The translations under genes were made by a program, and so were the position numbers. A stretch of DNA of 44,882 nt from Prevotella sp. (lineage in GTDB: Bacteria; Bacteroidota; Bacteroidia; Bacteroidales; Bacteroidaceae): positions 1 to 44,882 of the forward strand of contig JAFZIL010000010.1 in NCBI GenBank assembly GCA_017554385.1, written 5' to 3'. Below, piece by piece: positions 1 to 44,882 of this stretch. The notes under the pieces are model-generated. The model was not told where the DNA came from. It worked only from the letters and a program-made list of their open reading frames with translations, and did no database searches. Every line of letters starts with the position of its first letter. Positions within the stretch are counted from its first letter, which is position 1.

Positions 1-5
1 CCAAT

Positions 6-752
6 ATGACACCAAACAGACTCGTAAAAGTATACATCCTCGACGATAACGAGAGTGCCATAGAACTGCTGCGGCGACTGCTGAGCGACTACTCGGTAGA
101 GATTATCGGCACGTCGACCGACGTAGAAAAAGGCAGGGAAGACATCGTCGACCTTAATCCCGACCTGCTTTTCCTCGACGTGGAGATGCCAGGCATGTCG
201 GGACTGGATTTCTACACCGACATACAACAGTACACCAAGCCTGAAATGAAGGTCGTCTTCTACACCGGCTACGATAAATATTTGCTCGAAGCACTGCGCC
301 GTCAGGCCTTTGACTACATGCTCAAACCAGCTACGAAGGACGAGCTGGCAAAGATCATGACGCGCTACTACGAGGAGCGAATCAGCAGTTTAGAGACAAC
401 AGCACCGCGTACCAGTCAGCCTATCGTCATTGTCAATGCCATCAACGAGCACACCATGCTCCACATTGGCGACATCGCCTTCTTCCGCTTCCAGAGCGAC
501 CGCAAGCTGTGGGAGGTCGTGCGTACCGACGGAACGGCCTGCCTGCTACGCCACAAGACCACGGCCGACACCATACTGAACTACTCGCCTAACTTCGTCC
601 AGATACACAAGCACTACATCGTCAACATGCAGATGATTGCAAAAATCCAGGGGTCGGTATGCATCCTGCGCCCACCCATGGACCACATTGACGAACTGCG
701 GGTGAGCAAGAATTTCCGCCACGAACTGATGAGCATCTTCTACAGCATGTAG
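6..752 (+). CDS. LytTR-family response regulator
   Basis: Two-domain response regulator of 248 residues that would act in the cytoplasm as a phosphorylation-controlled transcription factor. The receiver domain (about 8-125) shows the acidic pair D13-D14, the phosphoacceptor D58 in FLDVEMPGMSG, T87 and K107 in the LKP motif. Residues about 140-245 match a LytTR DNA-binding domain (HIGDIAFFRFQ, then FVQIHKHYIVN). The ATG at base 6 is close to the window edge. In this family the partner is usually a LytS/YehU-type histidine kinase encoded just upstream, which would lie outside the window. Target genes cannot be read from the sequence, and the glycosidase downstream need not be one. Confidence 0.9.
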   Translation: MTPNRLVKVYILDDNESAIELLRRLLSDYSVEIIGTSTDVEKGREDIVDLNPDLLFLDVEMPGMSGLDFYTDIQQYTKPEMKVVFYTGYDKYLLEALRRQAFDYMLKPATKDELAKIMTRYYEERISSLETTAPRTSQPIVIVNAINEHTMLHIGDIAFFRFQSDRKLWEVVRTDGTACLLRHKTTADTILNYSPNFVQIHKHYIVNMQMIAKIQGSVCILRPPMDHIDELRVSKNFRHELMSIFYSM

Positions 753-812
753 CGCAGCGGAGCATCTGTGTAAAAGAAAATGTAATATAAACCTAAAAAA
801 AATAATACTACT

Positions 813-3800
813 ATGATGAAAAGGACTACACTCTGTTTAGCGGCCTGTCTGTTTGCCATTATGGCATGGGCACAGGGCGTGAAACCACTGCCCACACTAC
901 ATGTGGAAGGCCGTTGGCTGGTAGACCAGCACGGCAACCACGTCGTGCTCCACGGCGTGATGGACACTCCCAGTGCCTGGTTCAACGGAGGCCGTTGGGG
1001 CTGGAGCTATGACGATGCCGGCCGCCAGCGCTGCCTGAACTATTTCGAGAAGCTCTTTACCGGCTTCGAGCAAGCCCACTGCACCATCTTCCGACTGCAC
1101 TTAGAGCCTGCCTGGACCAACAATAGCAGCTACACATACGTGAACGGTAAAGACCAACCGGAAAGTGAGGCCCAAGGTGAGGCCGACATCCGACACTTCG
1201 ACCCGTCGCGTCTGAGGACCTATCTCGGTTCCCTCTTTTTCCCCTTAATGCAGAAAGCCATGAACCACGGCCAGTATGTCGTGGTGCGCCCGCCAGGCGT
1301 CTGCCCGCACAACCTGAAGGTGGGCGACTACTACCAGAAATATCTGTTGGAGGTATGGGACATCGTCACCCAGAATGCCAACATCAGGAAGTATGCCGGA
1401 CAGATCAGTATAGAGCTGGCCAACGAGCCCGTCAGCATACACAATGCCGACGACCAGGACGACGCGAAAGCCCTTCACGACTACTTCCAGCCCATCGTCG
1501 ACAAGATTCGTGCCAACGGTTTCACCGGCATCATCTGGGTGCCTGGCACCGGCTGGCAGGCCAACTATACCAGCTATGCCTCCTACCCTATCGAGGGTTA
1601 CAACATAGGCTATGCCGTGCACGACTATCCAGGATGGTACGGTTGCAGCGACAGCAACCCCGACCCGCAGAACAATATCAACCAATTCCACACACAGGTG
1701 CCCGTAGTCGACACCAACCCCATCTTCATCAGCGAGGTGGACTGGAGTCCGGAAGACCCTACTGCCGAAGGCCATTACGACGAGCACGGCAACTGGGTGC
1801 TGCCCAACTTAGGCACCTGGGCCACTGGCAGCACCTCGAAATGGGGCAAGGCCTTCAAGGCGCTGCTCGACCACTACGGCAACATCTCGATGACCATTAC
1901 CCATCCCCACGAGTTCCTCGACATCGACAAGCTGCTGGCCGACGGTAGCGTGGTGCCTGCCTTCGATGGTAACCCTGAGGCCTGCGGCAAGGCATGCATG
2001 GACTGGTATGCCGACTACTACAACGTCGACTGGCCACATGCCGACTTCAAAAACGTCTCAGCGAGCGACCAGGGCACTAACAAGTACAAGAACCCGCTGA
2101 TCTTTGCCGACTTCCCCGACCCCGACGTCATCCGCGTCGGTGATACCTACTACATGGTGAGCACGACGATGCACTACTTCCCCGGCGCCACCATCCTGAA
2201 GTCAAAGGACCTCGTAAACTGGGAGTTCTGCGCACAGCCGCTTGCCCAGTTCTCGGCCGACGACCGCTACTCGCTGGCCAACGACAAGAACGCCTACGGT
2301 GCAGGCATGTGGGCCTGCTCAATGAAGTATCACGACGGCAAGTTCTACATCCTCATCAACGAGAACGGCATCGATGGCTGGGTGCTCACCGCCACCGACC
2401 CCGAAGGCAAATGGGAGCAGAAGAAGCTGTCGCGCATCTACTACGACCCGGGCATGCTCTTCGACAACGGCAAGGTCTACGTAGCCTGCGGTATTGGCAA
2501 TATCCAGATGTGCGAGCTTGACGAGGACTTCAACTACATTCAGGAGAAAGGCGTCATCAGCGACAAGAGCGGACTGGAGGGCTGTCACCTCTATAAGATT
2601 GGCGACTACTACTATATCTATGCCACATACGGTGGATGGCCCAGCGGACAGGCCGTGTTCCGCTCGAAGAACATCTTCGGTCCCTACGAGGAGAAGATGC
2701 TCGTAGAGAAGGTCATCAACAACAAGCCCAACACCGTGCACCAGGGCGCACTTGTCGACACGCCAGAGGGCGAGTGGTGGACCATCCTGCAGGAAGACCT
2801 CGGCTGCTTAGGACGCATGCCTAACCTGCAGCCCGTGAAATGGCAGGATGGTTGGCCCGTCGTAGGCAACAATGGCGTGCCCGTGACCACCTATAACAAG
2901 CCTAACGTGGGGACCAGCTATCCCAAGACCGTACCCGTGACCAACGATAACTTCCGCTCCTATCCCCTCGGCATGCAGTGGGAGTGGAACCACAATCCCG
3001 ACAACGGGGCATGGACACTCTTCGAGCGTCCGGGATGGCTGCGACTGAAGACCTCGGGCACTGCCGACAAGCTGACACAGGGACGTAACATGCTGACACA
3101 GCGCATTCCCGCCTTCCATACCAACTCCAACAAAGCCTCTACCGGCACCATACGCCTCGACGTGAGCGGACTTGGTGAGGGTGCCCGCGCCGGCATCTGC
3201 ATCCTGCAGGATCCCTACGCAGCCATCGCCGTCGAGGTGAAGAACGGAAAAAAGCAGCTCGTTTGGTGGCAGGACCAGCTCACCGAGAACAACGACTTCA
3301 CCCCCAGTGTGGTCAACGGTTCTGCCGTTGACATCCCCGACGGTATCATCTACCTGCGCGCAGCCGTCACCTACGCCACCAGCAAAACCCAGTTCTACTA
3401 CTCGCTCGACAACAAGACGTTTACGCCCTTAGGTGGACAGACCACACTGAAGTTCAACCTCACCGTCTTCGTAGGCGCACGCTTTGGACTGTTCTGCTAC
3501 AACCCTCAATCCGAACAGGGCTATGCCGACTTCGACTGGTTCTCGACCGAAGACAGCTTCGACGAGGCCACCTACTATCCTGCCGACTTCGAGGGCTTCA
3601 ACGAAGACATGCTTACAGCCGAGTCGCTGTCGATGGAGGGAGCACCTTCCGAGGTCATGGTAGGCAATAGCGCACAGCTCGACATCAACGTCACCTTCCG
3701 CGACGGACATACAGAGAACGTGGGAGCACAGGCACGCTACAGTGTGGACAACAGTTCTGCTGTTGACATACGCAACGGGCGCATCATAGGCATTGCAGAG

Positions 3801-4466
3801 GGAATAGCCCATGTCACCGTCTATTACACTGACCCCATAGGCAACCAGTTCACAGACCAGTTCACCGTATGCTCCACCTTCTTCCCCTTCGGTAAGCAGT
3901 ACATCACCACGAACCTATTCAGCGAAGGTACCTACAACGAAAACACCCACGCCTTCAAAACCGGACAGTACGGACAGATGGGCTGGGTTTACAGCAACGG
4001 TGCCGACATGTCGGCCTACAAGTACTTGGTGGTGAAGCTGAAGAATACCGCCAGCGGTGCCCACCTGAACATCTTCACCGATAACAGCATCTGGGCACAG
4101 CACTACGAGACAGCGGCCTTCGGTTCGAAGAAACAGATCGTGGTCAACCTCTCTACCGCCAAGTATACCACCGACGGCGACAAGAAGGGAAAGCCGTTAG
4201 ACACCAAGAACATACGCATCGTTGACTTCTGGGGCGACCGCGTCACCATCACCGTCGATGACATGTACCTGACCAACAACAGCGACTATTCGCGTGAGGA
4301 GCCCGACGGCGTGATGCCCATCGTCGTCGATAGCCCGACGGGTACGACAACCGTCTACAACCTCAGCGGCCAGATAGTAAGACGCGTAAGCAATAGCCAA
4401 CAAGCCCTGCAGGGACTACCCGCAGGCATTTACATCCTGAACAACAAGAAGGTTGTGGTGAAGTAA
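813..4466 (+). CDS. Secreted two-catalytic-domain glycosidase (GH5 + GH43)
   Basis: 1217-residue exported enzyme. A signal peptide (about 1-20, ending AWA-QG) precedes a GH5-type (beta/alpha)8 domain (about 35-400). Its likely acid/base is E205 in IELANEP and its nucleophile E308 in FISEVDW. A GH43 five-blade propeller follows (about 425-720), with base D436 in FPDPDVIRVGDTYY, D545 in YYDPGML and likely acid E589 in SGLEGCHLY. A beta-sandwich of the kind that follows GH43 domains comes next (about 735-945), then a Big-like domain (about 955-1040), a carbohydrate-module-like region (about 1050-1155) and a C-terminal tail (YNLSGQIVRR...LPAGIYILNNKKVVVK). Known GH43 enzymes of this type are beta-xylosidases or alpha-L-arabinofuranosidases, so arabinoxylan is the likely substrate, but this is inferred. 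The start could be the first or second ATG of ATGATGAAA. Confidence 0.9.
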   Translation: MMKRTTLCLAACLFAIMAWAQGVKPLPTLHVEGRWLVDQHGNHVVLHGVMDTPSAWFNGGRWGWSYDDAGRQRCLNYFEKLFTGFEQAHCTIFRLHLEPAWTNNSSYTYVNGKDQPESEAQGEADIRHFDPSRLRTYLGSLFFPLMQKAMNHGQYVVVRPPGVCPHNLKVGDYYQKYLLEVWDIVTQNANIRKYAGQISIELANEPVSIHNADDQDDAKALHDYFQPIVDKIRANGFTGIIWVPGTGWQANYTSYASYPIEGYNIGYAVHDYPGWYGCSDSNPDPQNNINQFHTQVPVVDTNPIFISEVDWSPEDPTAEGHYDEHGNWVLPNLGTWATGSTSKWGKAFKALLDHYGNISMTITHPHEFLDIDKLLADGSVVPAFDGNPEACGKACMDWYADYYNVDWPHADFKNVSASDQGTNKYKNPLIFADFPDPDVIRVGDTYYMVSTTMHYFPGATILKSKDLVNWEFCAQPLAQFSADDRYSLANDKNAYGAGMWACSMKYHDGKFYILINENGIDGWVLTATDPEGKWEQKKLSRIYYDPGMLFDNGKVYVACGIGNIQMCELDEDFNYIQEKGVISDKSGLEGCHLYKIGDYYYIYATYGGWPSGQAVFRSKNIFGPYEEKMLVEKVINNKPNTVHQGALVDTPEGEWWTILQEDLGCLGRMPNLQPVKWQDGWPVVGNNGVPVTTYNKPNVGTSYPKTVPVTNDNFRSYPLGMQWEWNHNPDNGAWTLFERPGWLRLKTSGTADKLTQGRNMLTQRIPAFHTNSNKASTGTIRLDVSGLGEGARAGICILQDPYAAIAVEVKNGKKQLVWWQDQLTENNDFTPSVVNGSAVDIPDGIIYLRAAVTYATSKTQFYYSLDNKTFTPLGGQTTLKFNLTVFVGARFGLFCYNPQSEQGYADFDWFSTEDSFDEATYYPADFEGFNEDMLTAESLSMEGAPSEVMVGNSAQLDINVTFRDGHTENVGAQARYSVDNSSAVDIRNGRIIGIAEGIAHVTVYYTDPIGNQFTDQFTVCSTFFPFGKQYITTNLFSEGTYNENTHAFKTGQYGQMGWVYSNGADMSAYKYLVVKLKNTASGAHLNIFTDNSIWAQHYETAAFGSKKQIVVNLSTAKYTTDGDKKGKPLDTKNIRIVDFWGDRVTITVDDMYLTNNSDYSREEPDGVMPIVVDSPTGTTTVYNLSGQIVRRVSNSQQALQGLPAGIYILNNKKVVVK

Positions 4467-4479
4467 TGCATAATGTTTA

Positions 4480-4525
4480 ATAAAAACAAATGAGCTCACT
4501 AAAAAGTGGGCTCATTTGTTTTTAT
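4480..4525. terminator. Bidirectional hairpin terminator
   Basis: A 21-bp stem (left arm 4480-4500, right arm 4505-4525, one G-U wobble) closes on a four-base AAAA loop. The stem has an A-rich 5' flank and a T-rich 3' flank (GTTTTTAT), so it can act as a terminator in both directions. It sits between the convergent GH5-GH43 gene and the permease gene, and its right end touches the permease stop codon. Confidence 0.9.
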
Positions 4526-5757
4526 TACCTTGCCAGCAGGCGGCGCGCGAAATAGCGCACGGGATACCATACAGCCAGGAAGCCCACGGCAATCACCGTG
4601 ACGAAGATGAGCACCACATCCGTAGGATGAACGCTCACCGGATAGGCATTCACTACGAAGGCCCCCGCCTGAGAGCCCAGCGCAATGACTCCGAACTGCT
4701 GCTGAATCCAACATAGGAGCAGACCTATCAGGATGCCTATCACCGCACCCACAACCGATATCATACGCCCCTCGAACAGGAAGATGCGAGTAATCTGGCG
4801 GTCGCTGGCTCCCAGGTTGCGCAGCGTGGCCACATCGTCGCGTTTGTCAATGATGAGCATCGAGAGCGACCCGATAATGTTGAAGCAGGCCACTACCAGA
4901 ATAAACGTCAAGAAGATATAGGCAATGAGCTTCTCAATCTTCATAATCTTGAACGTGTCGTCCTGCTGCTCGTAGCGGTCCTTCACGTAGAAGCTGTCGC
5001 CGCAGATCTGCCTGATACGACTCTTCACCGCCTCGAAGTCGCTGCCCGGCTTCAGCCTGAGTTCCAGCGACGAGAGCATGCCATACTGGTCGAAGAGCGA
5101 GCGGGCAAAGCCTATGGAGGTGATAATGTAGCCTTTGTCGTAGCGCGCCTGTTGTACGCAGAAGATGCAACCCGGCGAGTAGAGCTCGTCCTCGACGAAG
5201 CCACCCGTGGGGTTGCTCATGTCCAGCTGTCCCTGACGGCGCGGGGCAAAGATGCGCATGGGCTCCGTGTAGCGATAGCCCGTGCCTAACTGATCCGCCA
5301 AGCGGATGCCGGGGATGCCGTAGTTCATGTCGGCAGCATGCAGCTCAAACGTACCCTCGCCCAGGAGAATCTCGCGGATGTGAGTCAGCCGGTCAAAGTT
5401 ATCGTCCACGCCCTTGATGGTCACCATAGCCTGACGGTCCTGGTAGATGGCCAGCGCCTGGTCCTCCAGACACTCCGTGGCCACCTCTATCTCAGGCAGT
5501 TCCCTCACCTTTGCCAGCAGCGTATCGTCGGCAGCCACCGTCTTGCCCTTCGTAGGCGTGATGGCAATTTGCGGGTCGAACGAGGTAAAGAACGAGGCCA
5601 CAAGATCGTGGAACCCGTTGAACACGCTCAGCGTCACCACCAGCGCCATGGTGGCCACGGCCACGCCCACCACGCTAATGGCACTGATCACATTGATGAC
5701 ATTCGTCGACTTCTTTGAAAAGAGATAACGACGAGCTATATAGAAAGGAAAGTTCAT
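4525..5757 (-). CDS. LolC/LolE-type ABC transporter permease
   Basis: 410-residue inner-membrane protein. One membrane segment lies near residues 20-48 (VINVISAISVVGVAVATMALVVTL, shown here only to mark the segment's start and end regions), then a large periplasmic domain (about 50-270), then three C-terminal segments. This is the FtsX/MacB-like topology of LolC/LolE, which extract lipoproteins from the inner membrane with the ATPase LolD. No LolD gene is adjacent. The opening MNFPFYIARRYLFSKKS is typical of Bacteroidetes LolC/E proteins. It is the second gene of a minus-strand unit after rbfA, and the whole gap between them is a heptamer repeat that ends at this gene's ATG. Other FtsX-family permease roles cannot be excluded. 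Confidence 0.85.
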   Translation of the reverse strand: MNFPFYIARRYLFSKKSTNVINVISAISVVGVAVATMALVVTLSVFNGFHDLVASFFTSFDPQIAITPTKGKTVAADDTLLAKVRELPEIEVATECLEDQALAIYQDRQAMVTIKGVDDNFDRLTHIREILLGEGTFELHAADMNYGIPGIRLADQLGTGYRYTEPMRIFAPRRQGQLDMSNPTGGFVEDELYSPGCIFCVQQARYDKGYIITSIGFARSLFDQYGMLSSLELRLKPGSDFEAVKSRIRQICGDSFYVKDRYEQQDDTFKIMKIEKLIAYIFLTFILVVACFNIIGSLSMLIIDKRDDVATLRNLGASDRQITRIFLFEGRMISVVGAVIGILIGLLLCWIQQQFGVIALGSQAGAFVVNAYPVSVHPTDVVLIFVTVIAVGFLAVWYPVRYFARRLLAR

Positions 5758-5827
5758 GCGGTAGCAAATTCTTCACTATTCACTTTTCACTCTTCACTTT
5801 TCACTCTTCACTTTTCACTCTTCACTT
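5758..5827 (-). repeat. Heptamer array with TTTGCTACCGC junction
   Basis: Eight perfect 7-nt units (plus strand TTCACTA, then TTCACTT and TTCACTC alternating, giving a 14-nt higher-order period) lie at 5772-5827. They are followed at 5758-5771 by the junction that reads GAATTTGCTACCGC on the minus strand. The junction abuts the permease ATG. The rbfA stop codon (TGA, 5822-5824) lies inside the eighth unit, so the array fills the intercistronic gap exactly. It is the same family as the elements at 24454, 33048 and 44811. Confidence 0.9.
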
Positions 5828-6157
5828 CTTGAGCAGTTCGTCGATGTGGTCAATATAGTCGAGCGAATCGTCAATGAAGAAGCGCAGTTCGGGGATGATA
5901 CGCAGCTGGTAGCGCACGCGCTGTCCCAGCGTATAGCGTATCTGCGCCTGGTTCTTCGAGATGTTCTTCAGCAGCTCCTCGCCCCGCTCCGAGGGGAAGA
6001 TGCTCAGGTAAGCGGTACAGATGCTCAAGTCGGGCGACACCTTTGTACGCGTCACCGATACCATCACACCGTGCATACCCCGCGTCTGTTCCTGAAAAAT
6101 GACGCTCAGCTCCTTCTGAAGCAGCCGGGCTATCTTGTTCTGTCTTGTCTCTTGCAT
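5822..6157 (-). CDS. rbfA: 30S ribosome-binding factor A
   Basis: 111-residue cytoplasmic KH-fold protein that helps mature the 16S rRNA 5' end and the 30S subunit. The N-terminus MQETRQNKIARLLQKELSVI and the central VSVTRTKVSPDLSICTAYLS block match RbfA, as does the C-terminal RIIPELRFFIDDSLDYIDHIDELL, and the length is typical. It is the first gene of a minus-strand transcription unit with a clear Bacteroidetes promoter upstream (6182-6211). The stop codon is supplied by the heptamer array that follows. Confidence 0.95.
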   Translation of the reverse strand: MQETRQNKIARLLQKELSVIFQEQTRGMHGVMVSVTRTKVSPDLSICTAYLSIFPSERGEELLKNISKNQAQIRYTLGQRVRYQLRIIPELRFFIDDSLDYIDHIDELLKK

Positions 6158-6181
6158 AATCGTAAAAATTTAATTCCGATG

Positions 6182-6211
6182 CAAAGGTACAACATTTCTC
6201 CGAATAAACAA
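6182..6211 (-). promoter_or_regulatory. Bacteroidetes-type promoter for rbfA
   Basis: On the minus strand TACCTTTG (6182-6189) matches the -7 consensus TAnnTTTG. A TTG (6209-6211) lies 19 bases upstream, matching the -33 box spacing of the Bacteroidetes housekeeping sigma factor. It precedes the rbfA ATG by about 25 bases. Confidence 0.75.
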
Positions 6212-6243
6212 GCAAGAAAAACAGAAGAAATCATTCTATGCCG

Positions 6244-7560
6244 TCACAGCGTATGCTTTATTTCGAGGTATTTGTTGATGACATCTACCGAAAGCTGACG
6301 GGGCGTAGAGAGTAGAGAATGAATGCCGTACTGGCGCAGCGTCTGCACGATGAGCCGCTGTTCGTAGGCAAACTTCTCGGCAATGACATGCTGGTAATAG
6401 TCTTCGGTCGATACCGAGGACGTGCCGATGAAAGCCCGTTGCTCCTCATCTTCGAAGAATACGACAAGGAGTCGGTGGCGCAGGGCCAACTGTCGGAGAT
6501 AGGGCAGTTGGCGGTTGAGCGAGGTCATGCCGGTGAACGAAGTATAGAGCACCACAAACGAACGGCGGCTTACGCGGTGGGAGAATCCAGTGAGCAGGGC
6601 CGAGAAGTCGCTCTCGGCAAACTGTGTCTGTTCGGCATAGAGTGCTTCTTGCAGATGCCGCATGTGGCCTGGCTGGTTCGATGCCGATACAAAGGTCTCG
6701 AATTTGTCACTGAAGGTGGCGAGTCCAGCGTGGTCGCCTTTGCGTACGGCAACATAGGAGAGCACCAAAGCGGCATTCACAGCGTAGTCGAGCAACGTCA
6801 TGCCTTCGAAGGCCTGCTGCATCATGCGACCTTTGTCAATGACGCTGAACATAGGCTGCGAACGTTCTTCCTGGTATTGGTTCACCATGAGTCGCAGTCC
6901 CGACAGCGAGCGGCGAGCAGTGGCCCGCCAGTTAATGGTACGATAATCGTCGCCCGCCACGTAGTCCTTGATCTGCTCAAAGTCGGTGTTGTGGCCTATT
7001 CGGCGTATGCGCTTCAATCCCATCTCATGCAGGTTGTTGCTCATGGCCAACAGTTCGTACTGACGCAGCATCAGATAGCCGGGATAGACCTTTACGTCCT
7101 TCGACTCACCGCAGGTAAAGCGGCGCTGCACCAGACCCATGGGCGTCATGGCGAACACGCGAATGCGTCCGAAACTATAAGTACCTCGCTTGGTGGGAAT
7201 GAGCTGGTAGTCGATGGTCGCCACGTTATGGGCGGCCACGTCGGCCTTGAAACAGACATCCCGCCGCTGGAAAACGAAGGGGATCTCGTCAATGACTTCT
7301 AAGCTTATCGGCCACGAATAGTCGTTGTTCACGTGCAGCTGTACGGTATTTGCATCGCCATTGGAGAAGCGGTCACTGCAAGTGCGTTGTCCGCTTATAC
7401 CTTTCTTTATATATAACAGAGCAAGGTCGGCTATCACAGCCACGACCAGCAACCACCACGCCCATCGTCCGATAACGAACAACGGGTGCAGCCAGTAGCC
7501 AGTGGTAATGGTCAGCACAATGGCAGTAGCCAGTAGATAGAATCTTCGTGTGAAGTACAT
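6244..7560 (-). CDS. DUF58 family protein (MoxR partner)
   Basis: 438-residue membrane-anchored protein with two closely spaced N-terminal hydrophobic segments (about 8-50). The C-terminal half carries the DUF58 signature AGDDYRTINWRATARR and a von Willebrand A-like region (SVIDKGRMM, VVLYTSFTGM). DUF58 proteins occur next to MoxR AAA ATPases and are thought to be acted on or matured by them; the biochemical role is not established. Here it is the last gene of the minus-strand operon SpoIIM-DUF4129-DUF4350-MoxR-DUF58, 45 bases after the MoxR gene. Confidence 0.9.
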   Translation of the reverse strand: MYFTRRFYLLATAIVLTITTGYWLHPLFVIGRWAWWLLVVAVIADLALLYIKKGISGQRTCSDRFSNGDANTVQLHVNNDYSWPISLEVIDEIPFVFQRRDVCFKADVAAHNVATIDYQLIPTKRGTYSFGRIRVFAMTPMGLVQRRFTCGESKDVKVYPGYLMLRQYELLAMSNNLHEMGLKRIRRIGHNTDFEQIKDYVAGDDYRTINWRATARRSLSGLRLMVNQYQEERSQPMFSVIDKGRMMQQAFEGMTLLDYAVNAALVLSYVAVRKGDHAGLATFSDKFETFVSASNQPGHMRHLQEALYAEQTQFAESDFSALLTGFSHRVSRRSFVVLYTSFTGMTSLNRQLPYLRQLALRHRLLVVFFEDEEQRAFIGTSSVSTEDYYQHVIAEKFAYEQRLIVQTLRQYGIHSLLSTPRQLSVDVINKYLEIKHTL

Positions 7561-7605
7561 TCTTCTTTACTCCTTAACTCCCTTTCTTCTCATCTGTTAT
7601 TACTC

Positions 7606-8583
7606 CTACTTCGGTACTTCCACTTTCTCAATCAGTGCGAGCACCACACGTTGAGGTGTCAGCTCCTCCATCTCGGCTTCGGCGGTGAGGATGATACGGT
7701 GGGCAAGCACTGACGGCGCTACCTGCTTGATGTCGTCGGGGGTCACGAAATCGCGTCCCTGCAGCAGGGCGTATGCCCGCGAGGCCTGCATGATGGCCAC
7801 CGAGGCACGTGGCGAGGCACCGAGGAAGATGGTCTTGCTCTGCCGCGTCTGCTCAATGATCTGCGCCATGTAGCGTAGCAGAGACGGCTCTATGTAGACC
7901 TGACGCATCGACTGTCTCAACTCCAACAGTTCATCTTGGGTGATGAAAGGTGTGAGCGACTCGAGCTGTATGGCGGGCGACTGATCGAGATGACGGTTAA
8001 GAATCTCGACTTCCTCGTCGACGGTTGGATAGCCCATCGTGATTTTCATCATGAAACGGTCCAACTGGGCCTCGGGCAGCTTGTAGGTACCTTCCTGCTC
8101 CACAGGGTTCTGTGTAGCCAGAATGGTGTAGAGCGGTCCCATGGGGTGGCGCTCACCGTCGACGGTGACCTGCCGTTCCTCCATGACCTCGAAGAGTGCG
8201 GCCTGTGTTTTTGCTGGTGCGCGATTAATTTCGTCGACTAATACGATGTCGCCAAAGACAGGACCCGGATGGAAGGAGAACTGTTGGCTCTGCATGTTAA
8301 ACACGGTAGTGCCCAGAACATCACTCGGCATGAGGTCGGGCGTGAACTGAACGCGGCTGAAACGGGCGTCGATAAGCCGTGCTATCAGCTTTGCCAACAA
8401 CGTTTTTGCCACGCCAGGGACACCCTCAATAAGTACGTGGCCGTCGGCCAGAATGGCAGTGAGTATCAGTTCTACGGCCTCTTTCTGGCCTACGATGATT
8501 TGTGCAATCTGGTAGCGCAACAGTTGAATCTTCCCGGCGAAGAGGCTCAGGTCGGTGCGGGGGGTGGTTGTGGAATCTTGCAT
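7606..8583 (-). CDS. MoxR-type AAA+ ATPase
   Basis: 325-residue cytoplasmic ATPase. Walker A is EGVPGVAKTLLAK, Walker B with the MoxR-specific extension is IVLVDEINRAPAKTQAALFEVMEE (named only by its ends, IVLVDE to EVMEE), followed by sensor 1 (ILATQNP) and the arginine-finger region RFMMKI. Length and motifs are standard for the MoxR/RavA group, chaperone-like ATPases that act on neighbouring DUF58 or VWA proteins. Its partners here are the DUF58 gene downstream and the DUF4350 and DUF4129 genes upstream. The leader between the DUF4350 stop and this ATG is a tandem nonamer array. Confidence 0.93.
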   Translation of the reverse strand: MQDSTTTPRTDLSLFAGKIQLLRYQIAQIIVGQKEAVELILTAILADGHVLIEGVPGVAKTLLAKLIARLIDARFSRVQFTPDLMPSDVLGTTVFNMQSQQFSFHPGPVFGDIVLVDEINRAPAKTQAALFEVMEERQVTVDGERHPMGPLYTILATQNPVEQEGTYKLPEAQLDRFMMKITMGYPTVDEEVEILNRHLDQSPAIQLESLTPFITQDELLELRQSMRQVYIEPSLLRYMAQIIEQTRQSKTIFLGASPRASVAIMQASRAYALLQGRDFVTPDDIKQVAPSVLAHRIILTAEAEMEELTPQRVVLALIEKVEVPK

Positions 8584-8643
8584 ATTACTTTAGGGTTATG
8601 GGGCTAATTGGGCTAATTGTGCCTATGGGGCTAATGGGCCTTT
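8584..8643 (-). repeat. Nonamer tandem array in the MoxR leader
   Basis: About five degenerate 9-nt units, read on the minus strand as GCCCCATAA, GCCCAATTA, GCACAATTA, GCCCCATAG and GGCCCATTA. The array fills nearly the whole gap between the DUF4350 stop and the MoxR start. The same unit family, also just upstream of an ATG, occurs at 44054-44093, and a four-unit version is in frame in the esterase at 31347. Confidence 0.85.
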
Positions 8644-9868
8644 AGGGTGGTGTGAGGGCGTTTAGACGGTCAATGTATTCGCGCATCTGCTGAGCGGTGA
8701 GTCCCAGGTGGGCGTTTATCATTTTGCGCACGTCCTTGATGGTCTTTTCAGCCTCGTCAGTGTTGAGACTTGTGTTCTGAGCGATAACGGCAGCCGAGTG
8801 CTGGTCGTCTTGCGGGTCGGTGATGTCGATATGAAGTCTGCGTCGCAGATGCTCGGCGGTATACCGGAACTTCTTCTCGACCAAGTCGGCATGATTGCCT
8901 TGCTCGTTATAGAGTGTTCCTATGAGGCGCACAAACTCGAGTGCGTGGTTCTGCGGAGCACCCACCACGGGTATGGCGCGCTGACGGCGCCGTGCGTTGG
9001 TCAGCATGAAGAGCAATATGAGCAGGATGGCTAATCGCCACGCCCATCGCAGTGGTGGCTGGGTGTTGATGTAGTCGAGCATTGCCAGCGGGTCCTCCTC
9101 ACGTGTCTGAGCGCTTGTCTTCAGCGGTACTCGGCGTACGGGCATATCGCCAAACTGCGACAACAGGCGCATGATCAGTTGTGAGCCGCGTCCGCTGAGC
9201 ATGCCGTAGTTGGTGAAGAGCAGTGGCATCGAGACGAGAACGATTTTGCCACGTCCCAAAGGGATGCTTACAGCCACGGGCTGCTGCACGAACTCTGTTG
9301 TATGACGTGCCAGTTCCTCTTTAGGTAGCGAATCGCCTACCATGAGCGACGTGTTCTGCAACACTGAATGTATGGGGAATGAATCACGCGGATACACATC
9401 GCTATGTCCTGTCCATACGACGTCCTTCAGGGAGTTATGCAGGCCCATTTCCTTTTCCAAGTCATTTTCATTAATAGTGAACATTTTCGATGTCCACACA
9501 TCGAGCGAGTCGGCTGTTACCTGGCCGAAGTTTGTACTGGCAATCATCACGCAATGTCCCTCGCGGGCAAGGTTCATCAGCAAGCCCATCTCATTGGCAG
9601 TAAGCTTCAGCCTGTAGGTTACGATGAGCCATCCCTTCGGTCCGCCTTCTTTCATTTCGCTGAACGACAGCGGATGTGTTTGTACCGTATAGCGGTCGCC
9701 CATCGAAGCAGTTACCATCCGGTCGAACAGCTGACAGCCGAAAGGCTCGGCATCGTCGTGGCCGAAAGTGGGTTCCCATTCGAAACTGCGCTTCTTTGTG
9801 AGCATCGACAGGCATACAACGGCAATGAAGCCCAGCACGATGATGGCGAAGATACGTATACCTTTCAT
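8642..9868 (-). CDS. DUF4350 domain protein
   Basis: 408-residue membrane protein. An N-terminal membrane segment (about 5-23) is followed by a periplasmic domain with the DUF4350 pattern (GWLIVTYRLKLTANEMGLLMNL, start and end regions only; then GHCVMIAST; later VSIPLGRGKIVLVSMPLLFTN in part). A second membrane segment lies near residue 280 before a basic RRRQR stretch and a cytoplasmic tail. DUF4350 resembles glutamine-amidotransferase-like envelope proteins found in MoxR operons; its function is unknown. It overlaps the upstream DUF4129 gene by 4 bases (ATGA), which implies translational coupling. Confidence 0.8.
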   Translation of the reverse strand: MKGIRIFAIIVLGFIAVVCLSMLTKKRSFEWEPTFGHDDAEPFGCQLFDRMVTASMGDRYTVQTHPLSFSEMKEGGPKGWLIVTYRLKLTANEMGLLMNLAREGHCVMIASTNFGQVTADSLDVWTSKMFTINENDLEKEMGLHNSLKDVVWTGHSDVYPRDSFPIHSVLQNTSLMVGDSLPKEELARHTTEFVQQPVAVSIPLGRGKIVLVSMPLLFTNYGMLSGRGSQLIMRLLSQFGDMPVRRVPLKTSAQTREEDPLAMLDYINTQPPLRWAWRLAILLILLFMLTNARRRQRAIPVVGAPQNHALEFVRLIGTLYNEQGNHADLVEKKFRYTAEHLRRRLHIDITDPQDDQHSAAVIAQNTSLNTDEAEKTIKDVRKMINAHLGLTAQQMREYIDRLNALTPP

Positions 9869-10464
9869 GCATCACCTCCTTTCTTGATTTCGGCCTGCAG
9901 TGCTTCCATCGTGAGGAACAGTTGCTCATCGGCCTCGAAACCACCATAGCGAATACGCACGAAATGGTTGGTCAGCTGCAGGAAGGCCATGCCCGATACC
10001 TCTCGGGTGTATTGTGCAGGAGTCTTCTGCGGCTGCCAGTCTATGCGGTGGGCATCGCTCAGTTGTTTCAGCGTCTGCAAGTAAAGTAGTCGAGAGGCCC
10101 GGGTATAGTCGCCTGCTGTGCGAGCACGAGCTATCTCGGCCTCGAAGTCGATGACGTGGATATTCTCCTCAGCCTCCTCTATGCTGACATCCTCTTTCAG
10201 GAGAATGGCAAGAAGGCGCTGTAGCACTCCGCTGCGCACTAACCACCACACTAAGATGATGACCGCCAGCGTGCAGAGACTGTAGAACACGGGGCGGTAG
10301 AACGAGATATTGGCATCGAGGTGCTCGCTCAACTGCTCACCTATCCAGTCTATAAACTCATCCAACAGACTAGGCTTCTGCTCCTCTATGGCATAGGCAT
10401 AGCGGGGATCCTGCTGTAGCTGTTCCAGCAGCTGTTGATCGGTTTGCAGTGTGTCAGCGTGCAT
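9865..10464 (-). CDS. DUF4129 domain protein
   Basis: 199-residue protein with the ATG at 10464, giving MHADTLQTDQQLLEQ; a longer open frame to 10623 only runs antisense through the upstream gene and lacks family similarity. One membrane segment lies near residues 60-80 (LCTLAVIILVWWLVRSG). The C-terminal half (ARTAGDYTRASRLLYL to RYGGFEADEQLF) matches DUF4129, seen next to transglutaminase, MoxR and DUF58 genes. Its ATG overlaps the end of the SpoIIM gene by 11 bases, and its stop overlaps the DUF4350 start, so the operon is tightly coupled. Function unknown. Confidence 0.8.
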   Translation of the reverse strand: MHADTLQTDQQLLEQLQQDPRYAYAIEEQKPSLLDEFIDWIGEQLSEHLDANISFYRPVFYSLCTLAVIILVWWLVRSGVLQRLLAILLKEDVSIEEAEENIHVIDFEAEIARARTAGDYTRASRLLYLQTLKQLSDAHRIDWQPQKTPAQYTREVSGMAFLQLTNHFVRIRYGGFEADEQLFLTMEALQAEIKKGGDA

Positions 10465-11407
10465 GATGAACTTTTTGTGGCAGAAGAATGAAATACCAGA
10501 CGATAAAAGCCAGCGAAAACAGGATGACAGCAAGACGCATCGCGTCAGGCCACTCGGTGTGTCGGGTGAGGAAGCCCTCGATGAAGGCGGCGGTGACAAA
10601 CACCGGCACCGTGCCGATGACAATCTTCAGTCCGCGCCGTGCCCCACGACGAAACGATGCCATGCGCCCATACGTACCGGGAAACAGCCATCCGTTGCCT
10701 AATGCCAGGCCTGCTGCTCCAGCTATGATGATGGCCGAAATCTCGAGCGTGCCATGTAGCCAGATGGCTAAGAACGACTCCCAAAACAGTCCTTTCGTGA
10801 TGAAGAACGTCTGGAAGGCACCCAACATCACGCCGTTCACTAACAGCATGTAGCCCGTTCCGAAGCTGGTGAGCACACCCATGGCAAATGTCCGGAACGA
10901 CACCCACACATTGTTCAGCGTAATGCCGAGGAACATGTCGCTTTCGTTATCACTGTCATAAACGGCCATCGGACTGCCGTTAGCAATGTTTTCAAGCGTC
11001 ATGTCCACATAGTCGTCGCCCAATATGATGCGAGGAAAGTCGGCATCGCCCAGCGTAGAGATGACACCGATAAGCGCCGACACGACAAAGATGATGAACG
11101 AGAGCAGCAGTTCGCGGCGCGCCTCCCACATGGTCTGAGGCACCTCGCGCGTCCAGAACGTGAGCAGCCGGCTCATGGGCTGCCGCTTGTAGCGGTAGAT
11201 GGTGTTATGAAGAGCCAATGCCAGTGCATTCAGATACTGCGTGGTGCGCGACTTGGCATAGTGGGTCTGGGCAAAGGCCAGGTCGCTGGTCGTAGCAATA
11301 TACGCGTCGGCCAGCACGTCGGGGCTGTCGGCCTCACCACCTTCCACCAGGGCCTCGGTTTTCCGCCAGCGCCCAATGTTCTGCTTCACAAAAACAGCTT
11401 CTTTCAT
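10454..11407 (-). CDS. SpoIIM-family (stage II sporulation protein M-like) membrane protein
   Basis: 317-residue integral membrane protein. A roughly 95-residue cytoplasmic N-terminus (MKEAVFVKQNIGRWRKTEAL) precedes a SpoIIM/DUF95 membrane region with about five segments (SFIIFVVSALIGVIS, FAMGVLTSFGTGYMLLVNG, WLHGTLEISAIIIAGAAG, and others). The glycine-rich HGTLEISAIIIAGAAGLALG block is characteristic. Non-sporulating Bacteroidetes carry this gene next to an RDD protein and a MoxR operon, as here. The role is unknown; it may be in envelope maintenance. It heads the minus-strand operon, with a promoter core at 11419-11426. Confidence 0.85.
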   Translation of the reverse strand: MKEAVFVKQNIGRWRKTEALVEGGEADSPDVLADAYIATTSDLAFAQTHYAKSRTTQYLNALALALHNTIYRYKRQPMSRLLTFWTREVPQTMWEARRELLLSFIIFVVSALIGVISTLGDADFPRIILGDDYVDMTLENIANGSPMAVYDSDNESDMFLGITLNNVWVSFRTFAMGVLTSFGTGYMLLVNGVMLGAFQTFFITKGLFWESFLAIWLHGTLEISAIIIAGAAGLALGNGWLFPGTYGRMASFRRGARRGLKIVIGTVPVFVTAAFIEGFLTRHTEWPDAMRLAVILFSLAFIVWYFILLPQKVHHAR

Positions 11408-11418
11408 AATCGCAGGGG

Positions 11419-11426
11419 CAAAGGTA
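11419..11426 (-). promoter_or_regulatory. Promoter -7 box for the SpoIIM-MoxR operon
   Basis: Minus-strand TACCTTTG, a full match to TAnnTTTG, 12 bases upstream of the SpoIIM ATG. No convincing -33 box is seen at the usual spacing; the nearest TTG is 22 bases away. Confidence 0.6.
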
Positions 11427-11469
11427 CAAATTTTTTCCTTTAACAGGCCAATAATTCAAAAATATTATG

Positions 11470-11477
11470 TAAGTTTG
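11470..11477 (+). promoter_or_regulatory. Promoter -7 box for the RDD gene
   Basis: TAAGTTTG matches TAnnTTTG and ends only 9 bases before the ATG at 11487. This rules out the longer in-frame start at 11376 and predicts a nearly leaderless transcript. Confidence 0.6.
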
Positions 11478-11486
11478 CATCCCGTA

Positions 11487-12209
11487 ATGGCAAAAGACCG
11501 CAATATTCTCACCGGACAGTATGTGCGCATTGAGCAGACGCCAGCTAAATCGTCGCTCCGCTTCTTTGCGCTGATCATCGACCTGATGATCATGGCTGCT
11601 TATGTCTTTCTGGCTTCTTTCATCGACGAATATCTGCATCTTAACCTCTCGACAGCATTCAACATCCTATTCGTCATCCTGCCAGTACTCGTTTACCAGC
11701 CCGTGTGCGAGGCTTTGTCGGGCGGTCAGACACTGGGCAAATATATGTTGAAGACCCGTGTTGTGCGCTGCGACGGTAGCAGTGCTTCGGTGGGCGACAT
11801 CCTGCTGCGCTGGCTCCTGCTGCCCATCGACATTCTTTTGTTTGGCTCGGTAGCCGCCTTCTCTATGCTTGTCACCCCTCGTCGACAGCGAATAGGCGAC
11901 CTTGCTGCAGGCACAATGGTTGTCAGACTGAACAGCTACGACCAGATGCGCATCAGTCTCGACGAGTTCCGCTTCGTAGAAGACAACTACCAGCCCACCT
12001 ATGAGCAGGCACGGCAGCTTAGCGAGGAGCAGACAGCACGCATTGCACATACGCTGGCCGACCGCAGCACATCGCGGCGCCACCGCATAGAGCGGCTCGC
12101 CATTGAGATGCGTGGGTCGCTGAAGCTGCCTGCCGACGGTCTCTCTAACGAGCGTTTCCTATCGACCCTACTCAGCGACTGTCGATACTACGGCCTGCAG
12201 GCTGTATAG
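11487..12209 (+). CDS. RDD family membrane protein
   Basis: 240-residue protein. The start at 11487 (MAKDRNILTGQYVRIEQ) was chosen because a promoter box lies immediately upstream and the extra upstream residues look non-coding. The RDD domain (about 20-150) has its defining arginine and aspartates in SSLRFFALIIDLMI and in RRQRIGDLAAGTMVV, with three or four membrane segments. The C-terminal 80 residues are charged and soluble. RDD proteins are proposed transporters or ion exchangers in a few bacteria, but most are uncharacterised. Divergent placement from the SpoIIM-MoxR operon is a recurrent Bacteroidetes arrangement, suggesting a shared envelope role. Confidence 0.85.
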   Translation: MAKDRNILTGQYVRIEQTPAKSSLRFFALIIDLMIMAAYVFLASFIDEYLHLNLSTAFNILFVILPVLVYQPVCEALSGGQTLGKYMLKTRVVRCDGSSASVGDILLRWLLLPIDILLFGSVAAFSMLVTPRRQRIGDLAAGTMVVRLNSYDQMRISLDEFRFVEDNYQPTYEQARQLSEEQTARIAHTLADRSTSRRHRIERLAIEMRGSLKLPADGLSNERFLSTLLSDCRYYGLQAV

Positions 12210-12241
12210 TCCCCCTATTGCCCCCCATTGTACTCCCCTGA
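12210..12241 (+). repeat. Degenerate C-rich array after the RDD stop codon
   Basis: About three degenerate units of 10-11 nt (CCCCCTATTG, CCCCCCATTG, TACTCCCCTG) begin directly after the RDD stop codon. They resemble the nonamer family at 8584 and 44054 but are less regular. Confidence 0.5.
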
Positions 12242-12262
12242 TAATAAAAAAGGTAGAAATAT

Positions 12263-12293
12263 TTTGCCATGTCGGCAAATTAGTGTAACTTTG
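12263..12293 (+). promoter_or_regulatory. Bacteroidetes-type promoter for metK
   Basis: TTTG at 12263-12266, then 19 bases, then TAACTTTG at 12286-12293: an exact fit to the -33/-7 pattern. The inferred leader to the ATG at 12330 is only about 30 nt, too short for a SAM riboswitch. Confidence 0.85.
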
Positions 12294-12329
12294 CACCTCT
12301 TTATTATATCAAACAACACATAGAAGATC

Positions 12330-13586
12330 ATGTCATATTTGTTTTCATCGGAATCGGTTTCCGAGGGCCATCCCGACAAAGTGGCCGACCAGATAAGCGA
12401 CGCGCTGGTAGACCAGTTCCTGGCCTATGACCCGAAAGCTCGCTGCGCAATAGAATCGTTTGTAACTACCGGACAGGTGGTAATCATGGGTGAGGTGCGC
12501 AGCGAAGTGTATATCGACCTGCAAACTATTGCCCGCAAGACCATTCAGAAAATTGGCTACACGAAGGCCGAGTACCAGTTCGACGGTAACTCGTGCGGTA
12601 TTCTTACGGCTATCCACGAACAGAGCTCGGACATCAACCAAGGCGTTGACCGAGCCGACGAAGATGACCAGGGCGCTGGCGACCAGGGCATGATGTTCGG
12701 CTATGCCACCAACGAGACCGAGAACTACATGCCCGTGAGCCTCGACCTGGCCCACCTGATCATGCGCACGCTGGCCGACATCCGCAAAGAGGGCAAGGTG
12801 ATGACCTATCTGCGCCCCGACGCTAAGAGCCAGGTAACGGTGCAATACAGCGACGGGGGCATCCCCGAGCGCATCGATACAATCGTGGTATCGACACAGC
12901 ACGACGACTTCGACACCGACGAACGGATGCTCGAACGCATCAAGGACGACGTGATTAATATCCTGATACCGCGCGTAAAACAGCAGATACATTCGCAGCA
13001 GGTGCTCGACCTCTTCGGACTGGATATCAAGTACTACGTGAACCCCACGGGAAAGTTCGTCATCGGTGGACCCCACGGCGACACGGGACTGACGGGACGC
13101 AAGATTATCGTCGACACCTACGGCGGCAAGGGTGCCCACGGCGGCGGTGCCTTCTCGGGTAAGGACTCGTCGAAGGTCGACCGTTCGGCTGCCTACGCTG
13201 CGCGCCACATTGCGAAGAACATGGTGGCAGCGGGCGTGAGCGACGAAATGCTGGTGCAGGTGAGCTACGCCATCGGCATGGCCCAGCCCATGAACATCTA
13301 CGTAAACACCTACGGACGCTCACACGTAGACATGAGCGACGGCGAGATAGCAAAGAGGATAGAGAAACTCTTCGACCTGCGCCCGAAAGCCATTGAGCGC
13401 TCGCTGAAACTGCGCCAGCCCATGTATCTTGAGACTGCCGCCTACGGCCACATGGGCCGCAAGAACGAGGTGGTGAAGAAAACGTTCACCAGCCACTATC
13501 ACGAGACGCGCGAGGTAGAGGTGGAGCTCTTCACCTGGGAGAAACTGGACCGCGTAGAGGATATCAAGCGAGAGTTCTCGCTTTAG
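12330..13586 (+). CDS. metK: S-adenosylmethionine synthase
   Basis: 418-residue cytoplasmic enzyme that makes S-adenosylmethionine from methionine and ATP. Near the N-terminus it has [19 protein letters not shown] (catalytic His and ATP-binding region), then [12 protein letters not shown], the phosphate-binding [20 protein letters not shown] (in part) and [19 protein letters not shown] (in part). All are canonical for MetK. Length is slightly above the usual 385-400, with added residues mainly at the C-terminus and in loops. It has its own promoter, and the gene is followed without a gap by a palindromic heptamer element. Confidence 0.98.
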
Positions 13587-13727
13587 ATTATAGTTTATAG
13601 TGGATAGTTGATAGTGGTTAGTTATGATTACCTAATTGGTACGGCCGAGGCCCAGTCATTATAAGAAGGGCACCATGAGTAATCATAACTATAAACTATA
13701 CACTATCCACTATTCACTAAAATAAGT
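13587..13727. repeat. Palindromic heptamer-armed element (TTATGATTA junction)
   Basis: The left arm (13589-13623) is five 7-nt units of the TATAGTK/GATAGTK kind leading into TTATGATTACC. The right arm (about 13679-13720) is its imperfect inverse. The loop of about 45 bases contains a GGCCGAGGCC palindrome. The element occupies essentially all the space from the metK stop codon to the next ATG. The inner junction TTATGATTA is shared with the in-frame insert in rnr at 33731-33813. It may also act as a terminator or attenuator. Confidence 0.85.
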
Positions 13728-14765
13728 ATGCAGCAAGATACCATACAACAAGCCTCGCAACTGCACGAGCTGCCCGTTATCGATGACATGATCATTGACG
13801 ACACAAGTGGTGTGCACGCTCGCCCGCTGACACCCTATCAGGTGCTGCGCATGCTTCCTCGCGACGCCACGCCCGAACAGCAGGACTCGGCCATACAGGC
13901 ATGGTTCCAGCCGGGAGAGATTCACTACAGCAGCCGCCCCGACACACTGCACTTGCCAGGACACGAACCGGCACGCGACTTGAAGGACGTAGACCTGCCG
14001 CAGTACTACAGACAGAACTTCTTCTCGGGCGACTCGCTCTTCCATCCGGAGATAGTGGGGGGAAGGCTCGGTGTGGCAGGCGACCCTATTCCCTACACCA
14101 TCAGGGGCGACAACATGTTCACCGCATTGCTGCTGCTGTGCATGATGGTCTTTGTCGTTTCCATTGCCCACTCACGCTATTTCATCGTCAGACAGCTAAA
14201 AGATTTCTTCTTTATTCCACGCGACGACAACCAGATGACCGAAACTTCGGGCGAGTTCCGATTCCAGATATTCCTCGTGCTACTGGGGTGTCTGCTGCTC
14301 TCCATTTCCAGTTACCTCTATGTGACAACCTACGTGGCCGACACCTTCGTGCTCGACAACGACTTCCAGCTCATCGGCATGTTCTTTGGAGGGTTTGTGG
14401 CGTACTTTACCTTAAAATGGCTACTCTACTTTGTGGTCAATCAGGTATTCTTTGACGGTAAGAAAAATTTACAGTTTATCAAGACTGCACTCTTCATTAC
14501 CGCTACCGAGGGGGTACTGCTTTTTCCGGCTGTGTTGCTGCAGGTGTATTTCGATTTAAGTATCAAAAATGTCACATATTACTATGTGTTGTTGCTCTTA
14601 CTTACCAAATTTCTGACATTTTACAAGTCCTGGGTCATCTTTTTTAGACAAAATGGTGTGTTTTTGCAAACTTTTTTGTACTTTTGTGCCCTCGAAATCG
14701 TACCCTTGCTCGGTTTTGCCGGTGCATTGCTGATGGTAGTCGATTTATTGAAAATAAATTTTTAG
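13728..14765 (+). CDS. DUF4271 domain membrane protein
   Basis: 345-residue protein with a soluble, poorly conserved N-terminal part (about 1-125) and a DUF4271 membrane region of about seven segments (from FTALLLLCMMVFVVSIAHS to LLGFAGALLMVVDLLKINF). Function is unknown. It lies 9 bases upstream of hemD, and DUF4271-hemD-rnpA-yidD is a recurring Bacteroidales gene order, which supports the call. The 3' third of the gene is noticeably more AT-rich than its neighbours and includes a possible internal promoter core at 14679-14686. Confidence 0.85.
   Translation: MQQDTIQQASQLHELPVIDDMIIDDTSGVHARPLTPYQVLRMLPRDATPEQQDSAIQAWFQPGEIHYSSRPDTLHLPGHEPARDLKDVDLPQYYRQNFFSGDSLFHPEIVGGRLGVAGDPIPYTIRGDNMFTALLLLCMMVFVVSIAHSRYFIVRQLKDFFFIPRDDNQMTETSGEFRFQIFLVLLGCLLLSISSYLYVTTYVADTFVLDNDFQLIGMFFGGFVAYFTLKWLLYFVVNQVFFDGKKNLQFIKTALFITATEGVLLFPAVLLQVYFDLSIKNVTYYYVLLLLLTKFLTFYKSWVIFFRQNGVFLQTFLYFCALEIVPLLGFAGALLMVVDLLKINF
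14679..14686 (+). promoter_or_regulatory. Possible internal promoter before hemD
   Basis: TACTTTTG fits TAnnTTTG and lies in an unusually AT-rich stretch inside the DUF4271 gene, about 90 bases upstream of the hemD ATG. No -33 box is at the ideal spacing, so this is tentative. Confidence 0.3.
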
Positions 14766-14774
14766 GACATAGAG

Positions 14775-15524
14775 ATGATCAAGAAGATTTTGGTTTCGCA
14801 GCCAAAGCCCACAAGCGAGAAATCGCCGTATTATGAAATTGCCGAGCGATTCGGCGTAGAATTGGTTTTTCGTCCCTTCATCAAGGTAGAAGGTATTTCT
14901 GCCCGTGAGTTTCGTACACAGAAGATAAACATTCTGGACTATACGGCCATTGTGTTTACGTCGCGCCATGCCATTGACCACTTCTTCACGCTGGCGAAGG
15001 AGCTTCGCGTAAACATTCCCGAGGATATGAAGTACTTCTGCGTCACCGAGACGATAGCTCTCTATATCCAGAAATACGTGCAATATCGCAAGCGCAAGGT
15101 GTTCTTTGGCAACACTGGACGTGTCGACGACCTGCTTCCCACCATGGTGAAGCACAAGACCGAGAAGTACTTAGTGCCGATGAGCGACGTTCACAACGAT
15201 TCACTCACCCACCTGCTCGACTCGAAGAAGCTCACCCACAAGGAGTGCGTGATGTACAAAACCGTGAGCAACGACTTCACCGAGGAAGAGGTGAAAACGT
15301 TCGACTACGACATGCTACTCTTCTTCAGCCCCTCGGGTATCGAGTCGCTGACAAAGAACTTCCCTAACTTCGACCAGGGAAAAATTGCCATCGGTACCTT
15401 CGGTCCCTCTACGGCAAAGGCAGTCAGCGAAGCCGGACTGCGTCTGGATTTGGAGGCTCCTACCGAGAAGTATCCCTCGATGACAGGTGCACTGCAACAC
15501 TATCTCTTGATGCAGGATGAATAA
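14775..15524 (+). CDS. hemD: Uroporphyrinogen-III synthase-family protein
   Basis: 249-residue cytoplasmic protein of the HemD fold, the enzyme that cyclises hydroxymethylbilane to uroporphyrinogen III in haem and corrin synthesis. Visible family features are KKILVSQP at the start, DYTAIVFTSRHAIDHFF, the central VPMSDVHNDSLTHLL, and the C-terminal LLFFSPSGIESL and AIGTFGPSTAKAVSEAGL. HemD is poorly conserved, and Bacteroidetes copies in this position are annotated as HemD mainly by fold. No other haem genes are in the window. It overlaps rnpA by 8 bases. Confidence 0.85.
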   Translation: MIKKILVSQPKPTSEKSPYYEIAERFGVELVFRPFIKVEGISAREFRTQKINILDYTAIVFTSRHAIDHFFTLAKELRVNIPEDMKYFCVTETIALYIQKYVQYRKRKVFFGNTGRVDDLLPTMVKHKTEKYLVPMSDVHNDSLTHLLDSKKLTHKECVMYKTVSNDFTEEEVKTFDYDMLLFFSPSGIESLTKNFPNFDQGKIAIGTFGPSTAKAVSEAGLRLDLEAPTEKYPSMTGALQHYLLMQDE

Positions 15525-15918
15525 CTTTCCAAAGAGCAGACGCATCACCAGTCAGAAACTGATTGACACATTGTTTGGCGGCGGACGTAATAAATCGTTT
15601 GCCGCCTTTCCTCTTCGTGCCGTCTGGATGGTCACTGATCGTCCCGACGCCACCGTGCCTGCCCCGCCCATACAGATACTGATAAGCGTTCCCAAGAAGC
15701 GGCTTCACCATGCAGTAGACCGCAACAGGGTGAAGCGACAGCTGCGCGAAGCCTACCGCACACAACAATCAGTGCTCAACGCAGCACTACCCGAAGACAA
15801 ATGCCTGTCAGTGGCCTTTATATGGCAGAGCGACCGCCACGTCACCTCAGAGGTGGTTGCTGCACGCGTGGCAAAAATCCTCTCGCGAATAGCGGAAATT
15901 GAGGGATCTAACTCATAA
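15517..15918 (+). CDS. rnpA: Ribonuclease P protein component
   Basis: 133-residue basic protein that binds the RNase P RNA and helps cleave tRNA 5' leaders. The start ([20 protein letters not shown]) and the family signature region ([26 protein letters not shown] in part: the KKR...A..RN..KR..RE pattern) are clear. The ATG overlaps the end of hemD by 8 bases. It is followed by yidD, as in most bacteria. The C-terminus extends to EIEGSNS; its end lies 13 bases upstream of the yidD ATG. Confidence 0.95.
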
Positions 15919-15931
15919 CTCCGAACTCCCC

Positions 15932-16162
15932 ATGTCCTGGCTGTCACGTATATTCACATGGCTGTTGCTGCTTCCCATCATTTTCTATCAGCGATGCATC
16001 AGTCCATTCACGCCTCCCGCTTGCCGCTTCACCCCTACCTGTTCTCAATATGCCAAGGAGGCCATCATCAAGCACGGCCCCATCAAAGGCCTCGGGCTGG
16101 CTATCTGGCGCATTCTGCGCTGCAATCCCTGGGGCGGCAGTGGCTACGACCCGGTACCGTAG
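15932..16162 (+). CDS. yidD: Membrane protein insertion efficiency factor YidD
   Basis: 76-residue inner-membrane-associated protein that assists YidC-dependent insertion. The diagnostic block [23 protein letters not shown] is present (given in part: [18 protein letters not shown]), with the three conserved cysteines, followed by [24 protein letters not shown]. The ATG at 15932 was preferred over a TTG at 15899 that overlaps rnpA, because the shorter form has the usual length and begins directly with the hydrophobic helix. Confidence 0.95.
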
Positions 16163-16258
16163 TGAAGAGGAAGTTAGAGGAAGTTAGAAGAAGTTAGAGG
16201 AAGTCAGGAGAAGTTATCAGCCTTCGGCCTTAGGAAGTTAGAGGGTCCTGACTTCCTT
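16163..16258. repeat. Decamer array with hairpin, likely convergent terminator
   Basis: About five degenerate 10-nt units (GAAGTTAGAG type) begin right after the yidD stop codon. They lead into a hairpin: a perfect 12-bp stem formed by 16198-16209 and 16246-16257, enclosing a smaller GGCCGAAGGC-type palindrome (CCTTCGG). It lies between convergent genes and can terminate both. The build, tandem units feeding an inverted repeat, matches the other repeat elements here but with a 10-nt unit. Confidence 0.75.
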
Positions 16259-16263
16259 AAAAA

Positions 16264-17409
16264 CTACAGCAGCGACCTGATCTCAGCCTCCAGGTCCTTC
16301 ATCTGCGACGAGCGTTTCTGCAATTGGTTGTTTCGGTCGATAAGGAAAAATTCGGGAACGCTCTGCACATTGTACCTGACGACATTCTCACCTTCGGCAT
16401 CACGCACGCTGATCCACGGCAAATGCTGGGTCATCTGACGCCAGAAGTGCTCGTCGGTGTCAAGACTCACCTGATAGATCTCCAGACCCTGAACGTGATA
16501 CTTGTTATAGAGGTCGCGCAGCATAAGTATGCGCTGGGGCGAGTCTTTTAGCGTGAAGCTATGGAAGTCGAGTAGCACCACCTTACCGCGCAGGCTGGTC
16601 AGCGTCTGCTGTTGTCCGTGGTTGTCGGCGAGACTGATCTCGAGCACGCCCGACTCTACAATCTTGCTCTGGTCGATGGTCTGCGCCTGTCGGGCTGCAA
16701 CGATACGGGTGTTGTTCATACCTTCGATAGCAATGTTGTGCAGGTTCTGACCACGCAAAGCACCAGGATAGAACGTGTCCCACGAGGTGGCAACGGCTGC
16801 AAAGGCCTTCACGTCGTCGGGGTTGCTGCGCGGATCGAAGATGAGCCAGGGACCGATGGCCTGGAACAGCGCAAAATAGCTGCTGGCCTGCTCGGGCTGC
16901 TTATATATATAGTTGTAGATAAGGTCGTTTTTATAGGCCTGCAGCATGTGGTCGAGCGAGTCGCGCGATGCTACACGCGGCATGCTCCTGTCGTACTGAA
17001 GGGCAACGAAACGCCGCTGCAGCTCCTGCTGCTTCAGTGCGAGCTCGCGAATCCTGGAACAGTTGTCCGATCCGCTGACCTCGTAATCGGAACCGATGTT
17101 GGGCCACTGTGCGTGAATGGTCACGGTCTCGGTAGAGTCGATGCTGACGTTGATGATCTGGTCGGCAATGCGCAGGATATAGAACTCAGGTGCCTCAGGC
17201 CGTTCCTGGCTGAATGAGAAAGTACCCTCGGACGACAACTTGACAGAGTCGAGTGTCACAAGGCCTTCCAATGAAACATTTTCGAAATAGAGAATAGAGT
17301 CCTGGGCACCCTCAATGGTACCCTCGACGGTGAACTTTGACTGTTGGCAGGCCGTGAGACCCAACAGGCCTATGGCTGCCACGGCAATCCATGTGAAATG
17401 TGCTTTCAT
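16264..17409 (-). CDS. DUF4369/TlpA-like lipoprotein lacking the CXXC motif
   Basis: 381-residue exported protein. A lipoprotein signal (GLLGLTAC, lipid-attached Cys near residue 21) is followed by a DUF4369-like domain (FTVEGTIEGAQDSILYFEN, about 25-120), a helical linker and a thioredoxin-fold domain (about 245-381: GKVVLLDFHSFTLKDSPQRI, then VSLDTDEHFW, SVPEFFLIDRNNQL). The cis-Pro motif (SVPEF) is kept, but the place where TlpA/ResA relatives carry WCxxC reads SFTLKDSP, so it cannot do dithiol chemistry. It may act as a binding protein. It is a single gene with a promoter core at 17465-17472. Confidence 0.85.
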   Translation of the reverse strand: MKAHFTWIAVAAIGLLGLTACQQSKFTVEGTIEGAQDSILYFENVSLEGLVTLDSVKLSSEGTFSFSQERPEAPEFYILRIADQIINVSIDSTETVTIHAQWPNIGSDYEVSGSDNCSRIRELALKQQELQRRFVALQYDRSMPRVASRDSLDHMLQAYKNDLIYNYIYKQPEQASSYFALFQAIGPWLIFDPRSNPDDVKAFAAVATSWDTFYPGALRGQNLHNIAIEGMNNTRIVAARQAQTIDQSKIVESGVLEISLADNHGQQQTLTSLRGKVVLLDFHSFTLKDSPQRILMLRDLYNKYHVQGLEIYQVSLDTDEHFWRQMTQHLPWISVRDAEGENVVRYNVQSVPEFFLIDRNNQLQKRSSQMKDLEAEIRSLL

Positions 17410-17464
17410 TATCGTTTCAATTTATTATGTGCTTCTAGTTTTTGATATATCGAGAAGTTTGCTG

Positions 17465-17472
17465 CAAAATTA
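17465..17472 (-). promoter_or_regulatory. Promoter -7 box for the TlpA-like lipoprotein
   Basis: Minus-strand TAATTTTG fits TAnnTTTG, about 55 bases upstream of the ATG. No clear -33 box. Confidence 0.4.
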
Positions 17473-17515
17473 CAAATTAATTCTTATTCCTCGTTCATAA
17501 TCCATTTTTTTTTTT

Positions 17516-17523
17516 TACTTTTG
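17516..17523 (+). promoter_or_regulatory. Promoter -7 box for the ABC ATPase gene
   Basis: TACTTTTG at the end of a run of 12 or more T bases, ending 5 bases before the ATG. This implies a leaderless or nearly leaderless transcript; translation might instead begin at the second ATG (17532). Confidence 0.5.
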
Positions 17524-17528
17524 CACAC

Positions 17529-18320
17529 ATGATGAAGGAATCGGTTATTTTGCGCAATGTCAGCATTGGCTACAGCCAGCGCCACTCAAAACGATTAGTG
17601 GCCGAACAGCTCTCGGCAAGTATCATGTCGGAACAGCTCACATGTCTGCTTGGCGAGAACGGAGTGGGCAAATCAACGCTGTTGCGCACGCTCTCGGGAT
17701 TCCAGCCACGGATGGCGGGCGACGTTATCGTTGATGGGCGACCACTCGACGACTACAGCGACCGAGATTTGGCCCGCACCATCAGCGTAGTGCTGACAGA
17801 GCGACCAGAGGTACAGCAGATGACGGTGATGGAACTGGTGAGCCTGGGGCGCTCGCCTTACACTGGTTTCTGGGGACTCCTCGACGATAACGACAAGCGC
17901 ATCTGCCGAGAGGCTGTCGGTCAGGTAGGCATTGACGAGCTGGGCAACCGTTTGGTGTCGACGCTGAGCGACGGTGAGCGACAGAAGGTGATGATAGCCA
18001 AGGCACTAGCCCAGCAGACGCCGATTATCTACCTTGACGAGCCTACCGCCTTCCTTGACTATCCTACCAAGGTCGACATGCTGCTGCTGCTTAGACGCAT
18101 CAGCCGCGAGGGTGGGAAAACCGTTTTCCTTTCGACCCACGACCTTGAGCTAGCCTTGCAGGTGGCCGACGTGGTGTGGCTCATGGAGCGTGGAGGAAAA
18201 CTATCGATAGGCACACCCCACAAACTTGCCGAACAGGGTGTGCTCACACGTTTTGTAGAGCGCAGCAGCGGCGTCAAGTTCGATGTGGAGTCAATGGCTG
18301 TCAGCGTGCTTCCGCAATAG
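17529..18320 (+). CDS. FecE/FepC-type ABC transporter ATPase (orphan)
   Basis: 263-residue ATP-binding subunit of the iron-siderophore, haem and cobalamin importer class. It has Walker A GENGVGKST, the signature LSDGERQKVMIAKAL, Walker B PIIYLDEPTAFLD and the switch histidine in FLSTHDLE. Spacing and the RTISVVLTERPEVQ/ELVSLGRSPYTGF segment fit FecE/FepC/BtuD. Such ATPases normally sit next to a FecCD permease and a substrate-binding protein; none is present here, as the neighbours are an unrelated lipoprotein and coaW. It may serve a permease encoded elsewhere. The start is either of two adjacent ATGs. Confidence 0.9.
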   Translation: MMKESVILRNVSIGYSQRHSKRLVAEQLSASIMSEQLTCLLGENGVGKSTLLRTLSGFQPRMAGDVIVDGRPLDDYSDRDLARTISVVLTERPEVQQMTVMELVSLGRSPYTGFWGLLDDNDKRICREAVGQVGIDELGNRLVSTLSDGERQKVMIAKALAQQTPIIYLDEPTAFLDYPTKVDMLLLLRRISREGGKTVFLSTHDLELALQVADVVWLMERGGKLSIGTPHKLAEQGVLTRFVERSSGVKFDVESMAVSVLPQ

Positions 18321-18332
18321 GCAGACCTGTTG

Positions 18333-19166
18333 CTACCGTTTCACGGAACCATGCCCGTAGGCCAAGGCGGCACCAATAGCTGTGCAGAACTCTGAGTACT
18401 TAGGAATGTGGAAACGTACACCGTAGAGCTTCTCCAACGGTGGAAATATCTCTTTGCACTGTGGCAGCAGCGACAGGTTGCCTATGAGCACCATATCGCG
18501 ACAGTCGGTGCCCTGTGCGGCCAACACCGCAGACGAGCCTATGCTCTGCAACACCATCGAAATGATACCGCAGGCAATGTCTTCCTTCGTGGCATCGTTC
18601 TTGGCACGGGCAAAGATCGAGGCCGTAGCCTCCATAGGCAGCCCAGGCAGCGGATGGGCCGAGATGTCGCCGATAAGCAGGTTGATATGCTTGATGTCGC
18701 CCTGCATGGCCAATGCCGACACCTGCTTGATGTCGCTGGTGTTGAGCATGATGCGCGACAGGCCCTGCAACGTACCGCCACCGATGCCGATACCGCCGAT
18801 GTGGCGCATCTCGTCGCCATGACACATGACAAACGAGGTGCCTGTGCCCATGCTGACAACGATGACGTGGTCGAGTTTCGACTCGTAGCGTGCTCCCAGT
18901 GCGTCGGCCACGAACTCGTCGCAGCGACTGGTGCTCACGCCATAGACGTCGTTCTTCACGTAGCCTGCTCCCACACCGGTAAGCATCACGTGCTTCACGT
19001 CCTCCAACTGGATGTTATTGTCGTGCAGGTATTTGCCAAAGGCTCCGTAGAGCGAAGTGACAGGGTCGGCAGCAGTAATACGGATGGGTGCCGATACCTT
19101 GCCGTCACGAAGTCCTACAATTTTCGTGGTCGAGATGCCCACGTCTATTCCTATAATGATTTCCAT
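18333..19166 (-). CDS. coaW: Type II pantothenate kinase
   Basis: 277-residue cytoplasmic enzyme of the ASKHA fold that phosphorylates pantothenate, the first step of coenzyme A synthesis. It has the phosphate-1 motif IIIGIDVGISTTKIVGL, the VSMGTGTSFVM phosphate-2 region, and the glycine-rich GGIGIGGGTLQGLSRIM, which match CoaW/PanK II rather than CoaA or CoaX. Type II kinases are usual in staphylococci and eukaryotes and occur in some Bacteroidetes. It is 16 bases downstream of the GH127 gene on the same strand and may be cotranscribed with it. Confidence 0.9.
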   Translation of the reverse strand: MEIIIGIDVGISTTKIVGLRDGKVSAPIRITAADPVTSLYGAFGKYLHDNNIQLEDVKHVMLTGVGAGYVKNDVYGVSTSRCDEFVADALGARYESKLDHVIVVSMGTGTSFVMCHGDEMRHIGGIGIGGGTLQGLSRIMLNTSDIKQVSALAMQGDIKHINLLIGDISAHPLPGLPMEATASIFARAKNDATKEDIACGIISMVLQSIGSSAVLAAQGTDCRDMVLIGNLSLLPQCKEIFPPLEKLYGVRFHIPKYSEFCTAIGAALAYGHGSVKR

Positions 19167-19182
19167 TTTTTTATAGTGGATA

Positions 19183-22100
19183 CTAAAAAAATACCTTTCG
19201 TCCGTTGCTGATGGCTATACCCTTAGCGGCAGTATCAGGACGGCCTTGAAGGTCATAGGTTTTGCTCATTCCTGTGCTTACTCTGGTAGAGCCGATTGCC
19301 GTTGCATAAGAGATATAGTCGTCGACGCTGGCCACGAAGTTGATGTCGTAGATGTCGCTTGTGCCGGTGGTCGACGTCAGTCCGAAGATGGTCATGCCCA
19401 TGCACACCGAAGGACGATCGCCCGAGAAGTTCTCATAGAGCCCACTATTCGTCATATCCCAGGCAAAGACTGTCTGGGATATGTCGTTAAGGGTGATGGT
19501 CTTTGTTGTTGTCGGTGCTACCTGCGAACCGTGGTTCGAACCGTTGAGCCACCAGAGATACGAGGCTCCCGAGGTGGTCTTCAGGTTGGTGCCCCTAACC
19601 ACAAGGTATTTCTGGCCTTTGTCAATGGTATAGTCCAGCTCCTCGTATTTCATCATCAGTGCAACGTTGTTGGCACCTGTACCGGCAGCGACGTGAATGA
19701 TGTTCTGCTCCTTGTCGTAAGTGATCTTGTTAGCTGCCACGCGGTTGGCATCGCCCGTAGTCCAGTCGGTAGCACGAAACTGATAGGCGTGGTCGTCGTA
19801 GCCCTTCATCAGACGCACGTAGTAGATACCCGGACACATCGTCGAGCTCGATGCGGTCAGGCGCACTACGAACTTCGTCTTCACCTGCCCGTCAGCATCC
19901 TTCACAAACGACTCGGGCAGCGGATACTCAATGTTATAGAAACCGTTGTCGTCACTACCCTTGGCCGAGGTGGGTATGGTAATGTCGGCCAGCTTCTGTC
20001 CGTCGACAGTAAGCATGGCCTTACGGCCCTTGTCGGCAAGGTTAAAGCGGAACATCACGCTGAGGCGGTCGCTCTCGCGCGTACTATTAAATAAGGTGTA
20101 TTGTATGTAGCCGTTGGCTCGGGCATCGCGGTAGTGCTCGGTGTTGTAGCTTCCTGTCGAGGAGTCGCTCGAGTAGTTGTACTCATGGCCGGCCTCGCTC
20201 TGTTGCTCACCGGGTGCCACAAAGTCCAGCGTGCGCTCGGCCAGTGCCTCGGCCTCGGCCTCGGTCTGCGCCATGCTGCTGTTCTTGTAGTTTTCCTCGG
20301 TTTGCTGGTACCAATAGCACTGGTAGCGGGCATGATGGATCTTATAGAAGGGCACAAGCTTCAGCGTCGTCCACTTATAGCTTTCCACGCCAGGACGCGA
20401 AGCGTCGATGGTGAAGCTCAGGTCGATGCTGCGCAGACGCTCAATACGCGAGAGCACATCGGCACGCTCTCCGATAAGCAACGGCGCGGAGGTGAGGTTC
20501 TTCGACGAGGCACGGCTGCCGGGAGCATGGTCCATGCGTCCCTCGCCACCATACTCGTTCTGCAAGTGCTCTAAGGCAAGCCCGGTCTCTTCCGACTCCA
20601 TACTCGATTGTGTCGTGGTCTTTGCTGCCAAGAGGATGGGGCCGTACTTGAAAGCGATATAGTCCGTGTAGTTCGGGCACACCTCGTAGCGTAGCTCCAT
20701 GGGCAGCGACACCTCAATCTTGTCGCCCTTGGCCCATGTACGGTCGATGGTGACATAGCTGGCCACGCCCTTGGTGACTGCCGCGTTGACGGGAATGCCG
20801 TTGACGCTGACCTGATAGTCGGCAGTAACCCACGAGGGATGGCGCACGGCAATCTTGTAGGTGCCGGCCTTCTCTACGGTGAGGGTGGTCATAGAGGTGT
20901 TGGGGAAGTCGGTCTCCTGGGTGACGATAAAATCGTCGCTTAAAAGACGGGACGGGGTGAAGAGGTTCACGTAGAGCGTCTCACTGCCGTCGTGGGTGTA
21001 GATGAAATGACCGTACTTCGAGTGGTTCTCCATGCCCGTGCCCACGCAGCACCACATGCCCATGTTGGGCTGCGAGTAGATGCGGTAGCCCTGGGGCCTG
21101 AGCGTAGTAAAGTAGACGTAGCCGCCATTGTCAGGGTCCTGAGTCGAGAGGATGTGGTTCCACATCGTGTTCTCGTAGAAGTCTACGTATTTCGCGTCGC
21201 TGGTGCGGTCGAACAGCATCTCCGAGAGCTTCAGCATGTTGTTCGAGTTGCATGATTCGGGGCCGTCCAGGTTGTCGATGTATAAGTTCGAATTGCTCTT
21301 GCTGAGGAAATGCTCGCCCACCGAGTTGCCACCGATACATACGGTGCGGTTCATGGCCACGTCCTGCCAGAAGTTCTCGGCAGCCTTCTTATAGGAGGTC
21401 AACGTGCTGCTCTGTTCGAAGATGCGCTCCATGCCGATATACTTGGGCACCTGTGTGTTAGCATGCTTGCCGTCGAGGAAGGTAGTGTTCTGCGTCTGCA
21501 TGCCGTTGAGCATGGCCTTGTGGGTATATTTCTTTGCTGCCGTAAGGTATTTCTGGTCGCCGAAAAGTTGGTAGGCATCAAGCATCGACTCGTTCATGCC
21601 ACCGTGCTCACAGTTCAGGAAATTCTCGAAGGCATTGGCATCGACCTTGCTGATGACATTCACGCTCCAGTCGGCCAGCTTGCGAAACAGTTCCTTGGCC
21701 ACGGCATCGTGGGTGTAGATGTAGGCATCGCGCAAGCCGGCCAGAATCTTATGCTGGCAGTAGAACGGCACCCAGCCCCAGTTTCCCTGTATGCCGGAGA
21801 GGTCGCCCTGATAAAGCTTCTTCCACGAGTCGTTGATGGGCTGTCCGCCAATGAAGCCGTAGAGACCCTCGGTGTTGTCGTTGTAGGCATCCTGACAGTC
21901 CTTCATCACGGTGAGCATGTACTGCAGACGCCCCCACAGCTCGCCCCGTACCATATCGTCGCGACAGGAAGCATAGGCCAGGGCCAAGGCCGAGAGATAG
22001 TGACCGCCCACGTGTCCGCTCAGGTCGAAGCCGGCATCGCCACCCCAGTTCTTGAAGTTCGGGTGCTTCGTGAGCCACTGGTAGTAGGGCGACGACTTGT

Positions 22101-22326
22101 CGGTGGTCTGTGCAAGGCCTGCCTGACGCACGAAAGGTGTGAGCAGACGATCCACGTCATACTGTAACAGCATCTGGTAGTTGGTCTCCATAGCCGACTT
22201 CATCGGACCGTCGAGCAGCGTCACCTGCTCCAGATCAAAGTGTTTGGGATAAAGCACGCTCTGAGCCTGCAGCGTGGTCGATGCTGCCATGGCCAGCAGT
22301 CCTGCGAAAAGATGTCTTAATGTCAT
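19183..22326 (-). CDS. Secreted GH127 (DUF1680) beta-L-arabinofuranosidase-like enzyme
   Basis: 1047-residue exported protein with a signal peptide (about 1-21, TLQAQS). The GH127 catalytic region (about 27-590) opens with the family block FDLEQVTLLDGPMKSAME. Candidate active-site residues match HypBA1 spacing: E357 and C359 in PESCNSN, and C426-C427 in MWCCVGTGMENHSKYG, where the first Cys would be the nucleophile and E357, C359 and C427 the zinc ligands. The remaining C-terminal half holds beta-sandwich regions of DUF4986 type and a further domain, ending in the tail YDLQGRPDTAAKGIAISNGRKVFF (in part). GH127 enzymes cleave beta-L-arabinofuranosides from plant glycans. A promoter lies at 22357-22389. 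Confidence 0.9.
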   Translation of the reverse strand: MTLRHLFAGLLAMAASTTLQAQSVLYPKHFDLEQVTLLDGPMKSAMETNYQMLLQYDVDRLLTPFVRQAGLAQTTDKSSPYYQWLTKHPNFKNWGGDAGFDLSGHVGGHYLSALALAYASCRDDMVRGELWGRLQYMLTVMKDCQDAYNDNTEGLYGFIGGQPINDSWKKLYQGDLSGIQGNWGWVPFYCQHKILAGLRDAYIYTHDAVAKELFRKLADWSVNVISKVDANAFENFLNCEHGGMNESMLDAYQLFGDQKYLTAAKKYTHKAMLNGMQTQNTTFLDGKHANTQVPKYIGMERIFEQSSTLTSYKKAAENFWQDVAMNRTVCIGGNSVGEHFLSKSNSNLYIDNLDGPESCNSNNMLKLSEMLFDRTSDAKYVDFYENTMWNHILSTQDPDNGGYVYFTTLRPQGYRIYSQPNMGMWCCVGTGMENHSKYGHFIYTHDGSETLYVNLFTPSRLLSDDFIVTQETDFPNTSMTTLTVEKAGTYKIAVRHPSWVTADYQVSVNGIPVNAAVTKGVASYVTIDRTWAKGDKIEVSLPMELRYEVCPNYTDYIAFKYGPILLAAKTTTQSSMESEETGLALEHLQNEYGGEGRMDHAPGSRASSKNLTSAPLLIGERADVLSRIERLRSIDLSFTIDASRPGVESYKWTTLKLVPFYKIHHARYQCYWYQQTEENYKNSSMAQTEAEAEALAERTLDFVAPGEQQSEAGHEYNYSSDSSTGSYNTEHYRDARANGYIQYTLFNSTRESDRLSVMFRFNLADKGRKAMLTVDGQKLADITIPTSAKGSDDNGFYNIEYPLPESFVKDADGQVKTKFVVRLTASSSTMCPGIYYVRLMKGYDDHAYQFRATDWTTGDANRVAANKITYDKEQNIIHVAAGTGANNVALMMKYEELDYTIDKGQKYLVVRGTNLKTTSGASYLWWLNGSNHGSQVAPTTTKTITLNDISQTVFAWDMTNSGLYENFSGDRPSVCMGMTIFGLTSTTGTSDIYDINFVASVDDYISYATAIGSTRVSTGMSKTYDLQGRPDTAAKGIAISNGRKVFF

Positions 22327-22356
22327 GTTTTACAAGTTTTTGGTTTCGTTAGTCGG

Positions 22357-22389
22357 CAAATTTACGCACTTTATTCCTATTTTCCAAAT
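22357..22389 (-). promoter_or_regulatory. Promoter for the GH127-coaW unit
   Basis: On the minus strand TAAATTTG (22357-22364) with TTTG at 22386-22389, 21 bases upstream: close to the Bacteroidetes consensus, about 30 bases before the GH127 ATG. Confidence 0.6.
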
Positions 22390-22496
22390 TATTTGGCATT
22401 TTTCTTTCTTCAATTCATATATCTCCCACACACGAAAGCAGGCGGATGAAGAATTGAAGAAGCACTGAACGTTTCGCAACCAATGCTCCATTGGTC

Positions 22497-22535
22497 TGCA
22501 AACAGCCCCTGTCAGAGCATCAAACAGGGGCTGTT
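22497..22535. repeat. Palindrome of the CAAACAGCCCCTGTCAG family
   Basis: A perfect 12-bp hairpin (AACAGCCCCTGT at 22501-22512 with its complement at 22524-22535). The 18-nt string GCAAACAGCCCCTGTCAG is identical to one at 42285-42302, about 20 kb away in an unrelated intergenic gap, so this is a dispersed repeat as well as a possible terminator. Confidence 0.8.
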
Positions 22536-22558
22536 AGCACGACGGGCGATATAAAAAG

Positions 22559-22602
22559 AAAGGCAGCTTTATCGGTTCTGACGACCAGATAAAGCTACCT
22601 TT
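22559..22602 (-). terminator. Terminator of pckA
   Basis: A 15-bp stem with one mismatch (22559-22573 with 22588-22602). On the minus strand it is followed by TTTCTTTTTAT, as expected for an intrinsic terminator, 26 bases after the pckA stop codon. Confidence 0.85.
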
Positions 22603-22627
22603 GAATGAAAGTCGATAATAATCCAAA

Positions 22628-24241
22628 TTACAATTTCGGACCAGCCTCGACAAGTGCCTTGCCGGCCTCGTTGCCTTCGTACTTCTTGAAGTTCTTGATG
22701 AAGCGGGCTGCGAGATCCTTAGCCTTCTCCTCCCACTCGTCGCGGTTCTGATAGGTGTCGCGAGGATCAAGGATGCCCCATGCCACACCGTTAAGCTGCG
22801 TGGGAACCTCGAAGTCAAAGTAAGGAATCTTCTTGGTGGGAGCGTTCAGGATGTCACCGCCCAAGATGGCGTCGATGATACCACGTGTATCCTTGATAGA
22901 GATACGCTTGCCGGTTCCGTTCCAACCAGTATTCACGAGGTAAGCCTTTGCACCGCTCTTCTCCATCTTCTTCACCAGCTCCTCAGCATACTTGGTGGGA
23001 TGCAGCTCGAGGAAGGCCTGGCCGAAGCAAGCACTGAAGGTAGGAGTGGGCTCAGTGATGCCGCGCTCAGTACCAGCCAGCTTAGCCGTGAAACCAGAGA
23101 GGAAGTAGTACTTCGTCTGCTCAGGAGTCAGGATAGATACGGGAGGCAGCACGCCGAAAGCGTCGGCACTCAGGAAGATGACGTTCTTAGCTTCGGGACC
23201 AGCGCTCTTGCCGTTCACCTTCTGGGCAATCTTCTCAATGTGGTTGATAGGATAGCTGACGCGGGTATTCTCGGTCACGCTCTTGTCAGCGAAGTCAATT
23301 TTTCCATTTTCGTCGACGGTGACGTTCTCCAACAGGGCGTCACGACGGATGGCATTGTAGATGTCGGGCTCAGATTCCTTATCCAAATTAATAACTTTTG
23401 CGTAGCAGCCGCCCTCAAAATTAAAGACACCCTCGTCGTCCCATCCGTGCTCGTCATCGCCGATGAGCAGACGCTTCGGGTCGGTCGACAGTGTGGTCTT
23501 ACCTGTACCAGACAGACCGAAGAAAATGGCGGTGTTCTTACCCTCCATGTCGGTGTTGGCCGAGCAGTGCATCGAAGCGATGCCCTGCAGGGGCAGGTAG
23601 TAGTTCATCATCGAGAACATACCCTTCTTCATCTCACCACCGTACCAGGTGTTGATGATGCACTGCTCACGGGTAGAGGTATTGAAGGCAACACAGGTCT
23701 CGCTGTTCAGACCCAGCTCCTTGTAGTTCTCAACCTTTGCCTTAGAAGCGTTGTAGATCACGAAGTTAGGCTCAAAGTTGGCCAGTTCTTCCTCGGTGGG
23801 CTGGATGAACATGTTCTTCACGAAGTGAGCCTGCCAGGCCACCTCAACGATGAAGCGCACACGCAGACGGGTAGCCTCGTTGGCACCGCAGAAGGCATCC
23901 ATCACATACAGCTCCTTATTGCACAGCTCCTTGATAGCAATCTCCTTGACCTTAGCCCATACGTCCTCGCTCATGGGATGGTTATCGTTCTTGTACTCCT
24001 CGCTGGTCCACCAGACCTTGTCCTCGCTCTGGGCGTCCTTCACGATGTACTTGTCCTTGGGCGAACGACCGGTATAGATACCTGTCATCACGTTCACGGC
24101 GTTCAGCTCGGTGTTCTGACCCTTGTCGAAACCGGTCAGGCCAGTCTTGGTCTCTTCCTCAAAAAGATACTCATACGACGGATTGTGGGCAATCACGGTA
24201 CTGCCAGTGATACCATACTGCGTTAAATCTAACTTTGCCAT
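22628..24241 (-). CDS. pckA: Phosphoenolpyruvate carboxykinase (ATP)
   Basis: 537-residue cytoplasmic enzyme that interconverts oxaloacetate and phosphoenolpyruvate. In Bacteroidales it fixes CO2 on the route to succinate and propionate. The ATG at 24241 ([20 protein letters not shown]) gives the standard length; the frame runs open to 24415, but that part crosses the promoter. Visible motifs are [11 protein letters not shown], the PEPCK-specific [19 protein letters not shown] (in part), the P-loop GLSGTGKTT at 242-250, [22 protein letters not shown] (in part) and [11 protein letters not shown]. It has its own promoter and terminator. Confidence 0.97.
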
Positions 24242-24287
24242 TGTTTTTATTGTTAAATGTTTATTGTTTAATGTTCTTTTGCGGGTG

Positions 24288-24295
24288 CAAAGGTA
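24288..24295 (-). promoter_or_regulatory. Promoter -7 box for pckA
   Basis: Minus-strand TACCTTTG, exact TAnnTTTG, about 47 bases upstream of the pckA ATG. No TTTG at the standard -33 spacing. Confidence 0.6.
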
Positions 24296-24434
24296 CGAAA
24301 TAAATGACAAATGAAAGATGATAAATGAGGAATTTTGTGCGCACACAACGCTTTTTTGGTTAAAAGTATGAAAAATCGCGTCTTCAATTAAAGTTTTGCT
24401 ACCCGCACATGGCAAAAGATTGGAATTATTTGCC

Positions 24435-24442
24435 TATATTTG
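24435..24442 (+). promoter_or_regulatory. Promoter -7 box for the M3 peptidase gene
   Basis: TATATTTG fits TAnnTTTG. It places transcription start near 24449, so the heptamer element (24454-24503) would lie in the 5' leader of the mRNA. Confidence 0.5.
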
Positions 24443-24453
24443 CAACCACTTTT

Positions 24454-24503
24454 TAAGGGAAAAGTGCAAAATGAAAAGTGAAAAGTGAAAAATTTGCTAC
24501 AGC
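24454..24503 (+). repeat. Heptamer half-element with TTTGCTACAGC junction
   Basis: Five 7-nt units (TAAGGGA, AAAGTGC, AAAATGA, AAAGTGA twice) run into AAAATTTGCTACAGC. The outer AAGGGA end and the inner junction match the left arm of the in-frame rnr element at 33048. No complementary arm follows. The array supplies an in-frame ATG at 24478 that would add 15 residues (MKSEKFATANKSNLI) in front of the lipoprotein signal of the downstream peptidase. Confidence 0.85.
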
Positions 24504-24522
24504 TAACAAATCTAACCTGATT

Positions 24523-26631
24523 ATGAATACGAAGACATTAGTAACGATTTGCATTATTATGCTTATGAACCTGTTTACTGCTTGTAACAACACTGGCGAC
24601 AATCCGCTGCTTCAGGAGAGCGTCCTACCCTACGGCGCTCCCGACTTCAGCAAGATCCAGACCAGCGACTACCTGCCTGCCTTTGAGGCAGCCATGGCCC
24701 AACAGCGCGAGAACATCGCTGCCATCGTGGCCAGCAAGGAAGCACCTACGTTCGAGAACACCGTGCTTGCCTATGAGGAGAGCGACGTGCTGCTCGACCG
24801 CGTGAAACGCGTATTCTTCGCACTGGCCGAGGCCGAAAAGACACCCGAGATTGGTGATATAGAGAAAAAGGTAACTCCCATGCTCACCGATTTAGAAAAC
24901 GAGATCTCGTTCAACAAAGAGCTGTTCCAGCGTATCAAGCAGGTCTACGACCAAGGTGGACTAGAAGGTGAGCAGCAGAAGCTCACGGAAGAGATCTACA
25001 AGGAGTTTGTGCGCAAAGGTGCCCTGCTGTCCGACGAAAAGATGGCTCGCATGAAGGAGATCAACCTCCGTATCAGCGACTTGCAACAGCAGTGGGGCGA
25101 CTCACTACAGGCTGCCACCAACGATGCCGTGGTATGGGTCGACACGAAAGAGGAGCTGGCCGGACTTAGCGAGGCCGACATCACCCAATGTGAGCAGGAT
25201 GCCAAAAGCCGAGGCAGCAAGAAGCCCTACTGCATCGTCATCGTCAATACCACACAGCAGCAGCCGCTCGCCTCGTTGGACAACCGCGACCTGCGCCGCC
25301 GCGTGTATGAGGCATCGGTATTCCGTGCCGACGGCACTAACCAGCACAACACCTACCCCATTGTCACTGAGATAGCCAAGCTGCGTGCCGAGCAAGCCGA
25401 ACTCATGGGCTACAAGGACTATGCCTCCTATTCATTGGAGAAGACGATGGCGAAGACCACCGACAATGTCTACGCTTTCCTGAAGAACCTCATTGCCGCC
25501 TACTCTCCGAAGGCCGATGCTGAGACCCGCGCCATCGAGGAGTATGCCCGTAAGAGCGAGGGACAGGACTTCCAACTACAGCCCTACGACCGTTTCTTCT
25601 ATTCGGCCAAGATGAAGAAGGAACAGCTGAACATATCGGACGAGGAAATCAAACCTTACTTCAATGCAGACAGCGTTCAGCTGAACGGCGTGTTCTACGC
25701 TGCCAACCTCGCCTATGGCCTGACGTTCAAGGAGCGCAAGGACATTCCCACCTATCATCCTGACATGAAGGTGTTCGAAGTCTTCGACCGCGACGGCAAG
25801 CCCATGGCCCTGTTCTACAGCGACTTATTCCGCCGTCCTACGAAACGCGGTGGCGCTTGGATGGACGAGTTTGCCACACAGAGCTTCCAACGCGAACAGT
25901 TGCCCATCGTCTTTAACGTGTGTAACTATGCCAAGGCACCCGACTGCCAGCCGTCGCTGCTCACGTGGGACGATGTAACCACGATGTTCCATGAGTTTGG
26001 TCACGCTCTGCACGGCATGCTTTCGAAGTGTCAGTACAACCGGCTGAGCGGCACCAATGTGGCCCGCGATTTCGTCGAGATGCCTTCACAGTTCAACGAG
26101 TCGTTTGCCTCTATCCCTGAGGTCTTCGACCACTATGCCCGACATTGTGAGACGGGTGAGCCTATGTCTGCCGACCTGAAGGAGCGCATGCTGTCGAGTA
26201 TCAACTTCCAGCCCTGCTATGCCCTCGGCGAGAACCTCGCTGCCACTTGTCTCGACATGGCCTGGCATGTGCTTCCTGCCGACAAGGTGCCTGCTGCCGA
26301 TGGTGCCGCTGCCTTCGAGACCGAGGTGCTGAAAGCCGTAGGCCTGATGAACGAGCAGATTCCACCACGCTACCGCACTAGCTACTTCAACCATGTATGG
26401 GGCAGTGGCTACGCTGCTGGCTACTACAGCTACCTGTGGACCGAGGTGCTCGCCGTAAACGTTGCCAACGTCTTCGCCCAGCGCGGAGCACTGAAACCCG
26501 AGACAGGACAGGACTTTGCAGAAAAGGTCTTGAGCCGCGGCAACACCGGAGACCTGATGCAGATGTTCAGCGACTTCACCGGTATGGCCGCCCCCGACGC
26601 CTCTGCCCTCCTCAAAGCCCGCGGACTATAA
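24523..26631 (+). CDS. M3-family peptidyl-dipeptidase (Dcp-like) lipoprotein
   Basis: 702-residue zinc metallopeptidase. The start at 24523 (MNTKTLVTICIIMLMNLFTAC) gives a clean lipoprotein signal with lipobox LFTAC; the repeat-encoded ATG at 24478 would spoil it. The catalytic HEFGH is at residues 490-494 (TTMFHEFGHALHGML), followed by the M3-typical DFVEMPSQFNESF with the third metal ligand. The N-terminal helical region (FENTVLAYEESDVLLDR) fits Dcp. Dcp releases C-terminal dipeptides from short peptides; the lipid anchor places it in the envelope, facing the periplasm or outside. It lies 33 bases upstream of upp on the same strand. Confidence 0.9.
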   Translation: MNTKTLVTICIIMLMNLFTACNNTGDNPLLQESVLPYGAPDFSKIQTSDYLPAFEAAMAQQRENIAAIVASKEAPTFENTVLAYEESDVLLDRVKRVFFALAEAEKTPEIGDIEKKVTPMLTDLENEISFNKELFQRIKQVYDQGGLEGEQQKLTEEIYKEFVRKGALLSDEKMARMKEINLRISDLQQQWGDSLQAATNDAVVWVDTKEELAGLSEADITQCEQDAKSRGSKKPYCIVIVNTTQQQPLASLDNRDLRRRVYEASVFRADGTNQHNTYPIVTEIAKLRAEQAELMGYKDYASYSLEKTMAKTTDNVYAFLKNLIAAYSPKADAETRAIEEYARKSEGQDFQLQPYDRFFYSAKMKKEQLNISDEEIKPYFNADSVQLNGVFYAANLAYGLTFKERKDIPTYHPDMKVFEVFDRDGKPMALFYSDLFRRPTKRGGAWMDEFATQSFQREQLPIVFNVCNYAKAPDCQPSLLTWDDVTTMFHEFGHALHGMLSKCQYNRLSGTNVARDFVEMPSQFNESFASIPEVFDHYARHCETGEPMSADLKERMLSSINFQPCYALGENLAATCLDMAWHVLPADKVPAADGAAAFETEVLKAVGLMNEQIPPRYRTSYFNHVWGSGYAAGYYSYLWTEVLAVNVANVFAQRGALKPETGQDFAEKVLSRGNTGDLMQMFSDFTGMAAPDASALLKARGL

Positions 26632-26664
26632 GTATGGTTTCTATAGAATATTCCCGAAATTATT

Positions 26665-27321
26665 ATGAAAGTCATCAATTTCTCAGAACAGAACTCGGTC
26701 ATCAACCAGTACATGTCCGAGCTGCGCGACAAGAGCTACCAGAAGAATCGCATGCTCTTCCGCAATAACATCGAGCGCATTGGCATGCTCATGGCCTATG
26801 AACTGTCGAAGACACTTCAGTATAAGGCCAAGACAGTGACCACGCCACTTGGCACCATCGACATACCGCATATCAAGGACGACCTGTTGCTGGCCACCGT
26901 GTTGCGTGCCGGTCTGCCCTTCCACGAGGGATTCCTACAGGTGTTCGACCACGCCGAGAACGCCTTCGTCTCCGCCTTCCGCATGTACACCAACCGCGAG
27001 CACACCGAGGTGGGCATCCATACCGAGTATATGGCATCGCCTTCGACGAAAGGCAAGACACTCATCATCGTCGACCCGATGTTGGCCACAGGTGGAAGCA
27101 TGGCTGCTGCCTACGAGGCATTGGTAAAGAACGGCAAGCCTGCCGCCATCCACATCTGCTGCGTCATCGCAGCTCCCGAGGGCGTAGATACCGTGCGCCA
27201 GGCCGTTCCCGAAGACACGACCCTCTGGGCCGCCGCCATCGACCCCGGAATGAACGAACACAAGTACATCGTCCCCGGCTTCGGCGACTGCGGTGACCTG
27301 TGCTACGGCGAGAAACTGTAA
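26665..27321 (+). CDS. upp: Uracil phosphoribosyltransferase
   Basis: 218-residue cytoplasmic pyrimidine-salvage enzyme that makes UMP from uracil and PRPP. It has the PRPP-binding motif IIVDPMLATGGSMAAAYEAL, ATVLRAGLPFHEGF upstream of it, and the C-terminal uracil-binding region DPGMNEHKYIVPGFGDCGDLCYG (in part: IVPGFGDCGD). Length matches the Upp family. It sits between an M3 peptidase and a GH35 gene on the same strand with short gaps, so it may be part of a loose operon; the functional link is not obvious. Confidence 0.96.
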   Translation: MKVINFSEQNSVINQYMSELRDKSYQKNRMLFRNNIERIGMLMAYELSKTLQYKAKTVTTPLGTIDIPHIKDDLLLATVLRAGLPFHEGFLQVFDHAENAFVSAFRMYTNREHTEVGIHTEYMASPSTKGKTLIIVDPMLATGGSMAAAYEALVKNGKPAAIHICCVIAAPEGVDTVRQAVPEDTTLWAAAIDPGMNEHKYIVPGFGDCGDLCYGEKL

Positions 27322-27342
27322 CTACTAACTAAGATAATAACA

Positions 27343-29775
27343 ATGAAAACGATTCTGAAGAAACTGGTGCTGGGCGCATTGCTGCTGACCGCACCCGCCG
27401 TAGCTTCGGCAGCATCAAAGCCGGGCACGTTCACTACAGGCGACAAGACCTTTTTGCTCAACGGACAGCCTTTTATCGTGAAGGCGGCCGAGGTTCACTA
27501 TCCCCGCATTCCGCGTCCCTACTGGGAACACCGCATCCAGATGTGTAAGGCATTGGGCATGAATGCCGTGTGCATCTACATCTTCTGGAATATCCACGAG
27601 CAGCAGGAGGGCGTCTTTGATTTTACAGGCAACAACGACGTGGCCGAGTTCTGCCGTCTGGCACAGAAGAACGGCATGTATGTCATCGTTCGCCCCGGCC
27701 CATACGTATGTGCCGAATGGGAGATGGGCGGTCTGCCCTGGTGGCTGCTGAAGAAGAAGGACATCAAGCTGCGCGAGCGCGATCCCTACTTCATGGAGCG
27801 CGTAAAAATCTTCGAGGAGAAGGTAGGCGAGCAACTGAAGCCGCTGACCATTCAGAACGGCGGTCCCATCATCATGATCCAAGTGGAGAACGAATACGGT
27901 TCGTATGGCGAGGATAAGCCTTACGTCAGCGAGATTCGTGACTGCCTGCGTGGTATCTACGGCAAGGAGCTGTCGCTGTTCCAATGCGACTGGTCCTCGA
28001 ACTTCGAGAAGAACGGCCTCGACGACCTCACATGGACGATGAACTTCGGCACGGGTGCCAATATCGATGACCAGTTCCGCCGCCTTGGCGAGCTGCGTCC
28101 CAATGCCCCGAAGATGTGCTCAGAGTTCTGGAGTGGCTGGTTCGACAAGTGGGGAGCCCGTCACGAGACGCGTCCTGCCAAGGATATGGTCGAGGGCATG
28201 GACGAAATGCTCTCGAAGGGCATCTCCTTCTCGCTCTATATGACGCACGGAGGAACCTCATTTGGTCACTGGGCAGGTGCCAACAGCCCCGGCTTCGCAC
28301 CCGACGTCACCTCCTACGACTACGATGCTCCCATCAATGAGTATGGCCTCGCCACCCCGAAGTTCTGGGAGCTTCGCAAGATGATGGAGAAATACAACGA
28401 CGGCAAGAAGATGCCCGCCGTGCCCAAGGCTCCAATGGGCATCATCGCCGTGCCTAAGTTCGAACTGACGGAGTTTGCCCCCCTTTTGTCTGCAATGACT
28501 AAGCCCGTCAATGGTACCCTAAAGACTTTCGAAGAGATGGATATGGGGTGGGGTACCATGATGTATTCTACCCGCTTACCAGAGATTACTTCTGAGAGCG
28601 TGCTCACAGGAGAGTTCCACGACTTTGCACAGGTGTTTATCGATAAAAAGTATATTGGTAAGATCGACCGCGTGAAGAACGAGAAATCGCTCACGATTCC
28701 TGCCGTGAAGAAGGGAGCCGAACTGATTATCATCGTCGAAGGTATGGGCCGCATCAACTTCGGACGTGCCATCAAGGACTTCAAGGGTATCGTCGGAAAT
28801 GTCACGCTGACCACAGAAACCGATGACGTGGAGATGGTGCTGACACCTAAGTCTTGGACAAACGTCGCCATCCCCGATGACTATGAGACAGCCAAGAAAG
28901 CCCTTGATTTGGTGAAGGCTGTTAATGACCGGGTGACTTCTGGTGAGGTGAAAGGGAGTGTTCCTGCGCTTGCCTTTACACAGGGTTATGAAGGGTCAAA
29001 GCAGCTTGGCGACATCATGAAGCCCGGCTATCATCGCGGTTACTTCAACCTGAAGAAGGTGGGCGACACCTTCCTGAACTTCGAGACATGGGGCAAGGGA
29101 CAGGTGTATGTGAATGGTCATGCGATGGGCCGCATCTGGAGCATTGGTCCGCAACAGACGCTCTATGTGCCTGGCTGCTGGCTGAAGAAAGGCAAGAACG
29201 AAATTATCGTCCTCGATATCGTTGGCCCGAATGATCCAGTAGTGTGGGGTCAGGTTTCCCCTGAGCTCAACAAGCTCCAACTTGAAAAGAGCAACAAACA
29301 CAACAACATTGGCGATAAGCCCGACCTGAACAGTGCCACGCCCGTCAGTGTGTCCGGCGGTTCTGCCGCCGGTATAGCCACCGCAAAGCCGGGCAACGGC
29401 TGGCAAACTTTTGAGTTTGCTACGCCTGCCAAGGGTCGCTACCTCGCCATCGAGTGCCTCAGCACCCAAAAGGACGGCGACCGCGTAGCCATCGCTGAGC
29501 TCTATCTGCAGGGCACTGACGGCAAGCGTCTCTCTCGCGAGCCTTGGAAGACGAAGTACGCCAACTCTGAGGACGAAGCTGGCAACCACTTAGGCGACAA
29601 GGTCTTCGACCTGCAAGAGTCGACTTACTGGCAGACGGAGAAGGGCGCCTCAGCTCCCCATCTCCTCGTCATAGACCTCGGTTCTGAGCAAACCATCAAG
29701 GCTCTTGAGTATCTACCCCGCGCTGAACAGGGTGCACCCGGTTCATTAAAGAACTTCAAAGTGTACCTGTATTAA
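27343..29775 (+). CDS. Secreted GH35 beta-galactosidase
   Basis: 810-residue exported glycosidase. A signal peptide (about 1-24, ASAAS) precedes the GH35 barrel (about 30-360), with acid/base E184 in IQVENEYGSYGED and nucleophile E261 in CSEFWSGWFDKWG. Substrate-pocket motifs RPGPYVCAEWEMGGLPWW (in part) and MTHGGTSFGHWAGAN are intact. Beta-sandwich jelly-roll domains follow (about 400-640, including NFETWGKGQVYVNGHAMGR in part), then an F5/8-type galactose-binding domain (about 650-810). GH35 enzymes release terminal beta-galactose from plant or host glycans. It starts 21 bases after upp. A convergent hairpin follows. Confidence 0.93.
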   Translation: MKTILKKLVLGALLLTAPAVASAASKPGTFTTGDKTFLLNGQPFIVKAAEVHYPRIPRPYWEHRIQMCKALGMNAVCIYIFWNIHEQQEGVFDFTGNNDVAEFCRLAQKNGMYVIVRPGPYVCAEWEMGGLPWWLLKKKDIKLRERDPYFMERVKIFEEKVGEQLKPLTIQNGGPIIMIQVENEYGSYGEDKPYVSEIRDCLRGIYGKELSLFQCDWSSNFEKNGLDDLTWTMNFGTGANIDDQFRRLGELRPNAPKMCSEFWSGWFDKWGARHETRPAKDMVEGMDEMLSKGISFSLYMTHGGTSFGHWAGANSPGFAPDVTSYDYDAPINEYGLATPKFWELRKMMEKYNDGKKMPAVPKAPMGIIAVPKFELTEFAPLLSAMTKPVNGTLKTFEEMDMGWGTMMYSTRLPEITSESVLTGEFHDFAQVFIDKKYIGKIDRVKNEKSLTIPAVKKGAELIIIVEGMGRINFGRAIKDFKGIVGNVTLTTETDDVEMVLTPKSWTNVAIPDDYETAKKALDLVKAVNDRVTSGEVKGSVPALAFTQGYEGSKQLGDIMKPGYHRGYFNLKKVGDTFLNFETWGKGQVYVNGHAMGRIWSIGPQQTLYVPGCWLKKGKNEIIVLDIVGPNDPVVWGQVSPELNKLQLEKSNKHNNIGDKPDLNSATPVSVSGGSAAGIATAKPGNGWQTFEFATPAKGRYLAIECLSTQKDGDRVAIAELYLQGTDGKRLSREPWKTKYANSEDEAGNHLGDKVFDLQESTYWQTEKGASAPHLLVIDLGSEQTIKALEYLPRAEQGAPGSLKNFKVYLY

Positions 29776-29777
29776 TA

Positions 29778-29840
29778 GAAAAAGTGAAGAGTGAAGCACT
29801 TCATTGAGCACGCTTCACTCTTCACTTCTCACTTTTCACC
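29778..29840. repeat. Heptamer-armed palindrome between convergent genes
   Basis: A perfect 16-bp stem (29782-29797 with 29812-29827) made of GTGAAGA-type heptamers, plus two further heptamers on the right side and a 14-base loop. It lies between the GH35 stop and the AraC stop, so it can serve as a bidirectional terminator. The arms use the same unit as the elements at 5758 and 33048, but the inner junction differs. Confidence 0.85.
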
Positions 29841-29843
29841 TAT

Positions 29844-30719
29844 TTAATTCCTTCTATATTCGCTGGGGCTCATTCCCACATGTTCCTTGAAGTACTTTCC
29901 AAGGAACGACTGGTTGGGGAATTTCATTTCCTTTGCTATATCCTTAATGCTTTTTGTTGACGTCTTCAGCTGCACGCGAATCTCCAAGGTCACGTAGTTG
30001 TCTATCCACTCGTTGGGCGTTCGTTTGCTCACGTGCTTGACGGTCTCCGACAGATACTTAGGCGTGATACCAAGTTGCTCGGCATACCAAGCTACACGCC
30101 GCTCCTCCTTACAGTTGGCCTCAACCATTTTTATGAACTGTGCGAAAATCTCATCTGCCCTCGACTTGCGCTGGTCAGTCTGCTGGCGGAAACTATAAAT
30201 GACATTGCTCAAGTCATAAAACATAGCCAGCATCAACGTGCGTATCAGTTCACGACGGAAATGGTTCGTCGTGTCGGCTATGCGTTCGCGTATGGCATAG
30301 AAATAACGATGGAATACCTCACCCTCGCGTTCTGTCAGCTTCATCACGGGGTGATTACGCGAAAAAATGAACAGAGCTGATAGATCGCTCACATCGCGGA
30401 TAACTTCCTTGAAAAACGGTACACTGACCATCATGCATAGTCCCTGCAGGTCGGGCGATGACTTGTAGTGATCTACCACGTGACGCTCCGATACGATAAT
30501 CACCTCGCCAGGATGCACAACGTGTTCTACCGTATCCACACGATATTCCACCTGACCGCGCGTACAGAAGCCTAAAAGGATAAAATTCATCCGTCTCGGC
30601 TCAGCAGGGAAGGGCGCATTAGCCAACTGGTCAATCAACAACAGATCATCCTCAATGTATTCGCCACTGACCCACTTCTTCGCTTTCTCGAAGTCGGTTT
30701 CAATAATTTTTTGATTCAT
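29844..30719 (-). CDS. AraC-family transcriptional regulator
   Basis: 291-residue cytoplasmic regulator. The N-terminal part (about 1-160) is a cupin-like sensing domain (GFCTRGQVEYRVDTVEHVVHPGEVIIV, in part). The C-terminal AraC DNA-binding domain (about 190-291) has two helix-turn-helix units (VAWYAEQLGITPKYLSETVK, IKDIAKEMKFPNQSFLGKYFKEHVGMSPSEYR, both in part). It lies divergent from the esterase gene with about 57 bases between starts, so it may control that gene or itself. The inducer is unknown. Confidence 0.93.
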   Translation of the reverse strand: MNQKIIETDFEKAKKWVSGEYIEDDLLLIDQLANAPFPAEPRRMNFILLGFCTRGQVEYRVDTVEHVVHPGEVIIVSERHVVDHYKSSPDLQGLCMMVSVPFFKEVIRDVSDLSALFIFSRNHPVMKLTEREGEVFHRYFYAIRERIADTTNHFRRELIRTLMLAMFYDLSNVIYSFRQQTDQRKSRADEIFAQFIKMVEANCKEERRVAWYAEQLGITPKYLSETVKHVSKRTPNEWIDNYVTLEIRVQLKTSTKSIKDIAKEMKFPNQSFLGKYFKEHVGMSPSEYRRN

Positions 30720-30724
30720 GGGTG

Positions 30725-30732
30725 CAAAGGTA
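30725..30732 (-). promoter_or_regulatory. Promoter -7 box for the AraC regulator
   Basis: Minus-strand TACCTTTG, exact TAnnTTTG, only 5 bases before the ATG at 30719, implying a very short leader. Confidence 0.6.
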
Positions 30733-30776
30733 CGAAAAAAAATAATAATCAGCCTTTATTTTCGTTCTTAAAAAAA

Positions 30777-32117
30777 ATGAAAACCTTTACAATGAAGAAA
30801 CTATGGTTACTACTTGTGCTTGGCATGCCGGTTTGGGCTCAGGCACAAACCTATGATACCCACTATGCACGACCCTTACACAATGTAGCTCAGGAAGTTG
30901 AACGACAGTTCCATGTAAAGCTGCGCTTCGATATGGACACGACAGGTCTGACATTGCCATACGCCGACTTCCGCATACGTCCCTACTCTGTCGAGGAGAC
31001 GCTAACTAATATCTGCCGTTATTATGACTGGAACTGGTGGCCGCGCAAGAACAACCTCTATCGTATTAGCCGCTTCGAGTACTATCGCCGCCATGAGAAC
31101 GAAGGACGTGAGATGATTGCATGGCTCAACAAATTATATAATAGCAAGGAGGAATGGGAACATCGACGCGGACAGCTTATCAGTGAAGTACGCCAACGGC
31201 TTGGCATCGACGCATTTCTCGACTCCTGTGTGGCCGACCCGAAACCCATATTAGGCAAGATGCACCGCCACAACGGCTATACCACCCAGAATATCTGTCT
31301 TGAACTTACGCCCGGCCAACATGTATTCGGCACTATCTATGCTCCTTATAGATCCCATAAGCCCCATAAAGCCTATAGTTCCTTGTCTCCCCTCATCATC
31401 TGCCCCGACGGCCACTGGCCCTCACGTTATCGCGATGACGAGCAACAGCGATTAGGCACACTTGCACGAATGGGAGCTGTCTGTGTGGACTTCGATCTCT
31501 ATGGCTACGGACAGTCGAAGGAGGAAGTGGGTGAACATGCCGTGGCGCGTGCCCATGTGTTCCAGGCTGCCTGTGGACTGAAACTCCTTGACTACATGCT
31601 ACGCTATCGACGAGACATCGACATCACCCGTATTGGTGTCTGTGGCGGCAGTGGCGGTGGCACCCACACCATCCTATTAGCACTGCTGGCCGAGAGCTTC
31701 GGCATGCCACGTATTGCGGCCATTGCTCCGGTAGTCCATGTGGCCTCACACTTCGATGGTGGCTGTCCCTGCGAAAGCGGCATGCCCGTACAGTTGGCCT
31801 GTGGAGGCACCTGTGAACCTGAACTGGCTGCAACCTTCGCTCCTCGCCCTATGCTCGTGGTAAGCGACGGCGGTGATTGGACGTCCACTGTACCCGAACT
31901 TGAGCTGCCCTACTTACAGCGCATCTACAGTTTTTACGACAATGCCGACCGTGTGGAGAATGTCCACTTGCCCGACGAGCGTCACGACTTTGGTCCCTCA
32001 AAACGACAGGCCGTCTACGACTTCTTTGCCCGTGTCTTCGGTCTTGACCGCTCTAAGGCCAACGAGGATCTCGTTACCATCCAGCCAGAGGATGATCTAA
32101 AAACCCTCCATTTCTAA
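30777..32117 (+). CDS. Secreted acetyl-xylan-esterase-like alpha/beta hydrolase with N-terminal STN-like domain
   Basis: 446-residue exported protein. The start at 30777 gives MKTFTMKKLWLLLVLGMPVWAQAQ (in part), a signal peptide; the second ATG at 30792 is also possible. Mature residues about 25-100 (NVAQEVERQFHVKLRF, YSVEETLTNICRYYDWNWW) resemble the STN/DUF4974 fold used in TonB-transducers. The C-terminal alpha/beta hydrolase has nucleophile S292 in CGGSGGGTHT, a likely acid in VVSDGGDWT and histidine in DERHDFG. The family includes acetyl-xylan esterases. Four exact 9-nt repeats (31347-31382) encode YRS-HKP-HKA-YSS in a loop before the LIICPDGHWP strand. It diverges from the AraC regulator. 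Confidence 0.8.
   Translation: MKTFTMKKLWLLLVLGMPVWAQAQTYDTHYARPLHNVAQEVERQFHVKLRFDMDTTGLTLPYADFRIRPYSVEETLTNICRYYDWNWWPRKNNLYRISRFEYYRRHENEGREMIAWLNKLYNSKEEWEHRRGQLISEVRQRLGIDAFLDSCVADPKPILGKMHRHNGYTTQNICLELTPGQHVFGTIYAPYRSHKPHKAYSSLSPLIICPDGHWPSRYRDDEQQRLGTLARMGAVCVDFDLYGYGQSKEEVGEHAVARAHVFQAACGLKLLDYMLRYRRDIDITRIGVCGGSGGGTHTILLALLAESFGMPRIAAIAPVVHVASHFDGGCPCESGMPVQLACGGTCEPELAATFAPRPMLVVSDGGDWTSTVPELELPYLQRIYSFYDNADRVENVHLPDERHDFGPSKRQAVYDFFARVFGLDRSKANEDLVTIQPEDDLKTLHF
31347..31382 (+). repeat. In-frame nonamer array inside the esterase gene
   Basis: Four consecutive 9-nt units (TATAGATCC, CATAAGCCC, CATAAAGCC, TATAGTTCC) in register with codons, encoding four tripeptides. The unit family matches the intergenic arrays at 8584 and 44054. 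The encoded stretch falls between two conserved beta strands of the hydrolase, as expected for a tolerated loop insertion. Confidence 0.8.
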
Positions 32118-32158
32118 AAAAAAAGAATCAACAACATGGTCGTTTGAGAAAAAATGCG

Positions 32159-32166
32159 TATATTTG
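32159..32166 (+). promoter_or_regulatory. Promoter -7 box for rnr
   Basis: TATATTTG fits TAnnTTTG. It overlaps a TTG at 32164 that would otherwise be an upstream in-frame start, so translation must begin downstream at 32197. Confidence 0.55.
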
Positions 32167-32196
32167 CGGTCGAACAACAACAAAAATAATAGTATT

Positions 32197-34551
32197 ATGG
32201 GTAAGAAAGGTGGAAAACGAATGAATAAACAGGATGTAGCCAATGCCCTACAGGCCCTGTTTCAGGCACATCCGCAGGATACGCTGAACTTCAAGTATAT
32301 CTTCAAGGAACTGAAGTTGAATACACATCCGCTGAAGATGCTGGCCATCGACGTGATGGAAGAGATGGCGTGGGATGACTGGCTCTCGAAGGTATCGGAC
32401 AACTCTTATAAGCTAAACCTGAAGACGCAGGTGCAGGAGGGCACGTTCATCCGCAAGGCCAACGGCAAGAACTCGTTCATGCCCGACGACGGTGGCAAGC
32501 CCATCTTCGTCTCTGAGCGCAACTCGATGTTCGCCCTCAACGGCGACCGCGTACGCGTGGCGATGATGGCGCGGCGTCAGAACCATATCAAGGAAGCTAT
32601 CGTCACCGAGATCCTGCAACGCAAGCACGACCAAGCCGTTGGTCAGCTACAGGTCGAGAAAGATTTCGCTTTCCTCATCACCGAGGGCAAGTTCTTCGTG
32701 CACGACATCCTTATACCGAAGAAGAAGCTCAAGGGTGGCAAGACCGGCCAAATGGCTGTTGTGAAGATTACGCAGTGGCCGTCGAAGGACTCTAAGCAGC
32801 TCATCGGTGAGGTTGTCGACGTACTTGGCGAACAGGGTAACAACGACGTGGAGATGCACGCCATACTCGCGCAGTACGGCTTGCCATACAAGTACCCGAA
32901 GCGCGTGGAGGAGGCTGCCGAGAAGATTGACGCCACCATCACCCCAGAAGATATTGCCGAACGCGAGGACTTCCGCGAAGTCACCACTTTCACCATCGAC
33001 CCCAAGGATGCGAAAGACTTCGACGATGCACTATCTTTCAGAAGGATAAAGGGAAAAATGAAAAGTGAAAAATTTGCTACCGCAGCAGCATCCACGGCGG
33101 AAGCAAATTCTTCACTTTTCACTGATCACTCTTCCCTTTATGAGGTCGGTGTCCACATCGCCGATGTCACCCACTACGTTACCGAGGGAAGCATCATCGA
33201 CCGTGAGGCACAGGAGCGCGCCACCAGCGTCTACCTCGTCGACCGTACCGTGCCCATGCTGCCCGAACGGCTCTGCAACTTCATCTGCTCGCTGCGCCCC
33301 GACGAGGACAAGCTGTGCTATAGTGTGGTCTTCGTTTTTGACGAAGACGCCAACATCAAGTCATGGCATCTGGCACATACCGTCATCCGCTCGAATCGCC
33401 GCTTCGCCTACGAGGAGGTACAGCAGATTCTGGAGCAGAACGGCGTAGTACCAGGCTCTGGACAACCCGCACCGCCTGCCACGAAGAAAAAACCCTACAC
33501 AGGGGAACTGGCCAACGAGCTCATCATGCTTGACCGCATGGCGAAGAAGCTACGCGAGCGCCGCTTCAAGAACGGGGCCGTGCGCTTCGACCGCGAGGAG
33601 CTACACTTCGACGTCGACGAGAAAGGCCATCCTACTCGTTGTTACTTCAAAAAGTCAAACGATGCTACCCAACTTATCGAGGAGTTCATGCTGCTGGCCA
33701 ACCGCACCGTTTCAGAAGCTGTTGCGAATGGAGAATTAGGAGTGAAGGATTATGATTACCATGGTGGTTATGCCGATATCAAGTCTAATCATAATCCTCA
33801 ATCCTCAACTCTCAATACTAAATCCAAGAAAAAGACCTTCGTCTACCGCATCCACGACCAGCCCGACCCACAGAAGCTGGAGAACCTGCGACAGGTGGTC
33901 AGCGGCTTCGGCTACAAGCTGAAGACCAGCGGTACGCGTGGTGCCATCTCGAAGAGCCTGAACCAGCTGATGGCCGACGCACAGGGCCGACGTGAGCAGA
34001 ACCTTGTGGAGACCGTGGCTCTGCGAGCAATGATGAAGGCTAAGTACTCGACCCATAACATCGGCCACTACGGACTGGCCTTCGACTATTACACCCACTT
34101 CACCTCGCCCATACGCCGCTACCCCGACACTATGGTCCACCGGCTTCTTACAAAGTATCAGCAGGGCGGACGCTCGGCCAACCAGGACCACTACGAGGAG
34201 CTATGCGAGCATTCGAGCGACATGGAGCAGACAGCTGCCAACGCCGAGCGCGACAGCATCAAATATAAGATGGTGGAGTTCATGGCCGACAAGGTGGGGC
34301 AGAAGTTCGACGCCCACATCAGCGGTGTGCAGTCGTACGGCATCTACTGCGAGATTGACGAGAACCACTGCGAGGGCCTTGTGGGTATGCATGACCTCGA
34401 CGGCGACTACTACGAGTTCGACGAGCGCAACTTCTGTCTTGTGGGCCGACGCCACCACAAGAAATACCAGTTAGGCGACCCTGTGCGTATTCAAGTGGCG
34501 CGGGCCAACATCGAAAAAAGACAATTAGACTTCATACTTGCCGATGACTAA
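32197..34551 (+). CDS. rnr: Ribonuclease R with two in-frame repeat-derived inserts
   Basis: 784-residue 3'-5' exoribonuclease that degrades structured RNA. The ATG at 32197 (MGKKGGKRMNKQDVANAL) follows a promoter box. Order: N-terminal helix-turn-helix-like region, cold-shock domains (about 60-230), RNB catalytic domain with metal-binding D268, D274, D276 and D277 in TIDPKDAKDFDDALSF, and a C-terminal S1 domain (GQKFDAHISGVQSYGIYCEI in part). Two stretches are foreign to the family: about residues 285-314 (KMKSEKFATAAAS...), just after the catalytic aspartates, and a second of about 30 residues before KKTFVYRIHDQPDP. Both are encoded by heptamer-armed palindromes. Motifs on either side are intact, so the enzyme is probably active. 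It overlaps the next gene by 8 bases. Confidence 0.95.
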   Translation: MGKKGGKRMNKQDVANALQALFQAHPQDTLNFKYIFKELKLNTHPLKMLAIDVMEEMAWDDWLSKVSDNSYKLNLKTQVQEGTFIRKANGKNSFMPDDGGKPIFVSERNSMFALNGDRVRVAMMARRQNHIKEAIVTEILQRKHDQAVGQLQVEKDFAFLITEGKFFVHDILIPKKKLKGGKTGQMAVVKITQWPSKDSKQLIGEVVDVLGEQGNNDVEMHAILAQYGLPYKYPKRVEEAAEKIDATITPEDIAEREDFREVTTFTIDPKDAKDFDDALSFRRIKGKMKSEKFATAAASTAEANSSLFTDHSSLYEVGVHIADVTHYVTEGSIIDREAQERATSVYLVDRTVPMLPERLCNFICSLRPDEDKLCYSVVFVFDEDANIKSWHLAHTVIRSNRRFAYEEVQQILEQNGVVPGSGQPAPPATKKKPYTGELANELIMLDRMAKKLRERRFKNGAVRFDREELHFDVDEKGHPTRCYFKKSNDATQLIEEFMLLANRTVSEAVANGELGVKDYDYHGGYADIKSNHNPQSSTLNTKSKKKTFVYRIHDQPDPQKLENLRQVVSGFGYKLKTSGTRGAISKSLNQLMADAQGRREQNLVETVALRAMMKAKYSTHNIGHYGLAFDYYTHFTSPIRRYPDTMVHRLLTKYQQGGRSANQDHYEELCEHSSDMEQTAANAERDSIKYKMVEFMADKVGQKFDAHISGVQSYGIYCEIDENHCEGLVGMHDLDGDYYEFDERNFCLVGRRHHKKYQLGDPVRIQVARANIEKRQLDFILADD
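33048..33139. repeat. Palindromic heptamer element in frame in rnr (copy 1)
   Basis: The left arm (33048-33083) is AAAGGGA, AAAATGA, AAAGTGA and the junction AAAATTTGCTACCGC. The right arm (33097-33139) is the inverse with one extra heptamer and the junction reading ATTTGCTTCCGC. The loop is 13 bases. Both outer ends read AAAGGGA inward. It is translated without a stop and adds about 29 residues between two conserved RNB motifs. Confidence 0.9.
33731..33813. repeat. Palindromic heptamer element in frame in rnr (copy 2)
   Basis: Left arm 33731-33758 and right arm 33786-33813 are inverted copies (21 of 28 positions pair, with the inner 12, GGATTATGATTA, perfect), separated by a 27-base loop. 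The junction TTATGATTA is the one used by the element after metK. The translated product is rich in Asn, Gly and Tyr and interrupts the RNB domain in a non-conserved place. Confidence 0.85.
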
Positions 34552-35011
34552 AGAAGAGAAGTACGAAGAGCTGACAGCGCAAATCAAATGTCTCATCGAG
34601 GGTGAGACCGACGCTGTCTCGGTCATGGCCAATGTCAGCGCAGCCATACACGAGAAGATGGAATTCTTTTGGACAGGCTTTTATGTCGATTGCGGTGACT
34701 GCCTTCATCTCGGACCGTTCCAGGGCAGCGTGGCCTGTATGCGCATTCCCTACGGACGGGGCGTCTGCGGTACTGCTTTCGAACGCAGGGCGACTATCGT
34801 CGTGCCCGACGTAGAGCTGTTCCCCGGTCATATCGCATGCAGCAGCCTGTCGCGTTCAGAGATTGTCGTACCCGTCTTCAACGAAGAGGGCACCCCAATG
34901 GGTGTGCTCGATATTGACAGCCGCGAACTTGATACATTCAATGACACCGACCGCCAGTACCTGGAGCACATCTGCTCGCTGCTTTCGCACTTGAAGCTCA
35001 ACCCCTTGTAA
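34544..35011 (+). CDS. msrC: Free methionine-(R)-sulfoxide reductase (GAF domain)
   Basis: 155-residue cytoplasmic GAF-fold enzyme that reduces free methionine-R-sulfoxide. The three catalytic cysteines are present with the family spacing: C65 in VACMRIPYGRGVC, C75 in the same block and C99 in GHIACSSLSRSEIVVPV, equal to the 84/94/118 spacing of the E. coli enzyme. GVLDIDS near the end is also typical. The ATG at 34544 overlaps the rnr stop by 8 bases; a TTG at 34538 is less likely. Coupling to rnr suggests coexpression. Confidence 0.92.
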   Translation: MTKEEKYEELTAQIKCLIEGETDAVSVMANVSAAIHEKMEFFWTGFYVDCGDCLHLGPFQGSVACMRIPYGRGVCGTAFERRATIVVPDVELFPGHIACSSLSRSEIVVPVFNEEGTPMGVLDIDSRELDTFNDTDRQYLEHICSLLSHLKLNPL

Positions 35012-35043
35012 TCCGATACACGTACACTTTTGGAGGCATTTTC

Positions 35044-35074
35044 TTTGCTGTTTGAAATTAAAGTGCTACCTTTG
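35044..35074 (+). promoter_or_regulatory. Bacteroidetes-type promoter for tyrS
   Basis: TTTG (35044-35047), 19 bases, TACCTTTG (35067-35074): a full match. The leader to the tyrS ATG is about 45 nt; no T-box is expected or seen. Confidence 0.85.
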
Positions 35075-35126
35075 CACGCTCAAAAGCATGTATGTATCAG
35101 ATTATTAGAAACAATAAGAAAAAACG

Positions 35127-36443
35127 ATGAGAAAGAACTTTGTAGAAGAACTGCGCTGGCGCGGAATGCTGGCCCAGATGATGCCCGGAACCGAAGAACT
35201 CCTACAGAAGGAGATGGTCACTGCCTATCTTGGTACCGATCCCACTGCCGACTCACTACACATAGGCCACCTCTGTGGCATTATGATGCTGCGCCACCTT
35301 CAGCGCTGCGGCCATAAGCCCATCATTCTCGTAGGCGGAGCCACTGGCATGATTGGCGACCCCAGCGGCAAGAGCCAAGAGCGCAACCTGCTCAACGACG
35401 AGACGCTGCGCCACAACCAGGAGTGCATCAAGGCCCAGGTGGCCAAGTTCCTGGACTTCACCCCCTCTGACTCCCCCGAAGGGGGCGAACCCAACGCTGC
35501 TGAGATGGTGAACAACTACGACTGGATGAAGGATTTCACTTTTCTTGACTTCGCCCGCGAAGTGGGTAAGCACATCACTGTGAACTATATGATGGCCAAG
35601 GACTCTGTGCAGCAGCGACTCAACGGTACTGCCCGCGACGGTCTGTCGTTCACCGAGTTCACCTACCAGCTGCTCCAGGGCTACGACTTCCTCTACCTCT
35701 ACCAGCACAAGGGCGTGAAGCTGCAGTTGGGCGGCAACGACCAGTGGGGCAACATGACCACCGGTACGGAGCTGATCCGTCGCACACTGGGCAACGATGT
35801 CGAGACCTTCGCCCTGACCTGTCCGCTCATCACGAAGAGCGACGGCAAGAAGTTCGGCAAGACCGAGAGCGGAAACATCTGGCTCGACCCGAAGCGCACT
35901 ACACCCTACCGTTTCTACCAGTTCTGGCTCAACGTCAGCGACGACGATGCCGAGCGCTACATCAAAATCTTCACCTCGCTCGAGAAAGACGTCATCGATG
36001 CCCTTATCGAAGAGCACCACCAGGATCCCGGTCGCCGTATTCTGCAAAAGCGACTGGCCGAGGAAGTCACCGTCATGGTGCACTCCCAGGCCGATCTCGA
36101 CATGGCCATCGAAGCCTCAAACATTCTTTTCGGCAAAGCCACGAAGGAAGCGTTGGAGAAGCTCGACGAGCAGACCTTCCTCGATGTGTTCGATGGTGTC
36201 GAGAAGCACGAAATCAGCCGCGACCAGCTTGATCAGCCCGCCATTGAGCTCCTGACCACCGTTGCACCTGTGTTCCCCTCGAAGGGCGAGATGCGCAAGA
36301 TGGTGCAGGGCGGCGGCGTGAGCCTGAACAAGGAGAAGCTGACCGACCAGAACCGCGTCATCACTACCGATGACCTGATCGATGGTAAATATCTCCTTGC
36401 TCAGAAGGGCAAGAAGAACTACTATCTGCTCATCGTAAAATAA
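35127..36443 (+). CDS. tyrS: Tyrosyl-tRNA synthetase
   Basis: 438-residue cytoplasmic class I aminoacyl-tRNA synthetase. It has the HIGH-type motif ([10 protein letters not shown]), the tyrosine-binding region ([20 protein letters not shown]), the KFGKTESG version of KMSKS, and a C-terminal S4-like domain ([11 protein letters not shown]). The start is set by the promoter at 35044-35074. Residues 112-122 ([11 protein letters not shown]) between KFLDF and [11 protein letters not shown] are encoded by a GC-rich hairpin (CTCCCCCGAAGGGGGCG) and look like a small in-frame insertion relative to relatives, which have only a few residues here. Confidence 0.97.
35461..35492. repeat. GC-rich hairpin insert in tyrS
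   Basis: CTCCCCC-GAA-GGGGGCG forms a strong short hairpin, flanked by CCCCCTCTGA and CGAACCC. It encodes SDSPEGGEP in a connective region of TyrRS. By composition it stands apart from the surrounding gene. Similar C-run/G-run hairpins are, from memory, common between genes in Bacteroidales. Confidence 0.55.
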
Positions 36444-36473
36444 CGCGACTAACACGTTTTCTAAATTATAAAG

Positions 36474-37130
36474 ATGAAAAGAATCATCTTGAACGTCTGT
36501 CTGTTCCTGTGCTGTGGCGTAATGACCGCCATGGCACAGACAGATGGTACGTTCCAGTTTGTCGACAAAGACGGACATGCCATCGCCGACGGCAGCACCG
36601 TCACCATGAACGAACTGACTACTGACGATTTCCTGGGCAACTTCATCAACTCAGGACTCTCAGTGAAGAACGTCAGCGGTGAGCAGGCCTTTATACGACT
36701 GGTCTACCACATCACCGCCATCGACAACGGTTCGTTCCAAGTCTGCTTCCCCGTCAACTGCATTACGCAGGACGCTATTGGTACCTTTGTCACTGAGACT
36801 GGCAACATTCAGCCGGAAGCAGTCGTTGGCTTACAAAGCGAGTGGTTTCCCACGGCTTACGGGCGCTGTACGACCACCTACAGCATCGAAGTGATGGGCG
36901 AGACGGGCTTTGCACCGAAAATCAGCTACGAAAAGCTGGCCGACGGTCCGTCGGTCACCGTTATCTTCGACTATCGCGACCCGGCCTCTGTCACCAGTCC
37001 ACAGTGCGAAGCACTTGCTTCCACCCACTGCTACGACCTTCAGGGACGCCGCCTCGACCGTCATACCGCCAAGGGCCTGCACATCGAGCACCGTCAGGAC
37101 GGTCGCGTTGTGAAGCTACTGACAAGATAA
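36474..37130 (+). CDS. Secreted protein of unknown function with C-terminal tail
   Basis: 218-residue exported protein that I do not recognise. A signal peptide (about 1-21, GVMTAMAQ) is followed by a beta-rich domain of about 150 residues (FQFVDKDGHAIADG, SGEQAFIRLVYHI) with several cysteines, then the tail CYDLQGRRLDRHTAKGLHI...GRVVKLLTR, the same kind of tail as on the GH127, GH5-GH43 and large Omp28 proteins here. It lies 30 bases after tyrS and 16 bases before the thioredoxin gene on the same strand, so it probably belongs to the envelope cluster 36474-42192. Confidence 0.75.
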   Translation: MKRIILNVCLFLCCGVMTAMAQTDGTFQFVDKDGHAIADGSTVTMNELTTDDFLGNFINSGLSVKNVSGEQAFIRLVYHITAIDNGSFQVCFPVNCITQDAIGTFVTETGNIQPEAVVGLQSEWFPTAYGRCTTTYSIEVMGETGFAPKISYEKLADGPSVTVIFDYRDPASVTSPQCEALASTHCYDLQGRRLDRHTAKGLHIEHRQDGRVVKLLTR

Positions 37131-37146
37131 ACCTTTCCCTAACCAC

Positions 37147-37635
37147 ATGACCAGACGCCTTTTCCTTTTGGCCGTATTGTTTCTTTTCATGGGCGTGGCC
37201 AAAGCCCAACTGCCTTCCGTCATACTGAAAGACCTCAGCGGCAAGCCCGTGCATACCGACACGCTGAGCAACAACGGACGTCCCTTCATCATCGACTTCT
37301 TCGCCACGTGGTGCAAACCCTGCAACCGCGAGCTCGATGCCATTGCCGAAGTCTACGATGAATGGCGCGAGGAGACTGGTATGAAAGTCATTGCTGTTTC
37401 TATCGACCAGGCGCAGAACACCAATAAAGTGAAACCCCTCGTCGACAATCACGGTTGGGAGTACGACGTACTGCTCGATCCGAACAGCGACTTCAAGCGT
37501 GCATTAGGCATACAGATGATTCCCTACGTGCTCATCGTCGACGGACAGGGACAAATCGTTTACAGACACAACGGCTATACCGACGGAGCCGAAAACGAGC
37601 TGATTGAAAAAATCCGCGAACTGATAAAAGAATGA
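37147..37635 (+). CDS. Periplasmic TlpA/ResA-type thioredoxin
   Basis: 162-residue exported thiol-disulfide protein. A signal peptide (about 1-20, GVAKAQ) is followed by a thioredoxin fold with active-site C56 and C59 in DFFATWCKPCNREL, VIAVSIDQAQNTNKV, and the cis-Pro strand IQMIPYVLIVDGQGQIVYRHNGY (in part). It would reduce or exchange disulfides in the periplasm. Its last codons overlap the start of the DUF6029 gene by 4 bases, so the two are translationally coupled; the downstream Omp28 proteins are possible redox partners. Confidence 0.92.
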   Translation: MTRRLFLLAVLFLFMGVAKAQLPSVILKDLSGKPVHTDTLSNNGRPFIIDFFATWCKPCNRELDAIAEVYDEWREETGMKVIAVSIDQAQNTNKVKPLVDNHGWEYDVLLDPNSDFKRALGIQMIPYVLIVDGQGQIVYRHNGYTDGAENELIEKIRELIKE

Positions 37636-39269
37636 AACGCTACCTTTGCATCTTGCTCCTGGGCATGTCCGTAACCCTTTGGGCACAAAACGACAAGCTG
37701 ACGCTAAGCGGCAGCATACAGAGCGACGTGCTCATTCCGCAGAACGACAGCGTCATCGGAGCCGAACGCGATGGCGACCAGCTGAAGACCAACACCTACA
37801 TAGACCTGCTCCTGCATAGCAAGCATGTCGACGCAGGAGTGCGCGTAGAGTATATGGACCACCCGCTGCCTGGCTTCGACAGCGATTTCAAGGGTTGGGG
37901 TGTTCCCCATGCTTACGTGAAAGGCAGGATGAAGAATGCCGAGCTCACCCTTGGCACATTCTACGAGCAGTTCGGCTCGGGCTTTATCCTGCGTTCCTAC
38001 GAAGAGCGTTCGTTGGGTATCGACAACTCGCTCCTTGGCGCCCACCTCCAACTCACGCCCGCCGAGGGTCTCAGGCTGAAGGCGCTCTATGGTAAGCAGC
38101 GCGTCTACTGGTCGTGGGCCGACAACTATATCGGCGGTGTAGATGCCGAGGCCGACCTCAACGAATGGCTGCCTGCCCTGCGCAAGTCGGGCACAAGGCT
38201 CACCCTCGGTGCCTCATGGGTGAACAAACACGAGAAGGCCGAAGACCATAAACTGACCGGACTGCCCTACAAACTCAACCTGCCTGAATATGTGAACGCC
38301 TGGGACGTAAGGGCCAACCTGCACCACGGTAACTGGAACGTGCTGGCCGAATATGCACAAATCAGCGACAATCCCTCAAAAGACAATGACTATATCTACC
38401 GCCGCGGCTATGTGGCCATGCTCTCTACATCCTATTCCACACGCGGCCTGAGCCTGCTGCTGCAAGCCAAGCGCAGCGACAACACCTCGCTGCGCAGCCA
38501 GCGCGACCGTCAGGGCTCAGCTGCCATGCTGAACCATTTGCCCGCCTTCAGCCTCGACCACACTTATGCCTTGGCCGCTCTCTATCCCTATGCCACGCAG
38601 CAAGACGGCGAGTGGGCCTATCAAGGACAGGTGGGCTACAACTTCAGGAAAAACACCTCCTTGGGCGGCAAATATGGCACCAACCTCCGACTGAACTACT
38701 CGTTGGTGAAGGGCCTCAACAAAAATCCCCATACCAACCCCGTTACCGGCACCAAAGAAGGCAGCGACGGCTATGGCTCGGCTTTCTGGAAATGGGGCGA
38801 CACCTACTATCAGGACCTGAACATACAGATGGACAAGCGTCTCACTCACGACTTCAAGCTGAGCCTAATGTACATGAACCAGCACTATAACAAGAGCGTG
38901 GTCGAAGGCGACGGCGGCATGATTCGCTCCGACATCTACGTGGCCGAAGGTAAGTACACCATCAACCGGAAAGCTACCCTGCGCGGCGAACTGCAATACC
39001 TGACTACCGCTGAGGATGAAGGCGACTGGATGTTCGGACTCTTGGAACTGTCGCTCTTGCCCCACTGGATGCTGACCGTCAGCGACCAGTGGAACTGTGG
39101 CGTAAGCAAAATACACTACTATCAGGGCTTTGTGACCTTTAACACTGGCGCCCACCGCATCCAGGCAGGCTACGCCCGCATTCAGGCAGGCAACAACTGT
39201 TCGGGCGGCGTGTGCCGCTACGTACCCGCCATCAAGGGCTTCATCCTCTCGTATAACTACAATTTCTAA
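37632..39269 (+). CDS. DUF6029-type outer-membrane beta-barrel protein
   Basis: 545-residue exported protein. After a signal peptide (about 1-18, TLWAQ) it is made of alternating amphipathic strands (KTNTYIDLLLHSKHVDAGVRVEYM in part, YVKGRMKNAELTLGTFYEQFGSGF in part) and ends in a C-terminal aromatic residue (ILSYNYNF), as in outer-membrane barrels. The N-terminal LTLSGSIQSDVLIPQND pattern fits what I recall of DUF6029. Function unknown; possibly a porin or channel. It overlaps the thioredoxin gene by 4 bases and is followed, after a heptamer array, by two Omp28 genes. Confidence 0.7.
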   Translation: MKRYLCILLLGMSVTLWAQNDKLTLSGSIQSDVLIPQNDSVIGAERDGDQLKTNTYIDLLLHSKHVDAGVRVEYMDHPLPGFDSDFKGWGVPHAYVKGRMKNAELTLGTFYEQFGSGFILRSYEERSLGIDNSLLGAHLQLTPAEGLRLKALYGKQRVYWSWADNYIGGVDAEADLNEWLPALRKSGTRLTLGASWVNKHEKAEDHKLTGLPYKLNLPEYVNAWDVRANLHHGNWNVLAEYAQISDNPSKDNDYIYRRGYVAMLSTSYSTRGLSLLLQAKRSDNTSLRSQRDRQGSAAMLNHLPAFSLDHTYALAALYPYATQQDGEWAYQGQVGYNFRKNTSLGGKYGTNLRLNYSLVKGLNKNPHTNPVTGTKEGSDGYGSAFWKWGDTYYQDLNIQMDKRLTHDFKLSLMYMNQHYNKSVVEGDGGMIRSDIYVAEGKYTINRKATLRGELQYLTTAEDEGDWMFGLLELSLLPHWMLTVSDQWNCGVSKIHYYQGFVTFNTGAHRIQAGYARIQAGNNCSGGVCRYVPAIKGFILSYNYNF

Positions 39270-39275
39270 ATAGAA

Positions 39276-39359
39276 ATGAGGTATGAGATATGAGGTATGA
39301 AGTATGAGGTATGAGGTATAAGGTATGAATTATGAAGTATGAGATATGAGTTATGAGTT
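39276..39359 (+). repeat. Twelve-unit heptamer array abutting the Omp28 ATG
   Basis: Exactly twelve 7-nt units of the ATGAGGT type (variants ATGAGAT, ATGAAGT, ATAAGGT, ATGAATT, ATGAGTT) run without interruption to the ATG at 39360. Nearly every unit carries the overlapping stop-start ATGA, and because 7 is not a multiple of 3 the ATGs fall in all three frames. The array begins 6 bases after the DUF6029 stop codon. No inverted arm is seen. Confidence 0.92.
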
Positions 39360-40196
39360 ATGACTGAAGAAATAAGAAGAACCTATCACCGTGTTGTCAG
39401 TGTGTGCTGCGGTTTTGCCGCAGCCCTCTCCCTTGTCGCGTGCAGCAACATTGCCGACGACGAGCGACTGATTTACGTGAAACCGGCCGACGTGGCCCGC
39501 AAGGTGCTCATCGAGGACTTCACCGGCCAGCGCTGCATCAACTGCCCACGGGCCACCCTCGTCATCGGGAAGCTACAGGAGGAGTACGGCCACGACGCCG
39601 TAATCGCCGTGGGCATACACTCAGGCCCGTTAGGCTTCAAGGGCACACCCACGCTCACCGGCTTAGCCACCGAGCTGGGCGACGAGTACTACAGCCATTG
39701 GGGCATAGAATACCAGCCTCAGGGACTGGTCAACCGCACGGGCCGTTGCGACTACCAGCTGTGGGCCACCGAGGTCGACAAGCTCATCACTCAGCAGTCG
39801 TCGCTACAGATGGACATGGACTGCTTCTACAACGAAGAGACACGCGAGGTTGTCGTCGACCTGACCACCCTTGGCACCAACGGTACTACCGACGGCCGTC
39901 TTCAGCTCTGGGTCACAGAGGACAGCATCACCGCCATGCAGCTGCGCTACAACGAAATCGACAATCCCTCCAGCGGACAGCTGAGCGACGGCCAGTATGT
40001 GCACAACCACGTGCTGCGCCATGCGGTCAACGGTACTTGGGGCGACGACTTCCATTGCACCGAGGGCGAGCAGCAGCAACTACACTACACCTTCACCGCC
40101 GATGCCTTGTGGCGACCCGAACAGATTTCTGTCGTGGCTTTCGTCTACAACGAAGAGGGCGTCGTACAAGTGGAACAAAAGAAAATCATTCAATAA
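39360..40196 (+). CDS. Omp28-related lipoprotein
   Basis: 278-residue lipoprotein with lipobox LSLVAC (lipid-attached C28). The Omp28 domain (about 45-275) starts with KVLIEDFTGQRCINCPRAT, where C59 and C62 form a thioredoxin-like CxxC, and includes VIAVGIHSGPLG and the later beta-rich part. Omp28 proteins are surface or periplasmic proteins of Bacteroidetes of unclear function. Bases 39400-39448, which encode the signal peptide (VCCGFAAALSLVACS), recur in the next gene in another reading frame. The ATG is the last one provided by the heptamer array; an internal start is less likely as it would lose the signal. Confidence 0.85.
   Translation: MTEEIRRTYHRVVSVCCGFAAALSLVACSNIADDERLIYVKPADVARKVLIEDFTGQRCINCPRATLVIGKLQEEYGHDAVIAVGIHSGPLGFKGTPTLTGLATELGDEYYSHWGIEYQPQGLVNRTGRCDYQLWATEVDKLITQQSSLQMDMDCFYNEETREVVVDLTTLGTNGTTDGRLQLWVTEDSITAMQLRYNEIDNPSSGQLSDGQYVHNHVLRHAVNGTWGDDFHCTEGEQQQLHYTFTADALWRPEQISVVAFVYNEEGVVQVEQKKIIQ
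39400..39448 (+). repeat. Duplicated palindrome-containing segment, copy A
   Basis: 49 bases that match 40318-40366 at 46 positions. The segment contains the palindrome CTGCGG-TTTTG-CCGCAG. Here it encodes the hydrophobic core and lipobox of the Omp28 lipoprotein signal. Confidence 0.85.
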
Positions 40197-40203
40197 AAAC
40201 ATC

Positions 40204-42192
40204 ATGCCAATGAAAAGAATCTTTACGTTTTTCACCGCTCTTGTCCTGACGGGAGCAGTAGACATGCAGGCACAGAACGTGTGGCAGAAGGGCTGGGTCG
40301 ATGCCCAGGCACAGAACGTGTGTGCTGCGGTTTTGCCGCAGCCCTCTCCCTCGTCTCATGCAGCAAAGAAAGCCACCATCGAGCCCGCAGAGAACCAGAA
40401 CTGGTGGGGCTTTGTCAGCACTTCAAGCACAAAATACGGACTGGGCGTAGGGGCTACCGACACCTACCATTGTGCAGTGTTCATTCCTGGTACTCACATC
40501 GTGGCTGGCGGAAAAACCATCCACGCCGTGCGCTTCGGACTGGTGGCTCCCAACGCCAGCGATGCAAAGGTGTGGATAGCCAGTCAGCTGCCATCCGACA
40601 TCAACGAAACCAGCTGCATCGATGTGGTCGAGGTGAACGCAGACGAACTGAAAAGCGATTGTATCGATGTGAATCTCTCGGCCCCCTACACCATTCCCGA
40701 AGAAGGCGTTTACGTAGGCTACTCGTTCACCATCAACAAAGTGCAATTCTCGAGCGATGCCTATCCGGCGCTCTTCACTGGCGAAGAGTTTAATAACAGT
40801 TTCTATATACGCACAAAGACAAAGCAGAAATCATGGATAAGCATGTATGGTAACGGTTATGGTTCCCTGTTCCTACAGGTGCTGCTCGAAGGTACGTTCG
40901 AAGACAACATTGCTGCAGTAGTGCCATTGAACATCGGTAAATACTATACAAAACTCGGCGAGCAGGCTATGGTCAACCTGACACTGGCCAATCTCGGCAC
41001 GTCGCCTATTACCAGCATCGATTACCAAATAGGCAATGCAAACAGCGAGGAACTGAGCGAGCAGCAGCACATGGATCTTGAAACGCCCATTCCTTTCGTC
41101 TCGTCCGAGCTTATCAGCCTTCCCGTTGACCCGCAACCGGAAATTGGAAGCAAGCAGATGACACTACATGTTACGAAAGTCAACGGCGAGGAGAACAAGC
41201 TCGTCTACTCCGACCCCCACTACAACTACACCAACTTCAACCTCTATACGCTTTCCGACATCATCGAGCGCAACGTTGCAGTCGAGGAGTACACAGGTAC
41301 GGGCTGCGGCTGGTGCCCGCGCGGACTCATCGGTATGGACAAGCTGCGCAAGACTTTCGGCGACCGTTTCATTGGTATCGGCCTGCATCAGTATAACAGC
41401 GGCGACGCCATGTTCATCGCCAAGAATGCTTACGCCAACGTGAACTTCAGCGGTGCACCCTCCTGTCGCATGAACCGCAACGACGAGATAGACCCGTACT
41501 ATGGCGTAGGTACAGACATCTGCGACGACTTCCGCGCCGAGATGGCCATCCCTGCCCTGGTAGCAGTGACGGTGAGCGGCATGTGGAACGAAGAAAAGAC
41601 CGAGGTAGAGGCCAAGGCTACGGTATCGCCACTCTTCGACAGCTCGTTCAAGCTTGAGTTCGTGCTCGTTGGCGACGGTCTGACAGGTACGGGAAGTGGC
41701 TGGACGCAGTCCAACTACTACTGCGACTATTCGTCGTCAGAGTTACCTGACGACCTGACCATCTTCGGGTCCGACGGCAAGTATGGCTCGTCAAGCATCA
41801 CTGGTTGGAAGTTCAACGACGTGGCCCTGAGCAGCTCCTACACAAGCAGCCAGAACCAAGTTTCCGCACTCGATGACTTGCAGACAGAAGTACCCGTGGA
41901 CATAGACTATACACTCAAACTGCCCACAAAGACCACACTGCTAAATGCCATCAAGAAAGACCAGGTCTACGTCGTAGCACTGGTCATCAGCCCCGACGGC
42001 ACCATAGCCAATGCCGCCAAGGCCAAGGTCGAGGACTACGACCCCACGGGCATCAACACAGCACCAACCACGCTGCAGTCGACGGTGGCAGGCAGCTACT
42101 CGCTCACCGGTCGCCGTCTCACGGCTCCGCAAAAAGGCCTGAACATCGTGCGTACCGCTGACGGAAAGACTCAGAAAATCATCGTCAGATAA
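40204..42192 (+). CDS. Large Omp28-related secreted protein
   Basis: 662-residue exported protein. The start at 40204 (MPMKRIFTFFTALVLTGAV) gives a signal peptide ending MQAQ; the frame runs open upstream but only through the previous gene. A beta-sandwich N-terminal half (about 60-350) precedes an Omp28 domain with C368 and C371 in VEEYTGTGCGWCPRGL. The protein ends in the tail YSLTGRRLTAPQKGLNIV...GKTQKIIVR. Near the N-terminus a 39-base tandem repeat (AQNVWQKGWVDAQ/AQNV) is followed by the 49-base segment shared with the previous gene, read out of frame as CAAVLPQPSPSSH. In the other frame the segment still reads as a lipobox (LSLVSCS), and losing one A near 40364 would join it to KKATIEP. 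Confidence 0.85.
   Translation: MPMKRIFTFFTALVLTGAVDMQAQNVWQKGWVDAQAQNVCAAVLPQPSPSSHAAKKATIEPAENQNWWGFVSTSSTKYGLGVGATDTYHCAVFIPGTHIVAGGKTIHAVRFGLVAPNASDAKVWIASQLPSDINETSCIDVVEVNADELKSDCIDVNLSAPYTIPEEGVYVGYSFTINKVQFSSDAYPALFTGEEFNNSFYIRTKTKQKSWISMYGNGYGSLFLQVLLEGTFEDNIAAVVPLNIGKYYTKLGEQAMVNLTLANLGTSPITSIDYQIGNANSEELSEQQHMDLETPIPFVSSELISLPVDPQPEIGSKQMTLHVTKVNGEENKLVYSDPHYNYTNFNLYTLSDIIERNVAVEEYTGTGCGWCPRGLIGMDKLRKTFGDRFIGIGLHQYNSGDAMFIAKNAYANVNFSGAPSCRMNRNDEIDPYYGVGTDICDDFRAEMAIPALVAVTVSGMWNEEKTEVEAKATVSPLFDSSFKLEFVLVGDGLTGTGSGWTQSNYYCDYSSSELPDDLTIFGSDGKYGSSSITGWKFNDVALSSSYTSSQNQVSALDDLQTEVPVDIDYTLKLPTKTTLLNAIKKDQVYVVALVISPDGTIANAAKAKVEDYDPTGINTAPTTLQSTVAGSYSLTGRRLTAPQKGLNIVRTADGKTQKIIVR
40318..40366 (+). 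repeat. Duplicated palindrome-containing segment, copy B
   Basis: Second copy of the 39400-39448 segment, 918 bases away, 46 of 49 identical, but translated in a different frame. It is preceded by a 17-base direct repeat, CAGGCACAGAACGTGTG, at 40267 and 40306 (39-base period). Confidence 0.85.
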
Positions 42193-42266
42193 ATCGACAC
42201 GCATCAACCCTCTGATGCAACATCTGGCTTAACGCTATTCGCAACGAGTTCTCGCCCGTTGTCCTC

Positions 42267-42324
42267 ACAGGGGCTGTTTGACCTGCAAACAGCCCCTGTC
42301 AGCAGGTCAAACAGCCCCTGTCAG
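42267..42324. repeat. CAAACAGCCCCTGTCAG palindrome with an extra direct copy
   Basis: A perfect 14-bp hairpin (42267-42280 with 42286-42299, 5-base loop) followed by a second direct copy of CAAACAGCCCCTGTCAG (42309-42324 region). The same string forms the hairpin at 22497-22535. It is about 75 bases after the Omp28 stop codon and probably terminates that transcript. Confidence 0.8.
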
Positions 42325-42454
42325 CGAGGTAATAAAGTATGGATTGGCTATGCGTGAACAGCTATTACCGCATCGGGGAAACCGCATTCCTCAATTGAGC
42401 ACCACGTCATAGCTGCGAATTATAGGGCACTCCAGAAAATATTTAAGAAAAAAA

Positions 42455-42485
42455 TTGGTGGTGTCACAAAAAAGCACTACCTTTG
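42455..42485 (+). promoter_or_regulatory. Bacteroidetes-type promoter for tRNA-Gln
   Basis: TTGG (42455-42458), 19 bases, TACCTTTG (42478-42485): a full match to the -33/-7 pattern, with the mature tRNA starting 40 bases later. Confidence 0.85.
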
Positions 42486-42524
42486 CACGCGAATTCGTGA
42501 AGGATTCTCACTTGATACAAAGAT

Positions 42525-42595
42525 TGGACGATGGTGTAATGGTAACACTACAGGTTTTGGTTCTGTCATTCCCGGTTCGAATCCGAGTCGTCCAA
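42525..42595 (+). tRNA. tRNA-Gln (anticodon TTG)
   Basis: 71 bases that fold as a cloverleaf. Acceptor stem TGGACGA/TCGTCCA (42525-42531 with 42588-42594) and discriminator A at 42595. Anticodon stem ACAGG/TCTGT (42550-42554 with 42562-42566) with loop TTTTGGT and anticodon TTG at 42557-42559, reading CAA/CAG. The T-loop is TTCGAAT, with one C-A mismatch in the T stem. The 3' CCA is not encoded, as is usual for this group. Confidence 0.95.
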
Positions 42596-42603
42596 CATCA
42601 GCG

Positions 42604-42638
42604 AAGCCTCTGCTACACCATTGTTGCAGGGGCTTTTT
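42604..42638 (+). terminator. Intrinsic terminator after tRNA-Gln
   Basis: A 10-bp stem (AAGCCTCTGC at 42604-42613 with GCAGGGGCTT at 42626-42635, one G-U pair), a 12-base loop and a T run (42634-42638). It lies 8 bases after the tRNA and 20 bases before the next ATG. Confidence 0.85.
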
Positions 42639-42658
42639 AACCTAAAACCCTACAAGCA

Positions 42659-44053
42659 ATGAATGCACCCTATGCTCGCCGTCGTGCGCAGCTGAGCAAG
42701 GATATGGGCAGCGGATTGCTGCTCTTCCTTGGCAACAACGAAGTAGGCATGAACTATGCCGACAACACCTACCGTTTCCGTCAGGACAGCACCTTCCTCT
42801 ATTTCTTCGGACTGGACTACCCCGGCCTGGCCGCTATTATCGACGTTGACGAAGACCAGCAGATTGTCTTCGGCAACGAGCTGACCATCGACGACATCGT
42901 GTGGACGGGCACCCAGCCCACCCTACGCGAGAAGGCTGCCACCGTAGGCATCGGTCAGACGCTGCCCATGAGCGAGCTGAAAAACTATATCGTCAAGGCA
43001 CAGCGCAAGGGTCAACCCGTGCATTTCCTGCCGCCTTATCGGGGCGACCATCAGGTGCAGCTGCTTGAGCTCTTGGGCATTCTTCCCGCCGAACAGGCAG
43101 AGCGCTCGTCGCTGCCCTTTATCAAGGCCATCGTAAAACAGCGTAACTACAAGGACCTGGACGAGATACGCGCCATCGAGGAGTCGGTCGACATCAGTAC
43201 TGAGATGCACCTTGCCGCCTATCGCAAGGTACGTCCTGGCGTACACGAGAGCGAGGTGGCCGCCGTCGTCGAAGAGGTGGCCTGCCGCCACGGCAACGCC
43301 CTCGCCTTCCCCACCATCGCCACCGTGCAGGGCCAGGTGCTCCATAACCACGGTTTTATTCATGAGCTACGCGAGGGCGACATCTTCCTGCTCGATGCTG
43401 GTGCCGAGACGCGCACCCATTATGCGGGCGACCTCTCGTCGTCGATGCCTGTTGGCGAGCGGTTCACGCAGCGACAGGCCGAGGTCTATGAGATACACCT
43501 GCGCAGTTTCCAGGCTGCCATCGACACGCTGAAAGTCGGCGTGCCCTTCCGCAACGCCCACATCGCCGCTGCCACCGAGATTGCCAGGGGCATGAAGGAG
43601 TTAGGGTTGATGAAGGGTGACCCTGCCGAAGCTGCCGAATGCGGTGCCTACGCACTGTTCTTCCCCTGCGGACTGGGCCACATGGTGGGTCTCGACGTAC
43701 ACAACATGGAGAACCTGGGCGAGCAATATGTGGGCTATGCCGAGGGCGAACAGAAGTCTACGCAGTTCGGCTTCAAGTCGCTGCGCCTTGCCCGTCCGTT
43801 AGAGCCTGGTTTCGTCTTTACCGTAGAGCCAGGCATCTACTTCATCCCCGAGCTCATGGACAAGTGGGAGGCCGAGGGCCAGTTCCGCGACTTCATCTGC
43901 TACGACCGCCTCGGTCCCTGGCGCGACTTCACCGGACTGCGCAACGAGCTGAACTACGCCGTCATGCCCGACGGCACCGTGCGCCAGCTCGGCACCATCC
44001 GCAAGCCCATGACCATCGAAGAGGTATATGCCGCAAAATCCCTTAACCCATAG
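42659..44053 (+). CDS. Xaa-Pro aminopeptidase (M24 family)
   Basis: 464-residue cytoplasmic metallopeptidase that removes the N-terminal residue before a proline. An aminopeptidase-P N-terminal domain (about 1-130) precedes the pita-bread catalytic domain. All five metal ligands can be placed: D246 (LLDAGAE), D258 (YAGDLSSSMPVG), H341 (GLGHMVGLDVH), E390 (FTVEPGIYF) and E430 (GLRNELNY). Substrate-binding residues sit in FPTIATVQGQVLHNHG. There is no signal peptide. The neighbour downstream is a hydroxyproline-dehydratase-like enzyme, which fits a shared role in using proline- or hydroxyproline-containing peptides. Confidence 0.95.
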   Translation: MNAPYARRRAQLSKDMGSGLLLFLGNNEVGMNYADNTYRFRQDSTFLYFFGLDYPGLAAIIDVDEDQQIVFGNELTIDDIVWTGTQPTLREKAATVGIGQTLPMSELKNYIVKAQRKGQPVHFLPPYRGDHQVQLLELLGILPAEQAERSSLPFIKAIVKQRNYKDLDEIRAIEESVDISTEMHLAAYRKVRPGVHESEVAAVVEEVACRHGNALAFPTIATVQGQVLHNHGFIHELREGDIFLLDAGAETRTHYAGDLSSSMPVGERFTQRQAEVYEIHLRSFQAAIDTLKVGVPFRNAHIAAATEIARGMKELGLMKGDPAEAAECGAYALFFPCGLGHMVGLDVHNMENLGEQYVGYAEGEQKSTQFGFKSLRLARPLEPGFVFTVEPGIYFIPELMDKWEAEGQFRDFICYDRLGPWRDFTGLRNELNYAVMPDGTVRQLGTIRKPMTIEEVYAAKSLNP

Positions 44054-44093
44054 ACCTATAGCCCTATAGGCCCTATTAGCCCCATTAGTCCCA
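44054..44093 (+). repeat. Nonamer tandem array in the hypD-like gene leader
   Basis: About five 9-nt units (AGACCTATA, GCCCTATAG, GCCCTATTA, GCCCCATTA, GTCCCATAA) begin right at the stop codon of the M24 gene and end 7 bases before the next ATG. It is the same unit family and same position relative to a start codon as the array upstream of the MoxR gene (8584-8643). Confidence 0.85.
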
Positions 44094-44100
44094 TAAAAAA

Positions 44101-44882
44101 ATGAACTATAGCATCAAACACCCCGAGAACCTGGGCGGCATGAACGACCGCATACGCCGCCTGCGCCAACAGAACTTCGACACACCGACAACGCTGAGCA
44201 TCGAGCGTGCACTCATAGAGACCACATTCTACAAAGAGCACTACGGCACGATGTCAACGCCCGTATTGCGTGCCCGTAACTTCTACGAGATCTGTAAGAA
44301 GAAAACCATCTTTATCGGTCCCGACGAACTGATCGTTGGCGAGCGCGGACCGAAGCCGAAGGCCGTGCCGACATTCCCCGAGCTGACCTGCCACTCGGTC
44401 GAAGACCTGCACACGCTGAACGAACGCGAGCTGCAACGCTACACCATCTCGCAGGAAGACATCGATACCTACGAGCGCGAGGTTATTCCATACTGGAAGG
44501 GCAAGACGCAGCGCGAGCGCATCTTCAACCACGTCTCGAAGGAGTGGGAAGAGGCCTACCACGCCGGTGTGTTCACCGAGTTCATGGAGCAGCGTGCCGC
44601 CGGCCATACGGCCATGGACGGCAAGATGTACCACGAGGGACTGCTCGCCGTGAAGGCTCGCATCCAGCGGAAGATTGACAGCCTCGATTATATCAACGAC
44701 CCCGAGGCCACTGACAAGCAGCAGGAGCTGGAAGCCATGGCCATCTCGTGCGACGCCGCCATCCTCTTTGCCGAGCGGCACGCAGAGCTGGCAGAGAAGA
44801 TGGCCGAGGAGTTGAGTGTAGAGTGTAGAGTTGAGAGTGTAGAGTTTGCTACCGCCATCCCCAAGGGCGAGGTTGAAGGGAC
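44101..44882 (+). CDS. hypD: Glycyl radical enzyme, trans-4-hydroxy-L-proline dehydratase-like (partial)
   Basis: The first 260 residues of a gene that runs off the window. Family blocks match what I recall of C. difficile HypD: LSIERALIETTFYKEHYG, DELIVGERGPKPKAVPTFPE, EAYHAGVFTEFMEQRAAGHT, LEAMAISCDAAILFAERHAELAEKMAEE (the last in part). HypD dehydrates trans-4-hydroxyproline with a glycyl radical installed by a radical-SAM activase (HypE); the catalytic Cys and Gly lie beyond the window. After KMAEE an in-frame heptamer array encodes LSVECRVESVEFATAI, which is not part of the family. Other glycyl radical dehydratases or PFL-like enzymes remain possible until the active site is seen. Confidence 0.8.
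   Translation, partial: MNYSIKHPENLGGMNDRIRRLRQQNFDTPTTLSIERALIETTFYKEHYGTMSTPVLRARNFYEICKKKTIFIGPDELIVGERGPKPKAVPTFPELTCHSVEDLHTLNERELQRYTISQEDIDTYEREVIPYWKGKTQRERIFNHVSKEWEEAYHAGVFTEFMEQRAAGHTAMDGKMYHEGLLAVKARIQRKIDSLDYINDPEATDKQQELEAMAISCDAAILFAERHAELAEKMAEELSVECRVESVEFATAIPKGEVEG
44811..44856 (+). repeat. In-frame heptamer array with TTTGCTACCGC junction
   Basis: Five 7-nt units (GTTGAGT, GTAGAGT twice, TGAGAGT, GTAGAGT) run directly into TTGCTACCGCC. The junction is that of the elements at 5758, 24489 and 33069, although the heptamer unit is different. All three frames are visited by the array, yet the reading frame in use has no stop. A complementary arm, if present, would lie past the window end. 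Confidence 0.88.

Follow-up and report, generated by a model that had tools for sequence, protein, structure and literature searches.

Dispersed palindromes with inward-pointing heptamer arms and conserved cores in Prevotella genomes

Heptamer repeats are known in Xanthomonas, cyanobacteria, Beggiatoaceae and Bacteroidetes; the accessible portions of the two accounts cited here mention no tested mechanism. Dispersed heptamers read GGGAATC in Xanthomonas and GGGGAYT in Nostoc (PMC4692102). TAACTGA heptamers of Beggiatoaceae, Cyanobacteria and five Bacteroidetes differ between sister strains by indels in steps of 7 nt and often lie just before start codons (PMC4679880). The Prevotella elements described here are dispersed heptamer repeats in the same sense, with tandem 7-nt units mostly in few copies. 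As far as the available text goes, they resemble the Xanthomonas arrays in period, dispersal, the usual four units, partly conserved unit positions and the presence of convergent pairs, which number 70 and 75 in two Xanthomonas species (PMC4692102). They differ from the Xanthomonas and Nostoc arrays, for which that text gives one G-rich word, a G-quadruplex reading and an intergenic location of 89–93% and mentions neither a conserved core nor an exchange of words (PMC4692102). Common Prevotella words such as AGTGAAA, AGTGTAG and AATTCAT carry no run of three G and do not qualify for the quadruplex reading. The TAACTGA arrays are similar in being heptamer arrays of several phyla including Bacteroidetes; their account, in its accessible part, follows one word across species and has no mention of a palindrome with a core (PMC4679880).

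Likeness extends to palindromic elements. Rickettsia palindromic elements are short, belong to several families and lie in frame in unrelated genes (PMC10969869), and palindromes in frame in unrelated coding genes are also found here, a likeness by description. Those of Rickettsia measure about 150 bp and have a conserved peptide, and heptamer arms with exchangeable words are not mentioned in the available part of the article (PMC10969869). The BrickBuilt MITE of Porphyromonas gingivalis, also a Bacteroidota element, combines a tandem array with inverted ends, but according to the accessible text its unit has 23 nt with a leader and a tail and the array lies inside rather than forming the arms (PMC4596501). 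GTAG-tagged REPs are, in the portion available, short dispersed palindromes found in part within genes (PMC3733652); unlike them, core1 is not linked to a RAYT in the 20 Y1 loci examined. Among the literature matches listed (titles and abstract starts, few subscription journals) none deals with the Prevotella elements.

The window is the whole stretch analysed, 44,882 nt of a Prevotella sp. contig. Its elements are built around two short cores, core1 (TTTGCTACCGC) and core2 (TATGATTA), and are listed with related arrays and their host gene.

5758..5827, minus strand: core1 half-element with about eight A-type heptamers followed by the core; it overlaps the last bases of the rbfA ORF and has an FtsX-like permease ORF on its other side.
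13592..13718, plus strand: core2 palindrome (listed as L396) between the S-adenosylmethionine synthetase and DUF4271 ORFs; both arms have units such as AGTGGAT and AGTTTAT.
24463..24503, plus strand: core1 half-element whose core has one mismatch, TTTGCTACAGC; it overlaps the mechanically listed M3 peptidase ORF at the latter's 5' end.
29778..29839, no strand: convergent heptamer arrays between convergent ORFs; core searches of the window find neither core1 nor core2 there.
32164..34551, plus strand: RNase R-like host gene (RNB domain, E 9.3e-103) with two in-frame insert sites.
33043..33137, plus strand: complete core1 palindrome in frame in ORF 32164-34551. Left half: four heptamers plus AA (33043-33072), TTTGCTACCGC (33073-33083), then a 13-nt loop. 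Right half: inverted core GCGGAAGCAAA (33097-33107, one mismatch) and arm 33108-33137.
33720..33824, plus strand: core2 palindrome in the RNase R gene, with TATGATTA at 33751-33758 and TAATCATA at 33786-33793; four units in the right arm, about three clear ones in the left.
39276..39363, plus strand: long ATGAGGT heptamer array of 12.6 copies; no core1 or core2 in the core searches of the window.
44815..44855, plus strand: core1 element whose heptamers are of the T/G type, lying in frame within a pyruvate formate-lyase-like ORF; 27 nt separate the core from the contig end and the partner half lies beyond view.

The sequence-only reading of the window had reported arrays of fixed unit length with conserved inner junctions. 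Its heptamer arrays are recovered by Tandem Repeats Finder, which gives period 7 at 5770, 13590, 13688, 24455, 29809, 33053, 33111, 33793, 39276 and 44814 (some period-7 arrays are also given period 14) and adds heptamer arrays at 24246 and 24302. Period 9 is found at 8601 and 44059 and period 10 at 16166; a 9-mer array reported at 31347 is absent from the rows at score 30. The element class described here is that of heptamer arrays with core1 or core2; the period-9 and -10 arrays of the window are counted apart from it. The first junction, core1, had been counted in four elements: it is conserved, but exact in three only (5758 minus, 33073 plus and 44845 plus), with one mismatch at 24493 and 33097. 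These 5 matches with one mismatch allowed compare with 0.60 expected, and 5 is reached in 0 of 100 shuffles. The second junction, TTATGATTA, holds as reported, its 4 window matches forming two inverted pairs against 0.14 expected, with no shuffle reaching 4. The shuffle control that had been proposed gives neither the junctions nor the period-7 arrays. In a period spectrum with a threshold stricter than that of the array listing, the window has 4 arrays of period 7 and one each of periods 10, 14 and 22, with none in 20 shuffles. A comparison set of 80 other loci, 610,977 bases surrounding RNase R and including the RNase R inserts themselves, yields 32 arrays of period 7, 12 of 14, 10 of 8 and 9 of 22, with 5 for each of the periods 9 and 15 and 0–3 for every other period; three shuffles give no arrays apart from period 2. 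Four or five copies are present in 42 of the 56 period-7 arrays at these loci. The sole Rfam match in the window is a tRNA.

Core1 occurs in 53 copies in the genome of the window (G000), against 2 for the reversed pattern. The usual core1 element has four heptamers, 2 nt and the core (41 nt in all) and a sharp outer end, information falling from 1.15 to 0.28 bits between -30 and -31 (190 arms). Core2 follows the same plan, four heptamers and 3 nt, and drops from 0.93 to 0.16 bits between -31 and -32 (89 arms). The arm length of 30 or 31 nt is near constant, the partial fifth unit follows the word, and unit positions 1, 3 and 6 are well conserved. The core1 arm set comprises all 53 G000 copies and a chosen part of the matches in 12 relatives, selected through an exact core or a pair pattern (e.g. 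20 stretches of the 43 matches in G031). Units were counted by the consensus AGTGNAG or by likeness to the preceding unit; on this count, in which related elements are not independent, exactly four units are found in 104/191 arms and three, the next commonest number, in 23, with a range of 0 to 19. Facing halves are separated by a loop of 13 to about 55 nt. The elements have inverted repeats with sharp ends as MITEs do, yet only 15/53 core1 copies in G000 have an inverted partner core across a loop and 38/53 stand without one.

On balance, and with some reserve, we read these elements as families of very short non-autonomous mobile palindromes, copied whole, whose arms evolve in concert. Each half is an arm that points inward at a conserved core of 8–11 nt and as a rule holds four heptamers in tandem and 2–3 nt of a fifth, the halves being single or facing across a loop. 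Copying to new sites would depend on an enzyme encoded elsewhere. Within an arm, the units may be homogenised in steps of 7 nt, by slippage or unequal exchange, so that the word drifts between lineages, and a common word in both arms would come from the spread of one subfamily. Where elements lie in genes, selection would keep the copies with an open frame.

Of 71 genus-mates, 11 have a high core1 copy number (9 or more). High-copy genomes are for the most part incomplete metagenome bins, among them G031 with 43 matches (83% complete) and G041 with 42 (61%); G028 (99% complete) has no core1 and 14 core2 pairs. Loop families recur at several loci within genomes, e.g. in G197, G185, G066, G034 and G028. 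In G031 the arms of one core2 element are less alike (0.68) than arms across elements (0.76): 7/10 copies clearly pair one AGTGAAG-type with one AACTAAG-type arm, and the two types are swapped relative to the loop in 2 of these 7. CATCAGC arrays are concentrated in G337, with 58 matches spread over about 17 places; G037 has 8 matches and the 17 other genomes have 0–1. The recurring loop families, the repeated G031 arm pair and the CATCAGC spread make the elements or arrays look copied, and speak against the earlier proposal that a repeat-adding polymerase makes the arms locally.

In its explicit form this proposal, which we consider improbable, has a templated polymerase (a reverse transcriptase or telomerase-like enzyme) write the arms onto broken ends that are joined at the core, with a small RNA template setting the word. 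It would suit the near-constant arm length with its word-following partial fifth unit, the inward run of both arms, as expected of two extended break ends, and a word that varies by genome under a constant core and can differ between two arms; DRT10, which adds 9-nt repeats from an ncRNA, is a precedent according to the accessible part of its description (PMC12632851). The expectation that a reverse transcriptase tracks the repeats fails: RVT_1 matches occur in 7/13 high-copy and 7/14 low-copy genomes (5 and 6 of them, respectively, over the curated cut-off) in a sample of 27 whose high-copy members are mostly incomplete, with no match in G031, G041 or G028, and the recurrence of loop families counts against it too.

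Movement of the elements as REPs by RAYT (Y1) transposases is a further possibility of low probability. GTAG is present within the inverted core, but it sits inside the stem. Y1 matches are found in 10/13 high-copy and 8/14 low-copy genomes, and are missing from G056, G023 and G185 (56–70% complete). Core1, the only core sought, is absent with one mismatch allowed from 20 loci examined among the 31 Y1 matches listed (flanks of about 1.5 kb, or up to where the contig stops), and the palindromes at the nine RAYT-like loci inspected by eye are of other kinds. In favour of such a system, another ORF includes an in-frame RAYT-like segment accompanied by palindromes of its own (L298). Within the families searched, Y1 and RVT_1, no linked transposase was found.

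The claim of freely varying units in same-period arms about a conserved core proves real. The core2 word differs by genome (AATTCAT, AATGTAG, AATGAGT, AAGTAAT), both arms tending to agree, and several words occur side by side in one genome. Neighbouring units in core1 arms are 0.848 alike, against 0.798 when permuted within the genome (maximum of 500 permutations, 0.809). Core1 arms belonging to one element resemble each other just a little more than arms taken from separate elements in the same genome (0.845 vs 0.816; 6/1,000 shuffles as high), and elements with arms of differing type exist (L004, L037, L252). G028 core2 is the opposite of G031, with arms 0.77 alike within and 0.66 between elements. 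For mirrored order of unit variants between arms, core1 gives 4/5,000 permutations as good (59 elements), a signal that weakens to 165/5,000 without the innermost unit. The order is not mirrored in core2 arms (3,132/5,000 permutations as good, 35 elements), and hairpin-templated correction is therefore not supported there. A search for AATGGAG gave 0–5 matches per genome; the reversed control was higher in several, because the reversed word itself forms a heptamer array.

Ordinary local slippage that makes every array independently is very improbable. Heptamer SSRs are over-represented in bacteria, with polymerase slippage proposed as their source in the available text (PMC4692102), and long arrays do occur (12.6 copies at 39276, arms of up to 19 units). 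Against this stand the conserved cores, the CATCAGC arrays, found again and again in one genome but close to absent from most others, and the preserved frame of the measured inserts (see below), which single 7-nt steps would break. The sharp four-copy mode sits badly with free slippage.

Comparison of orthologous sites, as had been suggested, shows that units do change between genomes: in both arms together between G162 and G197, in the left arm between G000 and G185, and also between G000 and G157. No base-exact empty site was found among the sites compared. The G000/G034 pair (SET7) was rejected as such since its neighbours differ on one side, and the sites in RNase R and in a second gene are too diverged for base-exact ends. 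Target-site duplications were not seen by eye in 61 palindromes. Why the unit has seven letters, why it comes four times and how words change are questions that comparison can address in Prevotella, with its hundreds of genomes in which sites can be aligned, its sharply ended arms, its two cores and its exchangeable words. An unlikely broader reading is a cross-phylum class defined by geometry, with four inward heptamers of almost any word, single or paired round a fixed core, in which a templated or specificity-driven cellular machine would rewrite the word throughout both arms, in every unit, while count and core are kept.

The four heptamers might instead be binding sites of an oligomeric DNA- or RNA-binding protein, regulation keeping the elements and the word tracking protein specificity. 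The usual four units, the sharp ends, the conserved unit positions 1, 3 and 6 and the number of core1 singles that lie, by eye, close to start or stop codons are in line with this idea, which is nevertheless unlikely: elements also lie inside unrelated ORFs and are absent from many orthologues, and several words share one genome.

Insert lengths within genes favour the reading preferred here, whole palindromes that are copied and, in genes, selected for an open frame. At the first RNase R loop, measured in 105/110 loci, every length is a multiple of 3, with 52 at 24 nt; the same holds for the second loop (101 loci, 64 at 57 nt). In a second conserved gene, measured in 17 genomes, of which 9 have heptamer arrays by eye, all lengths keep the same frame. 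The elements put extra residues in frame into conserved proteins, about 30 at the first RNase R site of the window, a live case of repeat DNA turning into protein sequence. Part of the core1 unit difference goes with open reading frames. Scored through the element, unit type and open frame agree in 101/123 cases (0/20,000 within-genome shuffles as good), a score with some circularity, since every forward frame of an A-type arm contains TGA. The test was repeated on flanks alone after dropping 71 of 193 core matches: 57 partner cores, 9 unscorable arms, 2 duplicates, one match near an end, one with a short flank and one with two of four units. The link persists but is less marked, the rule agreeing in 91/122 cases (5/20,000 shuffles as good): the same frame is open on both sides of 40/48 T/G-type against 23/74 A-type core1 elements.

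The core1 junction (TTTGCTACCGC) is found 53 times in G000, the genome holding the window (3.06 Mb in 98 contigs, 81% complete; the window is contig 2), vs 2 matches for the reversed pattern. In the 118 other genomes scanned, at least nine copies are present in 11 of 71 genus-mates (for instance G031 43, G034 46, G066 48, G041 42 and G059 31, with controls there of 0–4), and at most five in each of 47 genomes from other families. C-poor heptamers lead into the core at nearly all 53 G000 sites. The arms, tandem heptamers running inward to the core, most often have exactly four units (104 of 191 arms from 13 genomes; three units in 23, none in 12, and a tail up to 19). One base past the fourth unit, information content drops from 1.15 to 0.28 bits. 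Frequent units match A-R-T-K-D-A-D. A partner core is present for 15 of the G000 matches and absent for 38; the exact paired pattern occurs in 24 of 200 genomes, G000 counted in, and its reversed control in none. Two near-identical half-elements (one arm and core, without partner) lie in tandem 47 nt apart at locus L021, 1001–1090. At four G031 loci (L159, L165, L166, L171) inspection by eye places a half-element opposite an array of a different heptamer word, which has ~3–4 units and no core and is intergenic, between promoter-like motifs.

The TTATGATTA junction is part of a second family, core2 (TATGATTA ... TAATCATA), whose pattern occurs in 50 of 150 genomes (G000 counted in; the reversed control gave one match each in four genomes). 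Its arms end as sharply as those of core1, after four heptamers plus 3 nt, in a profile of 89 arms, of which two genomes supply about 40. One genome uses the word AATTCAT, others AATGTAG, AATGAGT, AGATGAA, AAGTAAT or AACTGAG, and the 3 nt preceding the core usually match the start of the genome's own word. With one element per genome (27 elements, several without one or both arms), likeness is 0.67 for arms of the same element vs 0.42 for arms of different genomes (0 of 10,000 shuffles); the two core2 arms do not carry their unit variants in mirrored order. It is in this family, by agreement within elements and differences between genomes, that the conserved core with freely varying arms described in the sequence-only reading is clearest. 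Both junctions claimed there are commoner than in shuffles, and Tandem Repeats Finder recovered the arrays it listed, apart from the 9-mer at 31347. Period 7 is the most frequent tandem period in the window, and also in 611 kb around RNase R at 80 other loci; shuffles yield no period-7 arrays. Two further heptamer arrays (TTTATTGTTAAATG, AAATGAA), absent from the first list, lie at 24246–24328. The same program reports period-9 and period-10 arrays of ~4–5 copies at 8601–8639, 44059–44094 and 16166–16216, whose words (GGGCTAATT, TAGCCCCAT, AGAGGAAGTT) are unrelated to the heptamers.

The window RNase R gene holds two inserts:
32164–34551 (+), RNase R gene
33043–33137, core1 insert
33720–33824, core2 insert, encoding YDYHGGY
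The best 80 of 587 RNase R relatives mostly carry Prevotella or Prevotellaceae labels. The first loop, measurable in 105 of 110 loci (at least three being the same contig fetched twice), has a 24-nt form in 52 and reaches up to 192 nt in the rest. All its lengths are multiples of three, as are those of the second loop in all 101 loci. Among the first-loop inserts are many heptamer words, a CACCCCCAACCCC palindrome unrelated to these, and short sequences of neither kind. A second conserved gene, compared by eye in 17 genomes, carries heptamer arrays in nine, that unrelated palindrome in two and neither in six, with insert lengths behaving as in the RNase R loops. Long palindromes of ACCCCCAACCCCTCTCC... 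and its complement sit in gene loops that heptamer elements also use (RNase R in L195, L196, L212 and L215; the second gene in L318 and L319). In the second RNase R loop, L075/L210 and L212 encode YSYHGGY beside different heptamers; this and the YDYHGGY insert are perhaps one old insert carrying different arms. Units do change at orthologous sites: between G162 and G197, with the same neighbours, both arms differ (GAATGAA vs GTGAARA), and the G000–G185 comparison shows one arm retained and the other replaced, with a different loop and the GCCAGA end on the opposite side.

Loop families repeat within a genome and differ from genome to genome, 7 of 10 core2 copies in G031 retain a pair of arms of two different kinds, and the word CATCAGC occupies ~17 places in one genome (G337), with 8 matches in a second and 0–1 in 17 others. 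Whole elements, or arrays, therefore look copied to new sites. Copies of core and loop without arms are found in G197 (L249, L251). Core-less GCTGATG arrays occupy 17 places in G337 (L359–L375), that of L367 being in the second conserved gene. RAYT-like loci were considered as a source; those inspected by eye carry other palindromes. At L298 (G041:C35, 1–3213) a RAYT-like transposase segment lies in frame within what by eye resembles an adenine methylase ORF and is flanked on both sides by GCGACGTGAGACACGTCGCCTCC repeats.

Core1 arms fall into two types defined by unit position 5: in 87 arms every one of the four units has A there, in 75 no unit does (15 intermediate, 13 not scorable); the base preceding the core tracks the type in 160 of 162 typed arms. 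T/G-type elements are mostly in open frames and A-type elements mostly not (101 of 123 scored through the element), a score that is partly circular because A-type units contain TGA. Scored on flanks only, the T/G-type elements have the same frame open on both sides in 40 of 48 cases and the A-type elements in 23 of 74; 91 of 122 fit the rule, and 5 of 20,000 within-genome shuffles were equally good. One phase per strand is used by 51 of 53 fully open elements (fwd0 33, rev2 18), in which an unmodified A-type arm would stop in unit 2 and an unmodified T-type arm in unit 3. Where G000 copies are open in the forward direction, these units are altered (AGGGAAA, AAGGAAA; AACGGAG, AGTTGAG, AGCGGAG), and the units beside them mostly retain the arm type. 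Part of the unit variation is thus what reading-frame selection would leave, so that no writing machine is needed for it. Such a machine, a repeat-adding reverse transcriptase writing the arms, would be expected to track with the repeats; reverse transcriptases do not. The partial circularity of the link between arm type and frame slightly raises confidence in this polymerase and slightly lowers it for palindromes copied whole; the polymerase is nevertheless improbable, and non-autonomous palindromes copied whole are the somewhat favoured explanation.

Dispersed arrays of GGGAATC, mostly of four units and with convergent pairs in 70 and 75 cases in two species, are described for Xanthomonas (PMC4692102). 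PMC4679880 reports TAACTGA arrays in Beggiatoaceae, Cyanobacteria and Bacteroidetes, and PMC10969869 Rickettsia palindromes in frame within genes. The literature consulted mentions no fixed cores with exchangeable words, no equal arm length across two core families and no word change at orthologous sites; relative to it, these three features appear to be what is new in Prevotella. The four-by-seven geometry, as far as the Xanthomonas account consulted goes, is common to both systems and is the aspect most worth following.
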